Shown here: piece after piece, positions 1 through 64,000 of the stretch
How the letters are laid out: each line of letters begins with the position of its first letter
Position numbering within the stretch: the first letter of the stretch is position 1
Assembly: GCF_001540865.1 (NCBI RefSeq)
Contig: NC_033630.1
Span: 6,254,393-6,318,392, forward strand
Length of the DNA stretch: 64,000 nt
Source: Ananas comosus
Lineage: Eukaryota > Streptophyta > Magnoliopsida > Poales > Bromeliaceae
Direction of reading: 5' to 3'
Notes under the pieces: generated by a model
Database searches by the model: none
Told to the model about the DNA's origin: nothing
The model's input: only the letters and a program-made list of their open reading frames with translations
Position numbers and translations under genes: made by a program

Positions 1-229
1 AATAAAATTTGAAAAAATTAAAGTATTGAAGGTTCAGGTTCCAAAGTTTGATTAGCTAGTCACTAATGGGAGGTTTGACACCCTGGGTTGCAGCATAAAG
101 GCAATAGTTGGCTCCGGGACCAAATATGGCATCCCTGGAGCCAAACGAATTATTTTCAAATCCCCGATCTTCCTGTTTTAGCGCACTTCTGGTGAGGCTT
201 TTCCAAGGGCATTAAAATGATGCTTTGGG

Positions 230-237
230 ACAGAAGG
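230..237. repeat. Target-site duplication, left (hAT-like)
   Basis: ACAGAAGG, repeated exactly at 1084-1091. Confidence 0.88.
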
Positions 238-1083
238 TAGGGGTGTAATGTGGGCCGTGCCGGGCCGGCACGGCCCACATTTCCCGTGCCGAAACGGGCC
301 GGAGGCCAGCCCGGCACGGCCCGGCCCCAAAGTCGGGCCGTGCCGTGCCGGGCCAAAATTTTTGGACCCTGGCCCAGCACGGCCCCCCGGCCCGGTCTGT
401 ACGGGCCGTGCCGGGCCGGGCCGGGCTTCGGGCCAGCCCTTTTTTATTTTATTAATTTTATTTAAAAATATTTTAAATTTTTTAAAAATAAAGATATTAT
501 TTTTTAAAAAAAAATTAATATATAAGTAAAAAAATTAAAATTTTAAAATATATTTATAAAAATATTAAAATTTTAAATTATTTTAAAATTTTAAATTTTT
601 TGGACCAAAATGTCCTTCCCAACAGTCAAATTTTTGACTGTTGGGAAGGGCATTTAGGTCCGGCCCATCTCCCAAAAGTGTCTGCTTTCACAGAACCCAA
701 CTCACTTGGGAGAGCCCCAAAGTCAAAACCCAACTTCCAATGCACATTGGGAGTTGGGTTGATGCAGCTTGGGAGTTGGGTTGGGTGCAACCCAACTGAC
801 CAACTCCCTGCCCGGGCCCGGGTCGGGAGGCACGGGCCACACGGGCCGGGCCGGGCCGTGCCGTGCCGGGTCTGGACATCCCTCAGCCCGGCACGGCCCA
901 AGCCTGTGTCGTGCCGGGCCGTGCCGGGCCACCGGGCCGCGGTAGCAAGGCCCAGCACGACCCGGTTAAGCTGGCCGGGCCGGCCCGGCACGAGTGCTAC
1001 AGTGCTCGTGCCGTGCCTGGCCCGGCCCACTCCCGTGCCGGGCCGGGCGGCCCGCGGGCCGCCCGGCCCGTTTGACACCCCTA
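238..1083. mobile_element. Non-autonomous hAT-like DNA transposon, 846 bp
   Basis: The left end reads TAGGGGTGTAA and the right end TTGACACCCCTA, a terminal inverted repeat of hAT type. Both sides carry the same 8-bp duplication ACAGAAGG (230-237 and 1084-1091), the size hAT transposases produce. The outer thirds are dense arrays of GGGCCGTGCCGGGCC-like subterminal repeats, and the core (about 440-600) is AT-rich. No transposase is encoded; long apparent ORFs in the GC-rich arms are compositional noise. Mobility would depend on a transposase elsewhere in the genome. Confidence 0.88.
602..661. repeat. Inverted repeat in the hAT-like core
   Basis: Two arms of about 29 bp (602-630 and 633-661) are near-perfect reverse complements around a 2-3-bp centre, with key words CCCAACAGTCAAA and TTTGACTGTTGGG. 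It would form a long hairpin in the middle of the element. Confidence 0.8.
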
Positions 1084-1091
1084 ACAGAAGG
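1084..1091. repeat. Target-site duplication, right (hAT-like)
   Basis: ACAGAAGG, the exact match of 230-237. Confidence 0.88.
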
Positions 1092-2743
1092 CAAGGTAGG
1101 ATAGGTGTGGGACTTGTTCCGGGTCATCCCGTGAGTTGGGGTGACATTTGAGCAAGTCGGTGTGACGATCGAGCAATCTTTCGGTGACTGTTGGTCGGAG
1201 TCTGGAAACCCAATTTGTTCAACGATTAAACTCATTTAGGGTCTTAGACTTTTGGGTAATTAGCGGGTTTAATCTAATTATGGCTTTGTTTGGCACTGCG
1301 CATAGGTCCGGCAGACGGTTTCGCATGTTCTGCACTCCAGGTTCTCGGTAGTACAGGTGGATGCTTTGAGCTGGTAGTTGGTGAGATCGTTTCACCTCTT
1401 CTCCTTTTTATTTGCTCTTCTATATCAATGTCTTAGTCTCTACATGTGGTTGACTTTGTTTACTATTCGCATATCCATACTTGTTACTTCCACTATATAG
1501 TTGTTGTAGACATGTAGAGCGGGTTTGCACTTTACTATTTATCGGACCTTTAGGTCTAGGCATTGTAGTTCTCTTGTTATTGTTGAGTATGTTCTGGTTA
1601 TCCCAGCTCAGCGTGCATACACCAGGTATCTGGCTTCGGCCGAGGCATTGACTTCCTGTCATCTTTCATGTTGAGCATTTTGCACGACTTAGTCAAAGCA
1701 CTTCGAGTGTATTCATGACACCGGTCGGTTTGGCCATCAACCAAGCGGTGTACTATCCGGATAGCTCGTCCAATGGGTGCATGGATCAGGTCAGTATAGG
1801 CAATGTGATAGGCAACGTTTGAGGTCTGCGAACCAATATGGCAAGCACCGAATTACTTACCCTTGAGGCATCAATTTATTTGTATTAGTTTTACAGTAGT
1901 AGTTCTCAGTTACTTGCTCCTTTGCGATACTGCTTTCCTTACTACTGTAGTTTGTTTTCATATCACAGCATATATACTTGTTACTCGTTCTCCTTTGTTT
2001 TTCGGTGAATACGACTTGCTTTCGTGGCTCTGTTGTACCCACTAGAAAACCTTATTTGTGGTTTCTCACACCCTCCTTTTTAGGTGATGCGGATAAGGGG
2101 ACGGGTCTCAGTATGACGAGAGGACGGGCAAGCTAGTGGCCGTAGTGGTTATCCGGTTTACTCTCTTACTTACTTAGTAATCAAAAGTAGAAAATGGTTC
2201 AGTTAAAGGATGCATGATTTATAACTTGGACTTATGTGGTTTGGTTTTTCATTTACTAGGAGTTTTTTATACTTGTGGCTTTTGGTTTCTTCGTATCGTG
2301 TTATTCGATTTTCTACCCCTCATGGTGGCGGATTTTAAAATGTATCGTTTTTGTGTGGAAAATAATTTTCAAAGTGGATTTTGAAAAGTTTGCAATCGTT
2401 GTCAACTTAGAAATTTGAAATAAAGCTTCTGAGTGGGGAGCGCTTTCAAATAATAGGCGGTTATGGAATTGTTTTTCATATACATAGATGTGAATGAATA
2501 TTTGTGGGTGCTTATGAATATAATTGTTGATCCTGAATCTTGTGTATAAGATGGTACGGCGTGCAAATACAGGGAAGACTTTGTCCATGCAAACAGAAAA
2601 ACTTTGTATTTGGAGCAGGGCTGTATGTCACGAGGGCCAGACAGTTTTTCTTTTTTAAAAAAATGGCATATTTTCCGCAACTCTGAATTTTAAAATAGTA
2701 TTTATCAGAAGAAGGCTTTTAAAACCGGCCCCGAGGTGTGACA

Positions 2744-4520
2744 ACTTTGAAGACTCAGTTTGGCTAGAAAATTTGATATAAGGAATTTGAAAGCCATAAA
2801 CTAGATAATTGGAAAGAAGTTGCTATAGAAAAGAAAGAAGAAAGGTTTGGCTTCCACAAAAGGGTTTGCGGTGAAGGTTTTGCAGTACTTCAACATGCAG
2901 AATATGAAGCCAATGTCTACCCCATTTTCTATTTAGTTAAAGTTGTTGGTTGAGCAATTATCCAGTACGGAAGTGAAAAAGGCTATGTATCATATTCATT
3001 AATAGTAGAGAGTCTTATATTTTCCATGGTGTGCATTGATACACGACATTGTTCAAGCAGTGGGAGTAGAGTCTATGTATCACAAATTTTGATTGTGAAC
3101 ATTGAAATGCTGTAAAGTTGGTCCTTAAGTATTTGAAGGGCACTGTGAATTGCTTACTTAGTTATGGTTTTGTCAGTTTAGATTGTATCGGATATGTAGA
3201 GACAAGAGAACATCAACCACTAGTTTTGTGTTCACTATGAGTAGTAGTGGTGCTATTAACTGCGAGTCGAAACTTCAGTCAGTGGTAGCTTTATCTACAA
3301 TGGAAGCAGAGCACATACCAATGGTACATGCTAGTAACGAGGCCATTTGGTTAAAGTGGTTACTAGGAGACTTCAAGGTGAAGCAAGATACGGTGCGGCC
3401 GACTTAATGATAGTCAAAGTGTACTACACTTGGGAAAGAGTTCGGTATTTTACTCTCGAACGAAGTACATTGATATACGCTATGACTTTATAAGAGATGT
3501 GTAGACTGATATACTCTCACTGTTGAAGGTTCATGCTGATGCAAACCTTTTAGATATATTGACGAAGCTAGTGACTCCAGAGAAATTCAACTGGAGCAAG
3601 ACTCCCTCGGCTTGAAACTATGTGAGGTGAGTGGGACTCGGCAAACTTCCGATTTCGCATTCTATGGCATTCAACACATATCTTCAAGTGAAAATATTGT
3701 TGGATCAAGGTAAAGCCATGTTTCGAGTTGGCATCACAGAGAAGACTGAGAAAAACAAACTACTGGAGGTTCAAGTTTTGCAATTTGGTTGAGAAATTTC
3801 GGAACCCAAAAGCATGTATTTTGGACTGAGGGTGAAACTCTGGAGTTTGGTTGAAAAACTCAAGAACCCAAAAAGTATGAAGCTAGATTGAAGGCTAGAA
3901 CTCTCGAGTTTGGTTGAGAAACTCTAGAGTTTGAAACTATGCAATTTATCGGATTTCAGAATTCATGTATAGACTCCGGAGTTTTTGAACTATGATAGGT
4001 TCTTTGAGTTGGATCCGACTCCAACTTAATCTAATCTCATGCTTAGAGATTAAGGATCACCTAGATATATCTTTTGGGAAGTTCCTTAGTGAAGATCGAA
4101 GGCTAATAGTGAATCAAATGCTAGGATGAACAACATAAGTTGTTTTCTACTAGAATTAACTTTAGGATTTTAAACTCTTGTCATTCGTGTTTTTGTGCCA
4201 TGAGATTCATTGTAAAAGAAGTCCAAGTTGAAAGAAAAATGTGGGAGATCCTAGAGAGATTTTTGTAATCCAATCTACTAATTGTATTTATTATGCCATG
4301 GATTAATCAAACAAGCCATCAAGGAGGTCTTGCCCGTGGATGTAGTTTGATACACTAAACAACGTAAATCTCATATTTTTGTATTCTCTATTCTTTATTG
4401 CTTAGTTCATCATTGTGCTTGTTTTTCTACGATCGTTCTCTCTAATTTCCATCTACATAAGATTCGATTTTTGTTGCGCTCATGTTTAGTGTGTGTATTT
4501 GAGGTATGTTCAATAACCAC
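2744..4520 (+). mobile_element. Decayed Ty1/copia 3' part (RT end, RNase H, 3' LTR piece)
   Basis: Broken reading frames recall copia pol in order: an MKPMSTP-like RT tail near 2900, a DKRTSTTSFVF-like RNase H start near 3200, the SVVALSTMEAEH motif (3183-3407), and HSRTKHIDIRY- and DILTKLVTPEKF-like words near 3450-3590. At 4240-4249 GTGGGAGAT looks like a polypurine tract, followed by LTR-like sequence to about 4520. Frameshifts and stops are frequent. The 5' half is missing and no target duplication was found. It lies between the older LTR and the host gene. Confidence 0.7.
3183..3407 (+). pseudogene. Copia RNase H fragment
   Basis: An open stretch of 74 codons contains the copia RNase H signature around SVVALSTMEAEH and the downstream ASNEAIWLKWLL. 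The acidic residue of STMEAE is kept, but the upstream Asp-containing motif is shifted out of frame. It is a remnant within the decayed copia at 2744-4520. Confidence 0.75.
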
Positions 4521-4599
4521 TTAGCCAGTTCCTTCATGATAGTTAATGATGAGCTTTACCACACTGCTGGAAAAAAATTTTCAGCAATGTCGGCTCAAG

Positions 4600-5515
4600 T
4601 TTTATTTTAGTGTGTGTTTGGCCTAGATTTTGAAAAATGATTTTAAGGTAAAAATTGATTTTTCCATGAATAGAGTGTTTGGCAATGTCTTTTTCAAAAT
4701 CCGATTTTAATTTTTTGAATTAATATTCTGATTTTCGATTCCCAAAATCAGAAACAGTTAAAATCCTACTTAAAATATGATTCTGATTTTGAACTCAAAT
4801 TTTTAATTTTTAATTTTATTTTGGATTTAAATTTTAAATTTAAATTCAAAATTCAAATTTAAATTTCAAAATATTAATTTTAAATTTTACATTTTATATT
4901 TAAATTATGTTAAAATTTTAAGTTTCAAATTTTAAGTTTTAAAATTTAAATTTTAAAATTTAAAATTCAAAATTTAGATATTAAATTTCCAACTTTAAAA
5001 CTCTAATCCCAATTTTTAAATTTCAAATTCAAAATTCAAAATTTTAAATTTAAGTTGAAATATATTATACTTTGAGAATTTAAAATTTAAAATTATAAAA
5101 TATAAAATTTTAAATTAAAATTTTATTTTTCGAATTACAAGTTTGAAACTTTAAAATTCAAAATTTAATTTCTTAATTTAAATTTAAATTTTAAATTTTA
5201 GATTTAAAATTTAATTTTTAAATTTTGATTTGTCAAATTTTTAAATTTTAAATTTTTAAATTTCATAATTTTAAATTTTAATTTTTAAATTATAATATTA
5301 AATTTCTATTTTTTATTCAGATTTTAAATTTAAATTTAAATTTAAATTTAAATTTAAAATTTAAATTATTGTAAAATAAAATTTAGTAAAAAGTTATTAT
5401 TTTGAAATAATAAAAATATTATGCTAAATAGTTTTACAAAATCACTTCAAAATTATTGCTTTTCATATACATACTCTGTTAAACGTTATAAAACTTTTAA
5501 TTTTAAATTAATTTT
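4600..5515. repeat. AT-rich low-complexity tract
   Basis: Runs of AAATTTAAATTT and TTTTAAATTT words fill about 900 bp. The left edge has GTGTGTTTGG, reminiscent of some hAT MITE termini, but I found no matching right terminus and no target duplication. It lies in the direction of the third intron of the minus-strand gene. No gene is seen. Confidence 0.6.
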
Positions 5516-5644
5516 TTAAACTATAATTAAGTTTATAAAAATTACGAAATCACTTCTCCAACCGTTGGGCAAAGGGCCCCTTAGTGTACGTTGTTGTAGC
5601 AAGTTAACTAGGCCGACACAAGGGAACAATAAAAGAAAGAAGAC

Positions 5645-6160
5645 CTGATAGAAGTAGAGAGACTGGGACATGGCCCCGACGTCGAGCTCCCACGTCCGCG
5701 GATCGCCAATCCACCCCTCGCCCTTCTCCGTCGGGTATCCATATTCGCCCCAGACCGGGTGCGGCAGGATCTGGAGGATCTCCTGCGGCTGCGGGTTGCT
5801 ATAGGGGTCGCAGAACGTAGTGGGGCGCTCAGCATGCTCGGCATTCCCTGGGGAGCAGTAGACATGGTAGGCCGCGTGGGGGAAGCGCGCGGTGTCGGTG
5901 CGGTGGACGCGCGTGCCATTGCGGAAGGTGTGGTAGGGCGGGCACTCATCAAGGCGGTCTGGACGGCACCACGCCTCGGCCTCGGGGTTGATGATCATCT
6001 CGCTGTACCGCGTCACATCAGTCGTGACATCGCCGTCGCATGGCGCGCCGCTGTTCTTCCAGCAGCTGCCCATGTCCAGCAGGTAGAACTGGCTCTTTGC
6101 ACCCCCGCCCTTCTTGATGTCCAGCGTCAACCGAACCTTAAAATTCGGGGACTCTGGAAC
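5645..6160 (-). CDS. Exon 3 of the DUF7705-like gene
   Basis: The acceptor is TTGTTGCAG before 6160; the first codons read VPESPNFKVRL. 172 codons end with LYFYQ at a donor CAG/GTCTTC. Several Cys pairs (SCWKNSGAPC, WCRPDRLDEC, YCSPGN) suggest disulfides. Reading on past the donor gives a short hydrophobic tail and then a stop, so the donor is the more likely reading. Confidence 0.8.
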
Positions 6161-9017
6161 CTGCAACAACATAAGTTGTCATTAATATTGTGTTTATTAT
6201 ATACAAGAGATCGAAGGTTAAGGAGAGAGAGATATATATATATATGGTGGGAAACTGCAAGATATTTTTTTGGGTCTCTTGAGCGTCAACAAAAACTCCT
6301 GCTTGGTCCCAATCATTTTTTTTATTTTTATTTTTATTATTATTTTCATTTGCGGTGAACTACATATTCCTCGTTTTAAACTTTCTTACCTGAATGAATA
6401 ACATATCGATAGTGCTGACATTAATTACAGGTTATGTATAGGCTGGATGAATACCAATAAATTATAACATCAACAACTATTGGATTAGTTGTAACGTAAC
6501 TCTCATTGTAGCGACAGCTGGCTCAACTACTTTGTGGATTAAAGATATCTCACATTGTTGTTGGTTAGAAGGTAAATAGATCAATAAAGCATTAAATTAT
6601 TGCTAATATTGTAACACAATACCATCCGTCTCTAGTGCAAAAGGCAAAGGGTTTGATAATTGATACCTGAGGTTCCTTGTTGTTAAGCACGTATGTTAGA
6701 ATGTTTAGCTTGTTACTCTGTAGTTTCAACAATTTTATTTTGCTACCGTATGACTTTATTTTCATCTCAGGATGATAAATTATATATAAAACTATATTTT
6801 CATATAGTTACATTTAGTTTGTAAAATATATCAATTTAATACCATTTGAGCGACCGTCTTCACGACCACATAACAAAATACGACAATTCAAATAAGAGAA
6901 TACTAAAATTTAAAAAATATGTTAAACCGCAAAATAGCAAATTGAAGCTTCCCAAGAAGGAATTAATGAATGATTATGCATGTATCAAAAAAATCGAATA
7001 ATTTATTAATAAGATCGAGACTAGGGACCGTGCTTACAATCGTGGTCATCCCCCTGGTTTGGTAGTGATACCCGCCTGAGAACCCCTGGGTAGCGTCCGA
7101 CCTCAAGTAGAGCATGAGCCAGGGATACTTCCTGGTGGTCCTGAGCACATGGTGGAACACCCATCCTCCCTTCCCCACCTCCTTCTCCCACGTCACCGCG
7201 TAGTACGACACGTTCTGCGCCTCGAGATCGGCGGCGTCGAGATCATACGTCCCGAACAGCCCTCCGCTCAATTTGTCGCCGTCCAATGCGGTGTAGTTGT
7301 GGTACACCAGCGGCTGGTTCATGCAGCCGCTCCCGAAGCACGGGAACCGGCCCGGCTGCGGCCGGAACGGGCCGACCTTCTTGCCGTTCTCCGGGCACAG
7401 CGCGGCGGTCGTGTCCAGATTTCCGTTCTTGAGCATGATCATCCAGAATTGCCACGGCGGGTCGTCGTCCACCTCGCACTTCTTGCCCAAGTACACCTCC
7501 TTCGCGGCCGCGTAGAGGTCGACGTTCGTGATGCTCTCTTTCTCTTCCTCCTCGCCGGAAAATGGGTCGCCCACGCTTAGCTTGTTGTCCTTCTCCGACA
7601 CCCGGTGCACTACCTTGTCCCCGGATCCTCCCGATTCATCTGCAGGCCGAGAACTACAACTATATATGATCAAATACAATAATATTCAAGTATTAATTTC
7701 GGCGGTTAAAAATTTTTTTACGGGAAAATACTCTTCCAACAATTATTTATACATAATAATACTCTTCCAACATTAATTTTTGGAACTTCCATGACAAAAC
7801 CAATTAATCTGTGAATTTGAAAATAAAAGAAGGAAAACTAATATGACCACCGATCTATAAAGATTCAAACTTAAAATTTTCTATTCTAATATAACCTGAA
7901 TTTTTTTTTTAAAAAAAAATTAATTGCTCATAAAAGCATTTTAAATATCTATACTAAACAATAAAATATAAAAATTAAGATTAAATATTAAAATAAAATA
8001 TTAAATTGTAAGTAGCTTTCCAATATTAAAAGTATGGGAAAAAAAAAAAAGGGACAAAGAGGTTCTAAACTTTAGCACTACTATAAACAGATGGCGGCCA
8101 AATTATTTAAATTTTATCAAACAGTTTAATTAATTCATCTTCTCCAATAAATTTACTAATTAAATCACCAATGTGATTGCCTGTAGCGCACATGTTTTGT
8201 AAAGCTTCAAAATAGCAAAAATTTACTATTTTTAGTTCTAGTTCTTATTATCAAGCATCAGAATTCATAGGATGAACCTATTTTAAATTCTTATTTTTTT
8301 GTATTAAAATAAAATAAATAAGATACGTTATATTCTAAAATTTGCAAGTTTATATACAACGGAAGCAGTCATATAATTAGTAATTTCAATTGAAAAGAGA
8401 CATCTATTGAATTATCTTCTAAAATTTAGAAAATCTGGTAGTCAAAATCAAAAATTTTATTTGCAAAACTGTACATATTTGTTAAGAAACCAGAGGTGGA
8501 AGAAATAAAAAAGAAACACGCTAATTGCACATCTAGAAATGGGTTGTCATTCCCAAATGTATCAAAGAGTTTAAATATTTTTTTTTTAAAAAAAATTTAA
8601 TATTAAAAACTATAAAATAATAAATTAGTGTAAAAATATTCATCTATAAATGAATAAAATGTAAAATTTACATTCACTTGGAGGGTATTGCTAATTGATT
8701 AAAAAAAAAAAGAAAAAAAGAAAAAAAGAAAGAGAAATTAAGGGGGAGAGACCTTGGAGGAGGTCGAAGCAGTCGGCACCACGGGGACTGCCCATGAGAG
8801 GGGCTTCCGCCCCGACCTCGTTGCAAAAGTTCCAGGCCTCCCAGGCCACCCTCAGCCCGTCTCTCCTCATACCGGGATCTCCCACCGCCGAATTGTACGG
8901 CTCTTCCTCTTCCCCTCCGACGACGACGACGACGACGATGAGATCATGGGCCCCGTAGAACAAGAACAAAGTTACTAGCCGCAGCAGCAGGAGAGAATGG
9001 CCGTTTGTTCTCCCCAT
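5645..9017 (-). CDS. Secreted plant protein of unknown function (DUF7705-like), 3' end missing
   Basis: Three exons splice cleanly on the minus strand: 9017-8753 (265 nt), 7639-7038 (602 nt) and 6160-5645 (516 nt). Donors are GTCTCT, GTAAGC and GTCTTC; acceptors end in TGCAG. Exon 1 ends one base into a codon, exon 2 closes at phase 0, and 461 codons result. Residues 1-35 form a hydrophobic signal-like segment with a valine run. The body has many Cys, NYT, NVS and NGT glycosylation sequons, and conserved words AVGDPGMRRDGLRVAWEAW, FPCFGSGCMNQP, GGYHYQTRGM and DMGSCWKN. I recognise these as a plant-wide family of unknown biochemical role, called DUF7705 to my recollection. A short last exon is expected after LYFYQ but is not seen within 5.6 kb. 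It is either beyond the window or lost. A secretory-pathway location is inferred. Confidence 0.8.
7038..7639 (-). CDS. Exon 2 of the DUF7705-like gene
   Basis: The acceptor TGCAG/ATGAATC lies at 7640-7641 and the donor ATT/GTAAGC just below 7038. It encodes residues 89-289, with two glycosylation sequons (NYT, NVS) and the GGYHYQTRGM block next to the junction. The exon is strongly GC-rich against AT-rich introns, as in many monocot genes. Confidence 0.82.
8753..9017 (-). CDS. Exon 1 of the DUF7705-like gene
   Basis: The ATG is at 9017-9015. Eighty-eight codons plus one base run to a donor read as CAAG/GTCTCT. The signal segment contains six valines and a glycine pair encoded by a CGT triplet run. 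The rest carries DPGMRRDGLRVAWEAWNFC, the most typical start of the family. The reading frame to exon 2 is preserved (G + AT). Confidence 0.82.
8918..8938. repeat. Coding CGA/CGT trinucleotide repeat
   Basis: About seven CGA units on the plus strand read as a run of valine codons in the signal segment of exon 1. Confidence 0.85.
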
Positions 9018-9330
9018 GAGATCGATCCCTTGATCCTGAATGGCCGGGCCAAATTAAAGGCGAGGGAAAAAAGGAGTACAAACTGTGAGCATAGGCTATT
9101 TAATCAATTCTAAGAGAGGAGAAGGAAATTAAGTAGCTAGCTGGCCGGGTTCGCTTGTTAATTAACTGGTTACGCGCGATTGGAGCTCCAACTCCAGAGA
9201 GGGGAGAGCTAGGAGGAGAGGGCGAGATGGTGTGAGAATTGACGTACCCGTGATTTCTCTTTTGTGGCTCAACAACTCGGCTTTGGATGTTAAGGTTAGA
9301 AGAGGACACCTAACACCACCGTAGGTAAGA
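9018..9330 (-). promoter_or_regulatory. Presumed 5' UTR and promoter of the DUF7705-like gene
   Basis: No ORF of note. On the minus strand an AT-rich TTGATTAAATAG lies about 80-90 bp upstream of the ATG and could serve as a weak TATA element. This is positional inference only. Confidence 0.35.
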
Positions 9331-9496
9331 CAGTAGACCGACTCTTATGCTTAGATGCGCCGAGTTTGCTGAACTGGCAAGATACGGTGCAGAACGCATG
9401 ACAGGAGATGAGAAAGTCTTCTACGTACGTCCAGCGGTGTTCAATCTAATAAATATCCTCATTACATAGAGAGGTATACAAATACAAGAATAAGTG

Positions 9497-9528
<32 letters not shown>

Positions 9529-10791
9529 AGCATAGGGACAATGTAAAATTATAATATTGTCCTGATTATATTCCCTATGTATGAAATAATATATTTAGTT
9601 TGTAATATAAAGATGCCCCTGGACTGGATCGGATCTGAATAGTTGATATACTATATTCGTACCCTAAAAAAAATGGTTAGAAAAAAAAAAAAATTCTACT
9701 CATTTAATTTCGGGTCGGGTCTAGGTCTGGATGCTTAAGTTACTAATATACCCATTAAGTTTATTTGAGTGGGTCTGGATAGTGACTATCCGTTCAAGAC
9801 TGGGTACATGCAAGTCGGGTCTAAATCAGGTACGGGTACCTATATATATATATATATATATATAGACTTTATTAAATTGTCTGGCAGAGCTTACTTCGGT
9901 CATTATATTGAATAATTAAAAGTCTAAAATTCAAAACAATTTCATATGTAAACACACAAAATAAAAAAATTATGATATCATATTATAGATAAAGAGAATA
10001 TAAGTTGTAGTAATTACTAATATTATATATTAACATTCAAAGAAAAGGGAAAGCAATAAAGAGGACTTAGAAACTTTATTAAATAGAATATTCATTAAAA
10101 AAAAATCTAGGTTATCGACTATAGTTGGAGAAGGAATTTGGAAAAAAACTCACTCGTACCACGCCTATAGAGGATTAATATCGCTGATGATGACGATGAT
10201 GAAAATATTGTTTCATAAAAAACTCTTAGACGGAAATAAAACAAAAAAAATAAAGAGTAAAAAAATAAGAAAAAAAAAAGAGTAAAAGAGCGGCTATGGT
10301 TTCGATATTTCACTAGGATGAAAATGCTTAGCGACTCCTTATCTATAAGTCCTATTAAAATTGATCACTCAACTTCCAAAGTTCAAATCTTTTTTATTTG
10401 TTATCGGATATTTCATCGGGTCTGGATTCAGGTCCGGATTTGAAAACTATTTCGGATCCTACTAAGACTCCTCATCTAAAAGTCGGGTTCGGGAAGGGTC
10501 CAAATCGGGCATAGGTATAAAATATTTGGACCTATACCCGAAACTTTAATTGGTAATTTTTTTTTAATCCGTATACTATCAATTTTTTATCGGGTTTGGT
10601 TCGAGTCTGGATAGAGTTCAGGTAGGGTCCGGATTGGATATGGTACATTAGATATTTTGGATAGCTTTAGTTTATATAATATTATAATAACTCACTAGAA
10701 GTTGATATCTCACTATATATAGGTTAAAGTGTAGAGTAAAGATATGTAATATCCGAGATGTATTTTGAATTTAAATTTAAATTTAAATTTG

Positions 10792-10875
<84 letters not shown>
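9331..10875. other. Intergenic stretch with microsatellites and decayed repeat words
   Basis: I see no gene. It has a 27-base T run (about 9497-9523), an AT repeat near 9841-9863, and GGGTCGGGTCTGG-like words (9700-9840 and 10410-10640) of a sort common in plant hAT or Helitron-like debris. From about 10797 a TA repeat runs up to an N at 10876. No ends or target duplication could be assigned. Confidence 0.5.
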
Positions 10876-10876
10876 N
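10797..10876. repeat. TA microsatellite ending at an assembly gap
   Basis: About 79 bases of TA units end at an N at 10876. True length is unknown. Confidence 0.9.
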
Positions 10877-10908
10877 CAAGCACCATAGACAGACTATATA
10901 TATATATA

Positions 10909-11447
10909 GTTGAGTTGGAATGCTATCGGTAGAAAACGGGCTCCGTTGCCACCTATTTGTTTTTAATGATGGAGCCTCCAAATCGACGATCGGCACCGTT
11001 GAAAATGATCTATACCACTTAAAATATTTAGAAATCAAATTTTATGCTTTTCCGATATTGTTCTCTTGTCCATCAAGTGGGCGTAAAAATGAACGGCTGA
11101 AAATGAATATTTTCTAAAAAATGATGATAGGAATTTTATAATCAAGATCGAGAGCATAGATCTTTTTCTAAATAGTTTAAAGAATTTTCTAACAAAAATT
11201 CAATTGATTTGTATAGTTTTACACCGTTAAACGAGAAAATGTCTCATATCTACCATTAAAATTATAATTTTTGAAATTCTTTGATCATTAGGCTAATGAT
11301 GTCGAAAAGATTTGAAATTTGATTTCTAGACACTTTAAGTGGTATAGATCATGTTCAACAGTGCCAATCGTCGATTTCGAGGCTTCATTATCGAAAACAA
11401 ATGGGTGGCAATGGAGCCTGTTTGCTATCGATAGCATTCCGGCTCAA

Positions 11448-11448
<1 letters not shown>
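10909..11448. mobile_element. Foldback MITE FB1
   Basis: The two ends are long inverted repeats: 10909-11055 begins GTTGAGTTGGAATGCTATCG and 11300-11448 is its reverse complement with scattered differences (roughly 85% by eye over 135 bp). A unique AT-rich middle separates them. TA repeat precedes it; CT and TA repeats follow. No protein is encoded. Arms and flanks resemble microsatellite-targeting elements such as rice Micron. Confidence 0.78.
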
Positions 11449-11480
<32 letters not shown>

Positions 11481-12429
11481 GTCCGGCTGGGACACTATCG
11501 ATAGCACGAAATATTTGGTGTTATCAAATTTTCTGCCATTAGATTTACCTCTTTTATAATTTTCATTCGTTCGATTATACTATTCAACTAACCATCCACT
11601 CGACCTTCACTACAACAAAAACGGTCTATAGCGACACTTTTAAATGTAGGTACATGTCAAAAAAGTGCTGCTAGCTAAAATTACTAACAATTTTAAAAAG
11701 TGTTGCTATATGTGGGGTCGCTAGGTATATAGTGACAGTTAAAGAGTATCGCTATAACCGAAAAGAGTGCTGCTAATTTACCAATACTTATTTAAGCATT
11801 TAGCAACCGCCAAAACTCTATCTCGTTGGCTGCGGTGGCGGAGGAGGACGACAGGAAAGACTCTTCGTCTAGAATTTCAGTAGATTGAGTGAAGAGAGAA
11901 GAAAAAATGGTAATTGATTTTTTTTTTTTTTCTTTTCTGTTTGTAATCGGGCCAAATGGATTGGGTGTGGTGGGTTGAGTAGAGTAATCTTTTATTTTTG
12001 GTTGGATTGGGCTTTATATTTAAGCATTAGTAGATGTTTTTTTAAGTTTTAGGATAAATGGGACACTTATTCAAAAGTGTCCCAAACATGTGTCCCTATA
12101 ATCTAATTCTGTTGTAGTGCTTAGGGGGCCCACATCATCCTAACCGCACATCTTTTAATCCAAGTGCGAAAAACTTAATAGCACCAAGTCATTGGTGCTA
12201 TATATATATATAGAACTAGGTATATAGCACCAATGACTTGGTGCTATTAAGTTTTTCGCACTTGGATTAAAATATGTGCGGTTATGATGATGTGGGACCC
12301 TAGGGTTGAGTGGTTGGTTGGTTGAATAGTATAATCGAACGGATGAAAAATGATAAAAGAGGTAAATCTAACGGCAGAAAACTTGATAGCACCAAATGCT
12401 TCGTGCTATTGATAGTATCCCAGTCGGAC
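11481..12429. mobile_element. Foldback MITE FB2, interrupted by a CACTA element
   Basis: When the CACTA insertion and one CTT copy are taken out, 11481-11607 plus 12123-12200 is the reverse complement of 12220-12429 almost base for base. The result is a hairpin with arms of about 205 bp and a short TA loop. Ends read GTCCGGCTGGGAC and GTCCCAGTCGGAC-like. TA repeats flank both sides. The near-identical arms imply recent origin. Confidence 0.85.
11608..12119. mobile_element. Non-autonomous CACTA (EnSpm) element, 512 bp
   Basis: The left end is CACTACAACAAAAACGG and the right end CTGTTGTAGTG. Both flanks carry the 3-bp duplication CTT (11605-11607, 12120-12122), the size expected for CACTA. Subterminal words AGCGACACTTTT and GTGTCGCTA recur. 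No transposase is present. It sits in the left arm of FB2. Confidence 0.9.
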
Positions 12430-12454
12430 TCTATATATATATATATATATATAT

Positions 12455-12960
12455 GGGATAATTGCCTATATACTTCTTATACGTTTGAAAATATCCGATT
12501 TACCCCTACTATTTTTTCCTTTCTAAAATACCCCTCATATGTTTTACCGTTATTGCAAAATATCCCCGCAGTTATCTCTTATTAAGTTAACTTCGGTTAA
12601 ACGCGAGTTAAATATCTACCACAGTTAAAAAAATTAAAATACCAATTTTGCCATTAACTTAAGAGCAAATAAGAAATGTTGGTGACGGCAGAGGGGTATA
12701 TTTGAAAAATCCGAAAGTCAAAATACCTTTTGTGCCTCTGACTTTAAGGGCAAATAAGAAAAGTCGGTGATGGTGGAAGGGTATATTTGAAAGGGCAAAA
12801 TAATAATTTTATATAGATAACAGAGTTCATTAACAGATTTTAACTCAAGGGGTATATTTGAAATAGGTTGGAATGTAAAAAATGTATTTTCAATATTAGC
12901 CTTCTAAGAGGGGTAAATCAGAAAGTGGGGAACTTTTCAGAGGTATATAAGCAATTGCCC
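12455..12960. mobile_element. Foldback MITE FB3
   Basis: Ends GGGATAATTGCCTATATAC and its reverse complement GTATATAAGCAATTGCCC; inverted arms of about 80 bp also share GATTTACCCC. Inside, GGGGTATATTTGAAA recurs three times. TA repeats abut both ends. Confidence 0.75.
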
Positions 12961-12984
12961 ATAATATATATATATATGTATGTA

Positions 12985-13015
<31 letters not shown>

Positions 13016-13020
<5 letters not shown>

Positions 13021-13261
13021 TACTATGCTATCGGAAGTATAAAGTAGTTGGTGTTTCCGATTTTTTAGCCATTGGATAAAAAATTCTACGGTTGGGATGA
13101 TAGCGGTCCCCTTAGGGTTGAATGGTCCCCCTAGGATTGAGTGTGGTCCCCATTGGTTAATAATATTAATCCAATGGTTAGAAATGATCAATGAGGTTGA
13201 TCTAAGGGCTAAAAAATCGAAAGCACCAACTACTTTATGCTTCTGATAGCATAGCAGCTTT
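13016..13261. mobile_element. Foldback MITE FB4
   Basis: Left AGCTACTATGCTATCGGAAG mirrors right CTTCTGATAGCATAGCAGC. The inverted arms continue through AAAGTAGTTGGTG and GATTTTTTAGCC. A TG repeat precedes it and a TA repeat follows. It shares the GCTATCG core with FB1 and FB2. Confidence 0.75.
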
Positions 13262-13575
13262 ACTATATATATATATATATATAACTTGCATATATATTGG
13301 TATTTATGTGGAAACGGAGAGAGGATGGATTCATCGTGAATCAGCGACTGATTCTAGTGAAATAAAATTATAGTTTTGATGGTCTGGTAGTACCGGAGAT
13401 GCTGGTGCAGTCCGTTCGCAAATCCGACGAACCGATCGTCTGGAATTGCATGTTGTTCGAGGAAGGGACAATATTGAAAAATCGGTATTTTTGTAAAATA
13501 CCAACTATTTTATTTATCGTTTTGCATGAGATCACTTATGGAGGTGCCTTCGTGCATTTTATACATGCTGTGAGG

Positions 13576-13580
13576 GACTC
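13576..13580. repeat. Target-site duplication, left, of element A
   Basis: GACTC, matched exactly at 50736-50740, 37 kb away. Confidence 0.88.
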
Positions 13581-16417
13581 TGTAATGTACCAGATTGTAA
13601 TACTAAATTAAGTGTAAATAAAAATAGTGTGAGATACTATTTTTATTGGACTTAAAGAACTAAATTATGAGTCGGAAGTGACTTGTGCTGAAATCGGAAT
13701 GAAAACAGGAGATTTAAAATTTTCTGTGAGAAACGGGACTGGTATTTTTAGCAGAAAATGCACAGTGTCAGAAAATTATAAAAATCTGAAAATATATCGG
13801 GATTATTTTTATAAGGCTAGATTTAAAGTTTCATGTCATTCTGACACCCGGAAAGTGAAAAATAAAATCCGACTGCTATCTGCTAGAGCTTACAGTTCGG
13901 TAAAACTTTCGGTGACCAAAAATGGTCGAAACTGGAAAGTTAAGATATTTTCTTGTTTGTTAAGTAAAACTGAGCTTGACTGTCAAATTTGAGAGAAAAC
14001 GAACATTCAGAAGGGCTCCGACGAAGAGGAATAGATGTTGAGCTGCTAAACTGCTGGTGTGAATAGTGTTTTGAGGGTGTTAATTATAAAAGAAGAACTT
14101 GTCTTCTTCTTCTCCTTCAACCGAGCACCATCAGCACCTCCAACATAACACGTTCATGGAGGAGAGAGAAACCCTCTCTTTCTCTCTCTAAATATCTCTC
14201 TCATCTCTCTAGATCTCTCTCTCAAATTCGCGGTGTTGGCGGAGAGCGAGCTTGTGAACGCGTTGGAAGCGACGGATCCAGTCTTCGTGCACCCGGTTGA
14301 GCGGCGTGCTTCCGACTCGGCGTTCAATATTTGGTAAGTGTTTAGGATTTGGCTAATTCCTTTATACTTAGTGTTCTAATAGCCTCTAATGTGATCTTAG
14401 CATGTTTTCTCCATTTAATTTGGATTATTTAGAGTGTATGTACACGCTAGGGTTTGGAATTGGGGTTTTAGCAAGTGAGGGTTTTGATCTAATTAAACCC
14501 TACTGTTCTCTAATTGAAGGTTAGAGGCGAGCCATTGATGACCCTAGGTTGCGGATTAGCGGGCGTTCGGTTGCCGATTGCGAGGTCGGGCCGAACCGGG
14601 TATCGTGTGCCACGGGAGCCCGATTGCAAGTGTGGACAAGCAATCGGAGAGCGTTGTGAGGTGGGTTGTGCTCACCGAAATGTTTAGCTCGCTTCCATGT
14701 CGAAGCGAAGTGATGTTTATTATTTATGCATATAATGGTAGTTAAGTGCTAGATGAATCTATGTGATACATGCTAGATGAATGTATAAGGTAAATGTTAA
14801 GTAATGACTACCATTGGACGATGAAAATATGTGCATGTTGACATATGTTGGGACTATACTAGATGCTATATATGTATGCATGTTGATATATCATGAGATG
14901 CTAGACGATATATATATGTATGTTAATATATCTTGAGATGTTAGATGATAAATATAGATGTTGACATATATGGATTATGTTAGAAGAACTATGCATGTTG
15001 GCATATATAGATTATGTTAGAAGAACTATGCATGTTGAACTTGGGTCGATAACTCTAGATTGATTAGAGAGTTCGACATTGGAAAATAAAAACATGAAAA
15101 CTATGATACTCGATGTGGACTAGTAGATTGTCAAGTAGATCGAGTGGCATTTGGATTAGTGTAGTAGAAACACTATGACATGTTTTGGAACTCGTGTAGT
15201 AGAGACGCTTGTGACATGAGTATAGGGAATTGTGGATTTCCCGTGTTGTTGTTGTCCCTAGTAGGCAGGGTATCCTCGAGTGTGAGGATTGGATCATACT
15301 CACTTAGTCTGTTTTTACTTGGCGTGGTCGCTCCACCCAAGCAGTGGTCTCCGGAGTACTTCACGATAGGGGCAGACGTAGTTGTCCCGTAGACGGCCTC
15401 GGTGTGTGAGTGTAGTTTCTCCTCACCTATAAGATTTTCAGAGTGAGTCTGGGCTTAACCTTTTGGTTAGCCGGTGAGATTGGGTGACATTCTTGTGAGC
15501 TATGGATAAATCCCAGCAGAGTGGATTGGCATCCTAGTTGGCATCCTAGTTAAGTGAATTTTAGACTCAGGTGCATGTGAGACGTCCTTCACCTCGAGCC
15601 TGGCTTTGCGCGGTACGCCGCAGATGATTTACTCAAGACCGAGTCGAGTGGATAGCTTTGGAAAGGTAGATGAAACCTTATGAGCAGAATTGTAATTGAC
15701 ATGAATCTAAGATAGAGAAAAACTTAGATGTCATTTGGATAAACTATGGATAGTGAGTATAATTAGTAGATCTACTTACCTCATTACATATTGAGTTGCA
15801 TGATTTGCATTGTTGCATATTGCGAGGCATGAATATGATAAATGATAGTTGCATAAAATATTTGATGATGTATATATATATATCTCTGTGGATACTTGTT
15901 GGACTAACATATTGCAGTGCCTCCTTCGGACCTGGTGGGTCGAGGTTTTTCCTTGGGTGGTCGTACCCACTGAGAACTATGGACAATAGTTCTCACCCCC
16001 GTGTTGTTTTTGGGGGTACAGGTTCACACGTGAGCGGCGCGGCGGCGTGAGGACAAGGCGTAGCTTCGTAGATAGCGCCCTACCACAGAGACCAGAGATA
16101 GCATTTCCCCGAGTTGCTCTAGCTAGGGGTTGTAGAAAAGAAGAATGCAATGTTGTAATACTATTGATTGTATTTGGAAGAAAAGAAAACGAAAATGTAA
16201 TATGTAAAAAGCATGTGATGTGAATGCTTGTAATAGCTTAGTTGTTTATATTGTTTGATACCTTCCTTATGCAATCGTTGTATGAATACTGTTCTTGTTT
16301 GGAATCTCTTGTATTGTACTGTTTGCCATGCCTAGGACGTACAGGAGAAACTCTGTCCGTTCGGTTGTCTGTTGACGACCTGAATCCGACCAAATAGGCG
16401 GGTCACGGGGCGTTACA
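13581..16417 (+). repeat. 5' LTR of element A
   Basis: TG...CA bounded, 2837 bp. Near its start AAAAATAGT and ACTATTTTT form a hairpin (about 13623-13647). TATA-like AATTATAAAAG at about 14083 precedes a CT-rich leader. The gypsy hairpin landmark is at 15972-15994. It lacks the paired ACCGGT palindromes found in other LTRs here. A 37-bp word around TTATGTTAGAAGAACTATGC is tandemly repeated near 14965-15030. Confidence 0.9.
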
Positions 16418-16424
16418 GATAAAG

Positions 16425-16436
16425 TGGTATCAGAGC
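16425..16436 (+). promoter_or_regulatory. Primer binding site of element A
   Basis: TGGTATCAGAGC, complementary to the 3' end of initiator tRNA-Met, seven bases after the LTR. Confidence 0.9.
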
Positions 16437-16730
16437 ATAAAGTAGAGAATGAGAATGGTTTAGATGGATTTAGGAGACTCTAGGATAGTAAACCATAGAA
16501 GCTAAGGATCATTAGAGACGAGGACTTGTGACTTGTGGCGAAAGATTGATCGATTGGGTCAAGTTGGTAAACCTCTAAGACGGATATTAGTGGTAGGACG
16601 CGTACAACATAAAACCGAGTGATGAGAATAGACGCCTTTGCGTGACTTTTGCCCGATTTGAGTCGGTGTTAATTGTCTCGTGTTCGACCCAGAGGGTCGA
16701 GAGTTAATCGTGTTGTTGTGTTTCGGATAG

Positions 16731-16855
16731 CGATGATATCGCGTAGGCGATCTTCATTTAGATCGGCGCGGGGTGGGACAAGTGATGTCCCCGAGCGATT
16801 TGAGGCGAGCGGAGACTTGGAACTTCGCGAGCTTCGGTGGCCCTTGCGATCTTGA
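16731..16855 (+). pseudogene. Gag start remnant of element A
   Basis: An ATG opens an Arg-rich start (MISRRRSSFRS) ending in an ELREL-like word, comparable in position and character to the gag starts of elements B and C. The frame breaks at about 16855 where an LTR fragment begins. The middle of gag is missing. Confidence 0.5.
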
Positions 16856-17093
16856 AGAGGTTAGGGGATTCTCATCGTGTTAAACCACTTTTGGTCAAGG
16901 TGACCAAAGTGTAGTGAGAGAGATGGTTGGACAAAGTCCATACGACATTCCAACAATGTTGGAAGGATCAAATTTGAGTTTAAAAAGGGATTGGCGAGTT
17001 TTAGCATTGCTCGACACGAAATAGAAGTCGAACAGGTGCTAAACTGCAATCTGGGCATTTTGTACCGGTACGGTATCAAGGTGGTACCGGTAC

Positions 17094-19496
17094 TGTAACA
17101 CACTGAACTTTTGCAAATTTGCAAGATTCGAGTGTTTGATCTGTGTTTCGAGTTTTTTCAGATTTTCTGGAGGGTTGTTAACAGTGTTCCGACCTATGAT
17201 TCGCATCCCGAGAATCGAGGTTTAAGCTTAGCACCAATATCTCCAAAGTGAAGATTATTGGGTTGCTCTCTGGTTTGTCTCTACAGGAAAGTGTACCGGT
17301 ACAACATTGATGTTGTACTGGAACAAGTGTTGTACCGGTACAACATCGGAAGTGTACCGGTACAAATGAGTTTTTCTGTCAACCCGAGGCTCGGGTTTGT
17401 GCGTACTAGCAATTTGTACCGGTACACTTTCCCGTGTACCGGTACACAATGCGGAATGCAGTCTGCTTGTTTTTGAGGTTTTGGAATTGTAGCAACTCTA
17501 CAAGTACCCCACGCCCCCTCTCTTGTTCCTTGAGCTTGGACCAGTAGGGAACAAGGTGAGAGAGCCCCTCCACTCCCCCTCTTTGATTTTCTTTTTCCTT
17601 TTCTTGGATTTTTAGAGGATTGATCTCCTCTTTTGCTTCTATTGGGCTTTTGGGTGATCTTTTCACCATTGGAGAAGCATTGGAGAAGGGATTGGAGCTT
17701 ACTTGAGGGAAGGACTTCAATCCTAGTTGGTTTTTTTTTAGGATTGAAGCTTCTAGTGAGGTTAGTAACTAAGATCTCTCTTTTGGATCTTGTTTTGGTA
17801 GAGATTTTGATATGAAACTCTAGAAATGGGATTTAGGGTTTATTTTGGTGATTTTGGATTAGTAGCTTATAGGACCTATTTGATTGGTTTAGAATCTTTG
17901 TATAGGTTCGATTAGAGGGCCTCTACCTCCCATTTGGAGATCGAGAGAGGTTTTCTTTACATTAGGTGAGTTTTCACCATTTTGCTTGAGACGGTTAATG
18001 CTTGAGCTCGCTAGTGTTCATAACGTTCGTATATCTCTCTTTTCTTTACCTTTAGGGTGCCAGGAGAGTAGCGGGCACCTTCGTCGGCGCAAACGAAGGG
18101 CGGCTAAGAGTTTCGGTGGGTTTGACTTCATTGAATACGGGAGAAAATCCTCCTATGTTATTTTTGGTTATCGTAAAGTAGAAATTCATGCATATTCATG
18201 CTAGATAGCATTTATGTGAATTTTAGAATGCTTAAAATTCTTATGTTATGCATATTGGAAAATCGCCTCTATGTAGTAGAGATACATATGTGCATTGTAG
18301 ACATGCATGTGGTTAGCATTCTATCTTAAGATTTGGGCTCATGTTTCATATGATGTAAATGACTAGAATTATGTACTCTTGGACACAAAACTCATGGTCG
18401 GATATAGTGGACAAAAGTGCCATAAATGGGCACTCAACCTAGTAAACGGTTAAACTGCAACATGATGACTTACTGATGGACCATTGAGACATCGACTATA
18501 TTTCATGTTTTAGACATGATGACATTGGACTTGAGACGGATTTTTACGCTTGCTTGTCATTGTGCCTATTCGCACATGCTTGTGAGGGTCGCTCCCCAAC
18601 AGCCGGCACGCCGGAGATAGCCATCGCGACACATGCTTGCCCGTGCGGGATTGGGTGCCGAAATGGTATGCCGTGGGGGAGGCTCATTTCTAGAGTAGGG
18701 ATGTTGACTACCACGGGGCCATTAGGCACGGCGCAAGCCGGACTACCCACGGGTAGGTCCTATGTGACTTGGAACAAGTGGAACCAAAATATAAATTGGA
18801 CAATTAGACAAGTTAGTAAACAATGATATTTTACTACTTACATTGTGAACATTATCTTAGTTATACTCATGCATATTCGGGTTTGAATAGCATTCATACT
18901 TATGCAAAATCATGCTAAGTAGTGACATCACGGTTTGGTAAGTATTCATGTCTAAATACGTATTGTTCTTTTCGCTTTTATACTTGCACTTACATCCTTT
19001 GGCTTTGGGCCTAGTGGTGCATTTCATTGAAGTCAGTAATTACCCACTGGGAACTATTATCTAATAGTTCTCACGCCCCTGTTTTATGGTTTTCTTTCAG
19101 AGTCCTCTACACCGGTGGAGGCACAGGATCGCGGTAAGGGGATCGCCAGCTAGATAGCGAGGAGTTACTTTTTGCTCTCAGGTGGTTTCCTCTTTTTTGG
19201 TATCTAGTAGAGAGTGAGAGATTTTTGTATCCATGTATATAGACCACCATTTGGATATGTGTAGCACTTGTATTTGGGTTCTTCTTTGTTCTACTTTATG
19301 GTTTACCCTTAATGGATTTTAGCTCTTTTATATGCCTCTATATCATAAAATCTAAATGTTGTATGCTCGGATATCTCTAAATCTTTGTATATTATTGCTT
19401 TATTTATCGTTTTGTTGTAGACGCCTTATATGTTGTAGACGTATGGCGGGTCGGACACGCACCGGGCGGGCTTCCGCTGGGTCCCGGGGCGTGACA
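17094..19496 (+). mobile_element. Solo gypsy LTR S1
   Basis: Starts TGTAACACAC, ends GGGGCGTGACA, 2403 bp. The 5-bp duplication GGTAC is at 17089-17093 and 19497-19501. It holds a cluster of GTACCGGTAC palindromes (17293-17445), a GGTCGCTCC block near 18587 and the conserved hairpin at 19051-19070. It has no internal region, consistent with LTR-LTR recombination. Its relative starts at 62417. Confidence 0.88.
17293..17445 (+). promoter_or_regulatory. GTACCGGTAC cluster, solo LTR S1
   Basis: Units at 17295, 17317 (decayed), 17334, 17356, 17418 and 17438, spacing 17-22 bp. No clear TATA follows. Confidence 0.8.
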
Positions 19497-19885
19497 GGTA
19501 CCCCGTAACAGACCAAGAGTAGCAGCTCTCGGGTTTGAGAAAATTTGGCTGTTAAACTGGTGACACCCCTGGCGCGTACCGGTACCAGAGCATCTACCCG
19601 AGAAGGCAGCTCTCGGGTTGGCCTCTGCGTAGCTGTTAAACCGGTGACAAAGGTCCCGCGTATCTGTACCAACTGCAGAAATCTGCAATTTTGGTCTGTT
19701 GCAATTGGGGATTGTTTGAGGGAGTTTTTATGCAATTGTGGCAGCTTATAAAATGGCCCCAACTCCTCATCTTTTGTTCACAGCCAGAGACCACCCCTAC
19801 ATGTGGTTTTTCTCCCTCTCTCTCTCCAGGAGCTTTTCCAAAGAGAGAATTGGTGGAGATTGGAGGAGATTTGAGAATTAGGCCT

Positions 19886-20376
19886 TGTGGATAGATCAAG
19901 GCCGTGCAGTTGTGCGGGTGGAGCGCGAGTCTTATTGCAAGGAAAGGGGAATAGGACGGCCAACGAGTGGATCCGGTGGTCCGTCAAGTTCTCAACTGAT
20001 TGCAATATGTTTGCACTCGCGATCCCGAGTCCTGGGGGCCTACCACACATGGTCCTCGGCAAGATGTGTTGTTTGTGGGTGTCCTCGTTACCCACAATAG
20101 TGTGAGCTGCGAGAGGGCAAGTGCTACAGGTGTGGGCAACCAGGCTATATGCAGGATGAGAGTCCGCAAGGTGGTAGCCAGGCCTTGACACCGGTGACAG
20201 CCTTTTCCTCTCTGGGACAGCCTGCAGGTGTGGCACCTGCAGCATGGTCGGAAGAGCGGGCATTAGGGACGATAAAACCGGAGGGTTCGCTGCGGGTGCG
20301 AAGTTGCCGTGGATACGCGAACCGGGTTGCAGAACCTGCTACTACCGACGATGCCATGGCAGGTATGAGTTAATTG
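19886..20376 (+). pseudogene. Gag C-terminal and zinc-knuckle remnant of element A
   Basis: In frame, ALWIDQGR followed by a Glu/Arg-rich stretch and GSGG resembles the nucleocapsid approach in B and C. After a stop, CYRCGQPGY recalls a CCHC knuckle in which the His and last Cys are replaced (Y and S). The frame is broken by stops. The nearest functional relatives in the window are the gag ORFs of B and C. Confidence 0.6.
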
Positions 20377-20869
20377 AAGTAAGCATATGCTTCTGCAGGA
20401 TGTAGAGTTGGTGCATTGCATGCTTATATCATATGGTAAGTTGCTACTATTTATATATTAGTATAGTAGGGACCGAGTGGACGAGTAAGTGTAGATACCC
20501 AGGCATGCTTATGCAGTGAGAATGTAGTGCCTGCTAGAGCAGGTAGAGAGCTAGATAGCACTAGTGAATTGCTAGTGATGGTCTGTGGGCGAGAAGTGGG
20601 ACTCGCGGTAGAGATGAAAAATGGCGGACCGACTCTCAAAGCAATGTTGTTAGTAAATTGCGAGAGTTGAGCCAAGACCCTTGAGAATACCCGAGTAGTT
20701 CGAGTATTTCGGATGTTGCCCCGGTAGATCGAACAGTGAAAGTAGAATCACTGTTGACGGAACGGTTGGTTAGCGGCTAGGTACAAGCACGTGGGCGTAG
20801 TAGAACCTCGAATTGAGGTGGGTGAGTCGTGCTCATGTGGCCGATGTGCATAGGCAAGGCTGCCTAATG
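20377..20869 (+). other. Unassigned internal sequence of element A
   Basis: No convincing coding similarity. It ends at the junction with element B's truncated copy near 20870. Confidence 0.4.
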
Positions 20870-21883
20870 CGCGGTCCCGGGAATCAAGTCTATCATGAAC
20901 TCAATTTTTCGGTCCGGCGGCATCCCAGGTAACTCTGCCGGAAACACATCTGGAAATTTCCGCACAACCGCCAACTCTTCGAGAGTCGGAACTACTCGAT
21001 CAACTTCTACAACGGTCACCAGGTAAGCCGTGCAACCGCTGTTAACCAGCTTCCTCGCTCTTGTCGCCGATATCGTCGCGGCGAAACACGAACTCTTGCA
21101 AGCTCGAAACGTGAATTCCTCGTGTCCCGGCTCCCGAAATGTGATCACTCTAGTTTTGCAGTCAATAGACACATAATACTTCGAGAGCCAGTCGATGCCC
21201 AATATAACATCGAACTCCTTCAACCTTTTTAGCAGCAATAGGTCGATCGACATAATCCAGTCGCCTACTTGTACTGGGCACGCCAAACACCGCTTCCTAA
21301 CAAGGAATGATCGTCCGGGTCCTTCTACACGCCAAACATTCTCCCCCAGACGAAACTCAATGTCATGCACTTGTGCGAATGATCGATTAATGAAGGAGTG
21401 AGACGCGCCAGTATCAAAAAGAGCTCTTGCTCGAACACCGTTAACCAAAATCATACCTGCCACCACATTGCGCTCCTCAGCTTTGGTGGGCTCCTCTTCT
21501 TGCACTTGAGCGGCATACATCCTTCCGCTGAGAGCCGATCGTACAGGCTCAGGTTGACGTGGTGCCGCCGCACGCCCAGCCGACGCCACAGCAGGCGGAA
21601 CTCCATAACGGGCTGGAATTGCCTGAGTCAATGCAACAGATGGGGCCGGTGAGACCCATCCTTGAGGACAGTCACGGATGATATGCCCGGCTTGCCCGCA
21701 CTTGAAGCACCTTCCTCGGCGCTGCTCACACACACCGGCTCGGTGGTCTCCGCCACAAAAGATACACCGCTGTGCTCCACGGCCATTCGATTGCGATCGT
21801 GGATACTTCGGGGGCCTTCTAGAACTCGACTGTCCCCCCGAACCACCGCCCGGCCGCTTCTTCCCTTTATCCTTCTCATACAT
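20864..21883 (-). pseudogene. Truncated copy B': zinc knuckle and protease
   Basis: Opens with MYEKDKGKKRPGG, then an Arg/Ser-rich stretch, CIFCGGDH and the knuckle CFKCGQAGHIIRDC, then protease with LFDTGASHSF. It ends at a junction with element A sequence after DLIPGTA, so RT and everything beyond is missing. Against the full copy it has four extra residues near PAVAS. It starts after the same in-frame stop that separates gag from this ORF in both copies. Confidence 0.85.
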
Positions 21884-21916
21884 CTCACGGTCCTCACGCT
21901 CACAGGCGTTCCCATG

Positions 21917-22687
21917 CTAGACCCACAAGGCACGGTCCAAAGCCTCTGCAAAAGTGTGGAACTTAAAGGCATGCACCGTCTTAAACACTCCGGGTCGGAG
22001 TCCTCTCACGAAGCAATCCGCTCGGTCTTGCTCCGTTGTCGCCACGTCTGGGACGCAGTTCAGAAGATGGGTGAATTCCCGCTCATACTCCCGAACCGTA
22101 CGGTTGCCTTGCTTCAGCTTCCTGAAGTCTTCCCGCATCTTTCTCTTGTCGCTGTCGGGGAAGTACTCCGCGAACATCAATCTTCGGAACTCCTCCCAAT
22201 TGATCGGGGGAAGATCCGGAGATCGATCCTGCTTCACTCTTTTCCGCCACACCCTGGCCCACTTGTCGAAACAATGAGCGGCCAAATTCACTTTGTCCCG
22301 CTTCTCGGTGTAAATGTCCTCGAACAGGGTCTCCATCGAGGCCAACCAAGTCTCCACTGTCCAAGGATCTATCACTTCTCCATCGAATGTAGGCGGGTGG
22401 AACTTCGTAAACCTCGTGAGAGCCGTGTATCCACGCTCTCGCTCCGCCTCCTGAGCCGCTGCTCTGGGCGTAGGGGATCTAGACGCCGCAGGAGGAATAT
22501 CCACCGGTGGGGGTTGCGCCGCCACCGGAACCGGCGCAACGCCCACACTCTCAGCCGCATTGGGAGCGCGAACCGAAGGCGCAGGCGGATCGTGGCCTTG
22601 GCCAACCGCCGCAGCCGTTGCTTGACGCTCCATAAGCTCCTGGAGCCGATGAAACCCCCCTGCTAGCGCAGCAACCTGCGCTCGCAA
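21917..22687 (-). pseudogene. Truncated copy B': gag
   Basis: Capsid-type gag with FHPPTFDGEVIDPWTVETWL, DKVNLAAHCF and REYEREFTHLL. An 8-bp deletion near 22708, relative to the full copy, removes the link to the MAPKRR start and shifts frame. It ends at a TAG after ALWV, shared with the other copy. Confidence 0.85.
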
Positions 22688-23146
22688 CTCTTGTACCTCA
22701 CTAGCCCTCTAGCGCCACCGGAGGCACAGCTGACTCGGGCACCACAGGAGGTGGGGCCGGAGCAATCCGACGCACGTAGCGTCTCTTCGGTGCCATAAGC
22801 TCCTGAAATGCAAACAATCGGTTAATCACCTAACCCAACAACGTCTTCGCAGTTACGAAACGACATAGCTCAACTACGTTAATCAGACGGAAGCTCATAA
22901 GTGTACCCGTTCTTGACTCTCGGCATTGTGTTGTCGGCCGCCAACACAACCGCCTTAGGCCAAGGACTAGTATCACTCAATTCACCTCTAGAAACTACTA
23001 GAGCATCATCATCCACTTCGACCCAATCTATCAACTTCCGTCGCATCATCGGTCCACGTCGCACTCACGCACCTATAACCTTATGGTTCAACATCCTAGA
23101 GTCTCCTAGGTCAGTCCTAGACTCTCTCTTTTGCTTGCTCTTACTC

Positions 23147-23158
23147 GCTCTGATACCA
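23147..23158 (-). promoter_or_regulatory. PBS of truncated copy B'
   Basis: Reverse complement TGGTATCAGAGC, four bases from the LTR at 23163. Confidence 0.9.
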
Positions 23159-23162
23159 CGAC

Positions 23163-25674
23163 TGTCACGCCCCCGCCCCAAGTCCGCTACCGATTTGGTC
23201 CGGTTCGGGCGCGGCGAATGGACCGCCGAACGGACAGCAACTCCCCTGTCCGCCCAAGGCTTCAACAAAGAGGTCATGTACACAAGTTCCCAGGAAACAC
23301 ACTTGTTCACATACATGATCTAACAATGACGACGAAGCACAAACAGTGCTTAACAACCAAGAGCAAGCAACACAGGTAAGTATACAAGTTATAAAAAGAG
23401 AGAAGTACTTAACTATTGAACTCATTTAACTTTACATAACTCTTTCATCTTTTACAGTCTTCCAAAACATATGTACAATCACTCTCAAATCCTCACCCTA
23501 TACAACATCTACTCTCAAACATAGTTACAAGGTAAAGCTAATGCAAAAGGAAGTAGAGTTAGCTATGTACATATGCCACTATGGTGCTAGGCCCTTGCCG
23601 CGATTCTCATCGGGGCTACTCGAACTCGGACCTACAACAAAGTGGTATGAGAACTACAAATAGTTCCGAGTGGGTTCGGCCGCCAACTCCGCCGATCTTC
23701 CCACTAGGTCTAAGCAGGCACAGATAGATATGCAGATAGATAGATATATATAACTGAAAGCATTAACAAGGAATAAGCAAGTATAGGTATGAACATCTAA
23801 CTATGCCTCAATCTGGAATCATGCATGCATGTCATTCATATTGAATTCGTAGCTACCATACTACTATGCTCAATAATAAGGGTTGTTCATTACTTTACCC
23901 AATCATTCGATCATCCGGCAACACAATCTCACATTGATAAGTCTCATAGGGAAAAGCCTCGCTGAACTATTCTCCGAGACCGCCTGCGGACAGATACACT
24001 CACTGTCCAGGCAGCGCATGGCGACTGCCCCTCGAGTGACAAATACTCCGGAGTGCACAGCCTGTGGGGAGCGACCCTGACAAGCGCAGACAGGCTATGT
24101 GAGTATAATCTGAACTCACGAACTGGTCCTACCAACTAAGGTTGGTGTCAACATAGAATAAAGCGTTCCAATACCCAAGCTCATAGTGTTTTGCTACACT
24201 AGGGTTCTTATGTTCAATATCAACTAGATGCCACTCGTTTGTGTTCATGGTTAACTAGATGCCACTCGTTCTTTTGACAAGTTCTCATTACTCTAGTCCA
24301 CATTGTACTAGGTTTCCATAGCTACATGTACATCCAACACATATAGGATTAAACTGTATCATACTACCTTGAGCACACTAGGTTCTAGTGCTATATCAAC
24401 TAAGACGCATTAACACTAGCATGCAAACATAGATATTACTAACTTAGTTCCCTATATGCCATATGTTCAATATGCAACTGATCAACATAGTAACTCAGAC
24501 ATAGGGAGCAGTTCAACTGCTTCGGGATGGCACTCCCCCACCTTTTGGTAGTGCCGCGTAGTTAGCAAACTCGACGTTGCGGTCCTCGTACGTCGCTTCA
24601 ACTCCTCGGGGGAAAGCGAACCCTCAAGTATCAGTTTCGGCGATATCTTCGCGCTCGCTCGTCGGATCGACGAACCGTCTTCGCCTACGCGTTCGAAGAC
24701 TTAGCAATTAGGTTTACGACCTATTAAACAAGATCAAAACCTTACATTTCCAAAAATCCCTTATCGTGCCCTAGAATGGCAACGATGGAGAAATCCGTGG
24801 TGCGAGCTTCCATTTCGAGCTCGAACCATCTCCTTAACCTCAATAGGTTCCATTCGAACCATTTCTAAGCTATAAAACCCAATCTTAAGAAATCCACCAT
24901 GGTTGGGTTTGGAGCTTACCTCTTTACCAAGCTCCAAGCATGCTCTAGCTTGAGGGAGAGAGAGAGGAAGATGATCTTCTTCTTCTCCTTGCTCTTCTCC
25001 TTCTTCTTTCTCTACTTCTTCTTTTCTTTCTTCTCCTTCTTCTCTTCTTCTTTTCCTTCGTTCTAGAGAGAGAGAGGGAGAGAAAGAAAGGGCAAATGAG
25101 ACAACAGAGAGAGAGAGAGGGGTCCCCCACCTCTCACATAGGCCAATTTGCAAATAAGCCCCTCAACTTTCCATCTATTAAATAGCCTCTCACTGGGCAT
25201 TTTCGCAGTGAGGGACCGGTCCTAGCTCGGGGAGACCGGTCCCCGAGAGCCTCACATTCTGGCAGAGGGGATTTCGCGTTCGGGAACCGGTCCCTGCCTG
25301 AGAGACCGGTCCCCGAGAGACCGGTCCTTGTCCGAGAGACCGGTTCCCGAGAGTTGAATTTTCGGGACTTAGCCAAATTTCGGCTTCTCTCGCTGGGTTA
25401 ACGTTCGGGGACCGGTTCTTACCTGCCAGAGACCGGTTGCATCAAGGATCCCCGCCGACCCAGCCTGATGGGACCGGTCCCTCCCTGCCAGGGACCGGTC
25501 CCCGAGAGCAATTCTGCTCCAGTGCAGATTTTGCACTGCAGCTCTCGCGGACTTTTCCTTAATGCACTTTATGCATTCTAAGTATCTTCGGACTTTCCGA
25601 AGCTTACACCCTCGACGATTAGTCGGTTCCAAACGAAGTCTAATCCTCGAATTTTGAGAATTCACTTCCTTACA
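23163..25674 (-). repeat. Middle LTR of element B (3' LTR of the complete copy)
   Basis: Plus strand TGTCACGCCC to CCTTACA, 2512 bp. In sense orientation: ACCGGT palindrome cluster (25498-25215), a weak TATA (about 25140), CT-rich leader, tandem GAGTGGCATCTAGTT words (about 24267-24229), conserved hairpin (23666-23651), and the GGACAG/CTGTCC hairpin near the end. Confidence 0.9.
25213..25500 (-). promoter_or_regulatory. Paired ACCGGT palindrome cluster, element B middle LTR
   Basis: ACCGGT at 25215, 25235, 25286, 25305, 25320, 25339, 25411, 25432, 25473 and 25493. Spacing within pairs is 19-21 bp. Flanks make longer palindromes such as GGGACCGGTCCC. Confidence 0.85.
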
Positions 25675-25700
25675 TCCTCCCCACCTTAAAAGAGTTTCGT
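25675..25700 (-). promoter_or_regulatory. Polypurine tract of element B
   Basis: In sense orientation AACTCTTTTAAGGTGGGGAGGA abuts the LTR start TGTAAGG; the purine-rich part is the last 13 bases. Confidence 0.75.
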
Positions 25701-25765
25701 CCTCGAAACGAACTCAATATTACAAAACTTATTTAGAACTTTAAATTCTAAACTCATACCTCGAT

Positions 25766-26254
25766 TTACTCCTCGAACAAGTGAGGGTGATTCGCTTTCA
25801 TCTCCTCCTCGAGCTCCCAGGTAGCTTCGCGATCGCTATGATTGCTCCACCGGACTCGAACATAGGGAATTTCTCGATTCCTCAACTTACGTACTTCCCG
25901 AGCCAAAATCATCACCGGAAACTCCTCGTAGCTCATATCTTCTTGCAGTTCCGGCGGTTCATAAACTAAGACATGCTCAGGATCATGCACATACTTGCGG
26001 AGATTAGAGACGTGGAATACGTTGTGCACACCCGCAAGCTTGGGTGGCAATGCTAGTCGGTAAGCCACCGTCCCAATCCGCTCCAAGATCTCGTAGGGGC
26101 CGATATAACGAGGACTTAACTTCCCTCGCACCCCAAATCTTTTCACGCCTCTCATTGGCGAAACTTTCAAGAACACGCGGTCACCCACCGTGAACTCCAA
26201 GTCTCTATGGCGCCTATTTGAATAGCTTTTCTGTCGAGACTGCGCCGTGAGCAA
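25766..26254 (-). pseudogene. Element B: integrase C-terminus and chromodomain
   Basis: FTVGDRVFLKVSPMRGVKRF and KLSPRYIGPYEILERIG form the GPY/F region; YVRVRWSNHSDREATWELE is a chromodomain, a histone-mark reader thought to steer chromoviruses to heterochromatin. It should be fused to the integrase, but a TAG at about 26276 separates them. Confidence 0.88.
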
Positions 26255-26278
26255 TCTCTTGCGAGCAAGGTGGACTTT

Positions 26279-27271
26279 CTACTCCGCCTCTTGCAACACA
26301 TCGGGACCGAACTCTACATGCTCGCCCACATCACTCCAATGAATGGGAGATCGGCACTTCCGCCCATAAAAAGCCTCGAACGGTGCCATTCCCACACTCG
26401 CGTGATAGCTGTTGTTGTAGGCGAACTCGGCCATCGGCAGGTGCTTACACCAACTCCCCTTATAATCAATGGCACACGCCCGCAACATATTCTCCAAGGT
26501 CTGAATGGTTCTCTCGGTCTGCCCATCAGTCTGAGGATGAAACGCGGTACTGAACTCGAGTTGTGTGCCAAGGGCTTCCTGCAGGCTTTTCCAAAAGTGT
26601 GAAGTGAACTTGGGGTCTCGATACGACACAATCGACTTCGGCACCCCGTGCAGCCTCACCACCTCATCAAGATACACCTGCGCTAGCTTCTCACCTGCCC
26701 AAGTGTTGTGGATCGGCAGAAAATGCGCCGATTTCGTCAAACGATCCACAATCACCCAAATCGCGTCATGGCCACTCGTCGAGCGAGGTAAACCAATGAC
26801 GAAGTCCATCGACACGTCTTCCCATTTCCAGACGGGAATGGATAAACTCTGAAGCTTCCCCGCTGGAAACCGACACTTCGCTTTCACCTGTTGGCATACC
26901 AAACACTTCGCCACGAAGCGCCCAATATCGGCCTTCATTCCCGGCCACCAATAAAGCGTCTTCAACTCATGGAACATCTTGGTGCCGCCCGGGTGGTCGA
27001 CGTAAGGAGACCAATGCGCTTCTTGCAAAATTAGCTTGCGAAGCTCCTCGTCGTTTGGCACACACCACCGGTTCCGAAACCGAAGTGCACCACTAGCATC
27101 CATGCTAAAATCTCCACCACGGCCACTCTCAACATTGTGCCACACCTTCTGGAGAATTGGGTCCGCCGGTTGCAGACTTTTGATCCTCTCCAGTAAGGTC
27201 GGTTGGATCACCAACGTCATCAACCTAGCCGGAATTTCTGGAGCCACCACCTCAAGATCCATCTTCCCCAT
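26279..27271 (-). pseudogene. Element B: integrase, catalytic Asp replaced
   Basis: The HHCC zinc region (HPGGTKMF ... CLVCQQVKA) and core SMDFVIGLPRS are present, as is FHPQTDGQTERTIQTLE with the final Glu. The second catalytic Asp, normally in VSDRDPKF, reads Tyr (VSYRDPKF; codon 26621-26623). That should abolish strand transfer. Frameshifts at about 27275-27310 split it from RNase H. Confidence 0.88.
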
Positions 27272-27309
27272 TTGTAATCGCAGGGGCGTCTAACTTGTAA
27301 CCCACAAAG

Positions 27310-28458
27310 CTAGGTTCTCCGCGGATTTTCGGCTAAGTGCATCCCCACATTTGCTTTTCCGGGGTGGTAAAGGATATCAACATCGTAATCCTTAAGCAAT
27401 TCCAACCACCGCCGTTGTCGCATGTTCAGCTCCTTCTGGGTAAATAAGTAGTTTAGGCTTTTATGGTCGGTGTAGATCTCACAATGAGCACCATATAAAT
27501 AGTGTCTCCAAAGCTTCAAAGCAAAGATCACCGCCGCCAATTCCAAATCATGTATGGGGTAGTTCTTTTCATAGCTTTTCAACTGACGGGATACATAAGT
27601 GATCACCCCCCCGCCTTGCATCAGCACACACCCCAAACCCAGATAGGATGCATCGCTATATACTACATAATTTTCACCCTGCACCAGCAAGGCGAGTACC
27701 GGAGTCGTAGTTAATCTTTTCTTCAACTCTTTAAAACTCCGGTCGCAGTCGTCGCTCCAAACGAATTTGATGCCCTTCTGCGTCAGACGGGTGAGTGGAG
27801 TCACGATCTTCGAAAATCCTTCCACAAACCGTCGATAATAACCTGCTAGGCCTACAAAACTCCGGACCTCAGCAACGTTTGTCGGGCGCGGCCAACTCTC
27901 AATCGCCTCTACTTTCCTCGGGTCCACAGAAACACCGCCCTCGGAAATAACATGCCCGAGAAAAGCGACTTCTCGGAGCCAGAAGTCACACTTCTTTAGC
28001 TTTGCGTATAATTTCTTCTCCCGAAGGATCTGAAGTACTACGCGCAAATGCTCCGCATGCTCCTCTTCACTGTGTGAATAGACCAAGATGTCGTCTATGA
28101 AGACTACGACAAATCGGTCTAGACACTCCCTGAACACTCGGTTCATCAAGCTCATGAACGCAGCCGGGGCATTTGTATGCCCAAATGGCATCACGGTGAA
28201 CTCGTAGTGTCCATACCGCGTACGGAATGCGGTCTTCGGAACATCCTCCGGCTTAATCTTCAATTGATGGTAGCCGGATTGAAGGTCAATCTTCGAGTAC
28301 ACCCGCGACCCCTGTAACTGATCAAACAAGTCGTCAATGCGGGGTAACGGGTACTTGTTCTTCACGGTGACCTTATTCAACTCGCGATAATCCACGCAGA
28401 GTCGAAAAGATCCATCCTTCTTGCGCACGAACAATACCGGGGCTCCCCACGGTGACAC
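27310..28458 (-). pseudogene. Element B: reverse transcriptase and RNase H
   Basis: RT carries [36 protein letters not shown] (usual Leu is His) and the catalytic FIDDILVYS. RNase H follows with [16 protein letters not shown] and [14 protein letters not shown] at 28492-28494, in place of the expected Gln codon, cuts it from protease. The end is shifted after HPGKANV. Its role in an intact element would be cDNA synthesis. Confidence 0.9.
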
Positions 28459-28491
28459 GCTCGGTCTGATGAACTCCTTGTCGAGAAGATC

Positions 28492-29559
28492 CTACAACTG
28501 ATCTCTTAACTCTCTTAACTCAGCCGGTGCCATACGATACGGGGCCTTTGATATCGGCGCGGTCCCGGGAATCAAGTCTATCATGAACTCAATTTTTCGG
28601 TCCGGCGGCATCCCAGGTAACTCTGCCGGAAACACATCTGGGAATTCCCGCACAACCGCCAACTCTTCGAGAGTCGGAACTACTCGATCAACTTCTACAA
28701 CGGTCACCAGGTAAGCCGTGCAACCGCTGTTAACCAGCTTCCTCGCTCTTGTCGCCGATATCGTCGCGGCGAAACACGAACTCTTGCAAGCTCGAAACGT
28801 GAATTCCTCGTGTCCCGGCTCCCGAAATGTGATCACTCTAGTTTTGCAGTCAATAGACACATAATACTTCGAGAGCCAGTCGATGCCCAATATAACATCG
28901 AACTCCTTCAACCTTTTTAGCAGCAATAGGTCGACCGACATAATCCAGTCGCCTACTTGTACTGGGCATGCCAAACACCGCTTCCTAACAAGGAATGATC
29001 GTCCGGGTCCTTCTACACGCCAAACATTCTCCCCCAGACGAAACTCAATGTCATGCACTTGTGCGAATGATCGATTAATGAAGGAGTGAGACGCGCCAGT
29101 ATCAAAAAGAGCTCTTGCTCGAACACCGTTAACCAAAATCATACCTGCCACCACATTGCGCTCCTCAGCTTTGGTGGGCTCCTCTTCTTGCACTTGAGCG
29201 GCATACATCCTTCCGCTGAGAGCCGATCGTGCAGGCTCAGGTTGACGTGGTGCCGCCGCACGCCCAGCCGACGGAACCCCATAACGGGCTGGAATTGCCT
29301 GAGTCGATGCAACAGATGGGGCCGGTGAGACCCATCCTTGAGGACAGTCACGGATGATATGCCCGGCTTGCCCGCACTTGAAGCACCTTCCTCGGCGCTG
29401 CTCACACACACCGGCTCGGTGGTCTCCGCCACAAAAGATACACCGCTGTGCTCCACGGCCATTCGATTGCGATCGTGGATACTTCGGGGGCCTTCTAGAA
29501 CTCGACTGTCCCCCCGAACCACCGCCCGGCCGCTTCTTCCCTTTATCCTTCTCATACAT
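28492..29559 (-). pseudogene. Element B: zinc knuckle, protease and RT start
   Basis: The nucleocapsid knuckle CFKCGQAGHIIRDC is intact. The protease has ALFDTGASHSFI (DTG active site) and later GIDWLSKY. The ORF runs into the RT approach ([17 protein letters not shown]) and stops. It is nearly identical to the truncated copy at 20864-21883. Confidence 0.9.
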
Positions 29560-29592
29560 CTCACGGTCCTCACGCTCACAGGCGTTCCCATG

Positions 29593-30480
29593 CTAGACCC
29601 ACAAGGCACGGTCCAAAGCCTCTGCAAAAGTGTGGAACTTAAAGGCATGCACCGTCTTAAACACTCCGGGTCGGAGTCCTCTCACGAAGCAATCCGCTCG
29701 GTCTTGCTCCGTTGTCGCCACGTCTGGGACGCAGTTCAGAAGATGGGTGAATTCCCGCTCATACTCCCGAACCGTACGGTTGCCTTGCTTCAGCTTCCTG
29801 AAGTCTTCCCGCATCTTTCTCTTGTCGCTGTCGGGGAAGTACTCCGCGAACATCAATCTTCGGAACTCCTCCCAATTGATCGGGGGAAGATCCGAAGATC
29901 GATCCTGCTTCACTCTTTTCCGCCACACCCTGGCCCACTTGTCGAAACAATGAGCGGCCAAATTCACTTTGTCCCGCTTCTCGGTGTAAATGTCCTCGAA
30001 CAGGGTCTCCATCGAGGCCAACCAAGTCTCCACTGTCCAAGGATCTATCACTTCTCCATCGAATGTAGGCGGGTGGAACTTCGTAAACCTCGTGAGAGCC
30101 GTGTATCCACGCTCTCGCTCCGCCTCCTGAGCCGCTGCTCTGGGCGTAGGGGATCTAGACGCCGCAGGAGGAATATCCACCGGTGGGGGTTGCGCCGCCA
30201 CCGGAACCGGCGCAACGCCCACACTCTCAGCCGCATTGGGAGCGCGAACCGAAGGCGCAGGCGGATCGTGGCCTTGGCCAACCGCCGCAGCCGTTGCTTG
30301 ACGCTCCATAAGCTCCTGGAGCCGATGAAACCCCCCTGCTAGCGCAGCAACCTGCGCTCGCAACTCTTGTACCTCACTAGCCCTAGCTGGCTCTAGCGCC
30401 ACCGGAGGCACAGCTGACTCGGGCACCACAGGAGGTGGGGCCGGAGTAATCCGACGCACGTAGCGTCTCTTCGGTGCCAT
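29593..30480 (-). pseudogene. Element B: gag
   Basis: Starts at MAPKRRYVRR (an in-frame ATG at 30513 would add 11 residues; the 30480 start matches the family better). A coiled region around EVQELRAQVAAL precedes the capsid words listed for B'. It ends at a TAG after ALWV, so gag is cut from the knuckle. Because both copies share this stop, the lesion predates their duplication. Confidence 0.88.
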
Positions 30481-30830
30481 AAGCTCCTGAAACGCAAACA
30501 ATCGGTTAATCACCTAACCCAACAACGTCTTCGCAGTTACGAAACGACATAGCTCAACTACGTTAATCAGACGGAAGCTCATAAGTGTACCCGTTCTTGA
30601 CTCTCGGCATTGTGTTGTCGGCCGCCAACACAACCGCCTTAGGCCAAGGACTAGTATCACTCAATTCACCTCTAGAAACTACTAGAGCATCATCATCCAC
30701 TTCGACCCAATCTATCAACTTCCGTCGCATCATCGGTCCACGTCGTCCTCACGCACCTATAACCTTATGGTTCAACATCCTAGAGTCTCCTAGGTCAGTC
30801 CTAGACTCTCTCTTTTGCTTGCTCTTACTC

Positions 30831-30842
30831 GCTCTGATACCA
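30831..30842 (-). promoter_or_regulatory. PBS of element B
   Basis: Reverse complement TGGTATCAGAGC, four bases from the LTR at 30847. Confidence 0.9.
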
Positions 30843-31361
30843 CGACTGTCACGCCCCCGCCCCAAGTCCGCTACCGATTTGGTCCGGTTCGGGCGCGGCG
30901 AATGGACCGCCGAACGGACAGCAACTCCCCTGTCCGCCCAAGGCTTCAACAAAGAGGTCATGTACACAAGTTCCCAGGAAACACACTTGTTCACATACAT
31001 GATCTAACAATGACGACGAAGCACAAACAGTGCTTAACAACCAAGAGCAAGCAACACAGGTAAGTATACAAGTTATAAAAAGAGAGAAGTACTTAACTAT
31101 TGAACTCATTTAACTTTACATAACTCTTTCATCTTTTACAGTCTTCCAAAACATATGTACAATCACTCTCAAATCCTCACCCTATACAACATCTACTCTC
31201 AAACATAGTTACAAGGTAAAGCTAATGCAAAAGGAAGTAGAGTTAGCTATGTACATATGCCACTATGGTGCTAGGCCCTTGCCGCGATTCTCATCGGGGC
31301 TACTCGAACTCGGACCTACAACAAAGTGGTATGAGAACTACAAATAGTTCCGAGTGGGTTC

Positions 31362-31992
31362 GGCCGCCAACTCCGCCGATCTTCCCACTAGGTCTAAGCA
31401 GGCACAGATAGATATGCAGATAGATAGATATATATAACTGAAAGCATTAACAAGGAATAAGCAAGTATAGGTATGAACATCTAACTATGCCTCAATCTGG
31501 AATCATGCATGCATGTCATTCATATTGAATTCGTAGCTACCATACTACTATGCTCAATAATAAGGGTTGTTCATTACTTTACCCAATCATTCGATCAATC
31601 CGGCAACACAATCTCACATTGATAAGTCTTATAGGGAAAAGCCTCGCTGAACTATTCCCCGAGACCGCCTGTGGACNGGCCGCCAACTCCGCCGATCTTC
31701 CCACTAGGTCTAAGCAGGCACAGATAGATATGCAGATAGATAGATATATATAACTGAAAGCATTAACAAGGAATAAGCAAGTATAGGTATGAACATCTAA
31801 CTATGCCTCAATCTGGAATCATGCATGCATGTCATTCATATTGAATTCGTAGCTACCATACTACTATGCTCAATAATAAGGGTTGTTCATTACTTTACCC
31901 AATCATTCGATCAATCCGGCAACACAATCTCACATTGATAAGTCTTATAGGGAAAAGCCTCGCTGAACTATTCCCCGAGACCGCCTGTGGAC
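31362..31992. repeat. Exact 315-bp duplication flanking an N (probable assembly artefact)
   Basis: 31362-31676 and 31678-31992 are the same sequence, separated only by the N at 31677. The middle LTR of B has this segment once. Confidence 0.88.
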
Positions 31993-33212
31993 AGATACAC
32001 TGACTGTCCAGGTAGCGCATGGCGACTGCCCCTCGAGTGACAAATACTCCGGAGTGCACAGCCTGTGGGGAGCGACCCCGACAAACGCAGACAGGCTATG
32101 TGAGTATAATTTGAACTCACGAACTGGTCCTACCAACTAAGGTTGGTGTTAACATAGAATCAAGCGTTCTAATACCCAAGCTCATAGTGTTTTGCTACAC
32201 TAGGATTCTCATGTTTAATATCAACTAGATGCCACTCGTTTGTGTTCATGGTTAACTAGATGCCACTCGTTCTTTTGACAAGTTCTCATTACTCTAGTCC
32301 ACACTGTACTAGTTTTCCATAGCTACATGTACATCCAACACATATAGGGTTAAACTGTATCATACTACCTTGAGCACACTAGGTTCTAGTGCTATATCAA
32401 CTAAGCCACATTAACACTAGCATGCAAACACAGATATTACTAACTTAGTTCCCTGTATGCCATATGTTCAATATGCAACTGATCAACATAGTAACTCAGA
32501 CATAGAGAGCAGTTCAACTGCTTCGGGATGGCACTCCCCCACCTTTTGGTAGTGCCGCGTAGTTAGCAAACTCGACGTCGCGGTCCTCGTACGTCGCTTC
32601 AACTCCTCGGGGGAAAGCGGACCCTCAAGTATCAGTTTCGGCGATATCTTCGCGCTTGCTCGTCGGATCGACGAACCGTCTCCGCCTACGCGTTCGAAGA
32701 CTTAGCAATTAGGTTTACGACCTATTAAACAAGATCAAAACCTTACATTTCCAAAAATCCCATGTCGTGCCCTAGAATGGCAACGATGGAGAAATCCATG
32801 GTGCGAGCTTCCATTTCGAGCTCGAACCATCTCCTTAACCTCATAGGTTCCATTCGAACCATTTCTAAGCTATAAAACCCAATCTCAAGAAATCCACCAT
32901 GGTTGGGTTTGGAGCTTACCTCTTTACCAAGCTCCACGCTTGCTCTAGCTTGAGGGAGAGAGAGAGGAAGATGATCTTCTTCTTCTCCTTGCTTTTCTCC
33001 TTCTTCTTTCTCTACTTCTTCTTTCCTTTCTTCTCTTTCTTCTCTTCTTCTTTTCCTTCGTTCTAGAGAGAGAGAAGGAAAGAAAGAGAGCGCAAATGAG
33101 ACAACAGAGAGAGAGAGAGAGGGGTCCCCCACCTCTCATATAGGCCAATTTGCAAATAAGCCCTCAACTTTCCACTATTAAACAGCCTCTCACTGGGCAT
33201 TTTCGCAGTGAG

Positions 33213-33500
33213 GGACCGGTCCTAGCTCGGGGAGACCGGTCCCCGAGAGCCTCACATTCTGGCAGAGGGGATTTCGCGTTCGGGAACCGGTCCCTGCCTG
33301 AAAGACCGGTCCCCGGGAGACCGGTCCTTGTCCGAGAGACCGGTTCCCGAGAGTTGGATTTCGGGACTTAGCCAAATTTCGGCTTCTCTCGCTGGGTTAA
33401 CGTTCGGGGACCGGTCCTTACCTGCAAGAGACCGGTTGCATCAAGGATCCCTGCCAACCCAGCCTGATGGGATCGGTCCCTCCCTGCCAGGGACCGGTCC
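33213..33500 (-). promoter_or_regulatory. Paired ACCGGT palindrome cluster, element B right LTR
   Basis: Same arrangement as the middle LTR. The nearest unit is 72 bp upstream of the TATA box. Confidence 0.85.
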
Positions 33501-33672
33501 CCGAGAGCAATTCTGCTTCAGTGCAGATTTTGCACTGCAGCTCTCGTGGACTTTTCCTTAATGCACTTTATGCATTCTAAGCATCTTCGGACTTTTCGAA
33601 GCTTACACCCTCGACAATTAGTCGGTTCCAGACGAAGTCTAATCCTCGGATTTCGAGAATTCACTTCTTACA

Positions 33673-34548
33673 GGTAGGGCAGAGTTTTGGTCAGGACGGC
33701 AGTCCGAGCTTAGACCCGTGAGCGTGGAATGCCATATACTAGATCGTGTGATCGATGGTGTACTAAGAGTTCGGTTGTGACCCAACTCGAGGATTTGTAG
33801 TGGTTTGGGGTCTTAATTGCTCCTGGTTGGAGTGTGTGCGAATTTTCAAATGAGAATTTCACCCAGTGATGATTCGGTCTATGCTTGCGAGCGAGAGATA
33901 TTGCGTGTATTGCGACAGGTTTAGGCGGTAGGCCTACGTAGGATCGATGACCCTTGGTCTACTTGTGGAAACCGAGGTGAGCGGTTTAGCCGATAACTCT
34001 GCTGATGAGTTTGGCTTGGATTTACGAACAGGGTGTTCGTGTGAGTTCATTGTAGGAACGAATTCGAGTTGGTTGTGGCATATGGTATCAAAAGATAAAG
34101 TGGTCTCTAGGAGACACTTGGATAATGAGTAGCTACACGGAGTTGAGGATGTTGCTCTCTTGAGGATTGAAATTAGAGATGTGCCAGAGTATGCCATCTC
34201 GCAATAGAGCAAAGATTCGGTTGTAATTGAAGCACTCGCGAGTGGGCGATGCACCAGTGATATTGCTTTTAAGCAATACCGGTGATCGAATCGGAGTGTG
34301 TTCCCTAACGGGATGCGAAATGCAAAGAGAGGTTCATTGCATGCTGGTCAGCAAGTGGTGTGGAGCGTGTAGAGTCGTCGAGTGTCGACTTGCGCTGCCA
34401 CCGAGACTTGCGGAAGCCGTAATGCGCTTTCGGTGTTGCACTTGACAAATGCGTGTGAGGACGGTCTCACATCCTCCGTAGTGGGCCTTTGGACAGTTTT
34501 AATGAGTGTAAGGCCACTTCGGAGTGGGAAAGTGCAATATTGTCCTCA
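33673..34548 (+). other. Unassigned internal sequence of element A
   Basis: No recognisable RT, integrase or host gene. Probably A's non-coding interior between B and solo LTR S2. Confidence 0.4.
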
Positions 34549-34553
34549 ATTAC

Positions 34554-36977
34554 TGTAAGGTATCGAATTCTAGAAATTCGAGAGCTAAACTTCGTTTGGA
34601 ATTGACTTGTTGTCGATTTGGTGGACTTTGGAAAGTCCGAACGCGATAGAAATGCAAAAAGCGCATTAGGGTGGACCTTGGAGAGTTGAGGATTTCAAGT
34701 TTGCAAGTTTGCACCATTTCATCACTCTCGGGGTCCGAACCCTGGTGGTAGGGTCCGAACCCCGTAGCTACGAGAAAGCCCCCAAGGAAGTGGAAATTTC
34801 ATGTGTGCAACTTGCATACTTGGGCAACTCTCGGGATCCGGACCCTGGTGGTAGGGTCCGGACCCCGTAGCTGCAGAAACTTTGAGAATTGCAAAGTGTG
34901 CAATTCTCATGTTGTCCCAACTCTCGGGGTCCGGACCCTAGCTGGAGGGTCCGGACCCCGTACCTCGAAATTGCCGAAAATGGGCTGATGCAAGATGGCA
35001 AAGTTAAGGGGCTAAAATGCAATTTTTGCATAAGTATGGCTATATGAGAGGCTCTTGCTCTCTCTCTCTCTTCTCATTTCCCCTCTCCCACACCCTCACA
35101 CTTTCTCTCTCTCCCTTTAGAAAGAAAAGAAGAAGGAGAAGAAGAGAAGGAGAAGGAGAAGAACAAGAAGAAAAAGAAGGAGAAAAAGATCAACTCCTTC
35201 ATCTTCTTCCTCAAGCTTGGAGAGGCTTTTGGAGGTGAGCTCCGAACCCTTTTAATGGCATATTCCTAGGGTTTTGATAGAATACTCTAGGATTGGTTTT
35301 GATCAGATCCTACGATGCTAGTGATGTGCTAATGGTAAAAATCTAGGGTTTTATCGGAGTATTTTTTCATTGTTAAAACCTAGGGCACCAGAATGGGTAT
35401 TTGAGAAATAGTGGGTTTTGATCTCAATTCATTGGTCGTTAACCTAATTGATAGGTTTTCCAACGCGTAGGCGAAGACGGTTCGAGGATCCGTCGAGCGG
35501 GTGCGAAGTTATCGTCAAAAGAGACCCTCGGAGCTTCGTTTCCGCCTAGAAGGCCAACGAGGCGTCGTAAAATCGGCGAATTGTTTTCCAAGAGTCGCGA
35601 CGTCGCCACAAAGTGGGTGGTGACTATCCCGAAGCAGTTGAATTGCTCCCTATGTCTAAGTGTTATTATTGATCGAATTGCATATTGAGCATGGTCCATA
35701 TAGGGTGTTAGATGTGAACACTAATGTTTATGCTTATGTAACTTTGATTGCTTGGCACTAGGGTCTAGTGTGCATGAGGTCGAGTTGTTGCTTAATAACC
35801 CTATGATGAATAATGAACATGCTATGTGGGAAAGTCTAGTGATATATAGAGTGTGTAATGCAAATGGTGAGTAAATGACGAGTGGCATCTATTTAACGTG
35901 AAACTATGACGAGTGGCACCTAGTTAATGTTGAACACAAGATCGAGTGGCAATTAAGAACCTTAGTATATTTGAAACACTAGGAGGTTGAGTATTAAACC
36001 TACATTGGATTGATGAATTGCAACCCTAGATGGCAGGGTATCCTCACTAGTTTGAGGATTGGATCGTGCTCGTGTAGCCTGTCATGCTTGTGGTGGTCAC
36101 TCCACACAAGCCGTGCACTTCGGAGGTTGTCACAGGTAGGACTAACGTACTTGTCCGCAGGCGGTCTCGGGGGTTGGAGCGCTTAAAGTCCCCTCCTTCT
36201 CTGAGATTTGAGACGAGAGTAGAGGCAAGCTTTCGGGTTTGCCGGCTAATTGGGTGAGCTTATAATGAATGTCATTAATGAACATAGTGGCTTAGTAGCT
36301 AGTTCCTTACTAGAAGTTGCGTGCATACATGATACTAGATTGAGGCATGGTAGAGTATTTTCACTTTTGCTTATCATTATTCCATTGCCTGTATCGCTTT
36401 TCAGTTCATCTATACATATCTATCTGCCTATGCCTGCTTAGACCTAGTGGGGAGATCGGCGGAGTCGGCGGCCGAACCCACTGGGAACTATCCGTAGTTC
36501 TCACCCCACATTGTTGCAGGTCCGAGTTCGAGTACTCTCGGCGAGGACCGCGGTAAGCGCGTAGCGCCCTAGAGGTTGTAGCAGTTTACTTTCCTATTTG
36601 CACTAGAGTTACCCTATACCTATTTTGAGAGTAGATGATGTATAGGGTGTGAGGTTTTGGATGACTGTATATTTACATATTGGAGAGTACAATGCTGTAT
36701 TAATTGTAATTAAGTGGAATGGTTGTAATAGTTAAGTATCTCTCTTTATTCACCTGTATGGTTGTATTACTCGTGATGCTTGCTTTCGATTGTTTAGCAC
36801 TGTTTGTGTTTTCGCTAATTGTTGTATGGTTGTGTACGTATTCAAGTTGTTTTTCTGGGAACTTGTTGTACATGATTCTATTGGTCAGCTGCGAACGGAC
36901 AGGGAAGGTGCTGTCCGTTCGGCGCCTGTCCATGTGCCTGCACCGGACCAAATCGGCAGCGGTCGCGGGGCGTGACA
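34554..36977 (+). mobile_element. Solo gypsy LTR S2
   Basis: TGTAAGG to GCGTGACA, 2424 bp, with ATTAC at 34549-34553 and 36978-36982. U3 has three pairs of TCCGGA-type palindromes (34730-34965), then a TATA at 35041 and a CT- then GA-rich leader. R/U5 has three GAGTGGCA words (35880-35950), a GGTCACTCC block (36104), the conserved hairpin (36483-36502) and the GGACAG/CTGTCC hairpin (36893-36920). Confidence 0.9.
34730..34965 (+). promoter_or_regulatory. Paired TCCGGA palindrome cluster, solo LTR S2
   Basis: TCCGGA or TCCGAA at 34734/34754, 34837/34857 and 34930/34950: three pairs, each exactly 20 bp apart, within GGGTCCGGACCC contexts. TATA box about 75 bp downstream. Confidence 0.85.
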
Positions 36978-37029
36978 ATTACTCGATAAGTCGAGTTGAG
37001 GTGTGATTGAAGTTTCGAGGACGGAACTC

Positions 37030-37046
37030 TTTTAAGGAGAGGAGAA
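37030..37046 (+). promoter_or_regulatory. Polypurine tract of element A
   Basis: AAGGAGAGGAGAA directly precedes the 3' LTR start TGTAATG at 37047. Confidence 0.85.
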
Positions 37047-37810
37047 TGTAATGTACCAGATTGTAATACTAAATTAAGTGTAAATAAAAATAGTATGAGA
37101 TACTATTTTTATTAAACTTAAAGAAGTAAATTATGAGTCGGAAGTGACTCGTGCTGAAATCGGAATGAAAACAGGAGATTTAGAATTTTCTGTGAGAAAC
37201 GGGACTGGTATTTTTAGCAGAAAATGCATAACGTCAGAAAATTATAAAAATCTGGAAATATGTCGGGATTATTTTTATGAGACTAGATTTAAAGTTTCAT
37301 GTCATTTTAACACCCGTAAAGTGGAAAATAAAATTCGACTGCTATCTGTTAGAGATTACAGTTCGGTAGAGCTTTCGGTGACAAAAAATGGTCAAAACTA
37401 GAAAGTTAAGATATTTTCTTGTTTGTTAAGTAAAACCAAGCCTGATTGTCAAATTTGAGAGAAAACGGACATTCAGAAGGGCTCCGGTGAAGAGGAACAG
37501 ATTTTGAGCTGCTAAACTGCTGGGTGAATAGTGTTTTGAGGGTGTTAATTATAAAAGGAGAACTTGTCTTCTTCTTCTCCTTCAACCGAGCACCACCAGC
37601 ACCTCCAACATCACACGTTCATGGAGGAGAGAGAAACCCTCTCTTTCTCTCTCTAAATATCTCTCTTATCTCTCTAGATCTCTCTCTCAAATTCGCGGTG
37701 TTGGCGGAGAGCGAGTTTGTGAACGCATTGGAAGCGACGGATCGAGTCTTCGTGCGCTCGGTTGAGCGGCGTGCTTCCGACTCGGCGTTCAATATTTGGT
37801 AAGTGTTTAG

Positions 37811-39021
37811 TGAAAGATATGGATCCCGAGGATCTAAAAGGTAAGTAACACCTAGAGGGGGGTGAATAGGTATAAAAACGGCAAACTCGAAAATCTCGAT
37901 GCAAATAAAACAAAGTAGCGGAAAATAAAACAGCACACCGAGAATTTAACGTGGGAAAACTCCAATTCGGAGTGAAAAACCCACGGGACCGATCACACGA
38001 AGAAAATCCACTAAGAAAACTTGAGTACAAGTGATTTTGACGAAAATACACGACTCAATTTACCGATTTCTTGTTGATGGTGATCTTCGCCGGTCCTCGA
38101 TTGATAGGAATCCACCAACCGACTTCGCTGCAACTCCTCGCAGCGTCAACGCCTCAACTCCTCGAAGCGTCCACCGAATCCTCGGCTTCACACGAGATTC
38201 ACGCGCCGAATCTCCTTCCGGAGCTTGTAGAATCGAAGATTTGTGGTGATTTAATCTTTGAATACCATAAGCTATGAGGGTTCGTCTTCTAATCAAATAT
38301 CAACTTGATTCTCAGAGAAGATCTCGAGTAAAATCAAAGAATCACGTCGATTGTTGATTTTTCGAAACTTGTTATGTGAATAGAATCATCGAAACGGAAA
38401 AACAAGTTTCGAGGGTTTAGAATCAGTAAAAATTCAAAGCCTTAAACTTTAAGACGACCCCCATAGCTTATTTATATGTTTAGAAGACTTAGAAGTAGAC
38501 TAGGATTGCAAAAAGTCCTTTTTAAAAACCTGTGTCGTCCTCAGGGACCGGTCCTCTCGAGGAGACCGGTCTGTGAGAGACCGGTCTCTCAAGTGAGGAA
38601 CCGGTCCCTCGCTGCGTGACCAAAATCACAACGTTCGGGAACCGGTCTTTCAAGCTTGAGACCGGTCCCTCGCTGCGCGACAGATTTACCAAGGTTCGGA
38701 AACCGGTCTCTCATCTCAGGGGACCGGTTGCCTCAACATTCCACGCAGTGAGGACCTTCGGGGACCGGTCTCTCAACTCTGGGACCGGTCCCAGAACACT
38801 GAAAAGTTCAGTTTAAGTGTTTTAAAGCAATCTAAGTCTTCTGAACTTATTGTAATTAGATAAATTCATCACAAATGATCTATTCTTCATACCTGAGGTG
38901 CCGAGCTTTCCAAAATGAGTCTTTGTTCTTTAAATTGAATCTTTTCTTCAAACTTCCGCAATCAACTCTTCAAGACTCCATTCAACATTACGAAATCCGC
39001 CAACCTATAAAATCCTTAACA
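37811..39021 (-). repeat. 3' LTR of element D
   Basis: TGAAAGATAT to CCTTAACA. In sense orientation a palindrome cluster (38790-38547) lies 71 bp upstream of a TATA box (TATAAATA at 38476-38469). Confidence 0.9.
38545..38792 (-). promoter_or_regulatory. Paired ACCGGT palindrome cluster, copia D 3' LTR
   Basis: ACCGGT at 38547, 38565, 38580, 38600, 38641, 38661, 38702, 38723, 38764 and 38784. Pair spacing 18-21 bp. Confidence 0.85.
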
Positions 39022-39034
39022 ATCTCCCCCTTTG
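39022..39034 (-). promoter_or_regulatory. Polypurine tract of element D
   Basis: In sense orientation AAAGGGGGAGAT abuts the LTR. Confidence 0.85.
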
Positions 39035-39510
39035 GCGATTTCGTGACAAAATATATTACAAAGTTCGTACACAACTCAGAAATAATAAAAAGAAGATCAT
39101 CGCAATCACCAAACGATAATCTCCTGCATGATCGATCCAATAAATAAAAATTACACTTTTACAACCTTAATACAGACTCTATGACTTAAACATGGAGTCT
39201 TGAAGTCTTGAATATTCCTGCAAAAACATTCTTAAAACACAATCAAGATTCAAGCATACTTATCATAAAAGAAAATCAAACATAAAGTCAAAGCAATCAA
39301 TCAAAGTAACAAGTCATAGTCATAGTTCATAGTCAAGCACCTAAACAACTATCTAAATTTACACAACTAAGCTAAAAAAAAAAAAAAGAATCAAAAGACA
39401 TCATCATCATCATAAGCCATCAAGTCAAGTCAAAAACCATCAAGAACCTCATCATCTCCCCGTTTTTGTCAGAAAGCGCCAAAAAGACAAAAGAAGAAAC
39501 CCCGCAACAT

Positions 39511-40392
39511 CTAATCTGAAGCATCCCCTGGGGGTAAATCTGCTCTGCAACACCCTAACTTGTCAAAAATCATATTGAGTAATCGCTTCATCTTGCTCAC
39601 ATCCTTTCGTATCGCAGCCTGCTCTGCAGACAATTTCTGAAGCTCCTCAGATAAACGTTGTTGCTCACGATACACAGAGGAAACTGAGATATCTTCCTCG
39701 GAAATGTCCATAGAAGGACGTGAAGAAGTAGCAGTAGCAGGAGGTGGAGCAGCAGGAGGGGAAGAAGCACGCTGAGACGGGGTACGAAGCTGCACCGAGG
39801 ACTTCACAAATGTCCTTTCATTGATCCGACCCAAACTATGCTCATATGATGTACAACGAACATCCACATCATGAAGTCGCAGAATCCGCATGATAATTAA
39901 TGGAAATGGCAACCATTCATTTTGTCCAGAAGTTTTGATGTCCTTCGCCATTCTCCGCAAGATCAAAAATGGGATATTCATGTTGATATTTTTTACACTT
40001 ACAATATCAGGCCGAGCCAATAAATACATGTATAAGATGCGATCCCATCTCAAAATCTTCGTGTTCGCGAGAGGCAGAATGTTGTAGCAAACCACGAAGT
40101 TCAGAAACCGGTACTCCATTCTGAAATCTTTGGACATAACCATAATGCCGTTTGATTCAGTCCCCGGCATGCAAATAGTGTTCACAACACGGTTCCAATC
40201 GCGAAGTGAGTCGAATCCAGCCTGTAGATATTCCACTCCTTCAGTCCTAGCTTCCATTCCTAGCACAGACGCTATCGTATGAGGAGTAATTGATAACTCA
40301 ACACCACGTACGGAAGTGATGAATACGTACGGGCCGCCGTCGGAGTCACTCAAGTGACCTGCTCTCATATAGAATTCTCTAATCAATTCCAA
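39511..40392 (-). pseudogene. Element D: post-pol ORF, C-terminal part (plant transposon-protein domain)
   Basis: ELIREFYMRAG, a VRGVELSITPHTIASVLGM stretch and NWNR/ILPLANT-like words resemble the domain seen in the extra ORF of Sire-type elements (Putative plant transposon protein family, to my recollection). It is sometimes called envelope-like from its position only. A Ser/Pro-rich linker and a Glu/Lys coiled coil (about residues 225-275) follow. No clear signal peptide or transmembrane anchor is seen. Separated from its start by a stop and frame change near 40390-40540. Confidence 0.7.
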
Positions 40393-40539
40393 ACAGAACC
40401 CAGTTTGTTACGAAAAATCACAAATCTGATGAAGATTTTCTTTTTCAAATAAATCCTGGAATCCCGGTACACAGCTAACGATACTGGCAACTCCAACATC
40501 GCGCTCACCAATACAATGCTTCGACGAGTACATTGACCG

Positions 40540-40884
40540 TCAAGCAGATGGAACATCCTGTAGACTGTGACGCGGAGGCTCAGAACCAGGTTCTCGAATT
40601 TCAACACCGCCAGATTTCCGACGACCGGTATATCCAGATGCCTTTCCTTTTCCTTTATCCACAGCTTTGCCTTTCCTTTTATCAATGGCTTGTCCTTTCC
40701 CCTTTCCTTTTCTAGTATCCTTTTCCTTAGCCAACACCTCTGGAGTAAAAGCCTCCCAGTCCAGTTCGTCCTCATCAGATTTATCACCTGGGGCATATTC
40801 ACTCCCTTCATCCTCCGGTTGATACTCAACAGGTCGTTTACCCGAAGAGCGCTGTCGTTTACTACCGCGACCACCCCCAGCCAT
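40540..40884 (-). pseudogene. Element D: post-pol ORF, N-terminal part
   Basis: From MAGGGRGSKRQRSS a basic start leads to an acidic stretch (EDEGSEYAPGDKSDEDE) and Lys/Gly-rich repeats of KGKGKG and KGKAVDKGKGK type. It shifts frame near 40540 before the conserved domain at 39511-40392. The basic and acidic low-complexity start suggests nucleic-acid or nuclear contacts, which is inference. Confidence 0.6.
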
Positions 40885-40917
40885 TAGGACCACAAGCACA
40901 AGTAGCCAAGAGTACAT

Positions 40918-42523
40918 ATTGAAGAAATCCCCTGTTAAACATAATGATTTTTATATACTGAACAAAAGAACACTTAATTTTTTTATTCCAAAAAAATTTC
41001 GGCAAATTTGATATATAAATGCTAGATAATCCTAGGGGCCACAAACTCATGAGAAACATGAACAACTAAAGCAACAAAAATCAGTAAAACCACATGATTC
41101 CCAAAAAATTAAAAAAAAAACAGGCTTTTGATGATAAAAACCTACCAAATTTGACCAAAAAGATGAAGAAATACAAGAGAAAAGGAAAATAACAAGTCTA
41201 AGAACAAGATCGAAACACAAAACTGCAGATTTAGCTAGATCTCTAGAAAAACCACCAATAAATCTGAAACGAAACACATTTTCGGAGTATATGATACAAA
41301 TGCAACAAAATCCGAAAATCATACCTAAAATCAGTGCAAATCTACGAGAGACGTGAGTAAAAACAGATCTGGAGTCAAGAGAAGTTCAAAAGAAGAAGCA
41401 GGGAGAAAAAAAAAGGCATACAGGACACATCGAACAAGAAACCCTTTTATCGGGTCGGGCAGAGGGACCGGTCTCTCCTGCCTGGGACCGGTCCCAGAGC
41501 CTGAAATTTCGAAAAATTCTAAAATAAGCCCAAAAAATTTCAGAAAAAATATAAGTTTTTCCACAATGTGCAATCAACACAAATAACCAATTTCCATCCA
41601 CAAAAACTTTAAATAAAATTTCATACATAAATTTTGAAAAGTCAATTTCAAGGATATTCAATTTGGCAAAATTGTTGACCCGAAAATCAATGATAATTCT
41701 AAATACATATAAAATAAAATCTCACACATCATGCAAGATCTAGGAATTTATTGTATTATTTTATCATCATATTTGTTAAAGAAAATGTATAAATAATTCT
41801 CAAATCGTGAAATCACAATAATATGTTCAAAAAGAGTTATGCACAATATTCAAGACAGGAGCGGCTCTTTGAGCATCTTTTTTTTATTAACATTCCACCT
41901 TATATCACCTATGAGATGTATAGCTCTTTGAGCATTTTTTTTTTAATCTCTGAAAGGTACTTTCCTTTTGTTTTATAGAGATACTTTAATCAACATGTGG
42001 TAGCTGCACACACTGACCGGACGACCGGGGTGGTAGCTCTTTCCTCCATGTGGTGGTAGTTTTCACACTCCCAGTAGGGATGTAACTCTTTCCACATCTT
42101 GAATATCAGAAACTTTCATAACCAAAATTGGAAAGACTCCCCCTAAATTAGTGCAACCCTCAAGTCAAAAATATTATTTCAATTTCAAAAACAGAGAAAG
42201 TTATTCATCTCAAAACTCATAATCAAGCAAACAATAGCAACATTCAAAGTTCGAAGCATGAGGTGTTGAATTTGATTCAGTATGCAAAACAGAATCTCAA
42301 TGATTTGATCGTTCAACAATTGTGACAATATAGAACAATCTTCACAGTGATCAATCAAAAATTAAATATGAAATAATTAAAGTTACGAACCGATTCATCT
42401 CCCAAAAGTAGCAACATTAATCAAGAAATTCAATCATCTCTCAAGCACAATCAGGAAATACCAGAAACCATTCACAAAAATAAGATGCAACATGCACATG
42501 ATCTATGGCCCAATAGAATATAT
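40918..42523 (-). other. Element D spacer between pol and the post-pol ORF
   Basis: AT-rich, with no coding similarity recognised. It contains one pair of ACCGGT palindromes at 41467 and 41487, exactly 20 bp apart. Confidence 0.6.
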
Positions 42524-43954
42524 CTAGATTGAAGGATTCATACCAATCGCTTTTCTTAAATGCAGAAAACGTTTTTGACCCAAAGGTTTGGTTAAAATAT
42601 CTGCAAGTTGACTTTCAGTCGAAATATATTCAAGTTGTAGGATGTTTGATTCAACCAGTTCTCTTAAAAAGTGATATCTTAGTTCAATATGTTTTGTTCG
42701 TGAATGTAAAACAGGGTTTTTAGAAATATTAATTGCACTTGTGTTGTCACAAAGAATAGTAAGAGTGGTGGAAGGGATTCGATAGTCGCTCAGTAAACTC
42801 TTCATCCAGATCAATTGTGTAGAGCAACTCCCGGCCGCAATGTATTCAGCTTCTGCAGTTGAAAGAGCAATACAGTTTTGCTTCTTACTGTGCCAAGCAA
42901 CCAGACAGTGTCCAATGTAAAAACAAGCTCCACTAGTACTTTTTCGATCATCTGCAGATCCTGCCCAGACAGCATCTGAGTAGTCGATTAGATCAAGAGA
43001 TGTTCCCATAGGATACCAAAGTCCATACACGGTTGTACCCTTAACGTACCGAATGATCCTTTTAACCGCTTTCAGATGGACTTCCTTAGGATTAGCTTGA
43101 TAGCGAGCATACATTCCAACACTAAAAGCAATATCTGGCCTGCTCGCAGTCAAGTACAATAGGCTCCCAATCATGCTTCTGTATTGTTTCTCATCCACGC
43201 TCTGTCCTTCCAAACTCAACCCAAGTCCTTTGTTGCTTGTACCCATTGGAGTGTCAAAATCCTTTGCACTATCCAATCCAAATTTCTTAACCAAATCTTT
43301 CGCATATTTGGATTGACACAAGTGAATTCCATCTTTAGTTTGTTTGACTTGAAGTCCAAGGAAATAATTAAGCTCCCCCATCATTGACATCTCAAATTCG
43401 CTTGTCATCAATTTGGCAAAATCATTTGCATATTTATCTTTAGTTGCCCCAAAGACTATGTCATCAACATATATTTGTGCCACAATGAAATCATTCTTGA
43501 AGTGTTTTACAAAGAGAGTTCTATCCGCTCCCCCTCGGTTATAGCCCTTTTCCAAAAGATATTTTGTCAAGCGTTTGTACCATGCTCGCGGAGTCTGTTT
43601 TAGTCCATAAAGTGCATTTTTCAGTCGAAAAACGTGATTTGGAAATTTTGAGTCTATAAAACCTTTCGGTTGTTCAACATAAACTTCCTCTTTTAAAAAT
43701 CCATTTAGAAAAGCACTTTTAACATTCATTTGAAAAAGAGTGATTTTAAAATGGCAGGCAATTGCCAACAAAATACGACTAGATTCAAGACGGGCAACCG
43801 GAGGGAAGGTTTCATCAAAGTCTATTCCCTCAATTTGTGAGTACCCCTGAGCAACAAGTCTCGCTTTGTTCCGAATAATAGTACCATCCTCATTTTTCTT
43901 ATTCTTAAAGATCCATTTGGTATCTATGATGTGTTGTTGCTCAGGACGAGGCAC
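42524..43954 (-). pseudogene. Element D: reverse transcriptase and RNase H
   Basis: Complete copia RT-RNase H. WIFKNKKNEDG, RLVAQGYSQ, ALYGLKQTPRAWY and the catalytic IYVDDIVFG are present; RNase H has STAEAEYIA and LCDNTSAI, and ends with DILTKPLG. Two active-site changes: RT motif A reads QMNVKSAFLNG (normally Asp at the Asn) and RNase H reads YSDAVWAGS (normally DADWAGS). A stop (TGA where Trp is expected) at about 43957 separates it from the upstream linker. Confidence 0.9.
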
Positions 43955-43960
43955 TAATTC

Positions 43961-44353
43961 TCATACATCATTGCGAACGAATTGACCAAGTTCTTCTTGC
44001 ATTGCATTTATCCAATATTCATCACGTAAAGCTTCGTCAATATTCTTTGGCTCAATCAAGGATACATAGCATGCAAATTCACATTGTAGTTGATTTCTTG
44101 TTCGCACACCAACATTAGGGTCCCCAATTACATTCGATAAAGGATGATCTCTTGACTCTGTCAGGGGTGTAGTCTTAGGAGATATGCTTGGGATTTCAGA
44201 TGAGGTGTTTTGAGGCTCAGATGAATCATTTGAAGCAACATTTTCAGAAGATGCAATGAAATTGTCAAGTGCAGAAACATCATCATTCACAGGCAATACA
44301 AACGGAGAATCATTATCATCATCATTCACCAAAGAAGTAGAAGAACCATTCAC
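43961..44353 (-). pseudogene. Element D: integrase-RT linker
   Basis: Ser/Asp/Thr-rich linker ending in VRTRNQLQC, LIEPKNIDEAL and WINAMQEELGQF, the usual lead into copia RT. It ends at the TGA named in the RT entry. Confidence 0.85.
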
Positions 44354-44374
44354 AGAAGAACTTACAGAAGAAGC

Positions 44375-44872
44375 TTAATCTACTTTTATATTGATAGATT
44401 CTATCACCGTCTTAGATCGTAAATTGTATGCGCGATAAGCACGACTTGTAGTAGAATAACCCAGAAAAATTCCTTCGTCACTTCGAGAGTCAAATTTTCC
44501 AAGATTTTCACGATCCCGAAGGATAAAACATTTACTCCCGAAAACACGAAAGTATTTAATATTAGGTTTCCTACCAAGCCAAAGTTCATACGGAGTATTC
44601 AAAGTACCCGGGCGCACATAAATCCGATTGATAACATAGACAGCCGTGTTCACTGCTTCGGCCCAAAAGTGTAAAGCAATTTTCTTACTATGATGCATAA
44701 CACGAGCCATCTCCTGTACAACCCGATTCTTCCGTTCAACCACTCCGTTTTGTTGGGGTGTATAGGGGGCTGAGAATTCATGTTTTATACCATTTGAAAC
44801 ACAGAAATCAACAAATTTTGAATTTATGAATTCTCCCCCTTGAATCACTTCGAATACGTATAATTTTATCAT
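44375..44872 (-). pseudogene. Element D: integrase core, second half
   Basis: GGEFINSKFVDFC, HEFSAPYTPQQNGVVERKN (catalytic Glu kept) and GRKPNIKYFRVFGSKCF are clear. The residue normally Asp before GGEF is not present in this frame (VIQGGEF). A frameshift separates it from the first half at 44949. Confidence 0.85.
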
Positions 44873-44948
44873 TCCGTTCAGTCATAAGACGAAGACAGAT
44901 TTCAGAAAAAGAATCAAAAGTATTAGCTTTTTCTCGTAAGAAGGCAAT

Positions 44949-45767
44949 TCAAGCAAAGCGAGTAAAATCATTAACAATGAGCAAAATATAACGTTTTCCA
45001 CCCAAACTTTGAATCCTAGATGGTCCCATCAAATCCATGTGAAGTAATTCTAAAGGTTTAGATGTCCCTAAGTGGTTCAAATTCTTATGTGCGGACCTAG
45101 TTTGTTTCCCCAATTGACAACCTCCACACACAATGCTCTCTTTGAAGTCAATCTTAGATACACCTCTGACAACCTCCTTCTTAGTTATCTTGGATAGCTC
45201 CTTAAAGTTTATGTGACCTAGTCGTTCATGCCATAAAGTCTCAGTTTCTAAAGACGCCAGATTACAATGTTCAGTCGAAGAACTAGGAACCACATAACAG
45301 TTATTTTGAGATCTAATGCCCTTTAAGAAAAGATTGTCATCACGAGTCATATGGCATTCTTTATCGGAAAAATTCACAGAATACCCATCATCACACAGTT
45401 GGCTTATGCTTACAAGATTAGATTTCAGCCCCTCAACATAGAAAACATCATTCAAAGTAGGGCCATATGAGATAGTCACTATTCCTTTTCCAACAATTTT
45501 TGATGACCGACCGTCTCCAAAAACAACAAGTCCTCCAGAGATTTTGTTCAATGAAGTAAACCAATTTTTATCTCCGGTCATGTGGCGGGAACAACCACTA
45601 TCCAGATACCATGAAGTATTATCGTAAGTATGAAGCGAAGTGTGAATGACTAGGCATGGGAAGAGTTCACCTTTGCGCACCCAAACCTTACGTGTTTTGG
45701 GTTGCGTCGATTCACTTGCTTTTGGTGCTCGTGGCTTGTCGACGATTTGAATTGGCTTCCTCTTCAT
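44949..45767 (-). pseudogene. Element D: protease and integrase zinc domain
   Basis: WYLDSGCSRHMTGD is the aspartic protease site (DSG). LWHERLGHINFKEL with CGGCQLGKQTRSAH forms the HHCC finger, and HMDLMGPSRIQSLGGKRY starts the integrase core. Frame is lost after NDFTRFA. Confidence 0.88.
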
Positions 45768-45791
45768 ATCCTCCTTTTTTGGTTTCCATGC

Positions 45792-46650
45792 TTATTTTGC
45801 CTTTGGCTTCGGTGTATTTGGTGTCCAAGTTTGTCTCTTCTTATGATCTGCCTTCTTTGGAGTCACAGTTGACTTCGTTGTCGTTTTAGGATCACTCTTC
45901 ATGGGTGCTATTGAGCTCTTTCCCTTTTGGTAGCAAAATTTCTTTATGTGTCCTAAATCACCACAAATATGACAAGTTTTGTTAGCCAAATTATTTTTAG
46001 GAGAGACGAACTTACCATAAAGTTTAGGAACAGCAGTTGGCGAATTTCCATCATCTTTCTTCGTTGCTTGATCAATATATGTCCGTTCATAACCAAGTCC
46101 AAGTTTATTTGTTTGACCAAGTCCAAGCATCTTGTCTAATTTGCTCGAGCCAGACGAAAATTGGTTCAAATCCGACTTCAGTTGAATGATCGTCTTGGTG
46201 AATTCCATATTTGCTTCTCTAGCTTCTGAGTATTGCTTGGTGAGAAAATTGATGTTCTCCACCTGAGTCTCTTTTTCCTTTTCAAGTAACGAACACTTCT
46301 CAAGTAAAGAGTTGTAAGCCTTGGTCAAACCATCTCTTTCTTGCTCTAGATCCTTTGTTAGTGAGGCCAATTTTGAATTTTCTTGTTCCAACTCATGTAG
46401 ACTTCGCCGCAGTCTCTTGTTATGTTTAGCCACCTTCTTTGATTCAACAACCAATTGTTGATATGCTGCGATCATGTCATCTTCGTCCGATTCTTCATCT
46501 GATGAGTTCTCCGAAGATGACTTCTCATGTATAGATGACATAGAGATAGAGTCAGCAAATGCTAAACACATGAAAGTTGAATCCTGTGTAATCAGTGTCG
46601 TGGCATTTACATCCTCTTCACTCGAAGTGGAATCGTCAGATGAGGAGTTG
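45792..46650 (-). pseudogene. Element D: gag, C-terminal half with coiled coil and knuckle
   Basis: Acidic Ser-rich stretch, then a long coiled coil (about 110 residues of Leu/Glu/Lys heptads), then CHICGDLGHIKKFC, a CCHC knuckle, and a basic tail. The apparent start of the open frame (to 46712) comes from the inserted LTR fragment, not from gag. Confidence 0.85.
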
Positions 46651-46993
46651 TCACGCCCGGGTATCAACGGAAGCATATCCGGTCGCGTGCACAGACCCGC
46701 CGTATACACCACAACTCAAGTATACACAAGGCGTCTACAAACCATATAGTAAAAGCATATAAATCTAACCAGGTAATCAGAGCACGACTTAAGTTTAAAC
46801 TTATACAATCCAAACTTTAATACAAGACATAAGAATAACGTACAATTAATAAAAACTTAATATACATCTATGTACTAAACTATATAAACTGCTGGAGGTG
46901 ATCTAGTACACGTCCAAAAAGCCGCCGACCCCTCACCAGGAACCCTAGCCTTTCCCGCTGTGGAAGGCTCTGTAAAAACAACAACAAAGAGGG
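46651..46993 (-). mobile_element. Foreign gypsy LTR fragment inside D's gag, ending at an N
   Basis: At about 46650 gag is broken by TGTCACGCCCGGG, the 3'-terminal sequence of an antisense gypsy LTR. 340 bp later an N appears and gag resumes at 46995. The bulk of this insertion is probably missing from the assembly. Confidence 0.75.
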
Positions 46994-46994
46994 N

Positions 46995-47412
46995 TAAAAG
47001 ATTCATGTTCTTCCATACGAATGGAATCAAATCTACTAGTAAGCATTTGCAATTTTTGAATCTTAACCAAGCTTGTACCCTCGTGTGTAACTCGTAAAGT
47101 GTCCCAAATCTCTTTGACGGTTTCGCACGCCGAGACGCGAGAAAATTCAGTTTGATTTAAAGCATTGAATAAAGCATCGATACCTTTCCCGTTGAACGAA
47201 GATAGTTCATTTTCCTCTTTCGTCCATTTATTTCTAGGTTTCGTACCGGTAACATTCTCGACAACTTCGGTAGGATGTTTCCACCCGAATTCAATGGCTT
47301 GCCATACCCGCTCGTCGATAGCAATAAGAAACGCCCTCATACGGACTTTCCAATAAGCGTAATTAGTGCCATCGAAGAGTGGGGGTCGATTGATGTTACC
47401 ACCCTCGGCCAT
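46995..47412 (-). pseudogene. Element D: gag, N-terminal half
   Basis: Starts MAEGGNINRPPLFDG, with NYAYWKVRMRAFL and ETVKEIWDTLRVTHEGT, typical of copia gag (UBN2-type). It is open until the N at 46994. The middle of gag is missing. Confidence 0.88.
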
Positions 47413-47430
47413 GTATTACAACCTATACCC

Positions 47431-47442
47431 GCTCTGATACCA
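47431..47442 (-). promoter_or_regulatory. PBS of element D
   Basis: Reverse complement TGGTATCAGAGC, two bases from the LTR at 47445. Confidence 0.9.
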
Positions 47443-47444
47443 CT

Positions 47445-48654
47445 TGAAAGATATGGATTCCGAGGATCTAAAAGGTAAGTAACACCTAAAGTGGGGTGAA
47501 TAGGTGTAAAAACGGCAAACTCGAAAATCTCGATGCAAATAAAACAAAGTAGCGAAAAATAAACAGCACACCGAGAATTTAACGTGGGAAAACTCCAATT
47601 CGGAGTGAAAAACCCACAGGACCGATCACACGAAGAAAATTCACTAAGAAAACTTGAGTACAAGTGATTTTGACGAAAATACACGACTCAATTTACCGAT
47701 TTCTTGTTGATGGTGATCTTCGCCGGTCCTCGATTGATAGGAATCCACCAACCGACTTCGCTGCAACTCCTCGCAGCGTCAACGCCTCAACTCCTCGAAG
47801 CGTCCACCGAATCCTCGGCTTCACGCGAGATCCACGCGCCGAACCTCCTTCCGGAGCTTGTAGAATCGAAGATTTGTGGTGATTTAATCTTTGAATACCA
47901 TAAGCTATGAGGGTTCGTCTTCTAATCAAATATCAACTTGATTCTCAGAGAAGATCTCGAGTAAAATCAAAGAATCACGTTGATTGTTGATTTTTCGAAA
48001 CTTGTTATGTGAATAGAATCATCGAAACGGAAAAACAAGTTTCTAGGGTTTAGAATCAGTAAAAATTCAAAGCCTTAAACTTTAAGACGACCCCCATAGC
48101 TTATTTATATGTTTAGAAGACTTAGAAGTAGACTAGGATTGCAAAAAGTCCTTTTTAAAAACCTGTGTCGTCCTCAGGGACCGATCCTCTCGAGGAGACC
48201 AGTCTGTGAGAGACCGGTCTCTCAAGTGAGGAACCGGTCCCTCGCTGCGTGACGAAAATCACAACGTTTGGGAACCGGTCTCTCAAGCTTGAGACCGGTC
48301 CTTCGCTGCGCGACAGATTTACCAAGGTTCGGGAACCGGTCTCTCATCTCAGGGGACCGGTTGCATCAAAGCTCACGCAGTGAGGACCTTAGGGGAATCG
48401 GTCTCTTAAACTCAGGGACCGGTCCCTGAACACAGAAAAGTTCAGTAAAATATTTTTAAAGCAATCTAAGCCTTCTGAACTTATTCTAATTAAGTATCTT
48501 CACCACAAATGATCTTTTCCTTATACCTTAGGTGCCGAACTTTACGAGTGAGTCTTTGTTCTTCAATTTAGATCTTTTCTTCAATCTTCCGCAATCAACT
48601 CTTCAAGACTCCATTTAACATTACGAAATCCGCCAACCTATAAAATTCTTAACA
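47445..48654 (-). repeat. 5' LTR of element D
   Basis: Near-identical to 37811-39021. Its palindromes are partly decayed (ACCGAT at 48180, ACCAGT at 48198) where the 3' LTR has perfect ones. TATA box at 48109-48102. Confidence 0.9.
48178..48424 (-). promoter_or_regulatory. Paired ACCGGT palindrome cluster, copia D 5' LTR
   Basis: Same positions relative to the LTR as in 38545-38792. Two units carry point changes. Confidence 0.82.
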
Positions 48655-50740
48655 TTTAGGATTTGGCTAATTCCTTTATACTTAGTGTTCTAATAGCCTC
48701 TAATGTGATGTTAGCATGTTTTCTCCATTTAATTTGGATTATTTGGAGTGTATGTACATGCTAGGGTTTGGAATTGGGGTTTTAGCAAATGAGGGTTTTG
48801 ATCTAATTAAACCCTACTGTTCTCTAATTGAAGGTTAGAGGCGAGCCATTGATTACCCTAGGTTGCGGATTAGCGGGCGTTCGGTTGCCGATTGCGAGGT
48901 CGGGCTAAACCGGGTATCGTGTGCCGCGGGAGCCCGATTGCAAATGTCGACAAGCAATCGGAGAGCGTTGCGAGGTGGGTTGCGCTCACCGAAATATTTA
49001 GCTCGCTTCTATGTCAAAGCGAAGTGATGTTTATTATTGATGCATATAATGGTAGTTAAGTGCTAGATGAATCTATGTGATACATGCTAGATTAATGTAT
49101 AAGATAAATGTTAAGTAATGACTACCATTGGATGATGAAAATATGTGCATGTTGACATATGTTGGGACTATGCTAGATGCTATATATGTATGCATGTTGA
49201 TATATCATGAGATGCTAGACGATATATATATGTATGTTAATATATTTTGAGATGCTAGATGATAAATATGCATGTTGACATATATGGATTATGTTAGAAG
49301 AACTATGCATGTTGACATATATGGATTATGTTAGAAGAACTATGCATATTGAACTTGGGTCGATAACTCTAGGTTGATTAGAGAGTTCGACATTGGAAAA
49401 TAAGAACATGAAAACTATGATACTCGATGTGGACTAGTAGATTGTCAAGTAGATCGAGTGGCATTTGGACCAGTGTAGTAGAAACACTATGACATGTTTT
49501 GGAACTCGTGTAGTAGAGACGCTTGTGACATGAGTATAGGGATTAGTGGATTTCCCGTGTTATTGTTGTCCCTAGTAGGCAGGGTATCCTCGAGTGTGAG
49601 GATTGGATCATACTCACTTAGTCTGTTTTTATTTGGCGTGGTCGCTTCACCTAAGCAGTGATCTTTGGGGTACTTCATGATAGGGGCAGACGTAGTTGTC
49701 CCGCAGACGGTCTCGGTGTGCGAGTGCAGTTTCTTCTCACTTATGAGATTTTCAGAGTGAGTCGGGGCTTAACCTTTTGGTTAGCCGGTGAGATTGGGTG
49801 ACATTCTTGTGAGCTATGGATGAATCCCAGCAGAGTGGATTGGCATCCTAGTTGGCATCCCAGTTGAGTGGATTTTATGCTGAGGTGCATGTGAGACGTC
49901 CTTCATCTCGAGCCTGGCTTTACGCGGTACGCCGTGGATGATTGACTCAAAGTCGAGTCGAGTGGATAGCTTTGGAAAGGTAGATGAAACCTTATGAGAA
50001 GAATTGTAATTGACATGAATCTAAGATAGAGGAAAACTTAGATGTCATGTAGATAAGCTATGGATAGCGAGTAGAATTAGTAGATCTACTTACCTCATTG
50101 CATATTGAGTTGCATGATTTGCATTGTTGCATGTTGCGAGGCATGAACATGATAAATATTAGTTGCATAAAATATTTGATGATATATATATATATCTCTC
50201 TCTCTGTGGATACTTGTTGGACTAACATATTGCAGTGCCTCCTTCGGACCTGGTGGGTTGAGCTTTTCTCTTGGGTGGCCATACCCACTGGAAACTATGG
50301 ACAATAGTTCTCACCCTCGTGTTGTTTTTGGGGGCACAGGTTCAGACGTGAGCGGCGCGGCGGCGCGAGGACAGGGCGTAGCTTCGTAGATAGCGCCCTA
50401 CCACAGAGACCAGAGATAGCATTACCCCGAGTCGGCCTAGCTAGGTGTTGTAGAAAAGAAGAATGCAATATTGTAATACTATTGATTGTATTTGAAAGAA
50501 AAGAAAACGAAAATGTAATATGTAAAAAGCATGTGATGTGAATGCTTGTAATAGCTTAGTTGTTTATGTTGTTTGATACCTTCCTTATGCAATCGTTGTA
50601 TGAATACTGTTCTTGTTTGGAACCTTTTGTATTGTACTGTTTGCGATGCCTAGGACGTACAGGGGAAACTCTGTCCGTTTGGCGGTCTGTTGACGACCCG
50701 AATCCGACCAAATAGGCGGGTCACGGGGCATGACAGACTC

Positions 50741-51064
50741 AATTAGAGTTATTGACGTTTGGAGGATATATATGTAATTCTCCCATCTCTCTATATGGGA
50801 ACTTAGGGTTTTCTCTTTATTAACCATAACCCTAACTCCTCTCTCACCTTCCCCAAGCCCTAGCCGCCTCCTCTTTCTCCTTTGACTGTGCCGTGCATAT
50901 CCCCAACTGTTAGCGATCCCAGTCCAACTGGCCAAACTGCTGCCAACCATCTCCCCCCTCTCTCTCTCTCAAGCTTTTCCCTCACCCACTTCGTTATTTC
51001 CTTTGGAAACAAGGCATCCTCGGGGGCCGCATTCTGTGGACATCATCTTCGACATCCCAGGGCT
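50741..51064. other. Unassigned flank between elements A and C
   Basis: CT-rich, with AACCCTAA-like telobox words near 50805-50840. It may be an old leader or promoter of a host gene interrupted by element C, but no coding start could be supported. Confidence 0.3.
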
Positions 51065-51069
51065 TCGAC

Positions 51070-53416
51070 TGTCATGCCCCGTGACTGCCAATTTGGCCTG
51101 TTCGGGCACGTCCACAGACACCGAACGGACAGGATCTCCCTTGTCCCCCCAAGGCTCAATAACAACCACATGTATAGCCATTTCATACATAGAAAATTTT
51201 GGTATACACAGCTTGCTCGAGGGCAAGCAACAACAACTAAAGTGAAAGTAAGCTAACTACCATTACAACATCTATTGTACTTTGCAAGATTGAAACAAAA
51301 TACAAAGTTTGATACTTCATTACATCCAGATTCCAAATTAAATCATATGTTCTTCAAATACATACATCATTCTTTCTATATAGTTCATTCATCAAGTACA
51401 AAAGATGAATCTCAAAAGTGTACAATACTAAACTTGACGGAGGCCCGCTATCTAGGGCGCAATACCCTTGCCCCGATCCTCGATCGCCCCGCTCGCGCTA
51501 GGATATGCAAGGTTAGTGGTGTGAGAACTAATGAAAGTTTTCAGTGGATTTGGCTCCCGACCTCGCCGACTCACCTACTAGGTCTGCTCAGGCATATGTA
51601 AGAAAGAAAAGAGATATAGTAACCAGAACTAATGCTACTACAATAGCCGTACAAAACTGGAAAGAGATTCTATACTCATGATGCATGTATGCTCTTTTAC
51701 CTTTACCTAATCCACTTGTTTAATCCTTTAGTTAAACCTCAACTCACCAAATCAAATCCCTTTTGTCGAGGAGAATACCGCTACAACCTGACGGGACCGT
51801 CTGCTGGGGAGAATTCCACTACCAACCCAGTTGATGACACTTCAGAGCTCACCGCCCAAGGTGGAGCGACCTACCTCGAGCATTCAGACTACCTGTCAGT
51901 ACGATCCAATCCTCACTTGAAGGATATCATGCCACAATCTTAACAAGCTCTTTATTCTATGTTTAGCATTTCCAATTCTAGATACTAACCAATTCATCTC
52001 ATTATAATGCCACAAGTTCATTTTCCTTGTCTAGCATTTCCCAATACTAGGTGCTACTAATGCCGTCTAGTCACAATGTCACTTGTTCACTAGTGTCATA
52101 GTTCAATGCTTCATACATCTATAGGGTTTCTATGTTCATCATTTATAGTTCACATGTTCTTTGCTTCCAAAGCATACAAGATTGCACCATTACCACATAT
52201 ATCACATTTATCCTATAATGCATGAATCTACTATGCTCATACAATATGCTTAAGAAGTAACTAGACATAACGGGTCATTCGAAGACTTCGGATAGCACCA
52301 CCCACCTTATAATGATGCCGGAGTGCGAGAAAACCACTTCTCGCGATTTATTGTCAAACATTCCTCTCGCCCCACGACAAACGAAGCCGAAACGAGGCTT
52401 TTCCTCAATAACTTGGTGTAGACTCGTCGGAATCTCGATCCGAGCCTCCCAACGCATCGGTTTATACTCCAATTAGGGCTATAAGAGATCAAACCTAACT
52501 TAGATCTCATAGATTACAAAATCTCATTTTTTCCCTTAGGGTTCATACAAGACACCCAATATAATCTAAGTTTGTATGATTTCATAGCATAATCAAGCTC
52601 TAGAAATCCTAAAGACTACAAAACCTAACCATTTAGGGTATAAAACCAAACCCTAATCAAAAAGTTGCAAGAAACCTATCTCAGGTTCTTGCTCCAAGAA
52701 GTCCTTCTTTTCCAAGAGCCTCTACTTCACCAAAATTTCCAAACTCTAACTTCAATTCTCTTTCAATTCCACCATGGAGTAGAGTTCTCTAGAAAGAGAA
52801 GGAGAAGGAGATGAGGTTTGGAGGAGAAAACGAAGCACTTTCTGCATCAGAAGTATAGGTGTAGAGGTGGGGTATTTATATAGGCCTGCACAATTGCAAT
52901 TAAGCCCCCCAAATAAACCCCCATCAACCATTACAAACAGGTCCTTCCCAGTCTGGGTACTGGTACTCGTGTTGTAGTACCGATACCAAAGACTTCTAAT
53001 ACCAGTACCCGACAGCAATACCGGTACCAACCCTCCAACCCGAAGCTACGAAATTCCTGCACCCTTCGCAGTATCGGTACACAAGAACAGTACCGGTACA
53101 CAGGACCTGTATCGGTACACAGCCTCGTACGGTTCGGATCCCGAGAGCTGTATCAACACACACTGGCTGGGTACAGGTACTACATCACTTTGTTACCGGT
53201 ACCAAGTGCAAATTCTGCACTTTAACAGCAGAATTGCTATGGGAATTCATTTTCGCGCCCGGTTTGCACCGAAAACCCCTAAACAACTTCGGAACTCATT
53301 TCTAACCATCCCTACGCCTCAGAAATGACTCGGGGATGCCGCAATTCATACTCTTGCTTCACTTTGATCAATGCGATTAAAGTTAGCATCGTAACATGGC
53401 GATTCAGTATAGTACA
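51070..53416 (-). repeat. 3' LTR of element C
   Basis: TGTCATGCCC to TAGTACA, 2347 bp, followed by a purine tract (sense AAGGGGGGAGAT). In sense: GTACCGGTAC-type palindromes (53205-52957), TATA box TATATAAATA at about 52880, the hairpin with wobble pairs at 51542-51523. Confidence 0.88.
52957..53205 (-). promoter_or_regulatory. GTACCGGTAC-type cluster, element C 3' LTR
   Basis: Units at 52959, 52979, 53001, 53020, 53073, 53092 and 53111, several with one change, spacing 19-20 bp. TATA box about 80 bp downstream in sense. Confidence 0.8.
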
Positions 53417-53428
53417 ATCTCCCCCCTT
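53417..53428 (-). promoter_or_regulatory. Polypurine tract of element C
   Basis: Sense AAGGGGGGAGAT next to the LTR start TGTACTA. Confidence 0.82.
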
Positions 53429-53647
53429 AACAAAAGTTTCGTCTACGAAACTTAAACGCATACCTTAGCTCATCTACTCAAATTGATGAGGATAGGACTC
53501 CTGCATCGACTCTTCGCATTCCTAAGTGGCCTCGCGTACAGGATGGTTGTTCCATTGCACTTTTAGATAAGGAATGGTACGATTCTGCAACCCCCTGACC
53601 TTGCGAGCCAAGATGCACACTGGGTACTCAATATACGTCATATCGTC

Positions 53648-54094
53648 CTACAACTCCACCGGATCAAACTCCACAATGTGCGAAGAGTTATGCATGTACT
53701 TGCGGAGATTAGAGATGTGGAATACATTATGCACTCCCTCAAACCTTGGCGGCAAAGCTATCTTGTAAGCCACCGAATTCACTCTCTCCAAAATCTCGAA
53801 AGGACCAACATATTGAGGACTTCGTTTTCCTCGAACCCCAAATCGCTTAACACCTCGCATCGGAGATACCTTCAGGAAAACGCGATCTCCAACCGCGAAT
53901 TCTAGATTCTTCCGGTGTTTATTAGCATAACTCCGTTGCCTCGATTGCGTCGTCAGTAATCTCTGGCGAGCAAGGCGAACTTTCTCTTCCGTCTTTTGCA
54001 ACATGTCAGGACCAAGGGCGATCCTCTTACCTACATCACTCCAATGAATAGAAGATCGGCACTTTCTCTCGTAAAGAGCCTCAAATGGTACCAT
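53648..54094 (-). pseudogene. Element C: integrase C-terminus
   Basis: FEALYERKCRSSIHWSD, VGDRVFLKVSPMRGVKRFG and SPQYVGPFEILERV match element B's region. It ends in a TAG in place of an expected Gln; chromodomain-like words (RTIPYLKVQWNNH) continue past the stop toward 53490. Confidence 0.85.
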
Positions 54095-54118
54095 CGCAAT
54101 ACTTTCTTGATAACTATT

Positions 54119-55244
54119 TGTAAGTTTAGAGGAGCCCTAGGATCTATCTAGATTGTATCAAACACCTAGAGGGGGTGAATAGGTGTAACGGCCAAAAATC
54201 ACAAATCTCAATGCGATAAAAATAAACGCGGAAAATAAAAATCACACTGAGATTTATGTGAGAAAACTTCAACTTGGAGAAAAAACCCACGGGACCAACA
54301 CGCGAAAAAAAAAATTCACTGAGAGAAAAGATTATAAGGTGATTACCGACTCCACGGACTCGACCTCTCTTAACTTCCTATGAATCTCGCGCAATCCTCC
54401 GGGTTGTCCATGCTCTCACGTTCGAATCCACAAACGCCTAGCACACGTCCGAATCCACGAACGCCACTTGAATCCACGATCCCACGATCCGAATCCTCGA
54501 ACCGCCTTGATCACGTCGAATCCACGACGCCGTCCATGAAAAACATCATGCTATGGTGATCCTTTGCTTAGAGTATCGATGAAAACCAGAGAAGAAAACT
54601 CCAAGCGAAGAGTAGATCAAATCGACATATAGATATCAAATTATAATATCTCGATTTGACCTAGAAGAGGCTTCTTTGTAAAAAATAGGTTTTGGACGAA
54701 AAACTAGCCTCTAGGGTTTCTCAAACATGAATTCTCGTGATGCTTCATGAGTTAGAGAACCCTAATACCTTATTTATAGACTTTAGAATCAATTGGAGTC
54801 GGATTAGAAAGTTTTCGGATTTTTCACATTGTGTACCGGTACAAAATTGAGGTGTTACCGGTTACACGATGACGGAATAGAAAACCGTAAAGACTTGAAA
54901 CCGGTTACAAGTTGATTGTTGTACCGGAGCAAGTTTGTACCGGTACACTTTCAATGTTGTACCGGTACACAATGCATTTTTCAGATTTTGCACTGTTTCG
55001 CGTTTCACGAAGCTCCGAAGCACTTTCTAATCCACTAAACTTTGATTTTAATGATTCTAATGCCTATAACTAAGTGTGAATCACCATAACATGAAATAAA
55101 ACTTACCCGAGTATCGTGATTCACATCGTGAGTTATTTCTGCATTCTTCGAAATCTTGGATTCTTCGATCTTCGACGATATGCTCCGAACCCTTCAAGAC
55201 TCCGACTCAATTCACGAAACTTGCCAATACAAAAATACTTAACA
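54119..55244 (-). mobile_element. Solo copia LTR inside element C integrase
   Basis: TGTAAGTTTAG to CTTAACA, 1126 bp, with CTATT at 54114-54118 and 55245-55249. The layout matches element D's LTR (CACCTAGAGGGGGTGAATAGG near the left end), but the palindromes are GTACCGGTAC type (54835-54966). In sense they lie 57 bp upstream of TATA (TATAAATA, 54778-54771). Confidence 0.88.
54833..54968 (-). promoter_or_regulatory. GTACCGGTAC-type cluster, solo copia LTR
   Basis: Units at 54835, 54857, 54900, 54923, 54939 and 54961. Spacing 16-23 bp. Confidence 0.78.
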
Positions 55245-55249
55245 CTATT

Positions 55250-56035
55250 ATTGTATGCGAATTCGGCCATCGACAAATGATCGTGCCAACTACCCTTGTA
55301 GTTGAGTACACACGCCGAAAGCATATCCTTCAAAATTTGGATTGTCCTTTTCGACTGCCCACCACTTTGAGGATGAAATGCCGTACTAAAGTCGAGCCGT
55401 GTGCCAAGAGCATCTTGTAAACTCTTCCAAAAATAGGAGGTAAATCGAGGATCTCAATCTGATACTATCGATATCGGAACCCCATGCAATCTCATAACCT
55501 CATCGAGATAGACTTGTGCTAATTTATCCCTGGACCAAATGGTGTGAATTGGCAAGAAATGTGCCGACTTCGTCAAACAATCCACCACAACCCATATGGC
55601 ATCATGTTCGGCTTGCGATCGGGGTAAACCCACCACAAAGTCCATTGCCACATCTTCTTACTTCAGGTAGGCTTTGCAACTTACCCACTGGAAATCGGCT
55701 CTGCGCCTTAACTTGCTGGCATGTCAAACACTGCGCCACAAACTCCTCAATATCTTTCTTTATCCCGGGCCACCAATAATGCACTTTAAGATCTTTGTAC
55801 ATTTTGATGCCACCCGGATGTACACTATATGGAGATTGGTGCGCTTCCTATAATATTGCCTTCTGCACTTCTTCGTCCTTTGGCACACACCAACGGTTCC
55901 GAAACCGAAATGCACTATCGGACCCAATATAGAATTCACCGGCATGTCCGCTCTCAATATCACGCTGCACCTTTTGGAGATACGGATCCAAAGCTTGTTG
56001 ATATTTAATCTTCTCCAACAAGGTCGGTTGAACAA
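55250..56035 (-). pseudogene. Element C: integrase fragments
   Basis: Frames break repeatedly. CLTCQQVKAQSRFPVGKLQS (zinc region), MDFVVGLPRSQAEHDAIWVVVD and VPISIVSD (Asp kept) are readable in separate frames between 55454 and 55802; AEFAYNNS precedes the copia insertion. Confidence 0.8.
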
Positions 56036-56411
56036 CTAACGAAGCAAGAATAGCCGGAACTTCTAGAGCTACTACTTCCAGATCAAACCGCCGCATTTCA
56101 TTCAACAACGACGGTTGAAGTGTAATAACCATAGCAAGATTTTTCACCGACTTTCTACTAAGTGCGTCGGCCACAACATTGACTTTCCCCAGATGGTAAA
56201 GAATAGTGGCATCATAATCGTTCAATAATTCTAACCACTGGCGTTGCCGCATATTCAACTCCTTTTGAGTGAACAAATACTTGAGGCTTTTATGATCTGT
56301 ATAAATCTCATATTGCTCACTATATAAATAGTGTCTCCACAGCTTCAACACGAAAACTACCGCGGCTAACTCAAGGTCATGAATAGGATAGTTCTTCTTA
56401 TAGCTCTTCAA
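55848..56411 (-). pseudogene. Element C: RNase H and integrase start
   Basis: [43 protein letters not shown] and [14 protein letters not shown]. It ends with a stop at the zinc domain. Confidence 0.85.
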
Positions 56412-57091
56412 CTGCGAGAAGCATAAGCAATAACCCGTCTACATTGTATAAGAACACACCCAAGACCACTATAGGAAGTATCACTATACACCACAAAACT
56501 CTCCCCCGGAATTGGCAAGGCGAGTATCGGAGTCGAAGTTAATCTTTCCTTCAGCTCCCGAAAGCTTTTGTCACATTCATCGCTCCAAATAAACTTCGCT
56601 CCCTTGTGGGTGAGGCACGTTCGTGGAGTGGTAATTTTAGCAAATCCCTCAACAAACCGCCGATAATAATCCGCAAGACCAAGAAAACTGCGGATCTCCG
56701 CAACAGTCGTCGGGTAAGGCCAATCTTTAATTGCCTCCACTTTTCTTGGGTCAACAGAAACTCCACCCTCGAAAATAACATGACCTAAAAAGGCGACCTT
56801 ACGGAGCCAAAAGTCGCACTTCTTCAACTTCGCATAAAGTTTCTTTTCTCGGAGAATTTACAACACAGTTCTCAAATGCTCCTCGTGCTCCTTATCGCTT
56901 TGAGAATAGATCAACATGTCGTCTATTAACACCATGACACATCGATCCAACAACAGCTTGACCACCCGATTCATCAGGTCCATAAATGCAGCAGGGGCAT
57001 TAGTAAGCCCAAACGGCATCACTGTGAATTCATGATGACCATAACGGGTTCGAAACGCCATTTTGTGAACATCCTCCGGCTTGATCTTCAA
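56408..57091 (-). pseudogene. Element C: RT palm to RNase H start, two stretches
   Basis: 56858-57091 has [12 protein letters not shown] and [12 protein letters not shown] (DD kept). 56408-56827 has [21 protein letters not shown] and [14 protein letters not shown] at 56858-56860 divides them. Confidence 0.85.
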
Positions 57092-57106
57092 TTGGTGATA
57101 ACCCGA

Positions 57107-57763
57107 CTAGAGATCAATCTTCGAATATACCCGAGACCCTTGCAATTGGTCGAATAGATCATCAATCCAAGGTAACGGGTACTTATTCTTAATCACCACC
57201 TTATTCAACTCATGGTAATCGACGCAAAGCGTCCCATATTTCTTTTTCACAAATAGCACCGGAGCGCCCCAAGGCGACAAACTAGGCTTCACAAAGCTCT
57301 TGTCCAGGAGATCTTGTAATTGAGCTTTTAACTCCTTTAACTCCGCCGGTGCCATTCGATACGGAGCCTTCAAAATTGGTGCCGTCCCGGGAACCAAGTG
57401 AATGACGGACTCGATTTCTCGGTCCGGTGGCAATCCCGGCAACTCCGCGAGGAACACATTTGGAAACTCACGAACAACCGGAATATCTCCAAGAGCCGGA
57501 AGTTCTTGTTGAGTCTCTACCACCGTCACCAAATTGGCTACACATCCACTATTGATCAACTTTCTTGCTCTCGACGCTGACACCGTCATAGCAAAGAGCG
57601 AGCTTTTACACGCACGATATACTACCTCCTCTTGACCCGGCTCACGAAAAATAATTACTTTGCTTTCACAATCAATTACAGCATAATATTTTGAGAGCCA
57701 GTCAATCGCAAGGATTATGTCGAAGCCTTTCATACGGCTAAACACAAACAAATCCGCCGGCAT
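57107..57763 (-). pseudogene. Element C: protease end and RT fingers
   Basis: [64 protein letters not shown] and YSKIDL, then a TAG (57107-57109) where the relative reads Gln. Confidence 0.85.
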
Positions 57764-57766
57764 AAT

Positions 57767-57973
57767 CTAATCGCCAATTTGCACTGGACAAGCCGCACAC
57801 TTCTCCTTAACACTAAAAGTGTGCTCAAGTGCATACACCCACCAAGCATCCGCACTCTCTGAAATCTCGATACCATGAGTCTTAGCAAACGACATACTAA
57901 TAAATGAGTTTGATGCACCAGTGTCGAATAATGCTCTAGCTCGAGTTTCATTAATTAAAACAATACCTGCCAC
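57767..57973 (-). pseudogene. Element C: protease
   Basis: ALFDTGASNSFIS carries the DTG site. The frame ends with TAG after VQIGD, where B reads Trp. Confidence 0.85.
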
Positions 57974-58051
57974 GGCATTGTTGGCTACGGCAGGCTCCTC
58001 CGTCTGAGCAGCAAAAACTCGATCCCTCGGCGTTGCTCGAGATCCCTCTGA

Positions 58052-58321
58052 CTAACGCGGCAAGGGTGGGCGTCCAGCTAACATAGCGGGTGGCAATCCT
58101 GCAAGCTGTCTCGGAGACTGAATTGATCGAGCTGACGGGGCCGGTGATGCTCCACTTTGGCACTCTCGACTCAGGTGTCCAGCCTGGCCACACCTGTAGT
58201 ACCTCCCCTCATGCTGCGAACAACTCGTCGGTCGATGGTCTCCACCGCAGATGACACACCGAACAGATCCCCGACTCTTCGACTGCGATCGTGATTGTCG
58301 AGGGGGCCGCTTAGAGTTCAA
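58052..58321 (-). pseudogene. Element C: zinc knuckle region
   Basis: Arg/Ser-rich start, CVICGGDHRPTSC and the CCHC knuckle YYRCGQAGHLSREC (first Cys of the usual CYRC replaced by Tyr). Confidence 0.82.
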
Positions 58322-59296
58322 CTAACCCCCTGAACCACTAGCCGCCTGCTTCTTGCCTTTATCTTTTTCCTTTTCAAAGGACTCACACTCCTCCTGCGCG
58401 ATAGCATTTCCTCGGTCCACCCAAAGAGCACGATCTAACACTTCCTCAAAAGTCTTCAACTTGAGGGCATGAATCACCTTAAATATCTCGAGTCGCAACC
58501 CCCGCTCAAAACACTCCGCCCGGTCTCGGTCGCCATGAATCAACCCCGGGACCCAATTCACCAAATGTAAGAACTCTCGCTCGTACTCCCGCACGGTACG
58601 ACTTTCTTGCCTCAGCTTGCGAAAGTCCTCCTTCATCTTTCTTTTATCACTGTCGGGGAAGTACTCCATAAATAGTAAATCCCGAAACTCCTCCCAAGTC
58701 ATCGGAGGAAGATCCGAAGACCGATTCTTCTTAACACGCCTCCACCAAACTTGAGCAAACTTTTTGAAGCAATGTGCGGCCAAGTGAACTTTGTCCTTCT
58801 CCAAGGTATAAATATCCTCAAACAACACCTCCATGGAAGTAAGCCATGCTTCCATCACCCATGGGTCCGTCACCTCCCCGTCGAAAGTAGGAGGGTGAAA
58901 TTGCTTGAAGGTCGTCAACACCGCCAATGACCGCTCCTGCTCGGCCTCTAGCGCGACTGCATCAAGACCTAAAGAACCAGAAGCCATCGAAGTAGTCGCC
59001 AAAATATTAGGCGTCGTCGCCGGCACCGCGGCTACAATAGGGGCCAGTGCCATAGGTGTAGGTGGGTCCTGACTCTCAGGTGCAGCCGCCGCCGCCTGTC
59101 GAGACACTACCTCTTGGAGCCTCTCGATCTGCTTCTCCTGACGCTGCATAGCTCCAACTAATGCAGCCACTTGAGCACGGAGCTCCTGAACTTCATCACA
59201 TCCAAATTGCTCGGGCACCTCAAAAGGCGATGCCGGAGTGGATCTCATCATCGGACGTCGAATTGGGACCATTGTCTCCTGAAACATAGCACCCAA
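58322..59296 (-). pseudogene. Element C: gag
   Basis: The likely start is MVPIRRPMMRS (about 59272), matching the MAPKRR start of B; an ATG at 59296 adds eight residues. Coiled EVQELRAQVAAL, capsid words FHPPTFDGEVTDPWVMEAWL, DKVHLAAHCF, REYEREFLHLV, and RALWVDRGNA without the stop found in B. It ends with TAG after GSGG, cutting off the knuckle. Confidence 0.88.
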
Positions 59297-59588
59297 ATTA
59301 ATACTCGACTCACGTTACACACCCGACGTCGCAACAACATATCCCGACCAAACCAAATCAAGCGAAAGCAATCAAGTGTACTTGTTCTCATCCCTCGGCA
59401 TTATGTTGTTGGCCGCCAGCATAATCTCTTAAGTTGAGAGCAAATAACAACTTGGATTAGCCCCTATTTATTATTAGAGACACACTACCAACTAACCCAA
59501 TCCATTTTGCTTTCGCTATAATCAAGTTCACGTTACTCGTGTCCTATAGTCCTTAAGGTCTCCAATCCTAAGGTCCCTAGGTCAGTCC

Positions 59589-59593
59589 TAGAC
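59589..59593. repeat. Target-site duplication, left, of solo LTR W
   Basis: TAGAC, repeated at 62250-62254. Confidence 0.88.
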
Positions 59594-60745
59594 TGTCACG
59601 CCCCGAGACTGCTACCAATTTGGTCCGGTTCGGGCGCGTCGAACAGACGCCGAACGGACAGCATCTCCCCTGTCCGCCCAAGGCTAAACAACCTGATCAT
59701 GTACAAGAATTTGCTCAGGAATAGAAATTCTATACATACACAATTAACGAAGGGCACAACAAGCGCCAACAACTAAGAGTAAGAGTCACATGTGCATACA
59801 AGTGAACAAAAGAGAGATCTACTAGCTATTACATCCATTGCATTCATTTACCTTAAGTTACATTTACATCTTTTCTAAAATGGATACATGTTTACTAGAT
59901 CATCACCAAAATACATCAATAGCTCTCCAATCCTCACCTACATAAATCACTCGTATACATAGGTGCTACTAATGCAAAAGGAAAGCTACTATACTACTGC
60001 TCGGGCGCTATACCCTTGCCGCGGTCCTCGCCCGGCGTACGCAAACTAGGCCCTACAACAAAGTGGGGTGAGAACTATTGTCCATAGTTCCCAGCGGGTT
60101 TGGCCGCCGACTCCGCCGATCTCCCCACTAGGTCCGAGTGGGCAAAAGCAGGTAGATAGATAGATAGATATGAAAGCGGTAAATGACATAATAAGAAAAC
60201 TACGCTACTATGCCCAATCAATAATCATGTACGCATTCATCATATAGTGAGTAATTAACTAACATGCAACTATGTCCACTAATAATGTCCAATAAGCATA
60301 TGTTCAATAACAGTGCTATTCTCTTGTTTACTCAATCATTGGCGATCCCTTGGATTCGCCCATGACTCACCTCGCCATCCCGTATGGTAAGGAGACTCAC
60401 CTCGCTCTCAAATCTGGGACCGTCTGCGGGACCTCAACTCTGCCCCTCTCGCGCCAAACTCCGGAGTGCACGACGACTTGTGTGGCGGGACCACCACAAG
60501 TATAAACAGACTGTGATTATGATCCATCATCTCAACTCGAGGATACCCTATCAACTAGAGCTAGTTGTCACTCGGGAATTCACCTATCCCAATGTCCATA
60601 TGTAAGTACTTGACTACACTATGTTCTTTGCTCAACGAGTCATCACTAGGGAGTTCACCTATCCCTAAGTTCATATGTCACTAGTGTCATTATACACTAC
60701 ATTATATGCCACTCGTTCTGTTCATTTGTCAAGCACATGCCACTC

Positions 60746-61124
60746 ATTATGTCACTAGGTAACCATCGAGTCCATCTCTTTTCCTCGGCACTATAGGATT
60801 CAATGTCAAGACCCAATCCTTATCTATCCATTATACCAAGTATTCAACTCACACTATGATATCAATTAGAAAGCATAAGAAATGGAAAACAATGCAATAC
60901 TACAATGCAATATGCCAGAGATGCAAAATCATGGNATTATGTCACTAGGTAACCATCGAGTCCATCTCTTTTCCTCGGCACTATAGGATTCAATGTCAAG
61001 ACCCAATCCTTATCTATCCATTATACCAAGTATTCAACTCACACTATGATATCAATTAGAAAGCATAAGAAATGGAAAACAATGCAATACTACAATGCAA
61101 TATGCCAGAGATGCAAAATCATGG
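60746..61124. repeat. Exact 189-bp duplication flanking an N (probable assembly artefact)
   Basis: 60746-60934 and 60936-61124 are identical around the N at 60935. Confidence 0.88.
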
Positions 61125-61849
61125 TGTACTAAGACATAGAGAGGAACCCGGTTGCTTCGGGATGACACCACCTACCTTTCGACGATGTCGAGGCTCTAAG
61201 AACACTTCTCGGCACTTACTACGATGTCGTCTTGGCCCCCAAGGTGGAAACAAAGCCCAATCGGTCTTGTTTTGTCGATATCTTTTCAACGACTCGACGA
61301 ATCGTCAATCTGTCTTCGCCAACGTGTTTAGACACCTAGCAATTAAGTTTAGATGCTATCAATTGAGATCAAACCTCACTATTAGGCAAAACCCCAATTT
61401 GGAGCCCTAGGTTTGCATCTAGGCAAAAAGCCCCAACAAAGCTCTAGATTCTAGCATTAAACCTCCATTAGGTGTGCTAGTGATCCAATCAAACCATTCC
61501 TAGAGCTAAAAACCCAAACCCTAGCAAGCTACCATGAAAGGGGTTCATAGCTTACCTCCAAGCTAGCTCCAATGGTGTGGAGAGGAAGAGGGAGATGACC
61601 AAGGCCCCTTCTCTAGCTTGCTTCTCCTTCTTCTCCACCTTCTTCTCCTTCTTTTCCTTCTTCTCCTTCTTTACTTCATGAGAGGGAGAGAGAGAGCTTA
61701 GAGAGAGAGAGATGTATGTGTTTGGGTGGGAAAATAAGAGGGAGAGAGGGTGATCTCCTCTCTATACCCCCAACTAATGCAAAATTGCATCCAAGCCCCT
61801 CAACTTTGCACTCTGTGCACTGCCCAACCTGGGCAATTTTCGTGCTCGG

Positions 61850-62075
61850 GGACCGGTCTGTCCCTAGAGGGACTGGTCCTCGAGAGCAACCCTCGTGGGC
61901 AGAGGCTCTTAGCCAGCTTCTACGCGTACGGGGACCGGTCCTCGCCTGAGGGACCGGACCTTCAAGGACCGGTCCCCCCTCGAGGGACCGGACCCCGAGA
62001 GCAAACATCGCGCGCAGAGTTTTCTGCCGCACATTCAGCTTACGGGGACTGGTCTCTCCCGCCAGGGACCGGTCC
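61850..62075 (-). promoter_or_regulatory. GGACCGGTCC-type cluster, solo LTR W
   Basis: Units at 61852, 61872 (ACTGGT), 61934, 61953, 61968, 61987, 62048 and 62068. Pair spacing 19-20 bp. Confidence 0.8.
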
Positions 62076-62266
62076 CTGAGAGCAATTTCTGCCAAGTGCA
62101 GATTTTTGCACAGCTTGCTCTCGTGGATCTGTTGCAATGCACTTTTCGGATTTTCGACTTCTTCGGCTTTTCCGAAGCATACCCACTCGACAATTAGTCG
62201 ATTTTAATCAAAGTCCAACTCTCGAATTTCGAGAATTTACTTCCTTACATAGACTTTCACTTTCAC

Positions 62267-62278
62267 GCTCTTATACCA
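62267..62278 (-). promoter_or_regulatory. PBS of element C, one mismatch
   Basis: Reverse complement TGGTATAAGAGC against the usual TGGTATCAGAGC, seven bases from the LTR at 62286. Confidence 0.78.
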
Positions 62279-62285
62279 TTATATC

Positions 62286-62416
62286 TGTCACCCCCCGTGA
62301 CTACCAATTTGGCCGGTTCGGGCATGTCCATAGATGCCAAACGGACAAGACCTCCCCTGTCCGCCCAAGGCTCAACAACAACCACATGTATAGCCATTGC
62401 ATACATAGAAAATTTT
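62286..62416 (-). repeat. 5' LTR of element C, cut after 131 bp
   Basis: TGTCACCCCCCG, then words matching the 51070 LTR (CCACATGTATAGCCAT, ACATAGAAAATTTT). It is interrupted by the LTR at 62417. Confidence 0.82.
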
Positions 62417-64000
62417 TGTAGTACACTGAACTTCAGCAAACTGCAAGGTTCTAGTGTTAGAATAGTAATTGAAACTATTCTAGGATTTGTGAGGATTTGT
62501 CGAGGGCACTTAGGCATTTAATTTAAGTGTTTTAAATGCCAGGTCATGTACATAACACTAAAGTCTGTAAAGTTTAGATTGGGGTGTTGAGGACTCAGGT
62601 ACCGGTACCCTAGAGGGCTTACCAGGTGCGTAGCTTTCAGGTTTGAGTAGCTGAAGCTGAGTACCGGTACAGCATTGCGCGGGTACCGGTACCCAGTGTT
62701 AAAATTTGCTACGCAGCTCTCGGGTTTGGCTGTTTATAGGCCGAGTACTGGTACCTCAACCCAAGTACCGGTACCTCAACCTAAGTACCGGTACCCAGTG
62801 CGGCAGATTGAGTTGGTAAGGGGTTTTTTGGTAATTTCATAGTGATGGTTATCCATTTAAACCCCAGCTCGACCTTAGCTAATGTTTCCTGTGCTAGAGC
62901 TTGAGGAAAAACAGGGTAAGCTCTACTCTTTCTCTCTTTAGGGTTTATTCCATTTTGAGTGGAAATTAGTAGATTTGAGCTAGTTTCTTTACTTCTCTTG
63001 ATGCTAGTTGGTTTGGAGAGTCTTGGAGCAGCCGTAGAAGTGTGGAAAAAAGAGTTTTGAGAGTGATTCTTCAACCCTAACTCAGGTATAACCGAGTTGG
63101 AGCTTGGGAAGGTTAGTAATCTAGCTTTTCTCTAGTATTGATGTTATTGGTAGTAGTATTGGAACTACTTTAGAATAGTTCACGGCTGAAGTTGTGGAAC
63201 TTATGTTGGATGTTGTTAACTCTCTTTTAGGTTGGAATTTCAGTTGCCAACCTAAGGTGAAGTGGAGATTAAGCCTTGGTTCAATACTAAGTAAGATTCT
63301 ACCTAAGTTAGGAGAACTTGTGAGGTTCTTATTGGAAGGTTTGAGTACTAACTTAGTATGGTTGTTAGGGTGCTGGGAGGCTAGAGAGTACCTTCGCTCG
63401 CAGGAGCGACAAGAGTTGACAGCGATTCGGTGGGTTTGACCTCACCGAAATGGGTGAATTCCCCCTATGTTCTTATTCTTGACATAGAGTTAGAATTATG
63501 CATATGTTTACTAGCGGCATCATAAGCGAGTTGTTGGCAGTAATAGTGGTATTTACATCATATAGCAAGTTATACTCTATGTAGTAGAGAGCTAAAGGTG
63601 TTAAATTCCTTGCATGATAACTAGTATACTTGTGTAGACAAGTCGGGAATGGATATAATATGCTTAGACTAGCATGATGTTTAGACTAGCATGAATTTCA
63701 TATGGTTGTTATAACCTAATTGATAACTAGCATTTAATATTGGACTTAGATCCCGACCTATAGGTTGGTAGAGGACATTCCATGTTTGAGACATGACGAT
63801 TGAGAACCCTGTATCGTGGATTCGCACATGCTTGTGAGGGTCGCTCCCCACAAGCCGGCACTCCGGAGTTGGCCTACGCGACATCATGCGCGCCTTTGCG
63901 GGATTAGGTGCCTAAGTGGATTGCCGTGGGGAGTGTATACTACCACGTGGCCATTATAAATTGAACAAAGATACTAAATTGAACAAAGATACTAAATTGT
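62417..64000 (+). mobile_element. Gypsy LTR related to S1, running off the window
   Basis: Starts TGTAGTACACTGAAC, paralleling S1's TGTAACACACTGAAC. It has a GTACCGGTAC cluster (62599-62796) and the GGTCGCTCC block (63839). Candidate left duplication ATTTT (62412-62416). The 3' end and any internal region are not in view. Confidence 0.8.
62599..62796 (+). promoter_or_regulatory. GTACCGGTAC-type cluster, right-end LTR
   Basis: Units at 62601, 62621 (decayed), 62663, 62685, 62747, 62767 and 62787. Spacing 20-22 bp. Confidence 0.8.

Follow-up and report, generated by a model that had tools for sequence, protein, structure and literature searches.

The U3 activator repeats of the Tnt1/Tto1 type are short cis-elements that are repeated upstream of the TATA box. 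To our knowledge, each of them is confined to one family and none is common to gypsy and copia elements. The arrays described below share this layout of repeated short U3 cis-elements upstream of a TATA box, but they have other sequences and, as far as we know the Tnt1/Tto1 repeats, differ from them in not being limited to one family each. A 13-bp element of Tto1 is mentioned in the accessible part of PMC3485330.

In the accessible text of Bousios 2010 (PMC2829016), the RM boxes of Sireviruses are described as palindromic motifs that occur in many copies in the first half of the LTR, 200-400 bp from its start and upstream of the TATA box, with 2-18 copies upstream of ENV. From a comparison of Ty1/copia elements they are called Sirevirus-specific, their clusters are said to mark CpG islands, and no common binding factor could be named; this text contains no mention of helical phasing. 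The author of the initial annotation of the DNA analysed here was not aware that such a module had been described in plant LTRs. Judging from the same text, RM boxes are such a module for copia elements, although packed differently. The arrays reported here are likewise palindromic, clustered and TATA-proximal, with copies upstream of ENV, and they contain the same half-sites, namely CGGTC (Vitis/Osr8/Osr10), CGGTA (Inga) and CGGAC (OPIE-2/Usier) (PMC2829016). On the other hand, the core as published there is CGG-CCG with 0 to few bases between, whereas the unit here is CCGG-centred and paired; and RM boxes were published as specific to Sireviruses, whereas here gypsy LTRs carry such arrays too. 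With up to 8 bases between the half-sites, CGGTC-GACCG occurs three times in our window, each time spanning two adjacent units with 7 bases between, and CGGTA-TACCG and CGGAC-GTCCG do not occur in it.

The window is a stretch of 64,000 nucleotides from Ananas comosus (NC_033630.1, 6,254,393-6,318,392, forward strand), and all coordinates are positions in it (Table 1). The unit is a ten-base palindrome with the consensus GNWCCGGWNC, so that each unit is itself a dyad. Exact ACCGGT or TCCGGA cores were found 91 times, compared to a Markov-1 mean of 24.9 (maximum of 20 simulations: 32), and ACCGGT-N8-24-ACCGGT was found 28 times, compared to 0 in 100 dinucleotide shuffles. Note that these 28 pairs are not independent, because S1/S2 and D3/D5 are copies and the arrays hold tandem duplications. 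The five pairs cited in the initial annotation (ACCGGT at 38641/38661, 25215/25235, 17418/17438 and 62767/62787; TCCGGA at 34837/34857) are all present. The observation of paired CCGG palindromes is real and extends beyond the earlier claim, in which the T3 array was overlooked. In summary, eight LTR arrays of 6-10 units each were analysed, six of them gypsy-type (S1, B, G4, W, C, T3) and two copia (D, SOLO). The automated set leaves out S2 and D5 (copies), X (split), D41 (a single pair) and the gypsy-type LTR Y (13581-16417), in which unit calling found no array. The calling rule is loose: it called 152 units, compared to a mean of 58.6 in simulated windows.

Table 1. Palindrome arrays and related features in the window.
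Feature	Position	Strand	Element	Units	Type
S1 array	25213..25501	-	gypsy LTR S1 (23163-25674)	10	GGACCGGTCC
S2 array	33213..33500	-	gypsy LTR S2 (~30847-33672); near-copy of the S1 array, out of statistics	10	
B array	34732..34957	+	solo gypsy LTR B (34554-36977, TSD ATTAC)	6 (4 exact cores, 2 decayed)	GGTCCGGACC
G4 array	61850..62075	-	solo gypsy LTR G4 (59594-62249, TSD GTCTA)	8 (exact ACCGGT in 4)	GGACCGGTCC
W array	17293..17445	+	solo LTR W, putatively gypsy-type (17094-19496, TSD GGTAC)	6	GTACCGGTAC
C array	62599..62794	+	LTR C, putatively gypsy-type (from 62417, truncated by window end)	6	GTACCGGTAC
T3 array	52957..53202	-	gypsy LTR T3 (51070-53416)	10 called; degenerate, 3 exact cores	GTACCGGTAC
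D3 array	38545..38791	-	copia element D, 3' LTR (37811-39021)	10	GGACCGGTCC
D5 array	48178..48425	-	copia element D, 5' LTR (47445-48654); arranged as in the 3' LTR, out of statistics	some decayed	
SOLO array	54833..54968	-	solo copia LTR SOLO (54119-55244, TSD AATAG)	6	GTACCGGTAC
D41	41465..41494	-	within D, between RT ORF and ENV-position ORF; ATAAAAGG 20 bp further on (41450-41443)	one pair (41465/41485)	
ENV-position ORF of D	39511..40392	-	Pfam PF20167; reading frame broken ahead of the ORF		
Array X, left part	17062..17093	+	array X, split by the W insertion		
Array X, right part	19576..19647	+	remainder of array X		

Both D and SOLO look like Sireviruses among the copia elements. Element D has the large size and the ENV of Sireviruses (10,844 bp, LTRs of 1.2 kb, a PF20167 ORF at the ENV position), and its polypurine tract AGGGGGAG precedes the 3' LTR by exactly 10 bp (39031, minus strand; LTR start 39021), as it does in Sireviruses. 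Of the 3-5 copies of this tract that a Sirevirus has in its linker, mostly after ENV, D holds two exact ones (39031; 42144, before ENV) and one variant (39462), with two more in pol. The junction of 5' LTR and PBS at 47445 reads CA-AGTGG-TATCAGAGC and fits the Sirevirus form CA-ATTGG (or AGTGG)-TATCAGAGC; towards the 3' end of the LTR, the C-rich integrase signal is matched in kind (D3 has CACCTATTCACCCCCCTCTAGGTG, SOLO a near-identical version and D5 a decayed one). As in Sireviruses, the TATA box TATAAATAAG stands in mid-LTR after the cluster, 73 bp (D3) and 59 bp (SOLO) past the last unit, and the cluster offsets (230-467 in D3, 276-402 in SOLO) fit the position of RM boxes. The extra RM-like copies upstream of ENV amount to one pair, D41. 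A protein search gave plant copia polymerase among the best 120 of 7979 matches. Since the half-sites of D and SOLO are those of RM boxes but are packed otherwise, we regard their arrays as a variant rather than a plain member. The copia half of the module is thus already described, and the surprise is that gypsy LTRs have such arrays too.

Element S codes for a gypsy gag, RVP_2, RT, an H2C2 integrase and, at the integrase end, a chromodomain (PF00385, 28.4 bits with a cut-off of 25.1, E 1.5e-6, ORF 25766-26278); T is homologous to S. Element S is therefore of the chromovirus lineage of gypsy, possibly Tekay, and its arrays lie outside RM boxes as defined, which are carried by a Sirevirus (Ty1/copia) element. 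We assigned W and C as putatively gypsy-type by their LTR ends and a short LTR similarity to B. Among the matches listed from the open-access literature we found no report of RM-like arrays in gypsy LTRs, and words from the array sequences gave nothing on plant LTRs among the matches listed. Apparently new are the arrays in chromovirus gypsy LTRs, the CCGG-centred pairs, the phasing by helical turns and the agreement of array types across rather than within superfamilies.

Measured from the LTR start, the arrays occupy offsets of 174-476 bp, and most of them are followed downstream by a TATA-like box. In a zone of LTR offsets 170-540, chosen after inspection of the data, we find 62 of the 77 units called by rule in the eight LTRs. 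In the calculation, the LTR starts of S1, G4, B and W were misplaced by one base and that of T3 by 74 bases (it truly starts at ~53416), which leaves the gaps unaffected and makes the LTR base total 74 too high; after correction the T3 units have offsets of 214-450, within the zone. On a partly hand-picked list of units, the spacing between the last unit, taken at its centre, and the TATA-like box is 79-81 bp in T3, 73 bp in D3 and 59 bp in SOLO, where the boxes are clear (TATAAATA or TATATAAA), 88 bp in B and 75 bp in S2 with a weaker box (TATATGAG), and 88 bp in G4 (TATAGAGA, which ranked second in the scan) and 64 bp in C (CATTTAAA) with weak ones. S1, a near-copy of S2, has lost its box, and a scan downstream of the W array gave no convincing one. 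Given these measurements (59-88 bp), the 57-85 bp stated earlier is about right for LTRs with a box and wrong for W.

The spacing and phasing statistics are based on the rule-called units or on exact cores. Note that the gap pattern was noticed before testing, while the test range of 10.2-10.6 bp was taken from the known DNA helix. Among the 38 short gaps, 33 are 18-23 bp long (13 at 20, 8 at 22 and 7 at 19). The pair spacing claimed in the initial annotation holds in this sense, but as the short gaps spread over 15-23 bp there is no sharp 20-bp peak, and after the spacing analysis we replaced it by phasing at whole turns. The longer gaps measure 40-43, 51-53, 61-62, 72-73 and 83 bp and thus correspond to whole helical turns; for example, the homologous gap ahead of the last pair is 51 bp in S1, 62 bp in G4 and 73 bp in B. 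The strongest period in the spectrum of the arrays is 10.3 bp, and its power was reached by none of 5000 jittered sets, also when the jitter was restricted to gaps of at least 30 bp (0/5000). For long gaps without within-array repeats R was 0.89 (0/20000 jitter sets). Omitting any single array left P at most 0.00015, exact cores alone gave P = 0.00035, and one array per related group gave P = 0.0019, 0.0043 and 0.0071. On the other hand, five of the 38 short gaps (15-17 bp) are off the whole-turn grid, the short gaps differ in length by several bases, and phasing in copia alone is weakly supported (P = 0.044; four gaps, three of which are tandem copies).

Could such arrays have arisen without any function, by slippage and unequal exchange inside the LTRs, as a neutral minisatellite does? 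Tandem repeats do exist, such as the 61-bp units in D and the ~100-bp copies in B. However, phasing holds across families and persists when each gap value is counted only once (P = 0.0004), slippage would not bring the same dyads to matching LTR offsets in both superfamilies, and W and C have kept their units but not their spacers: 39 of 40 unit bases are identical, compared to 28 of 74 spacer bases (Fisher, 3e-11), and the gaps 22-62-20 are unchanged despite the divergence of the spacers. We hold this origin to be very improbable.

Since the longer gaps fall at whole turns, and spacers drift between units whose sequence and spacing stay constant, the sequences point to putative protein sites on one face of duplex DNA. 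We think it fairly probable that these are operator (enhancer) arrays of U3, in which phased sites for dimers of a host protein stand just upstream of the promoter. Each GNWCCGGWNC palindrome would be the site of a dimeric host DNA-binding protein; two dimers separated by about two helical turns would form a pair, and a whole number of turns would separate successive pairs, which would align the proteins on one DNA face and let them switch the transcription of the element. In Sireviruses the operator sites would be the known RM boxes, and the chromovirus gypsy LTRs here would use the same sites in the same geometry. Protein binding, the dimeric state, activation and the use of one factor by both superfamilies are what we infer. 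This would bear out the cis-regulatory array for a putative dimeric factor that had been proposed from the sequence, given the dyad unit, the conserved units and spacing, and the phased long gaps. Against the operator arrays stand the three exact cores of T3, the W array without a TATA box and the fact that related arrays are not statistically independent. The geometry is directly testable: an insertion of 5 bp between pairs should disrupt the function, and one of 10 bp should not. Furthermore, the use by two superfamilies would be a filter for the factor, which itself or through its paralogues should bind GGACCGGTCC, GTACCGGTAC and GGTCCGGACC; no plant factor that binds ACCGGT is named among the literature matches listed.

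If the density of CpG and CHG mattered instead of binding sites, the arrays would be methylation islands. CCGG does contain CpG and CHG sites, and the accessible part of PMC2829016 relates RM clusters to CpG islands. However, the observed/expected CpG ratio of the array is higher than in the rest of the LTR for S1, G4, W, T3 and C and lower for B, D3 and SOLO. For example, the D3 array (GC 0.60) has a ratio of 0.92 compared to 1.29 in the rest of the LTR, and the SOLO array (GC 0.43) has 1.30 compared to 1.37. Dyads and phasing are left unexplained, and we give this idea hardly any credence.

In maize Sireviruses the palindrome cluster was reportedly read as a small-RNA hotspot and a source of hairpins (Bousios, 2016). 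This cluster reportedly resembles ours in being palindromic, with a CCGG-bearing consensus (CACCGGACNNNGTCCGGTG), and in lying in the regulatory part of the LTR; it differs in belonging to maize copia elements and in its reading as a small-RNA and hairpin source. The accessible parts of PMC5311732 and PMC10760457 mention small-RNA hotspots over the palindromes of Sireviruses in maize; according to the latter, a later study, Ty3/RLG elements in maize are generally without a structured peak, and the motif was found in Helitrons. Since U3 is transcribed in the 3' LTR, the cluster might fold in the transcript and serve as a small-RNA template or structural signal, with no need for anything to bind the DNA; such a role may also coexist with one in DNA. 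RNA folding energy was indeed below that of block-shuffled controls in all eight arrays (z from -4.4 to -10.9), although this control is crude. With the better control, in which units are fixed and spacers shuffled, z was -3 or lower in five of the eight (S1, B, G4, W, SOLO), and T3 (z -1.95), C (-0.7) and D3 (-1.0) folded no better than controls. The folding that spacers add in those five is not needed by a pure DNA-site model, and the pairs are on average composite dyads (0.361 vs. 0.252, 0/400; 33 pairs). However, hairpins predict neither the helical phasing of long gaps nor the free drift of W and C spacers at fixed spacing, nor the self-symmetry of lone units, which are also palindromic although a stem between two units would not demand that. 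We therefore consider hairpins unlikely as the explanation, and stay with operator arrays.

The LTRs had been called otherwise unrelated, which does not hold: gypsy LTRs align with each other and D aligns with SOLO (78% over 162 bp). Alignments among S1/S2, B and G4 reach 65-80%, those of C with W, which are piecewise, 75-85%, and the 3' half of B has a stretch of 43-150 bp in common with C, W, T and Y. The array types, a (GTACCGGTAC; SOLO, W, C, T3), b (GGACCGGTCC; D, S1, G4) and c (GGTCCGGACC; B), break with descent in both superfamilies: the copia relatives D and SOLO are b and a, and the gypsy relatives S1/G4 and B are b and c. They agree across superfamilies, where D goes with S1/G4 and SOLO with W, C and T3. 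Gypsy and copia LTRs may have exchanged whole pairs of ~36-55 bp, rather than sites alone, either through template switching between co-packaged RNAs or through gene conversion, a claim about origin that is compatible with operator arrays. The stretches in common are 36 bp (94%) and 55 bp (82%) long between the gypsy-type LTR W and the copia LTR SOLO, 37 bp (89%) between D41 of copia and S1 of gypsy, and 110 bp (73%) between D5 and S2. Outside the 10-mers, eight copia pairs had a mean best identity of 0.522 with gypsy pairs, compared to 0.410 when the copia pairs alone were shuffled (0/500). On the other hand, the shared stretches are short, the top single similarity is moderately above shuffles (0.609, P = 0.012), no breakpoint is seen in the compared arrays, and convergence gives the same picture if the flanks form part of the binding site. 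The earlier wording, convergent or exchanged, gains from a likeness that extends past the 10-bp units, but the two are indistinguishable in these data. Exchange seems to us a real possibility, if not a probable one.

A further step, which we find rather doubtful, would be that the Sirevirus and chromovirus elements of this plant share one stereospecific U3 enhancer, in which dimer sites aligned along one DNA face at whole turns are tuned to variants of a single host factor, and that pairs were swapped between the superfamilies. If true, a regulatory cassette, and not a gene, moves between retrotransposon classes; and if pairs were exchanged, retrotransposon promoters would evolve partly as shared modules. 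LTR elements make up a large share of many plant genomes, and promoter switches are known for few of them.

A search of viral contigs and prokaryote genomes for relatives gave no plant LTR. In the viral-contig matches (at least 120 stretches, plus 12) ACCGGT was counted and one, L128, was inspected; the others were judged to be chance or coding matches, and none was used. Array X, which stands outside the phasing tests, has gaps of 22, 84 and 62 bp.

All palindrome coordinates cited in the initial annotation hold. The hexamer ACCGGT occurs 74 times in the window, which is 4.1 times the Markov-2 expectation of 18.2. The arrays, that is, rows of units within one LTR, are built from three 10-bp dyads with the joint consensus GNWCCGGWNC, namely type a (GTACCGGTAC), type b (GGACCGGTCC) and type c (GGTCCGGACC). 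Note that the rule for calling units is loose (simulated windows give 58.6 units on average). In the eight LTRs used for the statistics, 62 of the 77 called units fall within LTR offsets 170-540, which account for 2960 of 16337 bases, and the other 15 are scattered across the LTRs. After correcting the start of T3, the arrays span LTR offsets 174-476. In the LTR Y there is no array, nor any other palindromic cluster within the first kilobase.

LTR elements, remnants and a candidate promoter in the window, with the array type of each
Name	Description	Position	Strand	TSD	Array type
D	copia element, 10.8 kb	37811-48654	minus	CTAAA	b
SOLO	solo copia LTR	54119-55244		AATAG	a
S	gypsy element with a second, partial internal copy	LTRs S2 about 30847-33672, S1 23163-25674			b
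B	solo LTR	34554-36977		ATTAC	c
G4	solo LTR	59594-62249		GTCTA	b
W	solo LTR	17094-19496		GGTAC	a
C	LTR, truncated by window end	from 62417			a
T3	gypsy 3' LTR	51070-53416			a
X	remnant interrupted by W				a
Y	LTR; D sits in a relative of it	13581-16417			
D41	unit pair and ATAAAAGG box inside D, between RT and ENV-position ORF	41443-41494			

Self-comparison and a reading of the boundaries show that the plant DNA of the window contains nested LTR elements. The element S encodes gag, protease, RT/RNase H, integrase and a chromodomain, and T is homologous to it by self-comparison. W and C were assigned to gypsy by their LTR ends and a short similarity to B only. D contains a copia RT followed by a downstream ORF at the ENV position; its ends and 5-bp TSD are confirmed by a D-free paralogue of its target (13581-16419 against 37047-37810 plus 48655-50737). 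The layout of S at 20864-33672 is LTR, internal region, LTR and partial internal region, with internal copies that are 97-99% alike, and is that of a tandem element formed by recombination. Exact tandem duplications are found in S2 (315 bp, 31362-31992) and G4 (189 bp, 60746-61124). W has inserted within a GTACCGGTAC unit of array X (17084-17093 and 19497-19501), and its TSD GGTAC derives from the unit; LTR elements that target palindromes are the topic of PMC6911290. Elsewhere, an AT-rich stretch with repeats of the AAATTTT type (4797-5415) is self-complementary across about 570 bp, and several inverted and direct repeats of 130-180 bp with 74-91% identity (10908-13283) are perhaps small DNA transposons.

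Among the 54 adjacent gaps in the eight arrays, 38 are shorter than 30 bp, and 33 of these measure 18-23 bp; the other five, at 15-17 bp, are off the whole-turn grid and count against phasing. The 16 long gaps (40, 41 four times, 43, 51, 53, 61, 62 four times, 72, 73 and 83 bp) correspond to 4, 5, 6, 7 and 8 helical turns. Averaged over the arrays, the power is highest at 10.3 bp and was matched by none of 5000 jittered sets, also when jitter was restricted to the long gaps. The phasing of the long gaps persists without within-array repeats (R = 0.89, 0/20000), with any one array omitted (P at most 0.00015), with distinct gap values only (P = 0.0004), with exact cores only (R = 0.70, P = 0.00035) and with one array per related group (P = 0.0019, 0.0043 or 0.0071, depending on the representative). 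In copia alone it is weak (P = 0.044 from four gaps, of which three are tandem copies). The gaps of array X, which was outside these tests, are 22, 84 and 62 bp.

Across a 114-bp block that holds four units, W and C, which are related LTRs, share 39 of 40 bases within the units and 28 of 74 outside them, ten of the latter in one common CTCGGGTTTG (Fisher test, 3e-11), while the gaps are identical (22-62-20). Of the homologous LTRs, S1 has a gap of 51 bp in front of the last pair, G4 one of 62 bp and B one of 73 bp, a series with steps of 11. Furthermore, the units of B are of type c, in contrast to type b in S1 and G4, which means that both sides of the dyad have changed in B; the number of events may be small, because arrays multiply by duplication. 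Taken together, these sequence comparisons argue that the dyad and its rotational position in duplex DNA are under selection.

Potentially, the arrays could also form RNA hairpins or have a small-RNA role beside a role as DNA. All eight fold better than block-shuffled controls and, with the units fixed, five of them fold better than shuffled spacers (z of -3 or lower), but three do not reach this value. The pairs are on average composite dyads (33 pairs, 0/400 shuffles). On the other hand, a small-RNA role predicts neither the helical phasing nor the self-symmetry of lone units.

Between the gypsy-type W and the copia SOLO there are shared stretches of 36 bp (94%) and 55 bp (82%); D41 (copia) and S1 (gypsy) have 37 bp in common (89%), and D5, the 5' LTR of D, and S2 (gypsy) 110 bp (73%). 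When the 10-mers are left out, the eight copia pairs match their best gypsy counterparts at a mean of 0.522, compared with 0.410 for shuffles (0/500), and the best single copia-gypsy pair match is 0.609 (P = 0.012). Array type is discordant with descent: the related D and SOLO differ, as do S1 and G4 from B, and types agree across the superfamilies. Both an exchange of pairs and convergence on a single factor would fit.

According to PMC2829016, palindromic RM boxes occur in 13 Sireviruses, with a CGG-CCG core in 12; they are located upstream of a conserved TATA box, in most cases starting 200-400 bp from the beginning of the LTR, have additional copies upstream of ENV, and are termed Sirevirus-specific from a comparison of Ty1/copia elements. 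D has most of the Sirevirus marks tested; for two of them the picture is mixed, namely the PPT number (two exact copies and one variant in the linker) and the CpG island (CpG observed/expected of 0.92 in the 3' LTR array, against 1.29 in the rest of that LTR). The copia half of our finding is therefore a variant of these boxes. The half-sites are the published ones, but the packing of the units is another: the CGG-CCG order of the known boxes, allowing for up to 8 intervening bases, occurs three times in one half-site class, spanning neighbouring units, and not at all in the window for the two other classes. In maize, Ty3 elements are reported in PMC10760457 as generally without the structured LTR peak found in copia, and our searches of an open-access library turned up no account of RM-like arrays in LTRs of gypsy elements. 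The gypsy arrays, the CCGG-centred pairing and the helical phasing are apparently new. In summary, the initial annotation described paired CCGG palindromes shared by gypsy and copia LTRs, which is confirmed; its reading as an undescribed regulatory array for a dimeric factor is partly supported, the copia part being already known in kind. We consider it fairly probable, and the most likely mechanism, that the units upstream of the promoter would serve as dimer sites for a putative host factor, aligned on the same face of the DNA.

The authors of the 2010 study suspected an internal promoter for ENV and, as reported in PMC2829016, could not identify one. In D41 a ATAAAAGG box lies 20 bp beyond the unit pair, with a pyrimidine-rich leader after it; on sequence grounds this is a candidate internal promoter of D.
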